Both the position numbers and the translations under genes were made by a program. Source: Buxus sempervirens (lineage: Eukaryota; Streptophyta; Magnoliopsida; Buxales; Buxaceae). From it: a DNA stretch of 64,000 bases. Location: assembly GCA_947561395.2 (NCBI GenBank), contig OX387192.1:1488001-1552000 (forward strand). Reading direction: 5' to 3'. Shown one piece after another: positions 1-64,000 of the stretch. Positions within the stretch are counted from its first letter, which is position 1, and every line of letters begins with the position of its first letter. The notes under the pieces are model-generated. The model saw nothing but the letters and a program-made list of their open reading frames with translations, was not told where the DNA came from and searched no databases.

Positions 1-30
1 GATCCATTGTTGCACACCCATAAAACTATC

Positions 31-199
31 GGAGTGATTTCATGATTATGATATGTTCAAGGGCTAGGATTAGGGTGATTACAATTTTTTTGGTTTACAT
101 TTGTTTTTCTAAAGAATAAAAAAAAATCCAAAAAGCACATTTGATAACATCAAAATCTAAAAAATTAGATTCGTTCATGCTTTTTTTACAAATAGTTGG
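31..199. repeat. left edge of duplicated segment, copy 1
   Basis: This stretch matches 61167-61333 almost base for base, sharing a run that begins GGAGTGATTTCATGATTATG. It is the left part of a segment also present upstream of the second BIR1-like copy. The match breaks at base 200, where a retrotransposon LTR begins, and resumes after 9462. No gene is visible in it. Confidence 0.85.
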
Positions 200-918
200 T
201 GTTGGGGAAATTTATTTTTCTTTATAACAATTAGATGACAAAAGGTTAGGAATTCTAGTGAATTTCTTTAAAGTGTAGTATTGCAAGTAAGTGAATAAAA
301 GAGACATGATTTGATTAGGTAAAATCTGAACTTGATGTTGTTTTAAGTTGCTACAAACATGTTTAGTAGTATGTAGCTACAACTATAACAAAATCTGGGG
401 TTGAAAATGACCTTTGTTATATTCTGTTAAGTTGTTGGATCTGTTAGTTAAAGTGTTTCTCAGGCAGTTACAACAAGGGTAAAATCTCTGATATAAAAGG
501 AGATCTGAAGATTAAAGAGGAGCTTCTGGAACGAGTGACTCTTGGGTGAAAGAGAGGAGCTTGTGAGATTAGAAAAGTGAGGGTTGCTGATGGATTGCTT
601 CAAGGACTGGAGAAAGACTTGGAGATCAGCTAATTCAGATCTGGAGTAGATTTGAATTCACAACCTGGACATATTCAAGGTGTGGTCGTGTATTCTTGGA
701 GCTGCCAAGAAGGTTGGAAGATCAAGAGCCGTGGATTGATTGGTTGTGGAATCAACTAAGAGTGAGGTTTAATTTAGATGTGAATTCTTGTAAATTTAAA
801 TAGTCTTGTATTAATCTTTTCATAGTGCATTGATTTTTCAGGCGTGGTCTTCCTAAAAAGGACCCGAGGTTTTACTTAAATGGAAGTTTAGGGTTTCTTC
901 GTATAATTCTTGTGTCTT

Positions 919-1732
919 CGAGATTCCTAATCTCAGGTCCCTGTTCTCTATGAATCTAATACCCAAGTAAAGAACACAATAGCAAGGAACAAAACAACAA
1001 TAAAGAGACAAACAATTTTTGCGAGAAAACCTTAGATGATCATCTAGGTAAAACCTTGGGTCTTTTTCAGGAAGACCAAGCCTGAGAAAAATTGAATTAA
1101 TATGAAAAGAACCTTACAAAGAATTCAGATTTACAAGATTCATCAACAAACATAAAACTCACTCTCTAGGTTGATTCCACAACCTTTTTCTTCAAAGGAT
1201 TTGATATTCACACCTCTTGGCAGCTCCAAGACTTCACATACACTTTGTAATACAGATCAGGTTGCCCATTCAGATCATCTCCAGATCTGAATGTTCCAGC
1301 TCTTCAAGCCTTTCCTCAGACCTCAAGAACTCTCCAACAAAACCTCTGTTCTCTGATCTCTCCAGAACCTCTTCTTCACAAAGACTCCTTGGCAAGATCA
1401 GCTACTAGAATCCTTCAGTTCCCCTTTTAAATCAGGCATTGAACCATCTTGAAAACTACCTGCCCAACAACCTCAACAACCTTTGTAACTAACTAATAGA
1501 ACCTAACAGATTCTCGTATTCACCTGAGATTTCTGTTAGGTCTGTAGCTATACCAGGTTACACTTAAACCTGCTGGTAGCAAACTAAAGCCACCAAATTA
1601 AACAAACTTCATTGACTCAACTCATGATTCATTCAACACATGTCATCAATTTTAATACTTAATAGAAATTTTATTAGACTCCATGAACCTTTGTCATTCA
1701 ATTGTCACATGGGAAAAGAAATTTTCCCAACA
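919..1732 (-). repeat. 3' LTR of Sirevirus-like element
   Basis: It ends ...TTCCCAACA on the plus strand (TGTTGGGAA on the element strand) and matches 8575-9383 with scattered substitutions and short indels. The first base of the expected TGAGATTCC end is C here. The other end carries the palindrome GAGATTCCTAATCTC. Confidence 0.85.
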
Positions 1733-1745
1733 ATCTCCCCCTTGA
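1733..1745 (-). promoter_or_regulatory. polypurine tract for plus-strand priming
   Basis: On the element strand the sequence next to the 3' LTR reads TCAAGGGGGAGATT, a typical Copia polypurine tract directly abutting TGTTGGG. Confidence 0.75.
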
Positions 1746-2009
1746 CAATTGCATGAAAAAACTTTAACAATTTATGAACCAATTTAATGAATGAATGCAT
1801 TCAACTGTATGCATGGAAAGATAACCAACATATATTCAATTTATCATCACATCATCATCAAAATATGAACATAGATCACATCAATGACATTTAAGTAAGC
1901 AAGAATATCAGTATATACAGAAAAACTGTAGTCATTTTAGAAAGTTAGTTTTCTTCCTTGCTTCCCCTTTGTACCATCTACCTTACCTTCTCCCTTGGCA
2001 TCATGTTTC

Positions 2010-2140
2010 TTTCTCCCCCTCTAGGAACATCTCCCCCTCAAGTCAAGTCCACCTCTCCATCAGCTTTAGCAATACCACTTCATCAGCTCCCCCTCAAGAT
2101 AGCTCCCCCTCAAGAAAAGTACTATTCTCCCCCTTTTTGT
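2010..2140 (-). repeat. cluster of extra polypurine-tract-like motifs
   Basis: AGGGGGAG or close variants occur about five times on the element strand within 130 bp, far upstream of the LTR-adjacent tract. Multiple such tracts are described for Sireviruses. Here they are seen directly; their function is inferred. Confidence 0.6.
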
Positions 2141-3402
2141 CATGCAATGATTCAAGGGATACAAGTGCTTAACAAGAGAACTCATGCCAAGATTAAAGAA
2201 GGATATAAGAAGAAAATTCTTTGATTAAAAAAAATAAAAAACTATGAGGAAAAATTCTACTCATCCAATGTCCAGTTAAGATCCCAAAGAAACACTCCAA
2301 ATCAGAAAAATTAGCAAATGCAGTACATAAAATGGGAAAATGAAACTCAGAGTCATACATCCTTTGAGAGCTAGAGAAAATAGAAAACTCATCCTATTCT
2401 AAAGATTAAGATGAAAATCTGAAGAAATCTAGCCATGTGTAAATAACAGTGAAATCTGAAGACAAAAATCCCTTTAATATGCTCAATGAAAGACTCTTTT
2501 GAGAGGGTTTTGTACAATGGCTGAAATCAAGAGAATAACATTCATGAAAACATGAGCACTCATTGATTCTTGCCGATTTCTAGTGCTGGAAATAGGGAGA
2601 AAATAAACACTTTAGAGATGACATCCAACTTAAAACAAGGCTCCAAACTCAAGATTGAAACCCAAGAAGTTAGAGGATGATGTTTACCAATTCTCCAAGA
2701 GGAATTTAGCAAAGAAATCTCCAAATCGACCAACTTAGGATGAGATTTAAGCTTCTTTGATGCTAAGAAATCACTTATACAACCAAAGAACCAAAGCTCC
2801 ATTGCCGTTTTTCTGCAGAGAAGAGAATGTAGCCTGTTTGGAACTTACCCAGAAAAAATTTGTAACTTGTCGAGGTTACATGACACCCAGATTGAGTAAT
2901 CTTTGTGCACACTTCAATAAATCCAGATCTAGTTTTCATTGACATTAATACACCCTTAAACTAATGACAAATCCAAAAACTTTTAAAAAATATTTGTACA
3001 ACACATTTGGATTATCAAAGATTTAAAACAAATTGAGAAATCATTAAAGTTCTTGCTCATATAATAGATTAGGCAACAAAATCATCAACTAATCCACTTC
3101 AACAATCAACTACTAGAGATAAATTTATAAGATTGTTCTTTAAAGCACACTTGATCAACCCATAAGCCATTTATAATATATGAGTTGAAATTTTACAGAA
3201 ATTTTTGAGTGTGTGTGAGACAAGCAATATCCATGTGAGTTCTTTCAATATGTGCTATTATTAATGAGATATAGAAGTAGAGAATACTTGATTGTAATGT
3301 TTCTACCTTGAGTGTCAAAGGTGTTGTGGTATTCTTCAAGACTTGTACTCATTAAGATAGGTAGCCTTCCCATTTTTGCCTCTTTCTTTCTCAATGAATT
3401 GA

Positions 3403-3550
3403 GGATGTCTGGGGTTTACAGCTCATCCCAGAATTCTTACTCATACTTTGAACTTAGGATATCTGGGGTTTACAGCTCATCCCTTGTTCTTACTTACACT
3501 TTGAACTTAGGATGTCTGGGGTTTACAGCTCATCCGTTGTTCTTACTCTA
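3403..3550. repeat. 53-54-bp tandem repeat, about 2.7 copies
   Basis: The core GGATGTCTGGGGTTTACAGC recurs with starts at 3403, 3457 and 3510. Confidence 0.85.
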
Positions 3551-3879
3551 ACTTCCAATTTTTTTATATTAGGCTCAGCTGATTTTCACTCTATCTTTTG
3601 AGATTGTCTTTTCAGAAATTCAAAATTACACCCAATGATTACAAAAAACTGAATTTAAGTTCACAAGTATACTCAATATCTATTTTGCAAAAATAATAGT
3701 AGAGAAAAAAAAAACTTGGAACTCAAGGATATGAAAATATAACACTCCAATTTCTGTGACATTTCTCATTTGTTCATGTGCTTTAGAGAGTGATGTAGTG
3801 TGCAAACCAGAACATCTCTTATAAAAAATATGTAGTTCATTGATTGGTGAAATGAATGAGTATCAAGATTTTCATACAC

Positions 3880-4406
3880 CTAATGTTCCATGGAGCATAT
3901 TCCTAATGATTTCCTAAGTGTTTCAAACTTTTGTTGATCCAAAAGTTTTGTAAAAATATTTGCAATTTGATTTTGTGTTTGAATATGTTCTAAGAGAATT
4001 GTTTTGTTCTCAACTAATTTTCTTATAAAGTAGTGCCTAATATCAATGTGTTTGGTTCTTGAATGTTGAACTAGATTTTTTGATATATTAATGGCATTCT
4101 GATTATTACAATATAGTGTCATGGTTCTTGAATTTTTCCTCTTCCCTTTAATTCAGAAGTGTTTCCATCTCCAAAAGTGACTATACTACCATTATGGTCA
4201 TTTAGAGAACTGAACAAAGATCTGTCTCTAGACATGTGCTTGGAGCATCCACTATCTAGATACCACAGGTTGTTGTCATGAGCATTTAAAGCTGTATGGA
4301 CCACTTGACAGACAAGATCAGACTTCCTGACCCAGATTTTCTTCATTTTTGGAATGTTATTTCTCATGTATGAGTTACTTGAAGGTGTTGATGCATTCTT
4401 TTGCAA
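3880..4406 (-). pseudogene. Copia protease joined to RNase H tail by internal deletion
   Basis: On the minus strand 4406-4119 encodes a Copia protease start with WYLDSGCSKHMS (the DSG catalytic triad of aspartic proteases). It is followed at once by 4122-3880, which encodes the end of RNase H, with HSRTKHIDIRHYFIRK and NIFTKLL. In intact elements about 3 kb of integrase and reverse transcriptase lies between these. A single deletion therefore removed integrase, reverse transcriptase and the first part of RNase H. The element cannot make its own polymerase. Confidence 0.8.
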
Positions 4407-4409
4407 TTT

Positions 4410-5738
4410 TTAAGTAGAACTTATGGGGTATTTGGTGCCTTTTAAGTTCTGAATTTTTTGGGACAGCAATTCTGTTTCTTTCAAAAGAGTATCAAATCTG
4501 TTGAATAAGGAAAATTTAGACTTAGTTTGAGTCTGAAATTTTTTCTTATCAACATATTCCTTGGGTAACCCACGTAGGATGTGACATTTAGGCTTTATGT
4601 GCCCTTTCCTTCCACAATAGTGACATATAGGGATAAAAGATAGAGGTTTAAGTTCATGTTTCTTTCTAGCATTACCTCTATAATCAGAATTTTGAGTATT
4701 GAATTTCACATAGGAAGTAAGATCCTTACCAATTGAAGCTTTACCCTTAAGTAGACCTTGTGAAGAGCTTTCTCCAATTGACATCACCTTTCCTTTTCCT
4801 TTGAGTGCTTGATTCAGTGAATTTTCAGCAACATATCCAAGTCCACTGTGATCTTTGTCTCTTCTTTGGCTCTCCAGCTTTTCATCAAGTGCCTTAGTTT
4901 CTGCAAAAAATTTTGTAAAAGAGATTTTAGACAACTTGAGTTCATTTTCTACTAAGGAAATTTTACCTTTTAGGTTATCTAACTCAATAGTTTGTGAGTT
5001 CAGCTTCATGAATTTTAGATTCTAAGTAAGTTTCTCTAACTTTTACTTCCAAGACAAGTTTTTTCAACTCTTCTCTTTGTCTCAAGCAAGTTTCTTTCTC
5101 CTTCTCAGCACCCTTTAATTGAAGTGACATCCTTTTACATTGTTTCTAGAGTTTGTGAAACTCTCTATAAAGGAGATTGTAAGCTTCTTGAAGATCACAA
5201 TTCTTTTCAGAATCTTCATATTCACTACACTCACTAGGGGACTCACTATTTGAATTCAGTGTAACTACAAATGCCATCAAATTCTCTTGACTTTCCTCTG
5301 TTTTGGAATAAGAAGTTTCCTCTTAATCACTGTCATCCCAAGTGGCTTTCAAAGCATTTCTCCTTTTAGACACTTTATTTGGAAACTCAGTAGCAACATG
5401 GCTAAAGCCTTGGCACTTATAGCATTGAATTCCCTTCAGATTTCTTTTCTTACTTTCTGATTTTGATTCACTGTTCTTATTAGATCTGAAATCTTTTGGC
5501 TTCAGTAATGACTTTGTTGATTGCTTCTTCTTGAAGAACCATCTGAACTTTTTAACAAGTGAGACCAACTCTTCAAGATTATCATCTGAATCATCATCTT
5601 TATCCTCCTTTATACTCTTAAGAGCAATCCCCTTTTGCTTCTTGGAAATTTTCAGATTTGCTTCAAATGTTTGTAGAAACCCCACCAATTCTTATACCTT
5701 CATTGCATCAACATCTTTAGCTTCTTCAATAGCAGTAA
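4410..5738 (-). pseudogene. Sirevirus-type gag, C-terminal part, broken
   Basis: Pieces of the gag C-terminal half are read on the minus strand at 5688-5323 and 5009-4410. Each has a CCHC-type zinc knuckle. The first, CYKCQGFSHVATEF, has lost its last cysteine. The second, CHYCGRKGHIKPKCH, is complete. The lysine- and serine-rich stretches and coiled-coil-like LENELKL segments fit a nucleocapsid precursor. Stops and frameshifts separate the pieces. The segment is continuous with 8038-8535 once the solo LTR at 5739-7972 is taken out. Confidence 0.75.
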
Positions 5739-7972
5739 TGTAACGCCCCGGATCCGTGTCGTTCATTAAAGATATAACACGTCTCACAGAGGGTTAGGTA
5801 AGGATCCAAATAAAAGTGATCGTTGGATAATCACGCAATTAATACCATATCAGAGTGCACAATTAAATTCTTATCTAAGAAATCTAATATAATCTTCAAA
5901 TAAAATCAAATGGTTCCAAACAACTACCTTATTACATTTCCCAAAACAAATGTATCAAAGTTTCAATCTATAATAAACCTACTAGTCTATGGATGATAGT
6001 AATAGTCCTCCTCTCTATATGTGTCAGTCGGATCTACCCCAGAAGGCGCCTCACCACGAATATCTGAAAAACAAAACAACAACGAAGGAATGAGATACGA
6101 ATATCTCAGCGAGTAACATATGCATGCAAAAATAGTTATCCACAGTTATAAATATGCTTCGATAAATAACCAACAAATAAACAACCATAGTATTGATAAA
6201 TCAACGAAAGGTCAATGTCATGCATATTGCTTAAATTGGTTAATTTACATGCCAAGGAGACACTTCACACCTCCATGTACGCAGTTCCGGCCTACTAAGG
6301 GTATCTGATACTCTGAAATGACGGCCTACTCAGGGTATCGTCATCCAATGCCGGCTTACTCCGGGTATCGGCACTGACAACCAGGCCTACTCAGGGTATC
6401 TGGCTGCTCTACACTGGTTGTGGTAGCACACAAGGCCATGCAATTACACCAACAAACAAATACCATCACATTACTAAGCTTAACATGGATCAAAGGGAAG
6501 CTAAACACAAAACCGATTAATAACTACATAAAACTCTGCATTTGCAAAACAATAAACCCACACTGATTTACCATCCTGTGTATCCCAATACACTCCTCAC
6601 AAGTTTGTTCCAACCAGAACATCAATTCACATAAATTCAGTAGGTATCCCAACCTCACAACAACAAAACTCATGTAGTAAAAGCCTCTTACTCACACAAA
6701 ACATTTTCAATACTATTTAGTCCTTTGATATCGAACAAAACCAGATTATACAAATTTAAAATCAGAAAACAGATAAAATATATAACCAAACTGGCTCATT
6801 TACTTATAGGATCATGAATAGCAACAACCTACCTAGATTCCTTAAATTCACCTTTCGACAAGTTATAGAAATACCCAAAATTTGATTCAATACTCTCCCA
6901 AATGTTTTGAACGGATGTAATGTTTCTAATATCCTAATCTAGCCTTTGGGTATGAGTTTGTAGTCTCAAAGTATCAAAAATTTGGTTAGGATTGCAAAAA
7001 CCAACTTTCGGCAATTTCCACTGGGTGCGCTGACCTTTGGCGCTTGGCGCGAGGTCGGCGTGGACTTAGCGTATACCCAAACATCACTTTGCGCGGACGA
7101 AAGCTACTAGGCGCGAGACAAGCGCGAAATCAGTGAGAGAAGAAAACACTTCGTGCGTGGTTGGTGCGAGCTAGGCGTGAACTCGGCGATATGAGGAAAT
7201 ACCTCGCGCGCTATTGGCGCGAGCTAGGCGCGAACTCGGCGAGAACAAATAACTTAACCTTGTGCTGACTCTTTCACTTGGCGCTAGGTAGGCGCCAAGT
7301 CGGCGGATCCTACCTTCGATACACGACTCTTTGTTAATCTCAGAACTCCATGACTGGCCGAAATTTTGACCTCTATAACTACTCGTCTATGCTTCTACCA
7401 TTACCAAAACACCTTAAACTTATTTCGGATTTAATCTAAACAACTTACAAATCATGACTTCTAAACCCATCAAACAACTCACGCTCAAACATATGTTATT
7501 CCGAAAACATGCTTCTGACTAATCTCAGAGATCAAAACCCATCATAAAATTAAAACGATGCTACTCACCTTATACGCTTCCAAGTCTTGCACAGCAATAC
7601 CTCGTAGAGCAAAACCAACAGTCGATTGTCACTCCGTTTGTCTTCGGTTCGCAAGTGGTTTTCTTCTGAACAGCCTTGATGCTGAACACTTTGATCGGCA
7701 GGAACACCCAATCTTCTTCTCTCCCAAAATCCTAGATCACCAGCCGAAATCTCTTCTCAACTCAAGGATGCGAAAACGAAAACCTACAAGTCTAACTTCC
7801 TTAAGTATTTATACTTACTATACTTACATTACTTACATTGCCGCTTGACGAGTTTTGAAAACCCTTGATTCGGTGCATGCTCTCCCACCGAGATTCCCTA
7901 CATACACATGGCTTATTAAGTTTATTCGTCCAAATAAATAAAAATTCATGTAGAAAATATCGGGGTTTTACA
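5739..7972. mobile_element. 2.2 kb solo LTR (Gypsy-like) in the gag of the Copia element
   Basis: It begins TGTAACGCCCCGG and ends CGGGGTTTTACA, with a perfect 5-bp target duplication AGTAA (5734-5738 and 7973-7977). It has TG...CA ends and no internal coding domain. Inside are four variants of CCTACTCAGGGTATC near 6290-6400 and a GC-rich stretch near 7020-7310 with repeated GGCGCGA and CTCGGCG. This type of terminus is common in plant Gypsy LTRs; the superfamily is inferred. Confidence 0.75.
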
Positions 7973-8037
7973 AGTAAACTTGGGTTGAAATCTCTTAGGT
8001 AGAGATCTCAGAATTTTCCATAGGTGGGAATCTTTTC

Positions 8038-8535
8038 TCATAGATTGAAGCTAATGTTAACTATGTCACTCAACCTAGAGTAGAATTGGTCAAAGTTCTC
8101 TTCTTCATCCATCTGAATTGTTTCAAAAGTAGTGGTTAAACGTTGCAAACGAGACAATTTAATAGCTGCTGTACCTTCATGAGTAACCTCTAAAATATCC
8201 CAAGCTTCCTTAGCAATTTCACATGTAGAGATCCTTCTAAATTCCTCCACGGTAACAGTACTAAACAAGGCATTAATAGCCTTGTTGTTCCAACTACAAC
8301 TTTCAAAATCCCCTTTACTCCACTTATCATGAGTCTTTGGTACAGTAACACCTTGAACAACTTCTGTGGGTGCTTTATACCCATTCAAAACAGACAACCA
8401 AATTCTCTCATCTAATGACTTCAAATAGGCTCTCATTCTTGCCTTCCAATAGGCATAATTTGACCTATCAAATAGGGGTGGCCTGGAGGAAGAAGCCCCT
8501 TCTTTGTTATAGTCCATAGAGAACCAAGATCTCAC
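8038..8535 (-). pseudogene. Sirevirus-type gag, N-terminal part
   Basis: About 165 residues on the minus strand begin about 25 bp after the primer binding site. The text SSRPPLFDRSNYAYWKARMR and later AWDILEVTHEGT is the gag-polypeptide (UBN2-type) fold of Copia elements. The frame stops near 8038 and would continue beyond the inserted solo LTR at 5738. Role: structural protein of the virus-like particle. Confidence 0.8.
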
Positions 8536-8559
8536 TCTTTAAACAGATTTGAGTGGAGT

Positions 8560-8572
8560 GGCTTTGATACCA
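8560..8572 (-). promoter_or_regulatory. primer binding site (initiator tRNA-Met)
   Basis: The element strand reads TGGTATCAAAGCC two bases inside the 5' LTR. This matches the usual Copia site complementary to initiator methionine tRNA with one change (A for G at position 9). Confidence 0.85.
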
Positions 8573-8574
8573 AT

Positions 8575-9383
8575 TGAGATTCCTAATCTCAGATTCTTGT
8601 TCTCTATGAATCTAATACCCAAGTAAAGAACACAATAGCAAGGAACAAAACAACAATAAAGAGACAATTTTTACGAGGAAGCCCTAGATGATCACCTAGG
8701 TAAAACCTCAGGTCTTTTTCAGGAAGACCAACCTTGAGAAAAATTGAATTAATATGAAAAGAACCTTACAAAGAATTCAGATTTACAAGATTCATCAACA
8801 AACATAAAACTCACTCTCAAGGTTGATTCCACAACCTTTTTCTTCAAAGGATTTGATATTCACACCTCTTGGCAGCTCAAAGACTTCACATACACTTTGT
8901 AATACAGATCAGGTTGCCCATTTAGATCATCTCCAGATCTGAATATTCTAGCTCTTCAAGCCTTTCCTCAAACCTCAAGAACTCTCCAGAAAAACCTCTG
9001 TTCTTTGATCTCTCCAGCACCTCTTCTTCACAAAGATTGAGTTTTAAATCAGCTACTAGAATCCTTCAGTTCCCCTTTTAAATCAGGGGTCGAACCATCT
9101 TGAAAATTACCTGCCCAACAACCTCAACAACCTTTGTAACTAACTAATAGAACCTAACAGATTCTCGTATTCACCTGAGATTTCTGTTAGGTCTGTAGCT
9201 ATACCAGGTTACACTTAAACCTGCTGGTAGCAAACTAAAGCCACCAAATTAAACAAACTTCATTGAATCAACTCATGATTCATTCAACACATGTCATCAC
9301 TTTTAACACTTAACAGAAATTTTATTAGACTCCATGAACCTTTGTCATTCAATTGTTACATGGGAAAAGACATCTTCCCAACA
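8575..9383 (-). repeat. 5' LTR of Sirevirus-like element
   Basis: The plus strand begins TGAGATTCCTAATCTCA and ends TTCCCAACA. It matches 919-1732 along its whole length, including the distinctive CTAGATGATCA, AGGTCTTTTTCAGGAAGACC and TCATTCAACACATGTCATCA stretches. Confidence 0.85.
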
Positions 9384-10132
9384 GTCTCCCTACTATTTTG
9401 TTAATTTTTTGTTTTCAAAATTCATAGAGAAAAGGGGCCTGAGATTTAGAAATCTCAGTTGGTGACTCTTCACATAGGCTACTTATTAGGAAAACAAAAA
9501 GAAAAAGCTGGAGATACGAGAAAGCTCTAGCCGCAGAGATGAACCGAAATCCTCTACGGCGTCGTTTCCTACGGCGTGCATAAGGAAACGACGTGTGGAT
9601 TATGATGGGGATTTCGGTTCTTGTGGTCGTGGGTTGTGATGGGGATGCTCCAAACAGGCTACGACGTCAGCAATGATTTTTCCAATGGACGTCAGACATT
9701 TCCCGTTTGAGAAAATATCTTTAAAAACTCAAAAAATCATAAAAAATCTACTTTGATCTTTGACAAAATTAGAAGGATCACCAGTTGCTTAAGAGGGTTT
9801 TTATGTGCCTCCACCAACATCCAACATCTGGTGATGAGAACATATTTAGTTATTTCCTTGTAATGCCATGGCAATACTTTTGTATTATATGGCTTTTGTC
9901 TTTTTCTGTTAACATCGCTATATTTGTACGTAATTTTAGGCTATAAATTTAGTTTCAGATATCTTTCACACGAAGATTGTCTACGCCTTATGAGCACGTG
10001 GAGGAGTACATTTTCTTTCTATTTGCATTTTTAGGCTATAAAATTAAAGAAAATCAACATTATCATTATGGAGCAAAAGAAAAATTACTAAAATTAAGTC
10101 ACAAGAAAATTTTATATAGGTTAAAATTAAAT

Positions 10133-10286
10133 ACTGGTTACAAGTCCTATCATGCCCCATTACAAGTCCTACCATGCCCCGTTACAAGTCCCACCATGCC
10201 AGGTTATAAGTCCCACCATGCCTAGTTACAAGTCCTACCATGCCTGGTTACAAGTCCCACCATGCCCCGTTACAAGTCCCACCATA
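10133..10286 (+). repeat. 22-bp minisatellite, left half
   Basis: Units of the type GGTTACAAGTCCCACCATGC repeat every about 22 bp. The array is cut at 10286 by the CACTA insertion and continues in the same orientation at 15100. Confidence 0.85.
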
Positions 10287-13200
10287 CACTACAAAAAAAA
10301 GGTGATGTAACGACACTAATATAAGGGCACTTATACAAAAGTGCCGTTATATGTGCCTTAATACGGCATTTCATCTACAGATGCCGTTACAAAACAATTT
10401 ATTACGGCACTTTTCTAAAAATGCCACTATAAAGTGATTTATTACGACATTTCTTAGAAAAATGCCACTATAAAATGATTTATTACTGCATTTTCCTAGA
10501 GAATGCCGGTATAAAATAATTTACTACTGCATTTTCTAATTAAATGCCCCTATAAAACAATTTGTTATGGCATTTTCTAAGAAATGCCATTATAAAGCAA
10601 ATTATTACGGCATTTTATAAGAAAATGCCTCTATAAAACAAATTATCACGGCAATTTTCTATAAGATGCCACAATACAATAAGTTATAAAATATTTATTA
10701 TGGCACTTTATTAGAAAATGCTGTTATAAAAGCTAAACCCAGACAAATATAATACTCGTTTAGATGGGCTCATCTTTGGTTCCACGGTGCACGAAGCATT
10801 GGTTCCATAGTGCATGAAGCATGATAATGCGGTTGAGCACACCTCCCACTAAATATTTAAAAATAGTGATACTTGTTGAGAATAATAATAAAGAAGTGCC
10901 ATAAAAGTAATTATTTCTAAAAAGCAACACTAAAATTTCAACGACTCCCCCATCCGCATTTCTAGAAACTCACCACCATTTCCAAGCTTGGAAGACGAAA
11001 AGCTTCTTTCCTGAGTTTCCTCCATTTCTCATGAAATCATTCATCCTCGGCTTGGTAAATATGGTTTAAAGAGGTTTAAAAATAGAGTAAGATAGCAGAT
11101 TAATCACAATCGGATCTAGGGTTTGCGCAACTTTCAAAACCCTAGAAAAGCTCTTGAATCGCTAGCCTGAACAGCTTTATCCGATCTGCTGTTGAAGGTT
11201 CGTGTTCTTCCTCTCTTTTTGTTTTTCTTCCGATTTAATGGTAAAACCAGTAGAGTGTTTATCTTTGCATTTCACCTCCGCTCCATCTGCAACAGGTTAT
11301 CTGTTCCTTTTCTTCACCAAATATTTTTTTGCTTTTCATTGATCGGCACCTTGATTCCTTGGTGCTCGTTTCATTTAATGTCAGGATCAAAACCTAACTC
11401 AAATCAGATTTTTCTTTACTCTTCTGTGCTACTGATTGCGATTGCAATATCTGATGCTTGAATTGGAAAATCTGCTATTGCAATTGCAATCTCTTATACT
11501 CATGACTTTTTTTTTAATTTATTGAATAGAGCATAATGACAAGGAAATAAACCAATGTCAAAGTGTAATCTCCCGAAATACAGATCACAGTGTTAAACTA
11601 TGGCGAAACACAAATCAAATAACTGATGTCAAACGTAAGATTCAGAAATACAGAGCATAATGATGAAATTCAAACTAACTGTGCTAGTTGCTTCTGGTTC
11701 CTCAAAGTCAGACAAGCATGATGATATTATTTATAGTTGACTAGAATATCAATGTGGTTGTAACTTGTAAGGTTTCCTTGATGGACTTTCCCATAGCAAG
11801 ATTTTTATCATCATCAAACGATTGTGACATGTTTTAGACAGATTGTCTAGAGGCTTAGACCCACTCACCTGCTAGAACACTTTAGAAGAGAGAACTGCCT
11901 AACAAGTTACTTCTCTTGATATTCAAAGCATCTGTACATGAATCCCAATATCAATTATTCTAATCCTTTCCAATCTTTCTCTCTCTATATCTCTCTCACT
12001 GTTCTTTTTTTATTAATATTGATGATAGAATGTGGTCTAGATTTATATTCAACACAAGATATGGAATGAAGATCACTTGAATCATTGGCTGCCACTATCC
12101 ACACTAAAGAAACAGATGTGACAAGTATTATTATAACACAAATGACTGCATAGATGGACATCAATAAGACTATGTTCCAATTTTCTTTCCCTTTCTCAAT
12201 ACTTATATATATATTTAATGTGATGATAGCATTGATTCATGGGGGACTTTTCCATGCTCATGAATTCTTTTGTTTAAATCTAATGATAGATGGACACGGC
12301 ACTCTTGTTACATCATATGATTAGATACCATTTTCATTTCCTTAAGCTTCAGAAGAAACATAGAGCATAATGAAAGGCAAAGAAACCAAATGTCAAAATT
12401 TAATCTCCAGAAATACAAAGCATAGCAAGTACTATTACATTAGTTGATTGTTAGGTTGTAATTTTAAGATTAGATTTGTTATATTATTTGGTCGTGATTG
12501 ATGACTGAATTGTTATATTATTTTAAGAGTAGATTTGTTATATGCAAGTTTTCAATGTAAAACTCTAAAACTAATATATAAATCTCTAAAACAAGACATG
12601 TTATAAAAATTTCTGTATACAAAAGGTGAAAGTTGTATATCCCTATATATGAAATATAATTAAGAGTTAAAAATATTTTTCTTTAAAGATAGTTCATGGA
12701 CCTGAACAGATCCCAGGTTCCATCTTTTATGCGTTTCCTCTATCAATATAAACTGCTGCTGTAGCACATTGCTAAAAGTACAAAAGAATAGAACACTTTA
12801 TTTAACGTGGATGTAGTCGATTGCCAAACCACTTAAAAATTCTATTTCTAAGTAGTGCAGAACTTTTTGATTTTACTATAGTTGTGATATGCTTCATTAT
12901 ATTAACTCCTTGTGATATGCTTCATTATTGCTTATTTTTGTGACTTGCCATTGGTATAAAAGGTTTAGTTTTGTGGTGCTTGGTTCTATGGTTTATGGGA
13001 TATACTGAATATTTGATGTACTTGGACTTTGTGCATGTGTTGTGCTAGTCACTGTTTGTTTAACCATGCTGCATCTCTCTCGCACGCCTCTTCTTTCTTT
13101 TGAGATTTTAGATATTATGCATAAGGGTAATGAGAAGTAGAAGGAAAAGTTGGAATCTAGGTAACATACATTTAATTAACCTTGTTCATCTTGTCTTTTA

Positions 13201-15096
13201 TGCACCAGGACATAGTTTAGGCATCTGTAAAAATTTTACTACAGTTGGTTAAAGTTTATGATATTTGAGGTACTACTTCGACCTCTCTCTACAGGTTTTG
13301 GTTGCTGCTGGGCATGTATTTGTTGATTTGAGGTACTATATGGTTTCTGTCTCAATGATCGTACTTGTTATGTCAATGTAACAATTAATACTTTATCAAC
13401 TATTATTTTCAACCAATTTATGTGTTTTTTGTGTTCAGTAGTTTATGCATGTTTAATAGGGGATGTTTCGTTCGTTGACAGACCCACCTACAATATTGAG
13501 TGCAGGCATGTCGTCAACATGGTTGCTTGTCCTTTGTTCATTAAAGGTATCATACATAATTATTTATCATTGGACATGCAAGTACCTTGTTCCACTTCGA
13601 AGGAATTGATTTTCTTCTCCATCCTAACACTTTTCATGCTTGGTTCACAGATGTTTCATGCTTTCACAAGGATCGACTTGTTTATCTGAATGCATCTCCT
13701 TCTGTGACTCTATGGCCAACAATTCTTGGGAGCTTTTTAGCCTTATTGTTGGTTCTCTGCATCAATTGCTTCTGGTATTGCTTACATCCTCTATTTTAAA
13801 AAACTGTCAGAAATGTTTTTTTCACACAAAGCCCGCTATTTCCCATTCTTTGGATGGTGACAGCAATATCTGCCATGTGGATGGATGATATGGCTAGTCT
13901 GGACCATGTGTTTGACAGGAAAGTCCTCTGGATGGTTGACTTATGTAGTCTGCTACATAATCTCTTCACCAATTTTGTATTTATTTCTTCAACAAGCTAG
14001 AACTGTCAAAAATTCTAATTGGTTGAAATTTGATTGCAAAAGTTGTTGATGAATTGGGATTTTTTGGCATTTCATACAGTGTTGTCCTTGAGTGGCTGAG
14101 ATGGTTAATGTTGAACAAGGCAGCGTATGGCTGTTTTTTGGTTGATTTTGACCTATGAATAGTATGGAGCATTGTGGTAATAATAGTGTGGTTTTAAAAT
14201 TTTTTTTGGAGAATGCTGAAGGCATTCTAGTTTATGTTTGTTAGGTGTAGTTGAATTTTGATAATATTTCTCATATTTGTTATATGTGTCAACAGTTATT
14301 AGGTATTTCGCTGGTATTCTTGTAATTTTTTTTACTTGTCTCGAAACAGGTATGGAGATAGTAAGTTGATCAAGATTGACCTCCTGGAGATGCAATGTCG
14401 GTGAGATTAGATGAATTGTTGTTCATTTCTTCTCCAGCTCGAACCAGTTGTGCAAGTCTTCTCACACATGTCTTGTTTTCAATGTAAATGCATGTGTTGT
14501 CTGTTGTATCTATTCCAAAAGGAATCATACATATTGTTAAAATTTCAGATCAGTTACTTCTTGAGTATTTGAGCAGGTTTCCTACTTAAGTTTTGAAAAT
14601 TTCAGATATTTTCAATTCTGATGGTGAATGGCAAATAGTTGAAGCATAAAGTACTTTGCAGTTGTTGGGAATTGATATTACTAAGTAAATCTGGTTGCTA
14701 GCATGGGAAATTAAATGTGGGTGGGTGGGGTGAGGTGGGGTAAATTAAATTTCTTGGGGGGTGGGGGTGGGGTAAATTAAAATTTTTTTTTAAATTAATA
14801 TACTTTTAGTGGCATTTGGTGGTTGCCACTAAAGCCTTCAAGTGTTGATAAACTTTATTACGACACTTTAAAAAAATGCCGTAATAGCTTATATTTTTAC
14901 GGCATTTTTAAATGCGGTAAAAAGTCACTTTATAATGGCATATTCCAAAGTGTCGTTATAAGTTGTCGCTATAACATAATGCAAAACCACTTGAAATGGC
15001 ACTTTATCAAAATGCCGTTATATGTTATAACGGCATTTTTCTATATTATAAAGGCACTTTTGAAGTGCCGTAATAAAAAGACTTTTTTTTGTAGTG
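10287..15096. mobile_element. CACTA (En/Spm) element, non-autonomous
   Basis: The termini are CACTACAAAAAAAA at 10287 and the inverted TTTTTTTTGTAGTG ending at 15096, with a perfect 3-bp target duplication ATA on both sides. Both subterminal regions (about 10300-10740 and 14860-15080) are packed with copies of TTACGGCATTTT and its inverse TGCCGTTATA, the expected pattern for transposase-binding subterminal repeats. No transposase reading frame is visible. The interior is AT-rich and partly gene-like. Confidence 0.9.
10950..14650 (+). other. gene-like interior of the CACTA element, possible captured sequence
   Basis: Near 10980-11190 the sequence resembles a plant 5' leader (CTAGGGTTTGCGCAACTTTC, pyrimidine-rich runs). 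Near 13400-13950 there are short open stretches between plausible splice sites (for example TTGGTTCACAG before 13650). I do not recognise any protein. It may be a fragmented host gene picked up by the element, or unrelated AT-rich filler. Confidence 0.3.
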
Positions 15097-15106
15097 ATAC
15101 CTGATT

Positions 15107-15355
15107 ACAAGTCCTATCATGCCATGTTACAAGTCCCATCATGCCTGGTTACAAGGCCTACCATGCTTGGTTACAAGTCCAAGTCCCACCATGCCTGGTT
15201 ACAAGTCTCACAATTCCTGGTTACAAGTCTTACCATGCTTGGTTACAAGTCCCACCATGCCTGATTACAAGTTCTACCATGCCCGGTTACAAGTCCCACC
15301 ATGTTTGGTTACAAGTCCTAACATACTTGGTTACAAGTCCCACCATGCCCTGTTA
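15107..15355 (+). repeat. 22-bp minisatellite, right half
   Basis: About eleven imperfect units of GGTTACAAGTCCCACCATGC type, with measured starts at 15197, 15219 and 15241. The orientation is the same as in the left half, so the array was single before the CACTA insertion. Confidence 0.85.
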
Positions 15356-15617
15356 TGATTTTTTGAGTTTTTAAAGATATTTTCTCAAACGGGAAACGTT
15401 TGACGTCCATTGGGAAAATCATTGCTGACGTCATAGCCTGTTAGTGGACGAACAATACCGGCGAATCCTAGCGTTTAGAGAAAGACAGGACGTGAGTTGG
15501 AGCATCCCGTCACAACCCACGACCACAAGAACTGAAATCCCCTCATAATCCACGCGTCGTTTCCTTATGCACGCCGTAGGAAACGACGCCGCAGAGGATT
15601 TCGGTTCCGCCGAGATG

Positions 15618-16268
15618 TTCTACGCACACAGTAAATGGGGTCCTCATTCTTGTGGGTCCAACTAACGTAACGGTTTTTTTTTGGGTAACGAACTAACGTA
15701 ACGCATGGAACACGTGGACAAGGTCCTGGACTCTTAACGGACATGCTCAAACTACAATAGTATCTTTTTTTTTTTTTGATGGAATACAATAGTATCTTGA
15801 CATGTCTAGTTACTTTGACTTTCTTGATTATTACGCTTGGACAGTTGGATTTTGACTTGAAGGTTACGGTTGGTTACCGAAAAAAAGACTTGAAGGTTAC
15901 GGGGAAGCCTGTCCTTGTTTGGCCCCCGATCTACTTAGGTGTTCTCTTCCTCTGAATGTTGAGAACTATGACTCAAAGATCTGTGATTTTTATGAGTTCA
16001 TAAAGATAACACTTATCTGGGTTTGTATGAGGGAAGTTCCATTGAGTTCATGTTTCTTTGATTTGCTTCTGTAGCTTCTTTTAATCAAACTCCTGTGAAT
16101 ATTTTTTCCCATTTGATATATTGCCTAGTTGTTTGTAACTGGTACTGTTGTTTTGCCTCTCATATGGGTGTCTTTGGCTGTTGACTATTTGCTTAGGAGA
16201 TTGAAATTGAATTGATTTCTGGTACAATTTTCACCATCTTAAGTTCTTTCCACATGTCTGTGATGAGC
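15618..16268 (+). promoter_or_regulatory. upstream region and leader of the BIR1-like gene
   Basis: From 15618 the sequence matches copy 2 (61426 on), then diverges at 15745-15835. It matches again from about 15836 (62491) to the start codon, with CTGAATGTTGAGAACTATGA and GGAGATTGAAATTGAATTGA shared. High similarity of this stretch between the copies suggests leader and promoter lie here. I cannot place a TATA box with confidence, and a leader intron is possible. Confidence 0.5.
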
Positions 16269-18303
16269 ATGGAGAAAACAGGTCTTGTTTTCCTTATCCA
16301 TGGCCTTGTATGGTTGTTGCAGACCAGTTTAATCTTTTGTGATCAGAGTGATCTACATTGCTTAAAAGAGATAAGAGATTCCCTGAAAGACCCTAATAAC
16401 TACCTGACCAGGTCATGGGATTTAAGCAAGACAACTGAAGGCCACATCTGTGGATTTACTGGGATTAAATGCTGGAATTCTGGGGAGAACAAGGTCTTAA
16501 ACATCCAGCTTTCGAGCATGGGACTTGAGGGTCAATTCCCTCGAGGTTTCGAGAAGTGCAGAAGCTTGAGTGGCTTGGATCTTTCAGGAAACAAGCTCTC
16601 CGGACCAATCCCATCTGATATCTGGGAAAGGCTCCCATGGCTGACATCCCTTGATCTCTCTTCCAACAGTTTCTCTGGTGAGATCCCTGCAAGCCTTGCA
16701 ATTTGTACCTATCTGAATACCCTTAAACTGGACAAGAACCAGTTAACTGGACAGATCCCCGAGCAACTCACCCAGCTTGCTCGGATAAAAGTTTTTGATG
16801 TTTCCAACAATTCCTTGTCAGGGCAGATCCCAGCTTCTGTGAGTGCAAAATTTCCACCCTGGAGCTATGAGGGTAATCAGGGACTCTGTGGGTTTCCATT
16901 AAGTCCTTGTGAGGAATCTTCATGGATCTCACGTGCTTCATTCGTAAGTGGGTTTGTGGTTGGTTGGGTGATTACTACAGTTGTAGTTTTACTTGCTACT
17001 CTGCTCTTCTTTTTCGATAGATTGCCTCCAAAGAAGTTCCAAAGTCTGAAAATAAAAAGCAGGGGTAGCAAGTCAAAGCCTGAAGAGAACAAAAACAAAC
17101 AGATGCAAGGAAGAACACAGCAAAGCTTAGGAGGAAGCAAGAACAGCAAGGCAACTCTCTCTCTCTCTCTCTCTCTCCGAGCTTATTCTACTATACAGTA
17201 TCTAACCCCAGAAATCAATGACTTCCATTTTCATTATTTGTTAGTTTTATCTGGTTTTAATTTATACTCGTCACTTTCATATATTTCCTTTTACCTTATC
17301 ACCGTAGTGCTAATGGAGACGGTGCTTTGATTTCCAGATATCTATGTTTGAGAAATTAGCTGCACATATGAGTCTAAAAGACCTCCAAAAGGCAACTGAA
17401 AATTTTAGTGAAGACAACCTCATTGGCTGGGGAAGGATGGGAGCCATGTACAAAGCAAGACTTACTAATGGTTGGTGCCTTGCAATCAAGAGGTTTCAGG
17501 ATTCTCAACACTCCGAAAAACAATTTACAAAAGAACTGACGATTCTTGGTAGAATGCGACATGTTAATTTAGTACCATTGTTGGGATTTTGCATCGATAT
17601 GGAGGAGAAGCTTCTGGTTTACAAGTACATGTGTAATGGGAGCCTCCATGATTGGCTGCATCCTCTGGATGGAAAGGCCAGTACCCTAAACTGGCCTTCA
17701 AGGATAAGAATTGGCATTGGATTAGCAAGAGCTTTGGCATGGCTTCATCACAACTGCAGTAACCCTATAATCCATCGCGATATCAACTCAAAATGCATTC
17801 TACTGGACAGGAATTTTGAGCCCAAAATATCCAATTTCAGTGGAGCAATGAGCATGGAGTCAAATAGAGAACATTCAAGTATTAGACCTACTGTAAAGGG
17901 CAAGTTCTATAACAAGGGTTATGTTGCTCCTGAGTGTACACCAATTATGACTACAAAATGGGATGTTTACAGCTTTGGCGTTGTGCTTTTGGAGTTGGTT
18001 ACTGGAGAAGAACCTACTCAAGCGTCAATTGCTTCTGAAAGCTTCAATGGGAATTTGGTAGAATGGATTAACCATGTTTCAAATACTTCTTCTGGTCTCT
18101 ATGATGCTGCTGATAAATCACTTCTTGGCAAGGGCTATGATGATGAGATCTTCCAGCTACTTAGAGTGGCTTGTAATTGTGTCCAGTGCACTCCAAATCA
18201 CAGGCCAACTATGATTGAGGTGTACAATAATTTAAAGGCTTTGGAGGACAAGTATGGATTAAGCCCTGAAATCCCATTTCAAACTGAGATTGTATCTGCC
18301 TAA
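16269..18303 (+). CDS. BIR1-like: BIR1-like leucine-rich-repeat receptor kinase, probable pseudokinase
   Basis: Two exons (16269-17150 and 17338-18303) join in phase 0 to give about 615 residues, the usual size for BAK1-interacting receptor kinases. Order: signal peptide (1-24), cysteine-flanked N-cap, five leucine-rich repeats (about 75-195), transmembrane segment (223-249), basic juxtamembrane region, kinase domain (about 320-600). The exon 2 start ISMFEKL and the motif CILL after HRD are typical of Arabidopsis BIR1 (At5g48380). The Gly loop GWGRMG (324-329), Lys345 and HRD (440-442) are kept, but DFG is NFS (460-462) and the catalytic-loop Asn is Cys, so phosphotransfer is doubtful. BIR proteins act at the plasma membrane by binding BAK1 and restraining immune signalling; that role is inferred from the family. 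Upstream in-frame ATGs at 16212 and 16263 are alternatives; 16269 gives the most compact signal peptide. Confidence 0.85.
17151..17337 (+). other. GC-AG intron of the BIR1-like gene
   Basis: The donor context is AGCAAG then GCAACT and the acceptor is TTTGATTTCCAG. A GT donor does not fit, and splicing here joins the juxtamembrane region to ISMFEK in phase 0 as in the family. The intron contains a CT microsatellite. The second copy keeps the same GC donor (63759). Confidence 0.8.
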
Positions 18304-18829
18304 TACTAGAAGAGATGTAAATGTGAACATGTAAGCCATATCAGTACTTTTCTATTGAAAAGAAGGTATAAGCAAATAATATCTTTAGAAATAAAAGTGA
18401 GGTATACAATTCATATAAGCAAAATCCTCAGCACAAGCAGTTCTTTCATCCTTCTTACTGTTGAAAGATCGAGTAACAATGGTTACTGCTTATAACCAGT
18501 TGCTCCATCCTTTTTAGTTTACATAAACATGTTCAAAGCCAATGACATCAGAGCAAGAGGGTTTTCTCTCTCTTAAAACCTCACAATCACTCAATACCAA
18601 GTAGGACTGTAAACGGATCGGATTCGGAGCGGATCTATGCTTATCCGAGTTCGAATCCGATTAAATTTAAGAGAATCCGTTATCCGATTAAAGTTCGACG
18701 GATCCTTCAAATGAATTACCAAATCCGAATTCGATTAACTTTATGGAATCCATATTCGAATTCGATTAGGATTTGAATCCGTTAATAATTCAAATCCGTT
18801 AACAAATCAAAACCTAACCTAAGCAACTC

Positions 18830-19204
18830 TCAAGAATGGCGATGATCGTCTTGGTGGGAGCAGTTCTTATCACACGCACCGCCCATGCCTGCTAGCAAAC
18901 CCTGTAGGGCATCGATAAAATACACCACGAGGCGTTCAATGTTGGTGCCGGTAGTTGGGGAAACCAACTCCTTGAGCCGAACCAATATCACCCAAGCCAG
19001 TTCGCAGCTCTGGTTCGCAACAATTAAAGCCTCTGCTGCCACCATTAACAAATGCACCAGCCTTAACCCTTTATCGTCCTCGTCACTGCTCGCCTCTCTG
19101 ATCACCACCACCTTCGTCGCCGGAGTGTTGTTCAATGTTGCCGGCGAAAATCCATCTTGGACAACATGATTAACAGGGTAAGATTCATCATCATCTTCCA
19201 TCAT
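18830..19204 (-). pseudogene. fragment of an NSP2-like GRAS transcription factor gene inside the hAT element
   Basis: The minus-strand reading frame of 124 residues contains [32 protein letters not shown] and [15 protein letters not shown]. This is the start of a GRAS domain and is closest in my memory to NSP2 (nodulation and mycorrhizal signalling pathway 2), including the acidic stretch before it and a His/Asp-rich end. Only about a quarter of a GRAS protein is present, with no DNA-binding or SAW region, so it is not a functional factor. It lies wholly within the transposon termini, so capture by the element is the likely origin. Confidence 0.75.
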
Positions 19205-19270
19205 CGAGTCAAGGAGCTCTCAGAAGTCTACATGGTCTCCGAGGAGCTCTCAGAAATCTTCTGTCATCTT

Positions 19271-19488
19271 CCATCTTCCATCATCGAGTCGGTGCTGCAA
19301 CCCGAGAGTCCATCGTCTTCCATCTTCCATCTTGAAAAATGAGCACGGTGATACTATCACCGTGATAGCATAATGGATTCCATCTTCCATCATCGAGTCG
19401 GTGCTGCAACCCGAGAGTCCATCGTCTTCCATCTTCCATCTTGAAAAATGAGCACGGTGATACTATCACCGTGATAGCATAATGGATT
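19271..19488. repeat. 109-bp exact tandem duplication with an internal palindrome
   Basis: The unit 19271-19379 is repeated at 19380-19488 with no differences seen. Each unit contains the perfect inverted repeat CACGGTGATA-C-TATCACCGTG. Confidence 0.9.
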
Positions 19489-19796
19489 CGGAGAGTCGAT
19501 TTTGTTTAGGGTTTGCTCAAAGGATTATATATATAGTGCAATATTAAAAGACTTAAATAACCTTACTAAGTTTAGAAATTTCAAATTTGACCTGAGCTTA
19601 ACGGATTCGGATTTTAATCGGACGAATACACCTAAATCCGAATCCGAATCCGATTATAAACGGATTCGATTATTAAATCCGTATTCGATCCAACGGATAC
19701 TTTATTCGGATTAAAATCCGATTAAATCGAATAAATTTTATCGGAAACGAATAATAATCGGATAAGATCCAACCCATTTACAGCCCTAATACCAAG

Positions 19797-20436
19797 TATG
19801 CCATGCTTTAGAGAAAAAGACCAAGAAGCAAGGAAATGGGATAGATTTGTTAACAAAACAAGACTGACACTCGTTACTGGTTAGAGCAAGTTTCTCCATC
19901 AGTGCAAGTGGGTTCTCTCTCTCTCTAAACCCCTGAAAATCATTCAATATCAAGTATGCATATGCCATGCTTTAGTAATTAAAGGCCAAGAAGCAAGAAA
20001 AAGGATTGAGTCAGATCAAACCAAGCGACAGAAAAAGATCCTATCCCGTATGCCCAATAAATCGTTCGGTGCCTCTCTTCTCCCATTGATTGGTGCCTGC
20101 TATAACCAAATAGGAAAGTAAAGTAACATGATTAATCATGAGTGTCACAGATACATTTTCAAACCTCTTTGCTAAATCCCTTGGAACAAGAAAAGGGAAT
20201 GGGACCGTCAAGAAATCTATTTGAGTTTATGCTCCTCAAAAGCAGCTTCAGCAAATTCCTTGTTTCATTTAAAAGAAAAACTTCAATCTACTAAGAATTA
20301 GGAATGCATTTTAGGAATCTAATATGTGAGATCCTTCATAAATCGACTTTGGGATTGAGCTTGATGTTTCTTCACATTTCAGACAAAGACCCACTGGTGC
20401 TAGCATTAATTACCGTAGCACCTTTAATATGGCACC
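19797..20436. other. intergenic sequence, no gene seen
   Basis: Around 19797-20000 there is an imperfect copy of the sequence interrupted by the hAT element (shared CAAGTATGCCATGCTTTAG and TTCTCTCTCTCT), so a tandem duplication of about 100 bp was present before the insertion. Nothing coding is visible. Confidence 0.5.
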
Positions 20437-20452
20437 AAATAGGAGATTCAAT

Positions 20453-20836
20453 GGCTGAGGTTCAAGCGTCTTCTGCAATCCAGGCGGAAGCAATGGCTGC
20501 GTTGGAATGTCTAAATTTGGTTAAATATCTCAATGTTAGATTCTTGATCATGGAAGGAGATGCCCAGATTATTATTTCGTTGATGAATGGTGTGGTTGCT
20601 GATCTACCTTGGAAGATACAGGTACCATTTTACAGATTAAGGAGACATGCTCTTTCTTCTCAGAAGTGACGTGTTCATGTTTGGAGAGTGGCCAATGGCC
20701 CAATAGCGTTGCAGATACCTTAGCGAATCACGTTTTAAATACGTTCTCCTGTTTATGGTTAAAGACCCCTCCTTGTGTAATTTCCGTAATGTTGTTGAAT
20801 GATGCCCGGAGTAGACCTTTTTTACATATTAGTTAA
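20453..20836 (+). pseudogene. LINE RNase H domain, frameshifted
   Basis: The first frame gives AEVQASSAIQAEAMAALECL and FLIMEGDAQIIISLMN. The second frame, after a shift near 20660, gives NSVADTLANHVL. These are the middle and end of a plant retroelement RNase H (RVT_3 type), with the Glu of QAEA and the Asp of EGDA present. The shift and the missing N-terminus make it non-functional. Confidence 0.75.
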
Positions 20837-20900
20837 TGGATGAAGGTTTGAACACCAATAATAATAATAATAAAATAAACTATAAATAAAATAAATATAA
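20453..20900 (+). mobile_element. 5'-truncated LINE
   Basis: The unit is flanked by a 16-bp direct repeat AAATAGGAGATTCAAT (20437-20452 and 20901-20916). It ends in a TAA- and A-rich tail (about 20859-20900) and codes for the C-terminal RNase H typical of plant L1-type LINEs. This is the signature of target-primed reverse transcription with 5' truncation. Confidence 0.8.
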
Positions 20901-20902
20901 AA

Positions 20903-20963
20903 ATAGGAGATTCAATATCTCACCAAAAAAAATTAAAAATAAAAAAAGATAGGAGATTCAATA
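20903..20963 (+). repeat. 15-bp direct repeat around a 31-bp A-rich insert
   Basis: ATAGGAGATTCAATA occurs at 20903-20917 and 20949-20963, flanking an A-rich 31-mer. Together with the copy at 20439 this is the third occurrence of the same target sequence. Confidence 0.85.
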
Positions 20964-21322
20964 GATACTTGAGATATGGTAAATCTCGTGTAATCAATCA
21001 TGTTTAATTGGTTTTGATTCTAGTTGTGATGTGGTGATGGTCCAATTCCCTCGACTATTGCTAAATTTGAATATTTTGCAACGGAGAGGAGGCCTTATGG
21101 TCAGTGATGCAAACCAAGGAGCTGGACATGCTGATCATACACATGGGAATGGAGCTGAATTTTCACAAGACCCTTTTATTAGCGAATATAATACTAAGGA
21201 TAAGGAAGAAGAAGGTCACGTTACTTGGAGAGATAAGGTGAGGACAACACCTCAACACCAACAGACTCAAGGAAGGAATGGTACATCACATCCTAAGGAA
21301 ATCCAGCCAAGATCCACCCAAT

Positions 21323-21517
21323 TGCTCTTATGACAATCAAGAAGACTACCAGCTTGGAAAGCCATCCACGTTCAAGATTCACCAACTGCTCTTGTGTCAA
21401 TCAAGAAGACTATCAGCTTGGAACGCCAACCACGTTCAAGATTCACCCAACTGCTCTTGTGTCAATCAAGAAGACTACCAGCTTGGAAAGCCAACTACGT
21501 TCAAGGAAAATCTAGCT
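21323..21517 (+). repeat. 64-65-bp tandem repeat, three copies
   Basis: Starts are at 21323, 21387 and 21452, each with TCAATCAAGAAGACTA and CAGCTTGGAA. Confidence 0.85.
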
Positions 21518-21576
21518 GAGATTTCCTTCTCTAGCTCATTCGACAATCAAGATACTACCAGCTTGGAAAGTCAATC

Positions 21577-21686
21577 AAGCTAGCCATTACAATCAAGGAT
21601 ATTATCAGCACTCAAGCTAGCCGTTACAATCAAGGATATTAATTGAATGAAGCTAGCCGTTACAATCAAGGATATTTTTAGCATGT
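21577..21686 (+). repeat. 36-37-bp tandem repeat, three copies
   Basis: Starts are at 21577, 21614 and 21650, with the core AAGCTAGCCGTTACAATCAA. Confidence 0.85.
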
Positions 21687-21813
21687 AAATAGATTAGGAA
21701 TTGAATCAATTATGGAAAGATTGTAATTATAAATAAAGATATACTCATACTCTCAGACTTAAGTTGAGCCGAGACTCTTAAACCATTGTTTTTCTTCTCC
21801 TTTGTCACTTCCT

Positions 21814-21969
21814 AGTGGCCCAATTACAAGACTTAGAGCCAAATGTTTCAAGGAAGCACTAAATGGACTAATCCAGGAGAATTGGGCTAATTCTAAAAAG
21901 ACCAAGATGGGCTCAAATAATAATCAAGGCTTAGTCCATGTCATCAAAGCAATTGAAGAGGCTAATTAG
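21814..21969 (+). pseudogene. Gypsy gag-like C-terminal fragment
   Basis: An open stretch begins GPITRLRAKCFKEALNGLIQ and ends at TAG 21969. The PITR-RAK-FKEALNGL pattern is common at the end of plant Gypsy gag-like proteins. It is preceded by a plausible splice acceptor (CACTTCCTAG). Only about 50 residues remain. Confidence 0.55.
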
Positions 21970-22718
21970 CATACAAAAACGTGACCAGCATGGTCTGACC
22001 ATTAAAGGGCGTGAATTTGTCGAGTTTCAAGAATATTAAATAAGGGAATGAACTTGGTCTTGGCTGGTTATGTTAAATACATTGAATTTAGTCATTTAGT
22101 TATTTTTGACTGCCTCTAGAAGTCCAAGAGAATTAAAAACGTAGGGACTTGTTTATGTTGATGTTTGTGTTGCTTTTAAAGTTGTAGTTATGAGTCTTAT
22201 GGCTTTTCCTATTCTTGGAGGTTTGTTCCAAGTATATAGATGGGCACTACGAATTTTGTAGTTAGATTTTGTTTTCAGAAACATTATTATTATTGTGAGG
22301 TCTTGTGTTCCTCTTCGTTCTTAAAAGAACTCTTTGAACTTATTAAGTTAATCTTGTGGCGTTCAAGCAACCAAATTTATCACCTTGATTCTTAAGAGAT
22401 TCTTAGGTTTCTTGGTGTGGTGTTTCAATCCTTCGTAGTCTTGGTTTTTCATCTAGTTAGGTGACAGGTCAAGGCTCAACAAATCTTGTCTACACGATCT
22501 TGGGGATTCAAACCATCATTGTTATCATGTTTCATCACAATTGTTGGTGGAGTTCGTACTATTCAGGCCTAGGGAGGGTTGGTCATGTTGGTAGCCCCCT
22601 TTCCTCATTCTTTTCTACCAAAAAAAAAGAAAAAAATTGGATTTGATTGTAGTTCTATATAAAATAGCTTCATTAAGAGTCGGTCTACCAGGATTTGCCC
22701 ATTTGGTACCCATGGGAT

Positions 22719-23106
22719 TGGGGATGGCAACAAGGTGGGTTTTAGTAAACTTGAACTCGCCCTTATAAAGGTTTAGCCAATATCAAACACTAACCCGCCC
22801 CTATTGAGTTGGTAACAAGGCGGGTGGGGTTAGCCAGGTTGTAGTATAAAATATAAAAGTAAAATGTGTATTTTTTTAAATAGAATATATAAGTTAAGAA
22901 TATATTTATTGATAAAATATGTATTTTTATATATAGTATACATGAAAATAATATTTTAAAACATATGAAAATAACATTTTAATAGATTATGGTCTGCGTC
23001 GTCGGGGCGTATTGGGCTAAACCGAAACCCGTCCTAACCCGATTTTAGCAATATCAAACCCTAATCATTAAGGCCGGGCAGTTTACCTGTTCCATTGCCA
23101 TCCCTG
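22719..23106. mobile_element. hAT-like MITE
   Basis: GGGGATGGCAACAAGGTGGG at the left and the inverted match TTGCCATCCCTG at the right, plus internal CCCGCC/GGCGGG stretches, resemble a known class of small hAT elements. I do not see a clean 8-bp target duplication. Confidence 0.6.
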
Positions 23107-23150
23107 CGTAGGATAGTGGGCCTCAGGCTTTATTGAGTGATGTTTTAATT

Positions 23151-23554
23151 AGGGAAAAATTAACTTTTAGTGGTCCTTTTTAAAAATAATTAAGATTCAA
23201 TCAATAAAGTTTTGAGTTTTAACTTTTAATGAAACTTTATCAAAAGAATTAATTCTTAGTGACATATCACTGTTACGAATAAATTCTTCCAAAAATGCCC
23301 TTATAAAACTCACTTCCAGGATTTGGACAAGCAATAAATTGACTTGTACAAGCAATAAAATGGCTTGTACAAGTCAATAAAATGACTTGTACCTTGAGTG
23401 AGTGATTTGTATAAGTCATTTGGATGAATGATGTAAGGGCATTTTTGTAATAGTTGATTTGTAATAGTAGAATGTCACTAAAAAATTAATTAATTACTTT
23501 GTTACTTAATTTTAATTATTTTAAAAAATTATCACTAAAAATTAATTTTCCCTT
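23151..23554. mobile_element. AT-rich MITE with about 24-bp terminal inverted repeats
   Basis: AGGGAAAAATTAACTTTTAG at the left pairs with the inverted right end TAAAGGGAAAATTAATTTTT. TTAATT flanks both ends and may be part of the target duplication. The interior has several copies of GACTTGTACAAG-like sequence. Confidence 0.6.
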
Positions 23555-24322
23555 TAATTTCATAAACAAGATGGAAAAGGCCAAAACTTTATGCTTTTTC
23601 TGCAAATCTCATTAGTACGTGAAAGGCAAACCCGTCACATTTGAACCCAAAATCAACCCGTGGGCCGAGATGTTCACCACTAACTTGCCTAATATGTATG
23701 TGACCAACGAGTTCGGGTTGAGATGGCCATGACCCATGTGACCTCTGTGCCGGGGCCATTCCGGCTCCAAAGTCCCAAGGATAAAAGGGAAAATTGGTTT
23801 TTAAGTGATACTTTTCAATTCAATTATTACCAGTAATTGAAAATTAGTGTTACTTTTTGGAAATAATTGTGAATCAGTGTCGTTTTATTATTCATAAAAG
23901 GCTTTTTAAAAAAATGCCTTCAAACAAAATTTTTTTTTACCATGTTTGTTACTATTCATGTTTTGAGAGCATTTTTTGGAAGAAGTCTTATGTGAACAGT
24001 AAAATGACACTCATTCTCATTAAAATGACACTCAGTAAAATGACACTCACTGTTACAGATTTTCTGGGTCATTTCCTCCTACGTAGAAAGTCTTGCCAGT
24101 CTATCACTTGTTGAGGACCATTGCATGATGGTTTGTGACTTTTTCGAATTTTATAAAGCTATCACAGACTTGGGGGTCTTTCTGAAGAAAACATTTTTCA
24201 AACCTTTAAAAGCAAAGAGAAAACGCTTTCGTTAACAATTAGTTAAAAACAATTATGATTTTTAAAATCTATAAAAAGTATTTGATAAATTTAATAATTA
24301 TTACTTAAAAATAATTTGTTGT
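23555..24322. other. intergenic sequence, no gene seen
   Basis: AT-rich sequence with short repeats such as TAAAATGACACTCA near 24000-24050. No protein, RNA gene or complete mobile element is recognised. Confidence 0.4.
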
Positions 24323-24651
24323 TGTAAAAGAAAGAGATGGCAAGACAAGAAAGATTAGCAAGAGAAGATAGACTCAAATGGAAGAGAAAATCAGCTTCTC
24401 AGAACTCAAGATCATTCACTAGTTAGCAAATTTGTGTGTTTTTATTCTGTACATTTCAAGACCCTTTTATAAATATGAAGAGGTGTATTGAAGAGGTGCA
24501 TGTGGAATCCCAAGAGGTGTATCCTTGAATAGGTGCATGTTCAATCCCAAGAGGTTCTTGAAGAGGTGCATGTGGAATCCCAAGAAGTGAAGAGGTGCAT
24601 GTTCAATGTTTCCCAATGGTCATCATATCCATATTCAATGGATTCATAACA
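24323..24651 (-). repeat. 3' LTR of Copia relic
   Basis: It begins TGTAAAAGAAAGAGATGGCA, ends GGATTCATAACA and matches 59809-60144. Repeated GAGGTGCATGT units occur within it. Confidence 0.8.
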
Positions 24652-24752
24652 CACCCCATTGGATGACCAAAAATTATGCCTCGTTAAAACCTTGCCAAGG
24701 AAAAACCCAGTGGGAAAAAACCAATGGCGAAGGAAAAATAGTACATAAATTT

Positions 24753-26589
24753 TTAAGTCATATACTCCCCCTGGAAAGAGCACGATGAAATGTCTTTAAC
24801 TTTTCTCATTCCAATGCTTTGCACCATCTTCTTAAATGTTGTTGTAGGCAATGCTTTTGTGAATAAATCTGCCGGATTTTCACTTGACCATATTTGCTTA
24901 ACATCAATATCAACTTTCTTCTGAAGTTCATGAGTGAAAAAGAACTTAGGTGATATATGCTTCATTTTGTCTCCTTTGATATATCCGCCTTTGATTTGTG
25001 TGACGCAAGCTGCATTGTTTTCATATAAAATTTTTGGGCTATCATTGATTGAGGAAATGCCACACTTTTCTTGTATATGATTAATTACTGATCTTAGCCA
25101 AATACATTCCCGGCTTGCCTCATGGATAGCAATAAGCTCCGAATGATTCGAAGATGTAGCAGATAATGATTGTTTAATAGATCTCCATGAAATAGCAGTA
25201 CCTCCACAAGTAAAGAGATATCCTGTTTGAGATCGACCTTTGTGTGGATCAAATAAATAACTTGCATTTGCATATCCAATCAACTGTGAAGTTGATCCAG
25301 TATGATAGAATAATATTCCCAATTCAGTTGTACCACGGAGATACCGAAGTACATGTTTAACTCCGTTCCAATGTCTTCGAGTTGGAGTAGAACTATATCT
25401 TGACAATAAGTTAACTGCAAAAGCTATATCAGGTTGTGTGAAGTTTGCAAGATATATTAGTGCACCAATAGTACTAAGATATCGTACTTCAGGACTAAGA
25501 ATTTCTTTTTCATCTTCTAGAGGACGAAAATGATCCTTTTTCACATCAAATGAACGTACAATCATTGGAGTACTCAAAGGATGAGCTTTATCCATATAAA
25601 AGTGCTTTAAGACCTTTTTTTGTATATGTTGATTGATGAACAAGGATTCCATTTGGGAAATGCTCAAGCTGTAGGCCAAGACAAAATTTTGTTTTCCCAA
25701 GATCCTTCATTTCAAATTCGTCTTTCAATACAGTAGCAATTCTTTTGAGTTCTTCAGGGGTTCCAACAAGATTTAAATCATCAACATAAATTGCAACAAT
25801 AGCAAATCCGGATTCTGATTTCTTAATGAAAATGCATGGGCATATAGGATCATTCTCAAATCCTTTCTTTAATAAATATTCACTAAGGCGATTATACCAC
25901 ATGCGTCCAGATTGCTTTAATCCATATAAAGATCTTTGAAGCTTAATAGAGTACATGCTTCTAGATGTATTTGAATTACATGCTTCTGGCATTTTATATC
26001 CTTCAGGGATTTTCATGTATATTTCATGATCCAATGATCCATATAAACATGCAGTAACCACATCCATCAACTGCATATCCAGTCTTTCTGTGACTACCAA
26101 ACTTATTAAAAATCTGAATGTAGTCGCATTCATAACGGGAGAATATGTTTCCTCATAATCAATCCCAGGTTTCTGTGAGAAACCTTGTGCAACAAGCCTT
26201 GCTTTATATCGCACTATTTCGTTCTTTTCATTGCGTTTCCGCACAAATACCTACTTATATCCAACAGGTGACACTCCCTCAGGTGTTTGGACTACAGGCC
26301 CAAAAACTTTTCGTTTTGCTAATGAGCTTAATTCAGCTTCAATAGCCTCTTTCCATTTTGGCCAATCATTTCTATGTTGAAATTCTTCGACATTCTTTGG
26401 CTCACTTTCTTCATTACTTCTGGTAATGCCAATAGCCACTTTAAATGAAAATACGTTGTCGACAACGATTTTATTTCTATCCCAAATTTCTCCTGTACTT
26501 AGATAATGTATTGAGATCTCATTATTTTCAGGTATCTGTTTCTCTTCAAGAGATTTCTCTTCAAGAGTTTCCTCTTCAAGAGGTTCCAT
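24753..26589 (-). pseudogene. Copia reverse transcriptase and RNase H, broken
   Basis: The minus strand reads the reverse transcriptase start (26589-26251), its core with YKARLVAQGFSQKPGIDYEE and the catalytic YVDDLNLVG (26244-25588), and then the thumb and RNase H (25700-24753) with HWNGVKHVLRYLRGT and NPADLFTKALPT. A nonsense codon separates the first two parts (a stop where VGYKWVF is expected) and a frameshift separates the last two. A purine tract CCAGGGGGAGTA follows near 24770. Confidence 0.85.
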
Positions 26590-26734
26590 TTCAGGGGATT
26601 CTTTTCCAAGAGATTGTAAAATAGGCTTTATGGTCTCTTCAGGAACACCACTATCATTTCATTGAATTTTCCTTTTCCAAGGATTTTTATCTTTTGAACT
26701 AATAGGTCTTCCACGCTTTAGGCGTGCCTTAGAT

Positions 26735-27986
26735 TCATCTGCTGCTTTGTTTGTTAGTAGGTTGTCCTTCAGGGACTTTAATCCTTGCTGGAGTATTTAC
26801 AGTAGGTATATGAGATTTTACTACACTTCTGGTATCAGTAAATGCATCCGGTAATTGATTTGCAACTTGTTGCAAATGAATAATCCTTTCAACTTCCTTC
26901 GTACATTGATTAGTACGAGGATCAAGTTGAGTTAAGGATAAAATTTTCCAAGAGATTTCTTGTCGTGCTTCAGGCACTAACTTTTCTCCCCCTAATGATG
27001 GAAAAATTGTTTCATTGAAATGGCAATCCACAAATCATGCCTTAAAAATATCTCCTATAAAGGCTCAAGATATCTAATAATACATGGTGAATCAAAACCA
27101 ACATATATACCAAGTCTACATTGAGGGCCCATTTTAGTTCATTGTGGTGGTGCAATAGGAACATATACAGCGCAACCAAACGTTTGAAGGTGAGAGATAT
27201 TTGGTGGTTGACCAATGCAAGTTACACTGGAGAATATTTATGATAAGCAGATGGCCTAATTCAAACCAGAAATGTTGCGTGCAATATAGCATGCCCCCAT
27301 GCAGAACTAGGTAAATTTGATTTCATAAGCAGAGGTTTAGCAATCAACTGAAGTCTTTTGATAAATGATTCAGCTAAACCATTTTGAGTGTGTGTGTGAG
27401 CAACAGGATGTTCAACATCAATTCCAATTGACATGCAATAGCTATCAAAAGCTTGAGATGTAAATTCAGCTGCATTAACAAGTCGAATTTTCTTAATTGG
27501 GTAATCAGGGAATTGTGCACTCAATCTGATTATTTGAGAAAGAAGTCTAGTAAAAGCAAGATTTCTAGAAGAAAGAAGACAAACATGTGACCATTTAGAT
27601 GATGCATCAATTAAAACCATGAAATATTTAAATGGTCCACATGAAGGATGTATAGGCCCACAAATATCTCCCTGAATTCTTTTCAAGAATGATGGAGATT
27701 CAACAACTAGTTTTGAAGGAGATGATCTAATAATTAGTTTACCTTGAGAACAAGTAGAGCATGGATAATCACTTGGTAAAAGAATCTTCTGGTTCTTTAA
27801 TGGATGCCCTATTGAATTTTCAATAATTCTTCTCATCATTATAGAACCTGGATGTCCAAGGCGATCATGCCAAATCATAAAGACCTTTGGATCAGTGCAC
27901 TTCTGGTGCATCATAATATGTGATTCAATCATTCTCCTTTTCGTATAATACAACCCTGAAGAGAATGATGGCAGCTTTTCTAACAC
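26735..27986 (-). pseudogene. Copia integrase, catalytic residue lost
   Basis: The pre-integrase zinc region (WHDRLGHPG ... CSTC) and core integrase are read on the minus strand at 27986-27261, and a C-terminal piece at 27031-26735. The first catalytic Asp (QGDICGP) and the Glu (LAESF) are present. The second Asp is Asn in RLVNAAEF, where families have RLDNAGEF. With the breaks between pieces this cannot be active. Confidence 0.85.
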
Positions 27987-27998
27987 TAGCTTTTGGCC

Positions 27999-28296
27999 TT
28001 AATGTGTTTGAGTAATAAAAAGATGTTCTATGTTGCCTTCATCAGTGGTTTCAATATAATAACCATTACGACGTATATCTTTAAAACTCAACAAGTTCCT
28101 TCTTGATCTTGAAGAAAATAGAGCATCATCAATGCACAATTTTGTGCCATTGGGCAACAATATATATGCTCTTCCGAAGCCTTCAATTAGATTTGATGAA
28201 CCCGATATGGTGTTTACATTAGCTTTGCTATGTTTCAAACATTGGAAATATTTCTTATTTTTAAGGATTGTGTGAGTTGTCGCATTATCTACCAAG
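27999..28296 (-). pseudogene. Copia protease region, 5' end cut by solo LTR
   Basis: It reads CLVDNATTHTILKNKKYF, where Copia proteases have DSGTTHTI, so the catalytic DSG is DNA here. The following text with ISGSSNLIEGFGRA fits the rest of the domain. The upstream part lies beyond the solo LTR inserted at 28302. Confidence 0.7.
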
Positions 28297-29049
28297 CATA
28301 CTGTGCGCACCTAAAATCGATCTAGATCGCACACCGGGCGCACGTGGAGGGTTTCGTGTGTGCCTCGGGATATTCGGAGTCGCCACTGCCTGAGAGGTGT
28401 AGGCAGACACGGTGTTTGCCCTATTCGGGTCTAGGTTTGATCTGTGACTTTTCAGAGTTCCAGCTAAGTCCTCGGTTACGTCCGGGGAAGTCCGAAGACA
28501 CCCCGGCCCGCCCCATCGGTTTGACGGGTCCCTCGGGTCTCCCTGGTTTTTGAGTCAATCTCACCCTTCCTAGACCAGCATGCTATTTTATTGGGTCTAG
28601 CGGGGCCCTTTGGAAGTGTGGGTCCCTTTTATTTTGATTTTATCTTTTTATTTAGTGAAGTGGGTCGGACCCGGGTCCCGTTGGAAGACCCGTGGGTTGC
28701 CATGATTGGGTTTGGGGCCCAGTTGGGTTATTGGGTTACCCATTTGGTTATTTATTTAAACTTTATTTATTTACAATTTGTTTGGGATTAATGGGCTTGA
28801 AATAGGCCCATTAGCCAAAGATCAAGTAGCCTGGAGCCCGTTTGTTGAAAATGGGCCCGGTATGGGCCGGTCAAAGGTGGGCCCCATTAGGTGGGCCCAA
28901 TGTGATCTTGGTGGGCCCATCTAGGCCCATGGTCTACTAATAGACTAAAAATGGCCCAAATAGCCTTATAGGGTCGGGTCAAGCCGACTCGGGTCGGAAC
29001 AAATCCAACCAGGTCGAAAAATTACATTATTTGAGTTATTTTTAAACTT

Positions 29050-29154
29050 GCCCGTGTTTGATATACGGGCTGGCTCTGCCCGTGGATGTAAATCGGTTCG
29101 GGCTTGCCCTTGAAGCAAACACGGGCATGCCTGAACCGTTCTGAGTTTACGGGC
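29050..29154. promoter_or_regulatory. palindrome array A of the solo LTR (28-bp period)
   Basis: Four 21-bp units start at 29050, 29078, 29106 and 29134, exactly 28 bp apart. The best is GCCCGTGT-N5-ATACGGGC. The others keep at least one full arm (GCCCGT or ACGGGC). Confidence 0.7.
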
Positions 29155-29962
29155 ACCTTCAGTTTTGCACTTTTGGTGCTGATTCTGCTTGGGGTCCAGT
29201 CCGTGGCCTCTTGGGAGCTTTCTGCAACATCTGGGATGGTTCCACTGCTTTCGTGATTTGTCATTTACTTCAAATATCCTCCTTTTGAAGCACTTATTGA
29301 TGAAGCCTTCTCTTTTCCTCCTTTTATCAAGTTATTTCCCATCTCATCTTATAGCATTTGAAAGAAAGGATAGAGGGGAAGAATATTACAAGGGATAAAT
29401 TTGCATTAGCAAATATAGCTTAAGCAAAGTATGTCATTTCTTATATCTTGTTCTTTTTGTTCATTTTATGGGTCCACCTTCCTTTTCTTTCACAAGTGGA
29501 CACTCATTTGTGTGGGAGAATTCCAGCAAGAGTGAAACAAATAGGTTAGTTGGAACGTAAAAAGATAAGAAAAAATATAAAAAATTGTATAAGGAAATGC
29601 ACACATATATATTGAAAAAGAGATGGGAAACCTTACCAAATTACAAGTTCCTTGCTTTTGGATGATGTTGAGATTCTCAGGGAATTTCAGCAGTGCTTCC
29701 GCGTCTCCGGGGGTTTTCTGAATTGATTGTGAAAGGGTCTTGGTAGGAGGTTGGGTTTAAAAAGAGGTATTTGGGGGTTTAGGCATGGTTTTGGGATGAC
29801 AAGGGTATTTTGGGTATTTAAATGGGTTTAGGTATTGGGGGTGGCGGCAATTGGGCAGAGGTTGGCCGTAGAAAACATGAGAGGAGGAGAGGGAGGAGGC
29901 TTGGAGACTCAGCTTGTCCAAATGAGGGGGGTGGCCTCTCTATTTATAGGCAAAATTTTCGT

Positions 29963-30177
29963 GCCCGTACTTGAAATACGGGTGTGCCTTGCCCGTACTT
30001 CAAGTACGGGCGTGCCTTGCCCGTAATTCAAGTACGGGCGAAAAACGCACATTTTCAAATCTCGCGAAATCGGCCGTACGGGACGCGTGTCCCGCCGTAC
30101 AACGACATGCGTCCCTTTCTAGAAGCTTGCCCGTATTTGAAATACGGGCATGCCTCGCCCGTAGTTCAAATACGGTC
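29963..30177. promoter_or_regulatory. palindrome array B of the solo LTR (28-bp period)
   Basis: Units of the form GCCCGTA-N7-TACGGGC start at 29963, 29991 and 30019 (28 bp apart) and again at 30129 and 30157 (28 bp apart). A TATA-like CTATTTATAGG lies just upstream at about 29939-29949. Confidence 0.8.
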
Positions 30178-30736
30178 CAGCACGTTTTTAAAATGCCGGA
30201 TTTCAAATGCTTTATTAAATTTGATTTATTTAAAGATTTTTATCCGATTTTTTGATTATTTTATTATAAAAACGAGATTCTTTTATTAAAATATTATTAA
30301 AAAATAAAGATATTTTTATTTATTCTGCTTTTTGCTACTGTTTTGCCACATGGGCAGCTTTCTTTGAAACTTCAACTGCCCATAACTTTTCCGTCTAATG
30401 TCCGATTTCAGCAAATTTGGTGTCGTTGGAATCGGCTCGGAACCCACTATCCATTGGGATCAAGTTTGGCAGCTGAATTAGGGTCGAGCAAAAAGTCAAC
30501 TTTTGCTTCCCCAAAAGTTTGACCGGGTCATAACTTCCTCATCCGGACCCCGATTCCAGCAAACTCAATTGCATTGGAACCGTGTCGAAATGCTCTTTTC
30601 AATGAGATGAAGTTTGATGGCCAATTCTCTTTTGATCAAAAAGTCAAATTTCAGCCCCCTCAGGGTTTGACTTTTTAATTAAAATTTTCATTTTCTGCAT
30701 TTTTTTGGGGTGCAAAAATCAGGTGTCTACACATAC

Positions 30737-31423
30737 ATCATCAGCATTCATCAATTCATCAATAGAATCCACGCTTCTTCATACATGAAAAATATAAAAT
30801 TTCATTACTATAGAATTCAAACCCTTATAATATAATAAACAAAGACTTACTACTCAAAATAAACATTTCCATCACCAATAAGATGATCAATTCTACTACT
30901 AGGATTTTCAAAGAAATCAGAAACATCAAGATGAGTAATATCAACTCCATCACAATTATCAAATTGAGGTACATGATCTATTCGTTCTGCAACATTCATT
31001 TCAATTTCCTTTCCTTTTTATCTTTTAGAGGCTTGATATAGGTCTACCAAGTGTCTAGCCATACGATAGGTACGTGACCAATGTCCATTCATATCACATC
31101 AATGACATACATCTTCAAAAATTTTTTTTTTTTGAGGATTGTTCACGGAACATTTGCTCTTTTCTGATTTCTTCCATTTTTGATGGTAAGGTGCTTGGTG
31201 GATTCCCCTTTTAGTGATTTCACTTCTGATGCCACTATATTGATAATTCTTTCTACCACGTTCTCGTCCACGTTTACCATTCTTCTGGAATGATATACCA
31301 TTTGCTTCGGGAAGTGGTGTGGAACCAGTTGGACGAGACTGGTGATTTTTCATCAAAAGCTCGTTATTTTGTTCAGCACTAGAAGACAAGAAATGAGTTT
31401 AGAATACTTTGTGAACTTTCGCT
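30737..31423 (-). pseudogene. Copia gag, C-terminal half
   Basis: Minus-strand reading after the solo LTR target site gives KFTKYSELISCLL and then a basic region with RGRGRKN-like text. A damaged zinc knuckle follows near 31100, with CH-stop-CDMNGHWSRTY, where both an internal Cys context and the last Cys are lost. It continues gag from 59193. Role: nucleocapsid part of the particle protein. Confidence 0.75.
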
Positions 31424-32483
31424 CTCAATGTGCACACCCGATTTCGGTCGCACGACGAGGCACGTGCAAAATGATGCGTGCCTCGGGATTGTTTGGAGTC
31501 GCCACTGCCTGATGGGGTGCAAGCAGACACCTGTGTGCCTAAATTCTTCTATTATGGCTTGGTCCGCGGCTTGAGATTCTAAGCAAGTTCTCGGTTACGG
31601 TCCGGGGAAGTCCGTAGACACCCCGGTCCGCCCCGTCGAGTGACAGGTCCCATAGGTTTCCCTGGTTTGAGTCAACTTTGGTCTCTCGCTCTCCCGATTC
31701 CTATTCCAGCATTCAATTTGGTTAAGTCTGGCGGGACCGCCAAAGTGGTGTGGGTCCTTTTACTTGATTTTATCTTCTTAGCTTAGAGTGATCTGAGTCT
31801 GATTGGGTGGGCCTCGTTGGAAGGCCCGCGGATCCCTTGGTGGGCTTGGTTAAGCCCACATACCCCCTAGTGGGCCTCAGTCTAGCTTGAGAGGCCCTTC
31901 GGGCTTTGGTTCAATGAATCAATTTTATTTAAATTTCAAGTCGGAGATTAAATTTGATTTTCGTGCAAAAGTGAGTCTGGATTGACTTGCGGGCCCTTGG
32001 GCGGGCCCCACGATGGATGCCAAGTTTGTTGAGTTATCTTGCTTGATCCATGCCAAAATGGGCCAGGCTTTGGGCTTGGGGCCCTTTACCTGGACTTGGG
32101 CTTGAAAGCCCAAGACTTCATGAGTTAGGGTTTGGGAACCCTAATCTTTGTTGGGTTCAATGGGCTTAGTGGGCCCGACAGGCCTTGCCCTAGGTTTCGG
32201 CCAAACCACACCTAAATCTAAACTGACATGCTTCAAGTTTAGGCTCTCGATGGGCCGCATTAGGTTAGACCCATCCAATCAATTTATTACCTTTATTTAG
32301 CAAAAGTAGGTTTGTCGGGCTTAGTGGGCCCCGTTGGAAGGCCCACTGGAAATCGAATTGGACCGGGTCAGTCCATAACCCATCTTGGGTCTCCGATTGA
32401 CCCAGAAACCCTACTGGTCTAGCTAAAAGGATTGCAAAAATGAGTTAAAAAGCTGAAAATCAACAAAATGGAACCTCTGTAAT

Positions 32484-32625
32484 GTAGCCGACTTGAGTCT
32501 TCGGTTACACACAGAGAAGCTTGTATCCGATCTTAAGCATCAAATACACACAGGGACACTTGTATCCGATCCGGTTTGTCGATTACAAAAGAAACTCTGC
32601 TGATTCGACCTGAGTTGTCGGATCA
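32484..32625. promoter_or_regulatory. diverged palindrome array with 39-bp period
   Basis: Four 25-bp units start at 32484, 32523, 32562 and 32601, exactly 39 bp apart. Their arms are GTAGCCGAC/TTCGGTTAC, GTATCCGAT/ATCAAATAC, GTATCCGAT/GTCGATTAC and TGATTCGAC/GTCGGATCA, each pair around a 7-nt spacer. Symmetry is partial (about 6 to 8 of 9 pairs), but unit length and period equal those of the nested Tat element. Confidence 0.7.
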
Positions 32626-33928
32626 GCTAAAAGTTGCCATTTTTTTTATCTCTACAATGGGCTTGGGTTTATGGGCTTCTTGGGGTGTTCCAGGGGCTGT
32701 GTGGGCCCCTGTGTGGGCCCACAGTAGTTCAACTGAAAGCCACTTGGCTTCTTCTTTAGGGTTTTCAAAACCAATAACATATAGAGAAGGGGTGAGGCTT
32801 CCCCCTTTTTCTCCTTTAGAACTAATTTCGACAAAGAGACAGAGGTCAAGCACCTCTATTTGGGTTCTTTCTAGTTAAGAGAAACAACAATCAATATGTA
32901 TATATATGTACAAAAGAGAAGGATCTACACATGCTTCTAAAACAGCAACCTTAGTATGTGTGGATGACCATGTCATCATGTGCATGAGTGGCATGGAAAA
33001 GGGGAAGTGCCTAACATGTATTCTAGGTGAACCTACATGTGTATACATGTGCTAAAGACAAGTGAAAGTAGTGGGTGAGCATGCAAGTCATACCAAAACA
33101 ATGCCTAAAGTAAAAAGGGAACATGTTATGCTAATGCACACATTTGCGGCCCCTTAGCACATTTTATGGCATAAATGAAAACATACATGCTAATACACAC
33201 ATGCTTGTACACACATGCAAGCATATTTGATAATCTAAAAGAAATGAATACCATCATGCTTATAGTCTAGGGAATCCTAAAAGAGGGGACTTGGGGGGTT
33301 TATGGGGTACATTAGATTGTTGAAGAAAGGGAACATGCTCCCTTGGAATAATGGTGAGACAAGCCAAAAGAAGCATGAAAAGTGCTTCCAAATGGGACCC
33401 TAGACACACTTGTCAAGGCCTCTCCTCTTCCCATTCGGATACTAAACCCTGCTCTTACCATGGGAGGCCATCTTCATGAAGGAAATAAAGGAAAGATGGG
33501 GGAACAACATGCTGGAGAACACCTCCTGGCAAGACAAAACAAAGCTTTCCAATATGCTCAAGATCACTTCATTTTTACATATGTGAAGTAAGTAATGGAG
33601 GGGGACGATACCTTGGGTTTTGCTAACCCTGGAGCGTGGTGTATGACCTTCTTTGAAGCAACAATGGCTACTGGAGCAGCTCCCTCCTACCACCAACAGC
33701 AAGCTTCTCTTCTCCTCCAAGGGTTTAAGTGATGGAGATGAAGAAGGGATGGAGGATGGAGGGTTAAGATAGGTTTTAGGCTAGGGTTTTTGGGGAGATG
33801 GAGAAGGAGAAAGCTCTCTTGAAAAATTTCAGCAACCAAATGAGAGGGAAGACCCATACGTATGGGACTTGGGGGGTTTTATTATGTGGCATATGGGATG
33901 GGCATGCATGCATGGGGGGCACAATCAT

Positions 33929-33930
<2 letters not shown>

Positions 33931-33967
<37 letters not shown>

Positions 33968-34090
33968 ATGGGGTGTTGCATGCATGTATGATGCACATGC
34001 ATGCTCATCAACCATGAGAGAGAAGGGGATGCATGTATGATGCATGCATGGTTGATCATGGGGAGAGAGAGAGAGAGAGAGAGAGAGAGA
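33931..34090. repeat. two GA microsatellites with ATGCATG stretches between
   Basis: Runs of GA at about 33931-33965 and 34061-34090 lie within the solo LTR, separated by repeated GCATGCATG-type sequence. Long serine/leucine reading frames here are artefacts of the repeat. Confidence 0.85.
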
Positions 34091-34191
34091 TGTCTGAGGG
34101 GTGTAGACACCCCAAATTGCACAAACAATCATAAAAAATCATTATCTCCTTGAAAGCCAGCACAGAAATTGAAGAAAATGAATTTTCACCT

Positions 34192-34333
34192 GTATCCGGT
34201 AACGTAGACCGGATACAAGCAGGCCTTTTCGTATCCGGTAACAGGTACCGGATACCAGCAGTGCTTAGTGTATCCGGTACCATGTACCGGATACCTTAAG
34301 GCCCTTTTGTATCCGGTCTGATATACCGGATAC
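34192..34333. promoter_or_regulatory. palindrome array in 5' LTR (four units, 39-bp period)
   Basis: Perfect copies of GTATCCGGT-N7-ACCGGATAC start at 34192, 34231, 34270 and 34309. Spacers differ in sequence (AACGTAG, AACAGGT, ACCATGT, CTGATAT) but all are 7 nt. The array ends about 155 bp before the TATA box, so it lies in the promoter region. Confidence 0.9.
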
Positions 34334-34488
34334 ATTAAGTTTGCTTAAAATTAGGGTTTTCCGAGAGAAATCACTTGTTACCATCATGTCCCTCATTAAA
34401 TGAGGGGAAATCTCGGAAACAACCCTAGGGTTAAGGTTGGAGGGTTCTAGACATTAAGTTGTGTCTACCAATGACCTTAGCCTTTGCC

Positions 34489-34500
34489 TATAAATAGGAG
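34489..34500 (+). promoter_or_regulatory. TATA box of the 5' LTR
   Basis: The sequence is TATAAATAGGAG, conserved at 41084 and 56526 in the other two LTR copies. Transcription is expected to start about 30 bp downstream. Confidence 0.75.
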
Positions 34501-36385
34501 GCTTCTTTTCAAGCAAAGGACCAAGTTTTTGGAGATCAAAGAACTCCGAGTGAAGAAGGGAACCGCTGCCGGATTGCTTCCAGAACCCCTGGTAAGCCTC
34601 AACCCTCATTTATTTTCTGTATTTAATTTATTAGATCTAGATCTCTTCTTCTACCTTTCTGTAGAATAAAGCCTCTTTTTGTGTGTGGAAATCCTTCCCT
34701 GGCTCAAAGTATCTCAAGACTCCCCTAGCCGTAAAACGTGAAGGCGGATCTAGGAGAAACGAGACTGGGGATTGACCCTAGTGATAGAACCTATGTAGCA
34801 TAAGGCTTTTTGAATGATTGAAAACCGTTCTATAATCAAAGTACCCTTGATTATCTCGAAGAACCGTGTTTAACGGGGAGAGAGAACAGAGGGAAACGAT
34901 AATGGAACGGAACCCTAGGCTATGCTAGAACCTATCTTGTTAAATCTATATGCATGATATGTTGTTGTATTAATCTTGCTTGGTTTTTCACTCTTGCACA
35001 CATATTACACTTTTTGGTGAATAGGCTCACATTTGGGGATTTATTACATTCATTGTGATAAATCTCCAATAAATGGCTTCAATCAAATTCTGGAGTGTTT
35101 TAAATGTTTTTCAAAGGTTTTGGATTCATCTCACACGAATCTCACACACTTTATAAATTTTCGGATTTGATTTTCTTCAAAAATGGCCTAACTGGACAGC
35201 ACCTGTACCCTTACTTCGGATGCTCATAACTTCATCGTCCGGATGAATTTTGGAGCGATTCTAGAACCATGGGAAAGGTGAGGCTGTCTAGTTTATGTCC
35301 ACCAAATTTCATAAAGTTGCATCAAACGGATTTTTGACACCTCTCTGTCGAAGTTAAGTGGACAGTTCAGGTTCAAATACAGAACTTGTCACTTCGACGG
35401 AGCGCCATGTGTTCGTTTTAAGTCCGATTCGAATGATTTTTGTTTCTGAGTACTCCTTTATGAGTCTATTTTCAAATCCAGTTAGTTTCATAATTTTTGG
35501 ATTCCATTTGAATTATTGGTAGCCGATTTACTCAAAACTGTTCATTTGTACTTTTCTGGGTAAATCTGTGATCTTCGGGGCCTGTTCGGGAGACCACCCA
35601 AGGCACATCCGAAAGGATTTTTGTATGAGGCTAGTTTTTTTTGAAAGATGGCCATACAGACTTCAATCACACCAAATTTCGTGGATTTTTATGGAGTGGA
35701 TTTTTCTATGTAATTTACCAAAGTTGCCCACTTATCACTTTTAAAAATCCCCAGCAGCAACTTCAAAGGAGCATAACTCCTAGGATTTTCATCGGAATGA
35801 AGTGAAATTTTGCATGAGACTCTTATTTACCCTAATCTTTCAAATGAATTTGGTTTGGTTCAATTTAGAATTGGATTTGAATGATTTCAAGGCAAATGGC
35901 ATACTTTTTACCGAATTTTCCAGATTTGATTTAACTTGGTTTTAAGCAACTTGAGCTTTGGATTTCCATCTTTTGAGATATTCCAGAAATGATATTGACA
36001 TAAGAGAGGATCTAAAATCCATTTAGATCTTCATGTGAAAATATCATACATTAGTCCTTTTTCAAGGTTTTCTATGATTTTAGCAAGCTTTCTTTTTTTT
36101 TGCATGAACATACACTTGGCAACCACTTTGTGTGGATGAATGGGGGTACCTAACACTTTCCCCCGTTTATAATCTAATCCCCTTACCCATCTCTGGATTT
36201 GATTTTCAAGTAGGATTGTTTTTATCCTAGAATGTTTCTTTTGTCTCTTTCTTGCTTATTTTTGAACATTTTGGTGTCCATTCTCACCCCAAAATCATGA
36301 ATGGTGGCGACTCTCCCATTTTTGCGATGAGCCCGTGTGTTGACGGAGGGATGATCATTCCGGTGATTTTCCCATGTCTCAGAAC

Positions 36386-36403
36386 TGGCGACTCTGCTGG
36401 GGA
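36386..36403 (+). promoter_or_regulatory. primer binding site
   Basis: TGGCGACTCTGCTGGGGA lies two bases inside the 5' LTR and is the tRNA-Arg-type primer site usual in Tat/Ogre elements. Confidence 0.8.
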
Positions 36404-37912
36404 TCTGTGGATTTAAGCCATTTTTTTTATGTTCATGCTTTTTACTTACTTTTGAATGCTGGCTATTCGTTTATTTTGCTTGTGTATGTTGAATCTCAAA
36501 TTTAATGTGTATGATTAGAAAGTTCACATGTATAAAGGCATGGGCATGTTGCTTGATTTTTGCTTAAAGGAAAAACCCATATTGTTATATGACTTTGCTA
36601 TATTATGTGATTAGCATATGTTATTTTGGAGTTTCAATGCCATGAGCTAAAAAAAAAAAAATAAAATATATGCAATATGTGAAACTTGGATTTTGTGTTT
36701 CTCTTGGGTATTCAAGCATGTTTCCCATGAATAAAGCTCTTTTCTTGCTTAATGTTTGTTTTATGCCATGTTTTGGATTTGGGGGTATATGATGACATGA
36801 TTTGAGCATGAAAACAATGGGCAAAAATCTGTAAATACAGTAGCCATTAGGATGGTTTTCAAGCATGTTTTACCTCATGGAAACACTTTTGTACCATGTC
36901 AAGTAGTTGCTAAATTTTTAGGCATTAATTTGGGGTATAAGGGAAGCACTTTTGAGCATGAAAATTCTGGGAATTTCAGTGTATATTTGGGGGATTTCAA
37001 GCATGTTTTACCTCATTGAAACACTTTTGAACCATGTCAAGTAGTGCTAAAAGTTTAGGCTCCAATTTGGGTAGAAATGGTACACTTTGAGCATGAAAAA
37101 GAGCATGAAATCTGGAATGTTAGGAATGCTTGTGGGTTTCAAGCATGCTTATATGATTTAACTGTTGTTTGTACAAATAACATGTTTTGTATACCACTTT
37201 TTGGGCATGTGATATTTTTTGTGCATATTTAGTTGTTTTGGTGCTTGCTTGCTTGTATTTAGCTTCATTATTTTTGTCATATGTACCTTGGCTTGAAATT
37301 GAATGCATGGCTACGAAAAAGAGTGGCAAGGGGCTGGGATGTTGTGAATGTTACCACAATTTTAAATTGCACTTGAGCACTTGAAACAATTTGCACAGCC
37401 TACCCATTACCTATTAGGAAGTTGAACCATGAATGTGTGTAGCTTGGCGCACCGAGGTTGTGACTTCGGAAAGCGAAAGTGAAAACATTTACCTTAGAAT
37501 TTGAGTCAATGATGTGATGACAATGGGATCTGTGATTCGATTCCGGGCATCACTAGACTTGAGTTCTAAGTTGCCAATTAAGCCAAAACCCAAAAACCAT
37601 ACGCTTGAAGGTGGAGAAACACGTTTTCAACTAAAAGCACACAATTGCGTTTGGGGGAATTGGGTGTAAATGTGGGAAGGCCGTTTGCATGTTTTACAGG
37701 CCAAGGTATAATGTGAATACCATATTGAATGAAGGTAATACAAGGTGGCAAGGTAAAGCCATGTTCTTTTCATGAATGTATGAATTGTGGATAGTATGAT
37801 GTCCAAGCCCAATTTGGGGCAAGTTTTGAAGGTCAAGTTAAGGTGAACACCAAGAGGGAATGAAAAAAATCAAATCTGGTGAAAAAAATGAGTCAAAATG
37901 GCAATTTCGGCA

Positions 37913-38054
37913 TTAACCGGCAACTCAGGCCGGTTAAGAACACTTTCCTTCATATCCGGTATATATTTCCGGATACAAAGATATATGCGTGTATCCGGTT
38001 AGGTTTACCGTATACAATAAGGCATATTCTTATCCGGTATATTATACCGGATAC
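37913..38054. promoter_or_regulatory. palindrome array in gag leader (four units, 39-bp period)
   Basis: Units start at 37913, 37952, 37991 and 38030, exactly 39 bp apart. The first has different but mutually complementary arms, TTAACCGG-N9-CCGGTTAA. The next three are close to GTATCCGGT-N7-ACCGGATAC, with one or two changed bases each. Confidence 0.88.
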
Positions 38055-38399
38055 GTTCAAAAAATGCACAAATTGGCTTTTCAGCCCAAATTTTCAGAAT
38101 AAAATGCCTAAAACACTGTGGATAATCCTTAGGCACCCCGAAAAGAACATAAGAAATGTTCCAGAAATACAAAATCAAAAACAAAAGAAAAAGACAAAAA
38201 ATAAAAATAAAATAAAATATTCTTTCAAGATTTAACCTAATTTCGAAACTCAAAGAAGGAACCAAGGTGTCATATTTTTTGATACCAACTCAATTCAAAC
38301 ATATGTCAATCAAACTTTTGAACTTGAAATCTGGGAAAATTCAGCAAATTTTAAATAAAAAAAAAACCTTGGTTGATTATTTTTATCAGTCAAATCAAT

Positions 38400-38815
38400 T
38401 TTTTTTAGGACCTTTGGAAGCCTCAGAATATTCCAAAAACCTTTGTTTGGTCACGAGTACCACTCAAAGTCAATTTTTTTAGGACCTTTGGAAGCCTCAG
38501 AATATTCTAAAAACCTTTGTTTGGTCACGAGAACCACTTAAAGTCAAAACTTTTTAGGACCTTTGGAAGCCTTAGAATATTCCAAGAACCTTTGTTTAGT
38601 CACGAGAACCACTCAAAGTCAAAACTTAATTAGGACATTTGGAAGCCTTAGAATATTCCAAAAACCTTTGTTTGGTCACGAGAACCACTCAAAGTCAACT
38701 TTTTAGGACCTTTGGAAGCCTCAGAATATTCCAAGAACCTTTGTTTGGTCACGAGAACCACTCGAAGTCAAAACTTTTTTAGGACATTTGGAAGCCTCAG
38801 AATATTCCAAGCAAA
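38400..38815 (+). repeat. 75-bp tandem repeat, six copies
   Basis: The core AGGACCTTTGGAAGCCTCAG starts at 38407, 38481, 38556, 38632, 38705 and 38781. Units share CCTTTGTTTGGTCACGAG. Confidence 0.9.
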
Positions 38816-39036
38816 ACAAAAAAAAATAAAAAAATAAATAAAAATAAAAAATAAAAAACAAAAAAATCTGGGCTGGTGTTCACCTGACCTACTTATCTAC
38901 ATTGATAGGTGTGTGACTCAGATTAAATGAGAGCTGATATGTTTCTTTGCTTTTCTTTCACCAGGTACATTTACTTTCAACCCAGGTGGACTTATTTGCA
39001 GTCATTGCTCCCGTAACCAGATCCAAAGCAAGAGCC

Positions 39037-40692
39037 ATGAATACTGAAGAGAACCAAGCCCAAGCTACTGTCCCCGCTCAGGACTTTACTCAGCTGCAGG
39101 AGCAAGTGGCCGGTCTGGCCAAGATGCTGGGAGACATACTGGCGGCTCAGGCCCAACAGGCCCAAGCCCCGAACCAGGCATCTACTTCCCATCAGGCACC
39201 ACCACCTCAGGCCTACATTCCGCCTCCGGCTCAGCCCATGCCGGAGCCCATTTCTGAACCAGTCCCCGAACCCATTCTGATCAGGGAAAATATAGCGGAA
39301 TCTGAGAAAGAACTGGAAAAAGAAAAGGCTAGGGATGAGATGGAAAAGAAAATGCTGCTGAGGATAGAGAGGATCCAGGCAGAGCTGAAGGAAGTGAAGG
39401 GGGGAGGCAGCCATGCAGGCACCACCTTCGAAGACCTGTGCATGTACCCGGATGTATGTCTACCGGCCAAGTTCAGGTGCCCGGACTTCGACAAATTTGA
39501 TGGCACGGGCTGCCCATTGAGCCATCTCAAATTATACTGCGGGGCCCTATGCCAGTTTGGCCGGGATGATGGCATACTGATCCAGCTTTTCCAGAGGAGT
39601 CTGACCGGGTCAGCCCTTCGGTGGTTCGCTACAGTGGACCATGGAAGGATCAGGAGGTGGAAGGACCTAGCCGACGCTTTCCTGGACCAATATAAATTCA
39701 ACTCTGAGATCGTGCCAGACCGGTACGACATGATGAGGATGACCAAGGGGAAAGATGAGCCGGTACGACAATACGCCAAGAGGTGGAGAGAGGCCGCCTC
39801 CCAGGTCAGGCCACCTATGCAAGAGCCGGAGATGATCTCCACATTTATGGGCACACTGGGGCAGCCTTTTTACAACCATCTGGTGGGCCAGATCACCACC
39901 AACTTTGCTGCCCTGGTACAAGTGGCGGACCGGATCGAGGAAGGGGTCAGGTCAGGAAGGCTGATAGACTACTCTACTCTGACTGGGCAGTCTGATTCCT
40001 CGGCCTCCATGGCCCAGAAGAAGGGAACCGGGTTCAAGAAGACAGGGGCCCGAAAAGAGGGGGAGGTGAACTTGGTCCAGGCTCCTCCAGCCAAGAAGCC
40101 ACTTCATGTGAACATCTCGGCACCCCAGCAGGCCCAACAGGCCCAGCAGTTGTACCAGACCCCGGATAATGTCAATTTCTCCCCTTCCGTGCCTGCAAAC
40201 CAGAGGAGGGCCTTTACTAAGGAGGAGAGGGAGGCTTGGATGGCAGCAATGAGGAATAGAGTCTTTACTCCTCTCCCAATATCGCTGTCCCAACTGCTGC
40301 CAACCCTACTGAAGGGGGAATATTTGACCCTGAAGGAGCCTAACCCAAATGCCCCGAAGGGCAGAAATTATGATCCAGCAATCACATGTGATTATCACAT
40401 GGGTGCACCGGGGCACTCTACTGACACTTGCTGGATGCTGAAGCATGCGGTCCAGGACTTGTTGGACCAAAAGGCCTTAGTGTTCAACACGGCTGCACCA
40501 GCCCCGTTCGGGAATGATATTGGGCAGAACCCTCTGCCTTACCATAATGGGGCAGGCCCATCCAACTCCATCACAGCCATATCCACCACCAGAAGGGCCT
40601 TTGACCCATCACAGCTTATAGCACCCGTGGGGACCACGGTCCAGGTCCGTTTTTTCCAAGAAAATGAAGAAGAGGAGATCAACATGGTGTAG
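39037..40692 (+). CDS. Tat-type gag, cut off by solo LTR
   Basis: The first ATG is at 39037 (MNTEENQAQ); the frame is open upstream to 38947. About 550 residues remain: a Gln/Ala/Pro-rich N-terminus with a coiled-coil-like glutamate/lysine stretch (EKEKARDEMEKKMLLRIERI), then the gag capsid domain with RSLTGSALRWFATVD and RRWKDLADAFLDQYKFN, and a C-terminal part with ITCDYHMGAPGHSTDTCWML, a zinc-binding-like CDYH...H...C motif. The frame ends two bases into the solo LTR at 40688. Take out the LTR and one CATGG and the frame runs on into 42994 without a break, so gag and protease were one reading frame. Role: particle capsid and nucleocapsid. Confidence 0.85.
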   Translation: MNTEENQAQATVPAQDFTQLQEQVAGLAKMLGDILAAQAQQAQAPNQASTSHQAPPPQAYIPPPAQPMPEPISEPVPEPILIRENIAESEKELEKEKARDEMEKKMLLRIERIQAELKEVKGGGSHAGTTFEDLCMYPDVCLPAKFRCPDFDKFDGTGCPLSHLKLYCGALCQFGRDDGILIQLFQRSLTGSALRWFATVDHGRIRRWKDLADAFLDQYKFNSEIVPDRYDMMRMTKGKDEPVRQYAKRWREAASQVRPPMQEPEMISTFMGTLGQPFYNHLVGQITTNFAALVQVADRIEEGVRSGRLIDYSTLTGQSDSSASMAQKKGTGFKKTGARKEGEVNLVQAPPAKKPLHVNISAPQQAQQAQQLYQTPDNVNFSPSVPANQRRAFTKEEREAWMAAMRNRVFTPLPISLSQLLPTLLKGEYLTLKEPNPNAPKGRNYDPAITCDYHMGAPGHSTDTCWMLKHAVQDLLDQKALVFNTAAPAPFGNDIGQNPLPYHNGAGPSNSITAISTTRRAFDPSQLIAPVGTTVQVRFFQENEEEEINMV

Positions 40693-42988
40693 ACACCCCA
40701 AATTGCACAAACAATCATCAAAAATCATTATCTCCTTGAAAGCCAGCACAGAAATTGAAGAAAATAAACTTTTACCTGTATCCGGATACTCAGGCCGGAT
40801 ACAAGTACTCCTTCCTGTATCCGGATACTCATACCGGATACATGTGAGCCTTAGCGTATCCGGTACCATGTACCGGATACCTTAAGGCCCTTTTTTATCC
40901 GGTCTGATATACCGGATACTTTAAGTTTGCTCAAAATTAGGGTTTTCCGAGAGCTTTTCATTTTTACCATCATGTCCCTCATTAAATGAGGGGAAATCTC
41001 GGAAATAACCTTAGGGTTAAGGTTGGGGGGGTTCTAGACATTAAGTTGTGTCTACCAATGGCCTTAGCCTTTGCCTATAAATAGGAGGCTCCTCCTTGAG
41101 CAAATGGCACTCAACTCTTGTTTTGAACTCTCGCAAAGAAGAACTCCAAGAGAAGAAGAAAACCGCTGCGGAATCGCCTCAATAACTCAGGTAAGCCTCA
41201 ACTTTTCTTTTTATTTTCTGTCTTTACATTCCTAGATCTAGATCTCTTCTTCTACCTTTCTGTAGTGTAAAGCCTTGTTTGTATGTGTGGAAATCCTTCC
41301 CCGTCTCAAAGTATCTCAAGACTCCCCTAGCCGTAAAACGTGAAGGCGGATCTAGGAGAAACGAGACTGGGGATTGACCCTAGTGCTAGAACCCATGTAG
41401 CATAAGGCTTTTGAATGATTGAAAACCGTTCTATAATCAAAGTACCCTTGATTATTTCGAAGATCCGTGTTTAACGGGGAGAGAGAACAGAGGGAAACGA
41501 TAATGGAACGGAACCCTAGGCTATGCTAGAACCTATTTTGTTGAATCTATATGCATGATATGTGGTTGTATTGATCTTGCTTGGTTTTTCACTCTTGCAC
41601 ACATATTACACTTTTTGGTGAATAGGCTCACATTTGGGGATTTATTACATTCATTGTGATAAATCTCCAATAAATGGCCTCAATCAAATTCTGGAGTGTT
41701 TTTAAATGTTTTTCAAAGGTTTTATATTCATTTTGCACGAATCACACACTTTTTGTCACATTTCGGATTTGGTTTTACTCAAAAGTGGCTTAGCTTGACA
41801 GCACATGTACCCTTACTTCGGACGCCCATAACTTCATCATCCGGATGAATTTTGGGGCGATTCCAGAACCATGAGAAAGGTGAGGCTGTCTAGTTTATGT
41901 CCACCAAATTTCATGAATTTCCATCCAACGGATTTTTGACACCTCTCTGTCGAAGTTAAGTGGACAGTTCAGGTTCAAGTACAGAACTTGTCACTTCGAC
42001 GGACCGCCATGTGTTCGTTTTAAGTCCGATTCGAGTGATTTTTGTTTCTGAGTACTCCTTTATGAGTCTATTTTCAAATCCAGTTGGTTTCATAATTTTT
42101 GGATTCAATTTGAATTATTGGTAGCCGATTTACTCAGAACTGTTCATTTGTACTTTTCTGGGTAAATCTGTGATCTTCGGGGCCTGTTCGGGAGACCACC
42201 CAAGGCACATCCGAAGGGATTTTTGTATGAAGCTAGTTTCTTTTGAAAGATGGCCATACAAACTTCAATCACACCAAATTTCGTGGACTTTTATGCAGTG
42301 GATTTTTCTAGACAATTTTCCAAAGTTGCCCACTTACCACTTTTAAAAATCCCCAGCAGCAACTTCAAAGGAGCATAACTCCTAGGATTTTTATCGAAAT
42401 GAAGTGAAATTTTGCATGAGACTCTTATTTACCCTAATCTTTCGAATGGATTTGGTTTGGTTCAATTTAGAATTGGATTTGAATGATTTTAAGGCAAATG
42501 GCATACTTTTTACCAAACTTCCCGGATTTGATTCAACTTGGTTTTGAGCAACTTGTGCTTTGATTTCCACCTTTTTAATGTTCCAGAAATGATATTGACA
42601 TAAAAGGAGAACCCGAAATTTATTTGGATTCTCATGTGAAGGTATCATACATTTGACCTTTTTCAAGGTTTCTCATGATTTTTAGCAAGCTTTCTTACTT
42701 TGTTTTTGCATGAACATACACTTGGCAACCACTTCGTGTGGATGAATGGGGGTGCCTAACACATTCCCCCGTTCATAATCTAATCCCCTTACCCATCTCT
42801 GGATTTGATTTTCAAGTAGGGTTATTTTTATCCTAGAATGTTTCTTTTTTCACTTTTTGCTTATTTTGAACTCTTTGGTGTCCATTCTCACCCCAAAATC
42901 ATGAATGGTGGCGACTCTCCCACTTTTGCGTTGAGCCCGTGTGTTGACGAAGGGAGATCACCCCGGTGATTTTTTCCCATGTCTCACA
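40688..42988 (+). mobile_element. solo LTR of the same Tat family at the gag-protease seam
   Basis: It begins TGTAGACACCCC, ends CATGTCTCACA and has a perfect target duplication CATGG (40683-40687 and 42989-42993). It aligns along its full length with the two LTRs of the host element but differs from them more than they differ from each other. It is therefore a separate insertion of a sister subfamily reduced to one LTR, not part of a tandem element. Confidence 0.88.
40778..40919. promoter_or_regulatory. palindrome array in the internal solo LTR (four units, 39-bp period)
   Basis: Units start at 40778, 40817, 40856 and 40895, exactly 39 bp apart. The first two have central changes (GTATCCGGA-N7-GCCGGATAC and GTATCCGGA-N7-ACCGGATAC), the third is perfect and the fourth begins TTATCCGGT. 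Confidence 0.88.
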
Positions 42989-42993
42989 CATGG

Positions 42994-44657
42994 TCTCCCA
43001 AAAAAATAATCCTGCTGCTGAGGACATAAGTTCCTCTCTAAACCGGGTCTCTTCACTCATGGCCCAGATGAATACTGCAAGGCCTCCATTGGTCTTCAAT
43101 TGCAGTCCACCCATTTATTCACCATCCAAGCAGTCCAAGGCTCCACTGGTCATCAACCTTGACCCCATCACTGCTTCCATCACTTCTTCTGTCCCCACAA
43201 AACCTAAGCTCCAACCCCTGGTTGTAAATGTTCAGCCAGCCCAGTCTATCCCTAAACCGGCCCATACATCCCGGTCCAAACTCCAGCCACTAGTGGTTAA
43301 CGTCCCTAAATTAGCCTATTCAGAGGCCGCTGTACCATGGAATTACAGCGAAGGAATCACGGCTACGGTTCCATTGGTCAGGAACCAGAACCAGGAGGAG
43401 GTGAACCTCATGACGAGGTCAGGGAGATGCGCAGGGGGTGAAGAGAAAGAGAAGGAGACAGAAGCAGAAAAAGAAAAAGAAAATGAAAAAAGAAAACAGA
43501 AAGGAAAAAAAAAGATAGGAGAAGACACCCCCCAGTGTGCAGAAAATGAGGCAGCAGACCTCATAAAAATAATCAAAAAAAGTGAATTCAATCTTGTGGA
43601 TCAGTTGAACAAGGTCCCGGCCCAGATTTCAATACTGGGCCTTTTGCTGAATTCGGAAAAGCATAGGGATGCATTGTTAAGGGTGCTACAGAGTGCACAC
43701 GTATCCCAGACCATTGATCCAGACCAGCTTGGCAAAATGGTTGGTCAAATCTTGTCACATAATGTGATAAGTTTCTCTGAGGGAGAAATCAGCCCAGGTG
43801 GGTGTTATCATGTGGACCCTTTGCACATCACTGTGCTTTGTAAGGGCTGCATGATTGCACGGGTTTTAATTGACAACGGGTCGGCATTAAACGTTTGCCC
43901 GTTAATCACTTTTACCAAGTTGGGTCTGGACCAGTCAAGGATCAAACGAAATGGGCGGATAGTAAGGGCTTTTGATAGCTCCAAGACCCACTCCCTAGGG
44001 GAGATTGAACTGCCGGTCACAATTGGGCCGAATATCTTTAACATCACATTTGAAGTGATGGATATTCCCGCAGCCTTCAATCTGCTCCTAGGAAGGCCGT
44101 GGATATATTCGGCTAGGGCAATACCATCCACGCTCCACCAAAGAGTGAAGTACATAAGAGGGCAAAGGGTGATAACAGTCCTAGCCGAAAACTTGGTGCT
44201 GCCCATTGTGTCACCTGATGTACCCTTAATCAATGTGGACCTAACTGTCGACAAGATTGCATTCCACTCATTTCAATTTGAGGCAGTCAATTACATACCT
44301 GGGGGGTGTGAGAAAAAGAAGGAAAAGGGGACCACTGCAGAAAAGATGGTCAAGAAAGTGATGGAGAAATACCACTTTCACCCGGGGAAAGGCCTGGGGA
44401 TTAATCTACAGGGGATGGTGGAGCCAATCACGGCTAAGAAACTGATCCCCAAGGTAAGGTTGGGCTTCAAGCCCAGAGGCTGGAGAAGAATGAAGCACGA
44501 GGAAGGGGAGAGCAGAAGCAAAGGAAAACTCCCACATCTGAGGGTGAACTTTCCAAAACCCTCCTATATAATCCAAATTTCTCCTCCCATGGACCAGTCC
44601 AAGCCTCCATACCACAACCTCAACCCATTTCAAAAGCCTTTTGTTTCGGCCCTATAA
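42994..44657 (+). CDS. Tat-type protease region with G-patch-like motif
   Basis: The frame continues from gag across the inserted LTR (VSQKNNPAAED). It has a low-complexity spacer, a Glu/Lys-rich stretch, then an aspartic protease core with VLIDNGSALNVCP and FNLLLGRPWI, the two hallmarks of retropepsins in Tat elements. A G-patch-like segment near 44380-44430 has YHFHPGKGLGINLQG. It ends at TAA 44655-44657, after which the same frame stays open. Role: cleaves the polyprotein. No start of its own is needed if it is read through from gag. Confidence 0.85.
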
Positions 44658-45146
44658 CCCTATAACCCATCTCCAGTACTGGGAGCAGAAGATGGGCCTA
44701 GGCCACAGCCCGAGCAGCAGGTGGACTTTTCTGAGGATGTTGGTGCATTCTTCGCCATGGCTGAGGGCGATAAAACAGGGGCAGACATGGAACTGCCATT
44801 TATTGACGGGGCCGCAGTGAAGATCCCAGATGAGGTCATATCTGGACTGGGCCCCGTAACAGAAAAGGGCAGTACCCACCCGGTGATGATGGCATCGGAT
44901 GCTGGGCTTGAGGAGCAGGCTTTCCCTATTTCCCCTGCTCCCAAAAATTTTGTAATGAACAATTGGGAGGAAACTCCCCTTACCTTTGAAGCAGCGTTAG
45001 TTCGGCAAACTGACGCGGCTTCCAAAAAAAAACTCCAATAGTGGAATGCCATTTCCCTGAAGGTTCTAATGGGCCTTCGTCTTCAGGGGAATTATGTTTA
45101 GAAGGCCCACAAAAAACCCAAAAAGATTTTTCTATTTTTTTCTAGA
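44658..45146 (+). other. protease-RT linker with in-frame stops, possible intron
   Basis: The frame of protease and of reverse transcriptase is the same here, but it is closed by TAA at 44655, TAG at 45039 and TAG at 45099. Ogre elements splice out an intron between protease and reverse transcriptase. A pyrimidine-rich acceptor TTTTTTTCTAG ends at 45145 and the reverse transcriptase frame is open from there. I did not find a strong donor. Confidence 0.5.
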
Positions 45147-48100
45147 AAATTTAAATTTTTTAAAAAGGTCCAAACCACTTATGAACCATATAATCAGACC
45201 GAATTGGACCAGGTTGAATATGACTTCGACTTCGAGCTCGACTTTGACCTTATGGGGATCGAAGAAGAGATCGAGGTTGAAGAAGAAGACGTTCCAAAAG
45301 AAATTGAATACCAATTGGAACGTCATGAAAAGGGGGTCCAACCTAATATTGAGGAGATCATATCCATAAACCTGGGGACCGAAGATGACCCAAAAATTGT
45401 GAAAATCGGGTCATGCTTGTCTGATGTGCAGAAAAATGAAATGTCACAGTTCTTGGCAGACTACAAAGATGTGTTTGCTTTGTCGTATCGGGACATGCCA
45501 GGGTTGGACACGGACATGGTGGTGCACAAATTGCCAATTTTGCCAGGGGTTAAGCCGATTAAGCAGAAGCTGAGAAGATTGAAACCTGAGTGGACTCTGA
45601 AGGTCAAGGACGAAGTGGTCAAACAGTTCCAAGCCGGATTTCTGCCAGTCTCTACGTACCCTGAGTGGCTCGCAAATATAGTACCAGTACCAAAGAAGGA
45701 CGGGAAGGTCCGAATGTGCGTGGACTATAGAGACTTGAACAGGGCAAGCCCAAAGGACGATTTTCCGCTTCCACACATCGACATTCTGGTCGATAATACT
45801 GCGGTACATAGCCTGTTTTCCTTCATGGATGGTTTCTCGGGGTACAATCAGATCAAGATGGCTAAGGAGGATCAAGAGAAAACAGCATTTATCACACCTT
45901 GGGGCACATTCCACTACACAGTCATGCCATTTGGGCTTAAAAACGCTGGGGCAACATACCAGCGGGCCATGACTGCACTATTCCATGACATGATCCATAA
46001 GGAGATGGAGGTCTACGTGGATGATATGATTGCCAAATCATGCAAAGAGGAGGACCACTTGATCAATCTGAAAAAGGTGTTTGATCGGCTCAGGAAGTAT
46101 AGTCTACGGCTTAACCCGGCTAAGTGCGTCTTTGGGGCTACATCAGGGAAGTTACTGGGGTTTATTGTGAGCCGAAGAGGAATTGAAATTGACCCGGCTA
46201 AGGCCAAGGCCATAATTGAAATGTCAGCACCCAGAACCGAGAAGGAGGTTCGTGGTTTTCTCGGGAGGATTCAATACATAAGCCGGTTCATAGCACAGCT
46301 CACTGCTATCTGTGAACCGATTTTCAAGCTTCTAAGGAAAGATAACCCGACGGTCTGGAATGAGGACTGCCAGAAGGCATTTGATACAATAAAGAGGTAT
46401 TTACTGAACCCGTCGGTACTAGTGCCACCAACTCCAGGAAGACCGCTAATCCTGTACTTGTCAGTGTTGGAAACGTCGATGGGATGTGTCTTGGGGCAAC
46501 ATGATGAGACTGGTAGAAAAGAAAGGGCAATTTACTATCTGAGTAAAAAATTCACGGAATATGAATCCAAATACTCACCATTGGAAAAGACTTGCTGTGC
46601 TCTAGTGTGGGCCACTCAGAGGCTAAGGCATTATTTCTTTAGTCACTCCACACTATTGATATCCCGGATGGACCCGCTGAAGTATTTATTTGAGAAACCG
46701 GCATTGACTGGCAGGACGGCTAAGTGGCAACTGCTACTGTCCGAGTTTGACCTCACATACATCACCCAGAAGGCGATCAAGGGTCAAGCCATAGCTGATC
46801 ACCTGGCTGCACATCCTTTGCCAGAATATCAACCCTTGAAGACCAACTTCCCAGATGAGGCAATTCTGTACACTGAAGAGGAGGACAGTGAGAGTTCTTG
46901 GCAGATGTTCTTTGATGGGGCCGCCAATATGAATGGGAACGGAATAGGGGCAGTCTTGGTTAAACCAGATGGTTCACATATCCCAATTGCAGTAAAGCTG
47001 AGATTCCAGTGCACCAATAACATAGCAGAATATGAGGCATGCATAATTGGATTGCAAGCAGCCATGGATCATGGAGTAGAGGAACTTGACGTATACGAGG
47101 ATTCGAGTCTTATCATCTTCCAAACAACTGGTGAGTGGAAAACCAAGGATCACAAATTGATCCCCTATCACCAGTATTTGGAAGAAATAAGCACAAATTT
47201 CACTCGAATTTCCTTCAACTATATGCCAAGGGCCAAAAATCAGTTTGCGGATGCTCTAGCAACCTTGGCTTCAATGGTCAGCATACCAGAAGGAGTAGAC
47301 ATCAGACCGCTGGAAATTGAGGTTAGAGATGAACCGGCTTACTGTCTCGTTCTAGAGGGAGCACCAGAAGAAGAAATACCATGGTTTCAAGATATCAAAA
47401 ATTTCTTGAATAATCGGAGTTTACCAGAAAATGCCACGTCTACTGAGAAGAGGACAATACAGAGGTTGGCGGGTCAGTTTCTGCTAAGTGGTGGACATGT
47501 GTACAAGAGGTCACATAACGACATTCTGCTCAGATGTGTTGCCAAGGCTGAATCGGAAAGGCTGATTGAGACTGTACATGGAGGAGTCTGTGGGCCCCAT
47601 ATGAGTGGGCACATGCTGGCTAAGAAGATCCTGAGGCTGGGATACTACTGGACGACCATGGAGCATGATTGCTGTGTACATGTCAAGAGGTGCCACCAAT
47701 GCCAAATATATGCAGATAACAAGCATGCACCCCCAGGTGAGTTGCATAACATGACATCACCATGGCCCTTCTCTATGTGGGGCATAGATGTTATTGGCAT
47801 GATCTCCCCTAAGGCATCGAACGGGCACAGATTCATCCTGGTGGCGATTGATTACTTTACTAAATGGGTGGAAGCAGCATCATATGCAAATATCACAAGC
47901 AACCACGTGATCAAATTTTTGAAGCACAACATTATTTGTCGCTATGGACTGCCAAGTGCCATAGTATCAGACAATGCTTCAAATATTAAGAACAAGGACA
48001 TGAAGAAAATGTGTGAGCAGTTTCAGATCACCCATCATAAGTCAGCTGCGTACAGGCCAAAGATGAATGGGGCAGTAGAAGCAGCCAACAAGAATATAAA

Positions 48101-48629
48101 GAAAATCATTCAAAAGATGGTAGTAAGTTACAAGGATTGGCATGAAATGCTGCCACTTGCTCTACATGCCTACAGAACCTCGATCCGGACTTCAACTGGG
48201 GCAACCCCGTACTCCCTAGTCTATGGGATGGAAGCAGTCTTGCTCGTGGAAGTAGAGATCCCATCACTCCGAGTGCTCATGGAAGCAGAACTAGAAGAAG
48301 CCGAATGGGTCCAGTCGAGACATGATCAACTTAACCTGATAGAAGAAAAGCGGTTAAAAGCGCTTTGCCATGGACAGTTGTACCAGAAGAGAATGGCCCG
48401 GGCCTTCAATAAGAAGGTGAGGCCCAGAACTTTCCAAGAAGGAAACTTAGTGCTAAAGAAAATCTTACCATTTTTGGAAGACCCTCGTGGTAAGTTCAAG
48501 TCCAATTGGGAAGGGCCTTATGTCGTCAAGAAGGTCCTGTCAGGGGGTGCACTCATCTTAGCAAAAATGGATGGGTCAGATTTTCCTGAGCCAATTAACT
48601 CTGATGCAGTAAAAAGGTATTTTCCTTGA
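45147..48629 (+). CDS. Tat-type reverse transcriptase, dual RNase H and integrase
   Basis: The frame is open for about 1160 residues to TGA 48629. Counting from 45204, order is: acidic leader; reverse transcriptase with VCVDYRDLN-like MCVDYRDLNRASPKDDFPLP and catalytic YVDD (271-274); first RNase H with YYLSKKFTEYESKYSPLEK; a second, archaeal-type RNase H starting MFFDGAANMNGNG (Asp571); integrase zinc finger with HGGVCGPH and CHQC; and integrase core with Asp862 (GIDVIG), Asp923 (SDNAS) and Glu959, a DD35E spacing. All catalytic residues I can check are present, so this part looks intact. Role: copies the RNA and inserts the DNA. Tandem RNase H domains identify the Tat lineage. Confidence 0.93.
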   Translation, partial: KFKFFKKVQTTYEPYNQTELDQVEYDFDFELDFDLMGIEEEIEVEEEDVPKEIEYQLERHEKGVQPNIEEIISINLGTEDDPKIVKIGSCLSDVQKNEMSQFLADYKDVFALSYRDMPGLDTDMVVHKLPILPGVKPIKQKLRRLKPEWTLKVKDEVVKQFQAGFLPVSTYPEWLANIVPVPKKDGKVRMCVDYRDLNRASPKDDFPLPHIDILVDNTAVHSLFSFMDGFSGYNQIKMAKEDQEKTAFITPWGTFHYTVMPFGLKNAGATYQRAMTALFHDMIHKEMEVYVDDMIAKSCKEEDHLINLKKVFDRLRKYSLRLNPAKCVFGATSGKLLGFIVSRRGIEIDPAKAKAIIEMSAPRTEKEVRGFLGRIQYISRFIAQLTAICEPIFKLLRKDNPTVWNEDCQKAFDTIKRYLLNPSVLVPPTPGRPLILYLSVLETSMGCVLGQHDETGRKERAIYYLSKKFTEYESKYSPLEKTCCALVWATQRLRHYFFSHSTLLISRMDPLKYLFEKPALTGRTAKWQLLLSEFDLTYITQKAIKGQAIADHLAAHPLPEYQPLKTNFPDEAILYTEEEDSESSWQMFFDGAANMNGNGIGAVLVKPDGSHIPIAVKLRFQCTNNIAEYEACIIGLQAAMDHGVEELDVYEDSSLIIFQTTGEWKTKDHKLIPYHQYLEEISTNFTRISFNYMPRAKNQFADALATLASMVSIPEGVDIRPLEIEVRDEPAYCLVLEGAPEEEIPWFQDIKNFLNNRSLPENATSTEKRTIQRLAGQFLLSGGHVYKRSHNDILLRCVAKAESERLIETVHGGVCGPHMSGHMLAKKILRLGYYWTTMEHDCCVHVKRCHQCQIYADNKHAPPGELHNMTSPWPFSMWGIDVIGMISPKASNGHRFILVAIDYFTKWVEAASYANITSNHVIKFLKHNIICRYGLPSAIVSDNASNIKNKDMKKMCEQFQITHHKSAAYRPKMNGAVEAANKNIKKIIQKMVVSYKDWHEMLPLALHAYRTSIRTSTGATPYSLVYGMEAVLLVEVEIPSLRVLMEAELEEAEWVQSRHDQLNLIEEKRLKALCHGQLYQKRMARAFNKKVRPRTFQEGNLVLKKILPFLEDPRGKFKSNWEGPYVVKKVLSGGALILAKMDGSDFPEPINSDAVKRYFP

Positions 48630-49588
48630 GTGAATATTTCTAGGAAATGATCCGAGGCCATTTTTCTTTATTCCCTTCAAAATTTTAATCCTTAGTCTAG
48701 CCAAGTTGAGCCGGTTCGTTTCTTTGATAAACCTAAACCGGATTTACAGTCAAATTGGGGCAAAATAAATTGGGGCAAAGCCAATTGGGGCAAAGTTAAG
48801 AAAAAAGAAAAAAGAGAGGAAAAGCAATGAAAAATGGCAAATGAAAGCCAAGTGTGGAAAAAAAAGATGCGAAAAATGCAATTTGGGGGAAAAGGGTTAA
48901 GTTCATCATGACTGTAAATCCGGTTGACCTATCTCCGCACTTGAAAAATTTTGGGCCTTTAATACCCTTTCTTTCATAAACTGAGCCTAGCCTTTATTTC
49001 GTCCTATTTTTTAAGCCCTCGGTGATCTTAGCTTGTTCATTCAAATATCAGAGTAAGATGGGTGATGACGGAATTCAGAAGCCGGCCCTAGTGAAAACCG
49101 TAACTGGCGCTAGGGGCAATATTGGCAAAAAGGCAAAAAGAAAAAAAAATAAGAAAAATGAAAGAAAATCAGAGGTTGAGTTGATCATGGAGATCTGAGC
49201 TTGAAGAAAAGTTGGCATGAGCAAAATGGGGTCAGTTTTGGCAATTGGGGATGACTCTAAAGGTCCTAAGATGGACGGTTCTGATCCCTCAGTATTTTGT
49301 GGACTACCCTTTTCATTATTTAACCTGGTTTTAATTCCTTTAATTATAGGTGATTAAGTGCATGGACCAAATTTCAAAAAAATACAAAAAAAATATAAAA
49401 AGGAAAAATTATACTTTGGCCAGTGATGATAAATCAAATACTTTTCATAAAACCTTTGTTTTTACAAGCATCTGAGCATTCTGAGGCCAATAATATAAAA
49501 ATTTTATTTTGAATTAAAACCTTTGTCTTTCCACTATTGGAGTTTGCTTTGGTACAAAGGTAAAAAAATAATAATGCAGGAAATAAAG
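48630..49588. other. non-coding region after integrase
   Basis: It contains repeats of AATTGGGGCAAA near 48755-48800 and AT-rich sequence. The ends of plus-strand pol and of the minus-strand gene face each other here, so terminators for both are expected. No reading frame is convincing. Confidence 0.6.
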
Positions 49589-51047
49589 CTAGTCTCTGTC
49601 TTCTAGCTGCTCCTCAAGCTCCCGAATCCGAGCTGCCTGAGCTGCAATGACTCCTGAAGCCCCCTCTGCAGCGGGATCACTCAAGAAGGAAATGACCTCA
49701 TCTGAAAGGGCCTGCCTGATCCGCAAACTCCTAAGGCTGGCCAAAGTATCCTGGTACTTCTGCCGGATCATACGGACCTCGAAGCTACGGGCCTGCCTCT
49801 GCTCCTCCAGCTTCTCTTCCACGGCAATACGGCGTGAGATCTGCTCCTCAAGCTGCCTCTCCAGATAAGTGCCCTGTATCCTGAACTCCTGGGCCTCCCA
49901 TACCCATATCTGCTGAAGCCGCTTATGAGAAGCCCGTTCAGACTCTAGAATGTCCTCATAGGTGGGAGCCAAGACTACAGGAGGATCTTCGGGTACCGGG
50001 GCCTGAATCTGTATCTGTTCCTTGATCCAGAAGAGATAATCCTTCACATGGGCTTCTGAGAAGACTGGACCATGCATGAAGCGGACATAGGACCACTCCT
50101 TCATCAACCAGGCATTCAGCTTCATAGAAAGGGGCCCAAGACGATCCTCATATCCACATGGGATGATAATCCCCTGGGTCACAAGGAACTGACGAAGGAC
50201 CCGCAAAGGAAGATACAGCACTGCATGCTTCAGGCCCGCTAGGATCAGAAAGTTGCGGTCACGGAAGCTAATCATTGTCGCTGCATTGGGCTGATAAGTG
50301 CCAGGCCATCTCACCTGGTCCTCCTGAAGTGAGCCCAAGAAAGTGAACCAGCCCTGTTTGCCCCCTGGAATATCGGGGCACCCCCTGTTGCTCATCAAGA
50401 AGGGGACTTTTAGACTCGGGAAGAAGTGTCGATTGATCTCTTCAATCTGGCTCAAATGATCAAGTAGCCAAAGCTGCAAAGGAAGAGAGATATGTCAGCA
50501 CATTGTAAAAAAAAAAAAAAAAAGCAAGAAAAAGGCAAAAAGAAAGCCAAAAAGCAAGAAAAATTAAAAAAAAAATTTTTTTTTACCTGCAGGATCTGGG
50601 CACATGCTAGGAAGCGTTTCGACTTCCTATTGTAGCAGTCGGTCAAGGCCTGATACATCCCAGCTAAAATCATAGGGGCCAACCTCTCCCTCTCCCGAAC
50701 CTGGCATATCACTGAAATCAAGGCTAAGTCCACCTCATCATCCTCCCGTGGGAAAAGTAACTGGTTGACCACAATCAGGGTCAACGCATTGAATCGGGTC
50801 TCCTTGTTCTCCCCTCTCAAAAGCTTCTCAGCCAAAAAAGCCTTAGATAGGGTCAAAAGGGTGTCAGAATCCCCCAAGTCCTTCTTCCCTATGCCCAAAA
50901 AAGTAGAAGCTTCCTTCTTGTAACTGGGCCTAAGAGGTGGATTCACCACCTTCTCATCAAACCTCAAGCCCAAGATGGTTTCCACCTCTCAATGGTTGGG
51001 GTCATCTCATGGTTCCCAAAATGCTCAAATCCTGAGGCTGGTTGCAT
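49589..51047 (-). pseudogene. antisense DUF7745-like gene with one frameshift
   Basis: Minus strand, two exons. Exon 1 runs from ATG 51047 to 50587 (donor CTGCAG/GTAAAA); exon 2 runs from 50473 to the stop at 49589 (acceptor TTTGCAG). The protein begins MQPASGFEHFGNHEMTPTIE. A missing base near 50987 then shifts the frame to VETILGLRFDEKVV. Text such as NALTLIVVNQLLFPREDDEV and CAQILQ-LWLLDHL fits the domain I recall as DUF7745, found in extra genes of Tat elements. The C-terminus (about 140 residues) is coiled coil, with repeated LEEQ and RIRELEEQLEDRD. Function is unknown; structure suggests oligomerisation. A four-unit palindrome array begins 18 bp upstream of the ATG. Apart from the frameshift the gene looks intact. 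Confidence 0.75.
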
Positions 51048-51064
51048 TTATAGCATCTTTTAAT

Positions 51065-51206
51065 GTATCCGGTAACTCAGACCGGATACAAAAGGCTTTA
51101 TTAATATCCGGTTAAGTATACCGGATACAAAGGATGCCATGAGTATCCGGTATGTTATACCGGATAGAAAGACCAATCAATGTATCCGGTATGTCAAACC
51201 GGATAC
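51065..51206. promoter_or_regulatory. palindrome array upstream of the DUF7745-like gene (39-bp period)
   Basis: Units start at 51065, 51104, 51143 and 51182, exactly 39 bp apart. Two are perfect GTATCCGGT-N7-ACCGGATAC; the others differ by one end base (ATATCCGGT, ACCGGATAG). It lies directly before the minus-strand start codon at 51047. Confidence 0.92.
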
Positions 51207-51440
51207 AAAGAAAAATGCAAAAAAAAGGAGCTAAGGATGAAAATTCCGAATTTTTTACCTGTTTTACCTGTGTACAAGTCATAATTGCATAAATTTAAAA
51301 ACAAAAGATGTGCAAGACAAGAGAGAATGAATCAAAGTTTTTTTCATATATATATGCAAGTTTTTGGTACAATAATGATGGAAAAGACATGAAAATCCTA
51401 AAATCTCTAACTACTCCTATGCAGGATCATCCACGCGTCC

Positions 51441-54126
51441 TCAGCCGCGTCCACCTCTACGGCCTCTACCTCGAAGCGCTCGACCCCTAGAATAGGCCAA
51501 AATGCGCTCAGCTGCATGGCGAGGATGCCGACCCACCACCTGCTGGAGCTGATACTCCAAGCAATACTCCTCGATATCTAGGGGCAGAGCAGGAGCAGAA
51601 TCTGGGGAGGAAACCTCTGGCTCAGCAGGTACGGGCTCAACTGGACCCTCAGCCATAGCAGGCTCTGCTCCCGCAGCTCCAGAAGGCCCGGCATCAGAAG
51701 AAGGGCCAGGATCAGAAATATCTGTACCAAATGGGAAAAAATCAGGAATTGGGATACTAAAATGAATAAAAGAGAAGAAACTAAGGAAAAAATACCAGCA
51801 GGCACTATGGGATCCGGATCCACTGGGTCAGCAGCAGGGACCTCCTCTGGCTCAGGAAGCATCACTGGAGCATCACCAGGATCAGCAGCTGGGACATCCA
51901 CAGGATCTGTAGCCCGAGCAGGAGACGGGTCAGGAATGAGGAAATCAGGCTTGAAGGCAGCATCCTGATCTGGGACCGGGCCCTGCACAAGGCAAACAAG
52001 CATATCAGAATACCAGAAACAGGAAAATGAAAGAAATGAAAATATGAGAAGGCCAGATACCTGTCCAGCCTGAAGCTCAGCAACTAGGGCCTCCAGCTCC
52101 CTGATCCGGGCATCCCGCTGGGCCACAACCGCATCGTGCTCAGCGATCATATCATCGATCGCGGCCCGCTGACTCTCGAACCGGTCCCGAATGGTATTCA
52201 GCTCGTGCACCTGCCAACAAGAACAGAAGTAGGGTCAGAAATGCATAAGGGGAGAAAAGATGAAAATATAAAGAGTACAAGACTTACTGTGTCCTCATGG
52301 ATCCGGATACGGATCCCGCCAATCTCAGTCACCCCAGCACGAGTGGGTCGATCCATCAAGCATCCAATAGATACCCTCTGGAACCACTCGTCATAATCCC
52401 CAGCTACTGTAAGCCCCTCTGCATCCAAGAAATGATCGAACTGATCAACATCAAAGCCAGGCAGGAGCGTGTCGGGACCCACAGGAGGAGGAGGGACGGG
52501 GATGCGAAGTGCGCCAGTGTGCTGGAAGTACAGGCGCTCTCCCAAGTACATCACCCTACCAAGCCTCCCAAGGAAGCACTGGTAGGGCTGACGTCGTCGA
52601 TCTCTATCGAAGGCGTCCTGTACCGCCATCTCACGGGCCACTCCGACGTCCACGTCATCAAATCGGGACAGGAGGAGCTGCAAAAAAGGAAACAGTCAGG
52701 TACAGTCAAGATACAGGAAAGGAAGTAAAAGAAAAAAGATAGAGGACTTACATCAGATCGGCGGGCACGGTCTAAGTGCACCCGGGCAATACGAGGCTGG
52801 CTCCTATCAGCATCCCGGACCTGGGCCGACCATCGCAAAGCCACTGGGAAATCTGCGACCTCAGGTACCTGGGATGGGCGGAAGAAAGTCATGTAGGTGT
52901 ACATGAACACCTGGTAAAAGAAAATCGGTCAGGAAGGGATAAAGCCTAAACGAATTAAACCAGACAGGGGAAGTTCAATACCTGTAAAATCTGCCAGAAA
53001 AACCGGCTGCTGACTCCATCACCTCTCGGGGATGCCAGGCCTCGAACCGCTCGGCACAACCCGGCCAAGATGGTCCCATAGATGAGTCGGCCCCATGCCA
53101 GCTGGCGGGTCTGATGAAGATCTCTCAAAGCGTCCAGGAAAAGTGGGCTGACGCCGGTCGTATCCTCCGGGAAAAAGCAGCTCCCAAGCATCAACAGAAA
53201 AACATGCCGGAAGATAGGCACAAAATCTGCATCCTCCACGGAGATGGTCGCATGTCTCCCGCCGTAATGACGAGCCAGGCTCTCTCGCAGCCAGCTGATG
53301 GAAAGACGACCACTCCGCCCATCCCAAGCAGCAGGTGGCAGGGCCTGATATCCCAAGAGAAGGCCGATATCCTCCGCAGAAGGCCGCTCCAAGACAATGG
53401 TCCGCCCCATCAAGGGAATGCCAGTAATCATCACAAAATCGGAGGGGCGGATCCCCAGCTCCACGTTCGGTAGATGGAATGACTGCGTCTCTGGGAAATA
53501 TCTCTCCATCATGGCAAAAATGAGCGGACGGTCGGCTCTAAACGATGGAATACTAAGGAAATGATCCAGGTGGCACCTCCCAAACTCCCGCCTGAGTGCC
53601 AGGGAAAGCGACTGAGCTAACTCACTAAATCTCCCCCAACTACCCCGCAGATGGGAAGAATGATATGGAAGCGGCACATCTGCCCTGATGCACATAGAGG
53701 GATGGCTATCCAAGCCACTGAGGAGCTCTGTGTCATGAACAGAGGCCCTCAACTCCTCAGAAACTCCTGTCAGAGCTACAGCAGTACCCTCCTGAGCCGT
53801 GCCTCTGGCTCTGCCTCGGCCTCTGCCACGGCCTCTCTCGCCCTCAAGGGCCTGATCCTGAACTCTGCCTCTACCTCGGCCTCGACCTCGAGCAGGTGCA
53901 GCCACGGGCTAAATTTCAAAGAGAAAGGTGAAGATTGGTGCAGGAGGAGAATGAAGAAAAAAGGAAAATTTTTTTTTTGAAAGCCTACCTCAGCAGAGCT
54001 CTCCCGGGAGACATCTAGTGGCTCCGATAAGGTGGCGCTGGAACTCGCCTCCGTCCGAGCCCACGAAGTGGAGGGCTGATCAGCTGGGTCAGCCTCCTCT
54101 CTAACACGGGAACGACTCCTAGCCAT
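51441..54126 (-). CDS. antisense plant-mobile-domain gene, seven exons, intact
   Basis: Minus-strand exons 54126-53989, 53908-52982, 52910-52752, 52677-52288, 52210-52061, 51982-51796 and 51721-51441 all have GT-AG borders and join in frame to 743 residues. Order: Ser/Arg-rich start; Arg-Gly repeats (about 50-80); plant mobile domain (about 110-530) with LDHFLSIPSFRADRPLIFAM, FHLPNVELGIRPSDFVMITG and LPPAAWDGRSGR; coiled coil (539-588) with RIRELEALVAELQAG; Pro/Asp-rich acidic part; C-terminal GRGRRGGRG. Mobile-domain proteins include host MAIN/MAIL1, needed for transposon silencing, and versions inside Gypsy and Mutator elements. Here it may help the element counter silencing or control its own expression; that is inference. 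A leader exon and intron seem to precede it, and two palindromes lie about 1.4 kb upstream of the ATG. Confidence 0.85.
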
Positions 54127-55500
54127 CTATACAGGGAAGTGTTTTATAAATTTTAGTTCAAATCTATCTGGAATCCTATTTTGCTCAGTTCAAATTGATC
54201 AAAAATTTCACTTTGATTTTATAGGTTCTAACTCTGGTTCATCAGGAATCTTGTATGATTTTGTTCAGGAATTGTGTTGTAGTTCAAAGTCTTTTAGAAA
54301 ATATTCCTATATTATTCTAAAAAAATTTTTTTGTTTACAAAGCCTAATACTTGATAATTTACTGCAGGATTGCTACATCGGTGCAAAAGAAAAGGGTCTG
54401 AGCTAAGTCCCAAAGGTCCATCTAGGAAAAGCCCTAGCAGTTAAAGCCCCTCATTGGTCAAGAGCCGGCTAGGGTCCGATCGGAAAAGAACTAGACACTG
54501 TCAAAGATATCATGTTCTAAAAATAGCAGCTCAATAACAGCATGCAATCAACTCTAGAACACAAGTGGAAAACTTGCTTTGAAAATATCAAAGGGATAAA
54601 GCCAAAGGTGGTCTAGAACAAGTCATGGGAAGATCATGTCAGGTGGAGCATTACTTTAAGTTAAGAATCAGAGCATGGTTGAAAACAAATCATATCATCC
54701 AGAGCAAGTTCAAATCATGAGATAAACAATTCAGTTCATCATTGGCAGGCAATTCCAAGGTCTAAGGCAACAAGCCATGGTCATTAGGAATCATAAAGTA
54801 AATGACGAAAAAATGTGGCAGCATCAACAATACCAAGAGTTTATGAGCAAATTCGGTCAGTATGCAGAGATTCAACAAAAAATGCCAAATCTGATCATAT
54901 GTACTTATGAAGAACAATGAAGAACTAGGCAATCAAGCATAAGAATCAAAATCCAATCAAGGGAATTGAAAAGCATCACATTATCCAGAGTGTCATTAAC
55001 AGTCAATCAACATTGCATCCAGTTCTGAAGAATTGACAAGGACAAAACAAATAACATGGCAACATTGCTTGGATATGGCACTAAAGCACATTACAAAGGA
55101 AAAATAGCACATGGCATTGAAATTCGTCCAAATAAGCATGAATTGGTTACCAAAAAAAATTCCAATCTCACTAACCTGGGCGAGCAGTGGAGAAAGCAAG
55201 TGCCTGATTGCAAGTGGGAATCAAGGGACAAGTAGCCGGAGCAAAACCTCCAATGTCAAGTTGAGAAATCACAAGAGAATGGGAAAAATCGAGCTAGGGC
55301 TCGACTGCGGCTGTCAAGGAGCAATCGGGAAGTCGCCGGAGCTACAGGTTGTCGCCGGCAGCAAAAGGAAGCACCGGAGTCGTCAGAGATCGCCGGAGAA
55401 GAAGGAGGATCGTCGGTCGTCGAAGAAGGAAAACCTGGGGCCGGTCTGAGTTATTGGAGAATGAAGAAAAGAAATGAAAAGTCGCGGTCGTGCGCGACTT
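54127..55500 (-). other. probable leader exon and leader intron of the mobile-domain gene
   Basis: On the minus strand a GC-rich, gene-like stretch (about 55480-55180) ends in GCTCGCCCAG/GTTAGTGAG, a good splice donor. CCTGTATAG directly before ATG 54126 is a good acceptor. The interval 55179-54127 would be a 1.05 kb leader intron, with no coding sequence seen in it. Confidence 0.6.
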
Positions 55501-55513
55501 AAGTAACCCTAGG

Positions 55514-55577
55514 GTATCTGGATACTCAGGCCGGATACAAACAAGGCTAGGGGTATCCGGATACACATACCGGATAC
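55514..55577. promoter_or_regulatory. two palindromes upstream of the mobile-domain gene leader
   Basis: Units start at 55514 and 55553, 39 bp apart: GTATCTGGA-N7-GCCGGATAC and GTATCCGGA-N7-ACCGGATAC. They are followed on the minus strand by the presumed leader exon, so they lie at promoter position. Confidence 0.85.
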
Positions 55578-55581
55578 CAAA

Positions 55582-55738
55582 TAAAAAAGAAAAAAAAACA
55601 GGAAAAAAACAGAAAAAAAAGAAAAAAAAACAGAAAAATAGAAAAAAAAATAATATAAAAAAAGAAGACAACAAAAAAGGAAAAGAAAAAAAAAAGAAAA
55701 AAAAGAGAAAAAAGAGAAAAAAAAAAAAAAAAAGAGAG
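55582..55738. repeat. A/AG-rich low-complexity tract
   Basis: About 155 bases are almost only A and G with a few C and T. Long Lys-rich and Phe-rich reading frames here are artefacts. Confidence 0.9.
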
Positions 55739-56128
55739 CAAACTAGTGCTATAAGTCTTACTATTTTCTCAAAATCCTATTTTTGTCTTGAAATCCACCT
55801 CACAGCCACAAGAGCTCAGTGGAATTTAGGGCAACCTTGGGAAATGTGCTGGTCAAAAGGATGATATCCACTCAACTTTTAACTTGGTTTGATAAAAAAT
55901 CAGTTTTCAAAAATCCTATTTTTGGGCTTAAAATCCACTTCATAGCCACGAGAGCTTAGTGGAATTTAAGAACTCTTGGAGAGATGCCCCCCTTAAAGTT
56001 AGGGCTTTTTGGCAAATCTCCACTCAAAAATTGTTTTCTACAAAATTGAATTGAACCGAGCAAATCATGCTCAAGGAAATGCAATTTGGGCTTGTCTACT
56101 CTTTGCAGCTCACTGCTTCGTAGCTCCC

Positions 56129-56143
56129 GCAAAGAGGGGCAGT
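56129..56143 (+). promoter_or_regulatory. polypurine tract of the Tat-type element
   Basis: GCAAAGAGGGGCAGT abuts the TGTAGACACC start of the 3' LTR. Confidence 0.75.
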
Positions 56144-58421
56144 TGTAGACACCCCAAATTGCACAAACAATCATCAAAAATCATTATCTCCTTGAAAGCC
56201 AGCACAGAAATTGAAGAAAATGAATTTTCACCTGTATCCGGTAACGTAGACCGGATACAAGCTTTTCGTATCCGGTAACAGGTACCGGATACCAGCAGTG
56301 CTTAGTGTATCCGGTACCATGTACCGGATACCTTAAGGCCCTTTTGTATCCGGTCTGATATACCGGATACATTAAGTTTGCTTAAAATTAGGGTTTTCCG
56401 AGAGAAATCACTTGTTACCATCATGTCCCTCATTAAATGAGGGGAAATCTCGGAAACAACCCTAGGGTTAAGGTTGGAGGGTTCTAGACATTAAGTTGTG
56501 TCTACCAATGACCTTAGCCTTTGCCTATAAATAGGAGGCTTCTTTTCAAGCAAAGGACCAAGTTTTTGGAGATCAAAGAACTCCGAGTGAAGAAGGGAAC
56601 CGCTGCCGGATTGCTTCCAGAACCCCAGGTAAGCCTCAACCCTCATTTATTTTCTGTATTTAATTTATTAGATCTAGATCTCTTCTTCTACCTTTCTGTA
56701 GAATAAAGCCTCTTTTTGTGTGTGGAAATCCTTCCCTGGCTCAAAGTATCTCAAGACTCCCCTAGCCGTAAAACGTGAAGGCGGATCTAGGAGAAACGAG
56801 ACTGGGGATTGACCCTAGTGATAGAACCTATGTAGCATAAGGCTTTTTGAATGATTGAAAACCGTTCTATAATCAAAGTACCCTTGATTATCTCGAAGAA
56901 CCGTGTTTAACGGGGAGAGAGAACAGAGGGAAACGATAATGGAACGGAACCCTAGGCTATGCTAGAACCTATCTTGTTGAATCTATATGCATGATATGTT
57001 GTTGTATTAATCTTGCTTGGTTTTTCACTCTTGCACACATATTACACTTTTTGGTGAATAGGCTCACATTTGGGGATTTATTACATTCATTGTGATAAAT
57101 CTCCAATAAATGGCTTCAATCAAATTCTGGAGTGTTTTAAATGTTTTTCAAAGGTTTTGGATTCATCTCACACGAATCTCACACACTTTATAAATTTTCG
57201 GATTTGATTTTCTTCAAAAATGGCCTAACTGGACAGCACCTGTACCCTTACTTCGGATGCTCATAACTTCATCGTCCGGATGAATTTTGGAGCGATTCCA
57301 GAACCATGGGAAAGGTGAGGCTGTCTAGTTTATGTCCACCAAATTTCATAAAGTTCCATCCAACGGATTTTTGACACCTCTCTGTCGAAGTTAAGTGGAC
57401 AGTTCAGGTTCAAATACAGAACTTGTCACTTCGACGGAGCGCCATGTGTTCGTTTTAAGTCCGATTCGAATGATTTTTGTTTCTGAGTACTCCTTTATGA
57501 GTCTATTTTCAAATCCAGTTGGTTTCATAATTTTTGGATTCCATTTGAATTATTGGTAGCCGATTTACTCAAAACTGTTCATTTGTACTTTTCTGGGTAA
57601 ATCTGTGATCTTCGGGGCCTGTTCTGGAGACCTCCCAAGGCACATCCGAAGGGATTTTTGTATGAGGCTAGTTTCTTTTGAAAGATGGTCATACAGACTT
57701 CAATCACATCAAATTTCGTGGATTTTTATGGAGTGGATTTTTCTATGTAATTTCCCAAAGTTGCCCACTTATCACTTTTAAAAATCCCCAGCAGCAACTT
57801 CAAAGGAGCATAACTCCTAGGATTTTCATCGGAATGAAGTGAAATTTTGCATGAGACTCTTATTTACCCTAATCTTTCAAATGAATTTGGTTTGGTTCAA
57901 TTTAGAATTGGATTTGAATGATTTCAAGGCAAATGACATACTTTTTACCGAATTTTCCAGATTTGATTTAACTTGGTTTTAAGCAACTTGAGCTTTGGAT
58001 TTCCATCTTTTGAGATATTCCAGAAATGATATTGACATAAGAGAGGATCTAAAATCCATTTAGATCTTCATGTGAAAATATCATACATTAGTCCTTTTTC
58101 AAGGTTTTCTATGATTTTAGCAAGCTTTCTTTTTTTTTTGCATGAACATACACTTGGCAACCACTTTGCGTGGATGAATGGGGGTGCCTAACACCTTCCC
58201 CCGTTCATAATCTAATCCCCTTACCCATCTCTGGATTTGATTTTCAAGTAGGATTGTTTTTATCCTAGAATGTTTCTTTTGTCTCTTTCTTGCTTATTTT
58301 TGAACATTTTGGTGTCCATTCTCACCCCAAAATCATGAATGGTGGCGACTCTCCCATTTTTGCGATGAGCCCGTGTGTTGACGGAGGGATGATCATTCCG
58401 GTGATTTTCCCATGTCTCACA
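56144..58421 (+). repeat. 3' LTR of the Tat-type element
   Basis: It begins TGTAGACACCCC, ends CATGTCTCACA and is nearly identical to 34102-36383. Its array lacks 5 bp (AGGCC) in the first linker. TATA box at about 56526. Confidence 0.92.
56234..56370. promoter_or_regulatory. palindrome array in 3' LTR (four units)
   Basis: Perfect 25-bp units start at 56234, 56268, 56307 and 56346. The first interval is 34 bp because of a 5-bp deletion in the linker; the others are 39 bp. Confidence 0.9.
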
Positions 58422-58507
58422 AGGGGTGGCATGCATGGATGATGCCCATGCATGCCCATAGGAAACATCAATCATGAGCAAATCCTGATATTTGTGGATT
58501 GGTCCCT

Positions 58508-58700
58508 GATACTTTGGATATTTACAGATTTAGTCCATGATACTTTTGGATATTTACAGATTTAGTCCTTGATACTTTGGATATTTACAGATTTAGCCCC
58601 TGATACTTTGGATATTTACAGATTGGTCCCTGGGATATTTTCTCAAGTTTGGATATTTATGGATCTCGTCCCTGATACCCTTGGATATCTGCAGCTTTAC
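58508..58700 (+). repeat. 31-32-bp tandem repeat, about six copies
   Basis: The core GATACTTTGGATATTTACAG starts at 58508, 58539, 58571 and 58602, followed by decayed copies. It lies in the right part of the split solo LTR. Confidence 0.85.
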
Positions 58701-59192
58701 CCTTGAGATATTTTTCATTGATTTGGGTAATTACAGATTTAATCCCAGAGACCTTTTTGCTCTGCTGCTTGCCACGTGTGCAGACTTTTGCCACGTGTGC
58801 AGTTTTCCGGCACTGCTGCCTTAGAACTTCAACTGCTTACATCTTCTTCATCCGAACTCTGATTCAGGCAAACTTAGTTGCGTTAGAATCGTATCGGAGC
58901 CCTCTATCCATTGGCATAGGGTTAAGTAGTTGATTCGGGGTTTAGCAGAAAGTCAACTCTCTGCTCCCCTTCAAGTTTGACTAGCTCATAGATCCTTCAT
59001 CCGGACTTCGATTCCAGCAAACTCAGTTGCGTTAGAACCGTGTCGGGATTCTCTATCCATTGAGATAAAGCAAGGTGGTCAATTATCACTTGATCAAAAA
59101 GTCAATTTTTGCCCCCTCAGGGTTTGACTTTTCAGCTAGGGTTTTTATTTTTAGCATTTCCGGGGGTGCAAAAATGAGGTGCTTACACTCAA

Positions 59193-59661
59193 TATTGCTG
59201 TTGCAAGAGTACATTTGACGCGTGGAAAGTAGTAAAAGTCTTTTCCAACATGTCTTCATCGGTGATTTTTCACCACATAACTTCAAAAGTGAGTTGATTT
59301 TAAAGAGTGCAGAATAATACTCACTTACACTCTTGAAATGTTGCAACCTCAGGTGCAACCAATCATATCGAGCCTTTGGAAGGATGACGCACTTCTGGTG
59401 CTCATATCTTTCCTTCAAACTATTCCATAAAACAAGGGGATCTTTTACCGTGAGATATTCAGTTTTCAATTCCTCGTGAAGATGATGGCGAAGGAAAATC
59501 ATTGCCTTAGCACGATCCTACAGGGATGCTTCATTTCCTTCTTTAATAGTGTTTCCAAGGTTCATCGCATCAAGATGGATCTCAGCATCAAGGATCCAAG
59601 ATAAGTAATTTTTCCCAGAAATGTTGAGAGCAACAAATTCAAGTTTGCTAAGATTTGACAT
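59193..59661 (-). pseudogene. Copia gag, N-terminal half
   Basis: ATG at 59661 on the minus strand begins MSNLSKLEFVALNISGKNYL. The capsid-type domain continues with LRHHLHEELKTEYLTVKDP, WNSLKERYEHQK and YDWLHLRLQHFKSVSEYYSA. A stop lies at 59518-59520. The gene is cut at 59192 by the large solo LTR and continues at 31423. Role: structural particle protein. Confidence 0.85.
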
Positions 59662-59783
59662 TTTCTACAAATCAAAGTTATAAAGCATTTGTATCATATA
59701 TAAAATTCATTTCATAATCACAAACAAAATAACAGAAATACTTATAGTGACTTTTGAAAGAATGTTACTAGCTTTCAGATTTG

Positions 59784-59806
59784 GCAGAGACTCATGCTGA
59801 TAACTT
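59784..59806 (-). promoter_or_regulatory. primer binding site of the Copia relic
   Basis: The element strand reads AAGTTATCAGCATGAGTCTC next to the 5' LTR. This TTATCAGCA-type site is used by several plant Copia groups. Confidence 0.6.
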
Positions 59807-59808
59807 GT

Positions 59809-60144
59809 TGTAAAAGAAAGAGAATGGCAAGACAAGAAAGATTAGCAAGATAAGATAGACTCAAATGGAAGAGAAAATCAGATTCTCAGAACTCAAGATC
59901 ATTAACTAGTTAGCAAATTTGTGTGTTTTTATTCTGTACATCTCAAGACCCTTTTATAAATATGAAGAGGTGTATTGAAGAGGTGCATGTGGAATCCCAA
60001 GAGGTGCATGTTCAATCCCAAGAGGTTCTTGAAGAGGTGCATGTGGAATACCAAGAGGTGAAGAGGTGCATGTGGAATCCCAAGAGGTGAAGAGGTGCAT
60101 GTTCAATGTTTTCCAATGGCATCCATATTCAATGGATTCATACA
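59809..60144 (-). repeat. 5' LTR of Copia relic
   Basis: It begins TGTAAAAGAAAGAGAATGGC, ends GGATTCATACA and matches 24323-24651 with several indels in the GAGGTGCATGT repeat block. Confidence 0.8.
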
Positions 60145-60765
60145 ATGATGATTGTAATGATTTTATCTACTGTTGTGTTAGTAAGGTAATAATGATAATT
60201 ATGATGGTGGTGGTAAACTGGTAATGGTAATTTGGTGGTAACGATAAAAGAAGATGTGATTAATTTGATTCTAAAAAAGCATTAGAAAGCTTATTTTTGT
60301 CTTTAGAAGTCAAAATTTTCAGCTTCTAGAAACAAATGTAGCGTTTGGATTGTTTTTCCTAAAACCAATTTGAAAACTAAAAATTTTGGGATTTGTATTC
60401 AAAAGCAGAAAAGCTTTTTTTGAAAACGTTATCAAACAGCTTGTTAACATATTATAAATTTTATAATTAGGAGTTTGATAGAATTTTACTTTGATATTCA
60501 AAATTCAGCAATAAAAATGCTCATCACGAGTGTACCCCTTGGGAAGCGTGCTAAACGCATTGTGCAACTTCTCACAACCCAAAAAAAAAAACACTTCATC
60601 ACATTGTTAAGATACGTCAATAAAAGGGGTGTAATTGTCATAACAACTCAATTTTCTTCATTTAAAACTTAAGGAGTTTTGTAAATGTTCCTTCTACTAG
60701 TGATTTTAATATCCTTAGATCAACTTAAAGTTGCACAAATAGTGATATTTTAACGGCTCTTCATG

Positions 60766-60768
<3 letters not shown>
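60145..60768. other. intergenic sequence, no gene seen
   Basis: AT-rich, with a GGTGGTAA-type simple repeat near 60205-60245. A possible small MITE near 60339-60440 has ends AGCGTTTGGAT and TATCAAACAGC, but the inverted match is poor. Confidence 0.35.

Positions 60769-60851
<83 letters not shown>
60769..60851. repeat. (TA)n microsatellite
   Basis: About 41 uninterrupted AT units. Confidence 0.98.
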
Positions 60852-60855
<4 letters not shown>

Positions 60856-61166
60856 CCACAAGAATTGCAAAATCTTATGAACAACATAATATTCATGTGG
60901 AATTTATAGCTGAACAATTAAAGATTAGAGTTTCGTCTTGAAAGGAAATAAAAATGCTATTGAATTAACTGAATAAGCAGATACAAAAGGAATTTACATA
61001 CAAAGTGCTGGCATATCGACAAAAAGGAAATTGCACATGTCGAATGGATTAGAGAAGGTAGGGCTCCCCAACAAACCATTTTTCAAAGACATGGTCCAGA
61101 CTAAAAACTTTGATCAAGGTCAAAACTTTGACTAGTCAAACTTTCATAGTGAGAAGGGTGCTCATT
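60852..61166. other. intergenic sequence, no gene seen
   Basis: Nothing recognisable; it lies just before the second copy of the duplicated segment. Confidence 0.4.
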
Positions 61167-61625
61167 GGAGTGATTTCATGATTATGATATGTTCAAGGGC
61201 TAAGATTAGGGTGCTTACAATTCTTTTGGTTTACATTTGTTTTGATAAAAAAAAAATATCCAAAAAGCACATTTGGTAACATCAAAATCTAAAAAATAGA
61301 TTCGTTCAGGCTTGTTTACAGACAGTTGGTGTGTACAACTAGTCTTCGCTTCGGCTGGAGCTACTTATCAGGAAAACAGAAAGAAAAAGCTGGAGATATG
61401 AGAAAGCTCTGGCCGTTGAGATGTTCGAAGCACACAGTAAAACGGGGTCCTCATTCTTGTGGGTCCAACTAACGTAACGCATGGAACACGCGAACAAGGT
61501 CCAGGCTGTTGAGATGTTCGAAGCACATGGTAAAACGGGGTCCTCATTCTTGTGGGTCCAACTAACGTAACGCATGGAACACGCGAACAAGGTCCAGGAC
61601 TCTTAACGGAGATGCTCAACACTTT
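61167..61625. repeat. duplicated segment, copy 2, with 93-bp tandem duplication
   Basis: It matches 31-199, 9463-9541 and 15607-15745 in order, without the insertions present in copy 1. Within it, 61415-61507 and 61508-61600 are near-identical tandem copies (GTTGAGATGTTCGAAGCACA), where copy 1 has a single unit. Confidence 0.85.
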
Positions 61626-61629
61626 ACAA

Positions 61630-61868
61630 GGATTACAGTTTCGGTTTCGAGAAGCGTGTCGCCCATTGAAAAAAACGGCACGCCGGCGAAAAATCGTCGA
61701 AACCGCGGAAAAACGGCATTATTGAAATTTGACCGAAATTTCGCCGGCGTGCCGAAAATTTCGAAAAAACTTAGTTTTCGAATGCTGTTTGCAAAAAAAT
61801 GAGATTTTTTTCAATTTTGACGAAATTTCGCCGGCTTGTCGTCGGCGTACCGAAAATTTCGGGAGAAA
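61630..61868. repeat. CG-rich repeat region
   Basis: GAAATTTCGCCGGC and TGCCGAAAATTTCG recur in both orientations in an otherwise AT-rich setting. This block is absent from copy 1. Confidence 0.6.
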
Positions 61869-62215
61869 TCAAAGCTGAAGCAAACGAACTTCACACCTCT
61901 TTTTTTTTGCCGTTCTCCATAAAAGAACAAGAATCAAACTGATCACCCCAACGATCAAACATACAACTGCAATGATTAAGCCGACTAACCACTGCTTAGA
62001 TTTTCCTTCTTTCTCTTCGTTTTGTGGGAGTACTGGATCTAAATCGGAAGTAAAGTTCCATTTTTTGATCACCTGAACAGGGATAGCTCGGCCGGTCGAT
62101 CCCGAGAAGCCAATGATCACTTTTTCTGGTAGAACTCCTGCTAGATCCACTTTGTATGTAAGAGTCAAAGCTCCTTCATCGACTGGAAGTCTGGAACTTG
62201 TGGGTCTTTCAAGAA
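61869..62215 (-). pseudogene. fragment of an L-type lectin receptor kinase
   Basis: The minus strand reads LTYKVDLAGVLPEKVIIGFS, then a short stalk and a membrane segment (WLVGLIIAVVCLIVGVISLI) followed by basic residues. This is the end of a legume-lectin-type extracellular domain and the transmembrane part of a lectin receptor kinase. The kinase domain and most of the lectin domain are absent. The fragment lies between two parts of the duplicated segment and has no counterpart in copy 1. Confidence 0.75.
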
Positions 62216-62490
62216 AACATTGACATCTTAAGAGCTTCCCTTATATTCCGTCACCTTGTCAAGAACAGTAAAGATCCCTCTAGTCTACAGTGTCCACTAT
62301 ACAAAGTATGAGGGGTACTGACATTACGGCCAAAAAGTCATCCCCACCTGTCAAGTCCCTCAGAATTAAATTGAAAAAAAAGAAGGGGACTAACATTACG
62401 GGCAAAAAGGCCATCCCACCTGTCAAGATATTTCAGTATTGAACAAAAAAAATAAGTCTTTCTCGTGCCGCCGAAACTGAAAACAGCACG
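62216..62490. other. spacer with a short tandem duplication
   Basis: Two imperfect copies of a stretch of about 74 bp, containing AAAAAG-CATCCC-ACCTGTCAAG, lie near 62312 and 62386. No gene is seen. Confidence 0.5.
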
Positions 62491-62878
62491 GTTGGACAGT
62501 TGGATTTTGGCCCCTGATTTTCTGGGTTGTTTCCTGCTACTTAGATGTTCTCATTCTCTGAATGTTGAGAACTATAACTCAAGGATCTGTGATTTTTATG
62601 AGTTCATAAAGGTAACACTTATCACGGTTTGTATCAAGGAGGGAAGTTCTATTGAGTTCATGTTTCTTTGATTTGCTTCTATAGCTTCTTTTAATCAAAC
62701 TCTTGTGAATATTTCTTCCCATTTGATATATTGCCTAGTTGTTTGTAACTGGTACTGTTGTTTTGTCTCTCGTATGGGTGTCTTTGGCTGTTGACTATTT
62801 GCTTAGGAGATTGAAATTAAATTGATTTCTGGTACAATTTTCACCATCTTAAGTTCTTTCCACATGTCTGTGATGAGC

Positions 62879-64000
62879 ATGGAGAAAACAGGTCTTGTTA
62901 TTCTTATCCATGGCCTTGTATGGTTGTTGCAGACCAGTTTAATCTTTTGTGATCAGAGTGATCTACATTGCTTAAAAGAGATAAGAGATTCCCTGAAAGA
63001 CCCTAATAACTACCTGACCAGGTCATGGGATTTAAGCAAGACAACTGAAGGCCACATCTGTGGATTTAATGGGATTAAATGCTAGAATTCTGGGGAGAAC
63101 AAGGTCTAAAACATCCAGCTCTCGAACATGGGACTTGAGGGTCAATTCCCTCGAGGTTTCGAGAAGTGCAGAAGCTTGACTGGCTTGGATCTTTCAAGAA
63201 ACAAGCTCTCTGGACCCATCCCATCTGATATCTGTGAAAAGCTCCCATGGCTGACATCCCTTGATCTCTCTTCCAACAGTTACTCTGGTGAGATCCCTTC
63301 AAGCCTTGCAAATTGTAACTGTCTGAATACCCTTAAACTGGACAAGAACCAGTTACTGGACAGATCCCCGAGCAACTCTCCCAGCTTGCTCGGATAAAAG
63401 TTTTTGATGTTGCCAACAATTCCTTGTCAGGGCAGATCCCAGCTTCTGTGAGTGCAAAATTTCCACCCAGAGCTACGAGGGTAATCAGGGACTCTGTGGG
63501 TTTCCATTAAGTCCTTGTCAGGAATCTTCGTGGATCTCACATGCTTCATTCGTAAGTGGGTTTGTGGTTGGTTGGGTGATTACTACAGTTCTAGTTTTAC
63601 TTGCTGTTCTGCTTTTCTTTTTCGATAGATTGCCTCCAAAGAAGCTCCAAAGTCTGAAAATAAAAAGCAGAGGTAGCAACTCCAAGCCTAAAGAGAACAA
63701 AAACAAACAGATGCAAGGAAGAACACAGCAAAGCTTAGGAGGAAGCAAGAACAGCAAGGCAACTATCTCTCTTTCTCTATCTCTCTGCTTATTCTACTAT
63801 ACAGTATCTAAACCCAGAAATCAATGGCTTCCATTTTCATTATTTGTTAGTTTTAGCCAGGCTTAATTTATACTCTTGTCACTTTTATATATTTCCTTTT
63901 ACCTTATCACTTTACTAATGGAGAAGGTGGTTTGATTTCCAGATATCTATGTTGGAGAAATTAACTACACATCAGTCTAAAAGACCTCCAAAAGGCGACT
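62879..64000 (+). pseudogene. BIR1-like receptor kinase, second copy, decayed
   Basis: It aligns with 16269 onward and runs off the window end. The signal peptide and first repeats match, then TGG is TAG at 63083 and TTA is TAA at 63107. One-base losses shift the frame near 63350 and 63465, and a further deletion lies in exon 2 near 63970. The GC-AG intron (63759-63942) is kept. The receptor part still reads as leucine-rich repeats in pieces (LTGLDLSRNKLSGPIPSDIC). No functional protein is expected. It lies 46.6 kb from the intact copy in the same orientation; most of that distance is transposons. Confidence 0.88.

Follow-up and report, generated by a model that had tools for sequence, protein, structure and literature searches.

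The host element and its genes

The window analysed in the current study is a 64,000-nucleotide stretch of Buxus sempervirens DNA, in which 22 palindromic sites are arranged in six arrays (Table 1). The original prediction placed all 22 sites in one retrotransposon. Eighteen of them lie in a single element (34102–58421) which, judged by its sequence, is a Tat-type Ty3/gypsy element; the other four (40778–40919) belong to a nested solo LTR. The order of the pol domains (RT 196–356, RNase H 419–549, integrase 889–986) matches the Tat lineage (Ogre-like) of Ty3/gypsy. Besides RT_RNaseH, a second RNase H-like domain (RVT_3, 604–722) was detected, a feature reported for Tat elements (PMC9289625, in excerpt).

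Table 1. Features of the host element and of the neighbouring sister-family unit (window coordinates).
Feature	Position	Strand	Remarks
LTR-like unit, sister family; starts TGTAGACACC	28370–30732 (boundaries approximate)	-	then TGGCGACTCC, resembling the host element's presumed primer site
Class-2 palindromes, GCCCGTA-N7-TACGGGC, 3 + 2 units at 28 bp	29963–30177	.	14 bp upstream of TATAAATA (minus strand, 29948)
Target site duplication AGGGG	34097–34101 (left), 58422–58426 (right)	.	flanks host element
5' LTR of host element; starts TGTAGACACC	34102–36381	+	98.9% identity to 56144–58419 over 2281 bp
Array 1, 4 units, 39 bp, U3 of 5' LTR	34192–34333	+
LTR TATA box CTATAAATAG	34489–34496	+	155 bp past array 1
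Array 2, 4 units, 39 bp, leader upstream of gag	37913–38054	+	unit 1 is a symmetric variant
gag open frame (Retrotrans_gag)	38938–40692	+
Nested solo LTR, related subfamily, outside host element proper	40688–42988	+	~91% to LTRs; own 5-bp TSD CATGG
Palindrome array within nested solo LTR, 4 units	40778–40919	+	TATA box at 41076
pol open frame: RT, RNase H, second RNase H-like domain, integrase	45102–48629	+
Antisense gene 2, two open frames, DUF7745/PMD-like	49592–50988	-
TATA box TATAAATG of antisense gene 2	51045–51052	-	12 bp past array 3
Array 3, 4 units, 39 bp	51065–51206	.	presumed promoter of antisense gene 2
Antisense gene 1, several open frames, extent inferred	51441–54127	-	PMD (PF10536) in 52958–53908
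Array 4, 2 units, 39 bp	55514–55577	.	upstream of antisense gene 1
3' LTR of host element	56144–58421	+	TATA box at 56526
Array 5, 3' LTR, 4 units	56234–56370	+	one 34-bp step (5-bp deletion)

The PMD (PF10536) match in antisense gene 1 had an E value of 3.2e-14. The tested antisense frames are under purifying selection: dN/dS was 0.07–0.11 for the PMD frame against seven copies (two of them with one stop), 0.05–0.13 for the g2a frame of antisense gene 2 against eight copies (again two with one stop), and 0.10–0.23 for the g1b frame (8 copies). The values of the PMD and g2a frames are close to those of gag and pol. No ENV-like Pfam match was found in the nine frames scanned. Single-sequence AlphaFold2 gave no usable model of the PMD frame (pLDDT 37.9), and a comparison with the PDB yielded no convincing relative (one match, E = 0.79). 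Among 7,980 scored candidates, two proteins were homologues at E <= 0.001, one of them annotated as MAIN-LIKE 1-like from Camellia sinensis.

A general link between the palindromes and PMD genes was considered and dropped. In the 3 kb preceding each of 14 other PMD genes, the class-1 palindrome (TATCCGG..CCGGATA) was absent and one lone half-site was seen in all; for the PMD family at locus L034, the presumed LTR TATA box was preceded by no recognisable row of palindromes, indicating that the palindromes are not tied to PMD in general. With 34% identity across 163 aa of pol, the L034 element seemingly belongs to a different family, and the class-2 array at this locus seems to stem from an LTR that inserted separately.

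Geometry, placement and conservation of the arrays

A search for GTATCCGGT-N7-ACCGGATAC with up to 3 mismatches detected 21 sites in the window, whereas 100 shuffles yielded 0.01 on average and never more than 1. The 22nd site (37913, TTAACCGGC-AACTCAG-GCCGGTTAA) is off-consensus, yet it is a perfect inverted repeat. All six array starts given in the original prediction were correct, and its account of the spacing was borne out: unit starts within the arrays are 39 bp apart, the sole exception being the 34-bp step from 56234 to 56268, which corresponds to a 5-bp deletion in the 3' LTR when this is aligned with the other LTR.

Exact class-1 sites occur 5,920 times in the 676 Mb genome, and the reversed control pattern was not found. 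The window and 20 further 10-kb loci contained 183 units in 53 arrays (four 3-kb loci were excluded from this count), 36 of the arrays having 4 units; the loci were picked for an exact site, so the share of all copies that bear arrays cannot be read from them. Of 130 steps, 122 were exactly 39 bp and the rest measured 26, 34, 38 (four times) and 40 bp (twice); steps of 38 and 40 bp occur in the gene-2 arrays. The gap between TATCCGG and CCGGATA was 9 bp in all 131 pairs lying less than 22 bp apart.

The U3 array was located upstream of TATAAATA, at a distance of 155–156 bp in 19 and 166–167 bp in 3 of 22 LTRs, a set that includes some LTR pairs from single elements. The gene-2 array was located 12 bp before TATAAATG in all nine aligned copies, the window among them, and the gene-1 array was found in all eight of its aligned copies; these copies were identified by homology with a query that itself contained the array. 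No TATA box was seen near the leader array, and none was recognised for the 2-unit array. With the TATA-like boxes taken as predicted promoters, the arrays would precede the main LTR promoter and the two antisense genes.

The second palindrome class is carried by a sister family, and has different arms from class 1 with an identical spacer length of 7 bp. It is represented genome-wide by 11,266 exact sites (control: 0), and with such numbers in both classes any binder would have a large genomic footprint. The last half-site lies 14 bp before TATAAATA in five of five aligned LTRs; six more class-2 arrays (L043, L044, L046–L049) had no TATA box at this distance. A class-2 LTR pair was presumed from identical spacers recurring at two places, and the 2.4 kb adjoining one of its LTRs contained no PMD, no match and no frame longer than 114 aa. 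Neither this class, nor the placement upstream of promoters, nor the Sirevirus precedent discussed below formed part of the original prediction.

Conservation was measured in 15 non-redundant U3s drawn from 22, near-duplicates, including the 3' LTR of the window and L023, having been dropped. The mean frequency of the majority base was 0.97–1.00 at arm positions 2–7, 0.93–0.94 in the flanks and 0.81 in spacers and linkers. A simple satellite was excluded because spacers and linkers vary more than the flanks while the arm cores stay constant. The predicted pattern of kept arms and varying spacers and linkers holds for the arm cores, with spacers and linkers changing faster than the flanks. The spacers are non-random: those of unit 1 are AACTCAG-like in all four array kinds. 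Over whole arms the identity between U3s was 0.910 versus ~0.89 in the flanks (arms higher in 65 of 105 pairs), the excess being small because the inner positions 8–9 vary. The CpG o/e ratio was 1.09–1.64 in the 4-unit arrays and 0.75 in the 2-unit array, compared with 0.50 in the internal region and 0.57 in the rest of the LTR. CpG was retained in 114 of 119 cases in the arms (8 columns) versus 72 of 90 in the flank (6 columns only).

A putative operator and its alternatives

With moderate confidence we favour the view that the arrays may be promoter-proximal operators for a dimeric, sequence-specific DNA-binding protein, encoded either by the element or by the host. Each unit would be a putative dimer site consisting of two facing TATCCGG half-sites at a fixed distance. 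One ancestral 4-unit array would have been copied before the sense promoter in the LTR U3 and before both antisense genes; with copied arrays at all these promoters, a single factor would govern the transcription units jointly. Protein binding, the dimeric state, an action on transcription and the role of the boxes as promoters are what we infer from the DNA itself. Of the two candidates named in the original prediction, a dimeric DNA-binding protein or a row of RNA hairpins, the former fits best.

As to the source of the factor, we lean tentatively, and at less than even confidence, towards the element's own antisense PMD/DUF7745 genes, which by analogy could form a self-regulating or anti-silencing circuit like that of VANC in VANDAL transposons; otherwise the reader would be a host factor. 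A more extended proposal, doubtful as a whole, is a regulon borne by the retrotransposon, in which the antisense PMD/DUF7745 proteins would bind the palindromes as dimers and act in trans, family-wide, on the LTR promoter and on their own genes by activation or anti-silencing. Protein and site would then change together, which would account for different half-sites with the same 7-bp spacing in sister families.

The same operators could instead be read by a host transcription factor, e.g. a stress or hormone regulator, such that the element hijacks a host signal and the antisense proteins act otherwise. This alternative, which overlaps with the operator model, is a serious possibility, although short of an even chance. 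To our knowledge, rows of long half-sites of 7–9 bp are unusual for host factors. The motif is common to several subfamilies, as would be expected for a host factor, and cis boxes in plant LTRs are often sites of stress factors; the Sirevirus motifs matched chiefly such sites in PLACE (PMC2829016, in excerpt). On the other hand, class 2, with other arms and the same spacer, suggests that factor and site changed together, which is easier if the factor is encoded by the element.

An old, functionless 39-bp tandem repeat, its symmetry produced by template switching between the arms and its phase kept by the rarity of indels, is an improbable explanation of the arrays. Template switching is known to correct quasipalindromes and to flip their spacers, and spacer inversions between copies were observed (ATACTCAAT to ATTGAGTAT in L010/L011, ACCATGT to ACATGGT in L015), showing that the arms exchange and that the symmetry may be partly mutational rather than due to selection alone. 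Correlated changes point the same way: covariation exceeding that due to column make-up was seen at arm pairs 4, 8 and 9 in both counts, and at pairs 3 and 6 in the looser count only. Among 22 U3 copies, 3 distinct indels were counted in 142 array columns, including the 5-bp linker deletion in the 3' LTR of the window and a 7-bp insertion in L023, versus 14 in 377 flank columns; array indels are thus not clearly rarer, and the constant length could largely reflect indel rarity. The case for the predicted selection on phasing is thus weaker than originally put. However, a functionless repeat leaves unexplained a half-site core that is fixed across arrays and subfamilies while the letters between drift faster than the flanks, the near-constant distances from array to TATA box, and a second class with the same spacer and place.

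A reading of the arrays as hairpin rows within the genomic RNA, serving in packaging, RNA stability or as small-RNA precursors, is likewise given little probability. Full-length sense RNA would contain every array, the covariation of arm pairs 4, 8 and 9 would suit base pairing, and folding of the U3 array gives a single long hairpin (-95.2 kcal/mol, z -13.6; gene-2 array z -9.6), although any palindrome array folds well and such z-scores prove little. The mismatches mildly disfavour hairpins, as they show no G-U bias on the sense strand: among 109 distinct oriented sites, arm pairs 2–9 had 26 G-U, 20 A-C and 57 other mismatches (28, 35 and 85 with pair 1 included). Nor would hairpins explain arrays before TATA boxes on both strands.

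That the arrays are targets for host silencing, seeding small RNAs or methylation rather than activation, is very improbable: the rows are rich in CpG and CCGG and palindromic transcripts can feed small RNAs, but arm CpG is kept better than flank CpG, the opposite of what long methylation would leave (selection could also keep it), and an element is not expected to conserve such a target.

Comparison with known systems

A search of open-licence PMC papers agreed with the original prediction in finding no description of such arrays in Tat/Ogre elements. The repeated palindromic motifs of Sirevirus (Ty1/copia) described by Bousios et al. 2010 (PMC2829016) are a close precedent; this and the papers below are cited from excerpts. 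Both systems have repeated dyad-symmetric LTR boxes before the TATA box (classes 1 and 2 here), with palindromes that differ between elements there and between families here, and the 4 units per LTR fall within the Sirevirus range of 3–14. The Citrus motif AATCCGGCTWRCCGGATT contains the same ATCCGG/CCGGAT half-site as found here, and the CGG-CCG core of Sirevirus is present in class 1 and absent in class 2 (GCCCGTA..TACGGGC). Sirevirus boxes are CpG-rich and form CpG islands, judged there by CpGplot; here the CpG o/e ratio is raised in the 4-unit arrays, and the 2-unit array is not CpG-rich. Unlike Sirevirus, the host here is Ty3/gypsy by gene order, and the extra boxes, which in ENV-bearing Sirevirus members form a cluster upstream of that accessory gene, here lie upstream of antisense PMD/DUF7745 genes. 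The step here is 39 or 28 bp with a constant 7-bp spacer of variable letters; the excerpts of the Sirevirus paper give no step.

The target repeats of VANC in VANDAL (MULE) transposons (Hosaka et al. 2017, PMC5735166; Sasaki et al. 2023, PMC10398659) are also rows of short motifs in noncoding parts near the element's own genes, with motifs differing between related families. There the reader is an element-encoded protein with demonstrated binding, whereas here it is putative; repeat number changes fast in VANDAL and is mostly 4 units here. Moreover, the present element is an LTR retrotransposon with gag, pol and antisense PMD/DUF7745 frames, not a MULE encoding VANC.

Retand elements (Vicient 2025, PMC11963269) combine tandem repeats with antisense ORFs, and a regulatory role with DNA binding was proposed for the antisense protein, which has a TRP28 domain in place of PMD. 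Within the available main text of that paper, 'palindrom' occurs in one reference title only and 'mobile domain' is absent. The PMD proteins MAIN/MAIL1 have been tied to a 'DOWN' promoter motif and to transposon silencing (Nicolau et al. 2020, PMC7156037); these are host genes, unlike the element-borne PMD here, and 'dna binding' does not occur in that paper.

What antisense genes do in plant LTR retrotransposons has been described as unknown (PMC7264820, PMC11963269, both in excerpt). The arrays, lying before the transcription units, offer a concrete candidate target for their products, and the two sequence classes in one genome allow specificity to be compared. Considered alongside the Sirevirus motifs and the VANC targets, the arrays suggest that boxes set in rows in noncoding promoter regions recur as a design among plant transposons. 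If true, the regulon would represent for LTR retrotransposons what VANC is for VANDAL elements, and the Sirevirus motifs might be explained by it as well.

Palindrome units and their host element

With up to 3 mismatches allowed, the class-1 palindrome, GTATCCGGT-N7-ACCGGATAC, was found at 21 sites in the window, where shuffled sequence would give 0.01. One more site, the 22nd, starts at 37913 (TTAACCGGC-AACTCAG-GCCGGTTAA) and has other letters yet is a perfect inverted repeat. The genome (676.5 Mb) holds 5,920 exact sites, against 0 for a reversed control pattern. The array starts and 39-bp step of the original prediction were borne out, as was a 5-bp deletion behind the single 34-bp step; its assignment of all 22 sites to one retrotransposon was not, as four of them belong to a nested solo LTR. 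Twenty loci of 10 kb, all from one contig, were fetched around exact sites and gave, with the window, 183 units in 53 arrays (36 with four units, 6 with three, 10 with two and 1 with one); being seeded in this way, they are no measure of how many copies carry arrays. The step was 39 bp in 122 of 130 cases. Several subfamilies were present among the copies, with LTR identity falling to about 65–72%, and the distance from TATCCGG to CCGGATA was 9 bp in 131 of 131 pairs closer than 22 bp (47 records). The palindrome arrays are real, and their half-sites are clearly constrained.

The LTRs of the host element are 98.9% identical to each other. Its pol has the gypsy order and two RNase H-type domains, as reported for Tat elements in the cited part of PMC9289625, a likeness of domain content rather than of a tree.

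Features of the window, by position
Feature	Position	Remarks
41/81-bp repeats with inverted repeats (TTATTACGGCATTTT / AAAATGCCGTAATAA)	10358-10687, 14872-15030	possibly ends of a DNA transposon
Two 109-bp tandem copies	19269-19489	100% match; a CACGGTGATA-type inverted repeat in both
Class-2 LTR TATA box (sister family)	29948	minus strand
Class-2 palindrome, GCCCGTA-N7-TACGGGC	29963-30177	3 + 2 units at 28 bp; further palindrome (GACGCGT..ACGCGTC-type arms) between the two groups
Host element	34102-58421	5-bp target duplication AGGGG
LTR arrays (starts)	34192, 56234	U3
LTR TATA box, TATAAATA	34489	downstream of LTR array
Leader array	37913-38054	before gag
76-bp tandem repeat, about 5.5 copies	38402-38811	leader, between the leader array and gag
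Nested solo LTR, related subfamily	40688-42988	between gag and next frame; about 91%; own duplication CATGG
TATA box of antisense gene 2, TATAAATG	51052	minus strand
Array before antisense gene 2	51065-51206	
Start codon of antisense gene 1 (inferred)	near 54126	
Array before antisense gene 1	55514-55577	just upstream of presumed leader

Antisense genes and placement of the arrays

Two minus-strand gene regions lie between pol and the 3' LTR. Gene 1 has a plant mobile domain (PMD; PF10536, E = 3.2e-14), and gene 2 shows DUF7745/PMD similarity. Against other copies, dN/dS was 0.07–0.11 for the PMD frame (7 copies), 0.05–0.13 for g2a, an open frame of gene 2 (8 copies), and 0.10–0.23 for g1b of gene 1 (8 copies); the gag and pol pieces gave 0.04–0.20, with one short gag piece at 0.27. 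Single stops occurred in 2/7 PMD copies and 2/8 g2a copies. The low ratios indicate that the antisense frames tested have evolved as proteins.

Three of the four kinds of array lie ahead of either a TATA box or the presumed start of a gene. In the LTR, the last unit was 155–156 bp from the TATA box in 19 copies and 166–167 bp in 3, the 22 having been gathered by homology and including some LTR pairs from single elements. The array of gene 2 ends 12 bp upstream of its TATA box, a spacing kept in 9/9 aligned copies, one of them diverged. The array of gene 1 aligned in 8/8 copies, decayed in some. For both genes the queries contained the array, so that its loss would not be detectable. No TATA box was recognised at this array or at the leader array. 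Between the TATA box and first frame of gene 2 (about 50950–51010) the window has a sequence unlike that of the 8 further copies aligned, all of which have a different stretch in common.

Conservation and symmetry of the units

Conservation was analysed in 15 non-redundant U3s out of 22, after dropping rows ≥98.5% identical to a kept row. The mean majority-base frequency was 0.97–1.00 at arm positions 2–7 and 0.92, 0.89 and 0.73 at positions 1, 8 and 9, compared to 0.93–0.94 in the flanks and 0.81 in spacers and linkers. Pairwise identity averaged 0.910 in the arms, about 0.89 in the flanks and 0.70 in spacers and linkers, in keeping with the original prediction that arms are kept while the letters between them vary. 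Arm identity exceeded that of spacers and linkers in 102/105 pairs, and that of flanks in only 65/105. Selection on symmetry and phasing, also predicted, stood in part: letters between fixed half-sites drift fast, but the distinct indels in all 22 U3s (3 in 142 array columns versus 14 in 377 flank columns) make the array lengths less telling than they appear and leave selection on the step itself unsupported.

Arm pairs 4, 8 and 9 covaried beyond column expectation, while pair 1 and the spacer pairs did not; in a looser count pairs 3 and 6 were also above shuffles, all by statistics that ignore relatedness among sequences. Spacers were found inverted between copies (ATACTCAAT/ATTGAGTAT, and likewise ACCATGT/ACATGGT), indicating that arm-to-arm exchange occurs, which is itself able to repair symmetry. 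Among 109 distinct oriented sites, sense-strand arm mismatches at pairs 2–9 were 26 G-U, 20 A-C and 57 other (28, 35 and 85 with pair 1 added). This absence of wobble bias mildly favours a DNA site over RNA hairpins, the two possibilities first proposed.

The class-2 palindrome, with 11,266 exact sites genome-wide against 0 for the reversed control, came to light when 14 other PMD genes were scanned over 3 kb of flank. Both classes have a 7-bp spacer and differ in arms, linker (14 versus 7 bp) and step (39 versus 28 bp). The class-2 LTR begins TGTAGACACC and is followed by TGGCGACTCC, as in the host element. Its last half-site lies 14 bp upstream of TATAAATA in 5/5 aligned LTRs (window and loci L034, L043, L044, L045), with the rest of the array mostly gone in L044. 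A TATA box at this distance was absent from six other class-2 arrays (L043 239–343, L044 1039–1143, and L046–L049), which have 2–5 units at mostly 28-bp steps, some with matched arm changes (GACCGTA..TACGGTC). The 2.4 kb beside one class-2 LTR held no PMD and no other long frame. Many tandem copies of a TCTATTTTAGCCAAACGGCTGGGA-containing unit occur in the internal region by the class-2 LTR of L050 (about 1000–1770). Upstream of other PMD genes, long inverted-repeat pairs were seen (L027 2471–2613, L028 366–509, L029 1626–1980; GGGTCGTGCA..TGCACGACCC; TCTCTTGGGC..GCCCAAGAGA), in two copies each and without phased rows.

Possible function and known relatives

Half-sites of constant geometry with conserved cores, a near-constant TATA distance and a spacer length shared with the sister class are as expected of dimer operators, suggesting that the arrays are probably promoter operators for a dimeric DNA-binding protein. 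An AACTCAG-like spacer is found in unit 1 of each of the four array kinds, so the arrays before each transcription unit are apparently copies of a single ancestral one. The reader of the arrays may be an antisense protein or a host factor. The bolder reading, an element-encoded regulon in which the element's own antisense proteins read the palindromes, would fit the joint placement of arrays and antisense genes and the change of half-site between families, although other families have PMD genes without such palindromes.

As probable promoter operators, the arrays have relatives elsewhere; for Tat/Ogre elements no description turned up in searches of open-licence PMC papers, in agreement with the original prediction. 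The cited part of PMC2829016 describes palindromic repeated motifs upstream of the TATA box in the LTR of Sireviruses (Ty1/copia), most with a CGG-CCG core and forming CpG islands, and also upstream of ENV in ENV-bearing members. The Citrus Sirevirus motif has ATCCGG/CCGGAT in common with class 1. The 4-unit arrays are also rich in CpG (o/e 1.09–1.64; class 2, 1.58; surroundings, 0.50–0.57; the 2-unit array only 0.75). Among cases with a proven element-encoded reader, the closest is that of the VANC targets in VANDAL transposons (PMC5735166).
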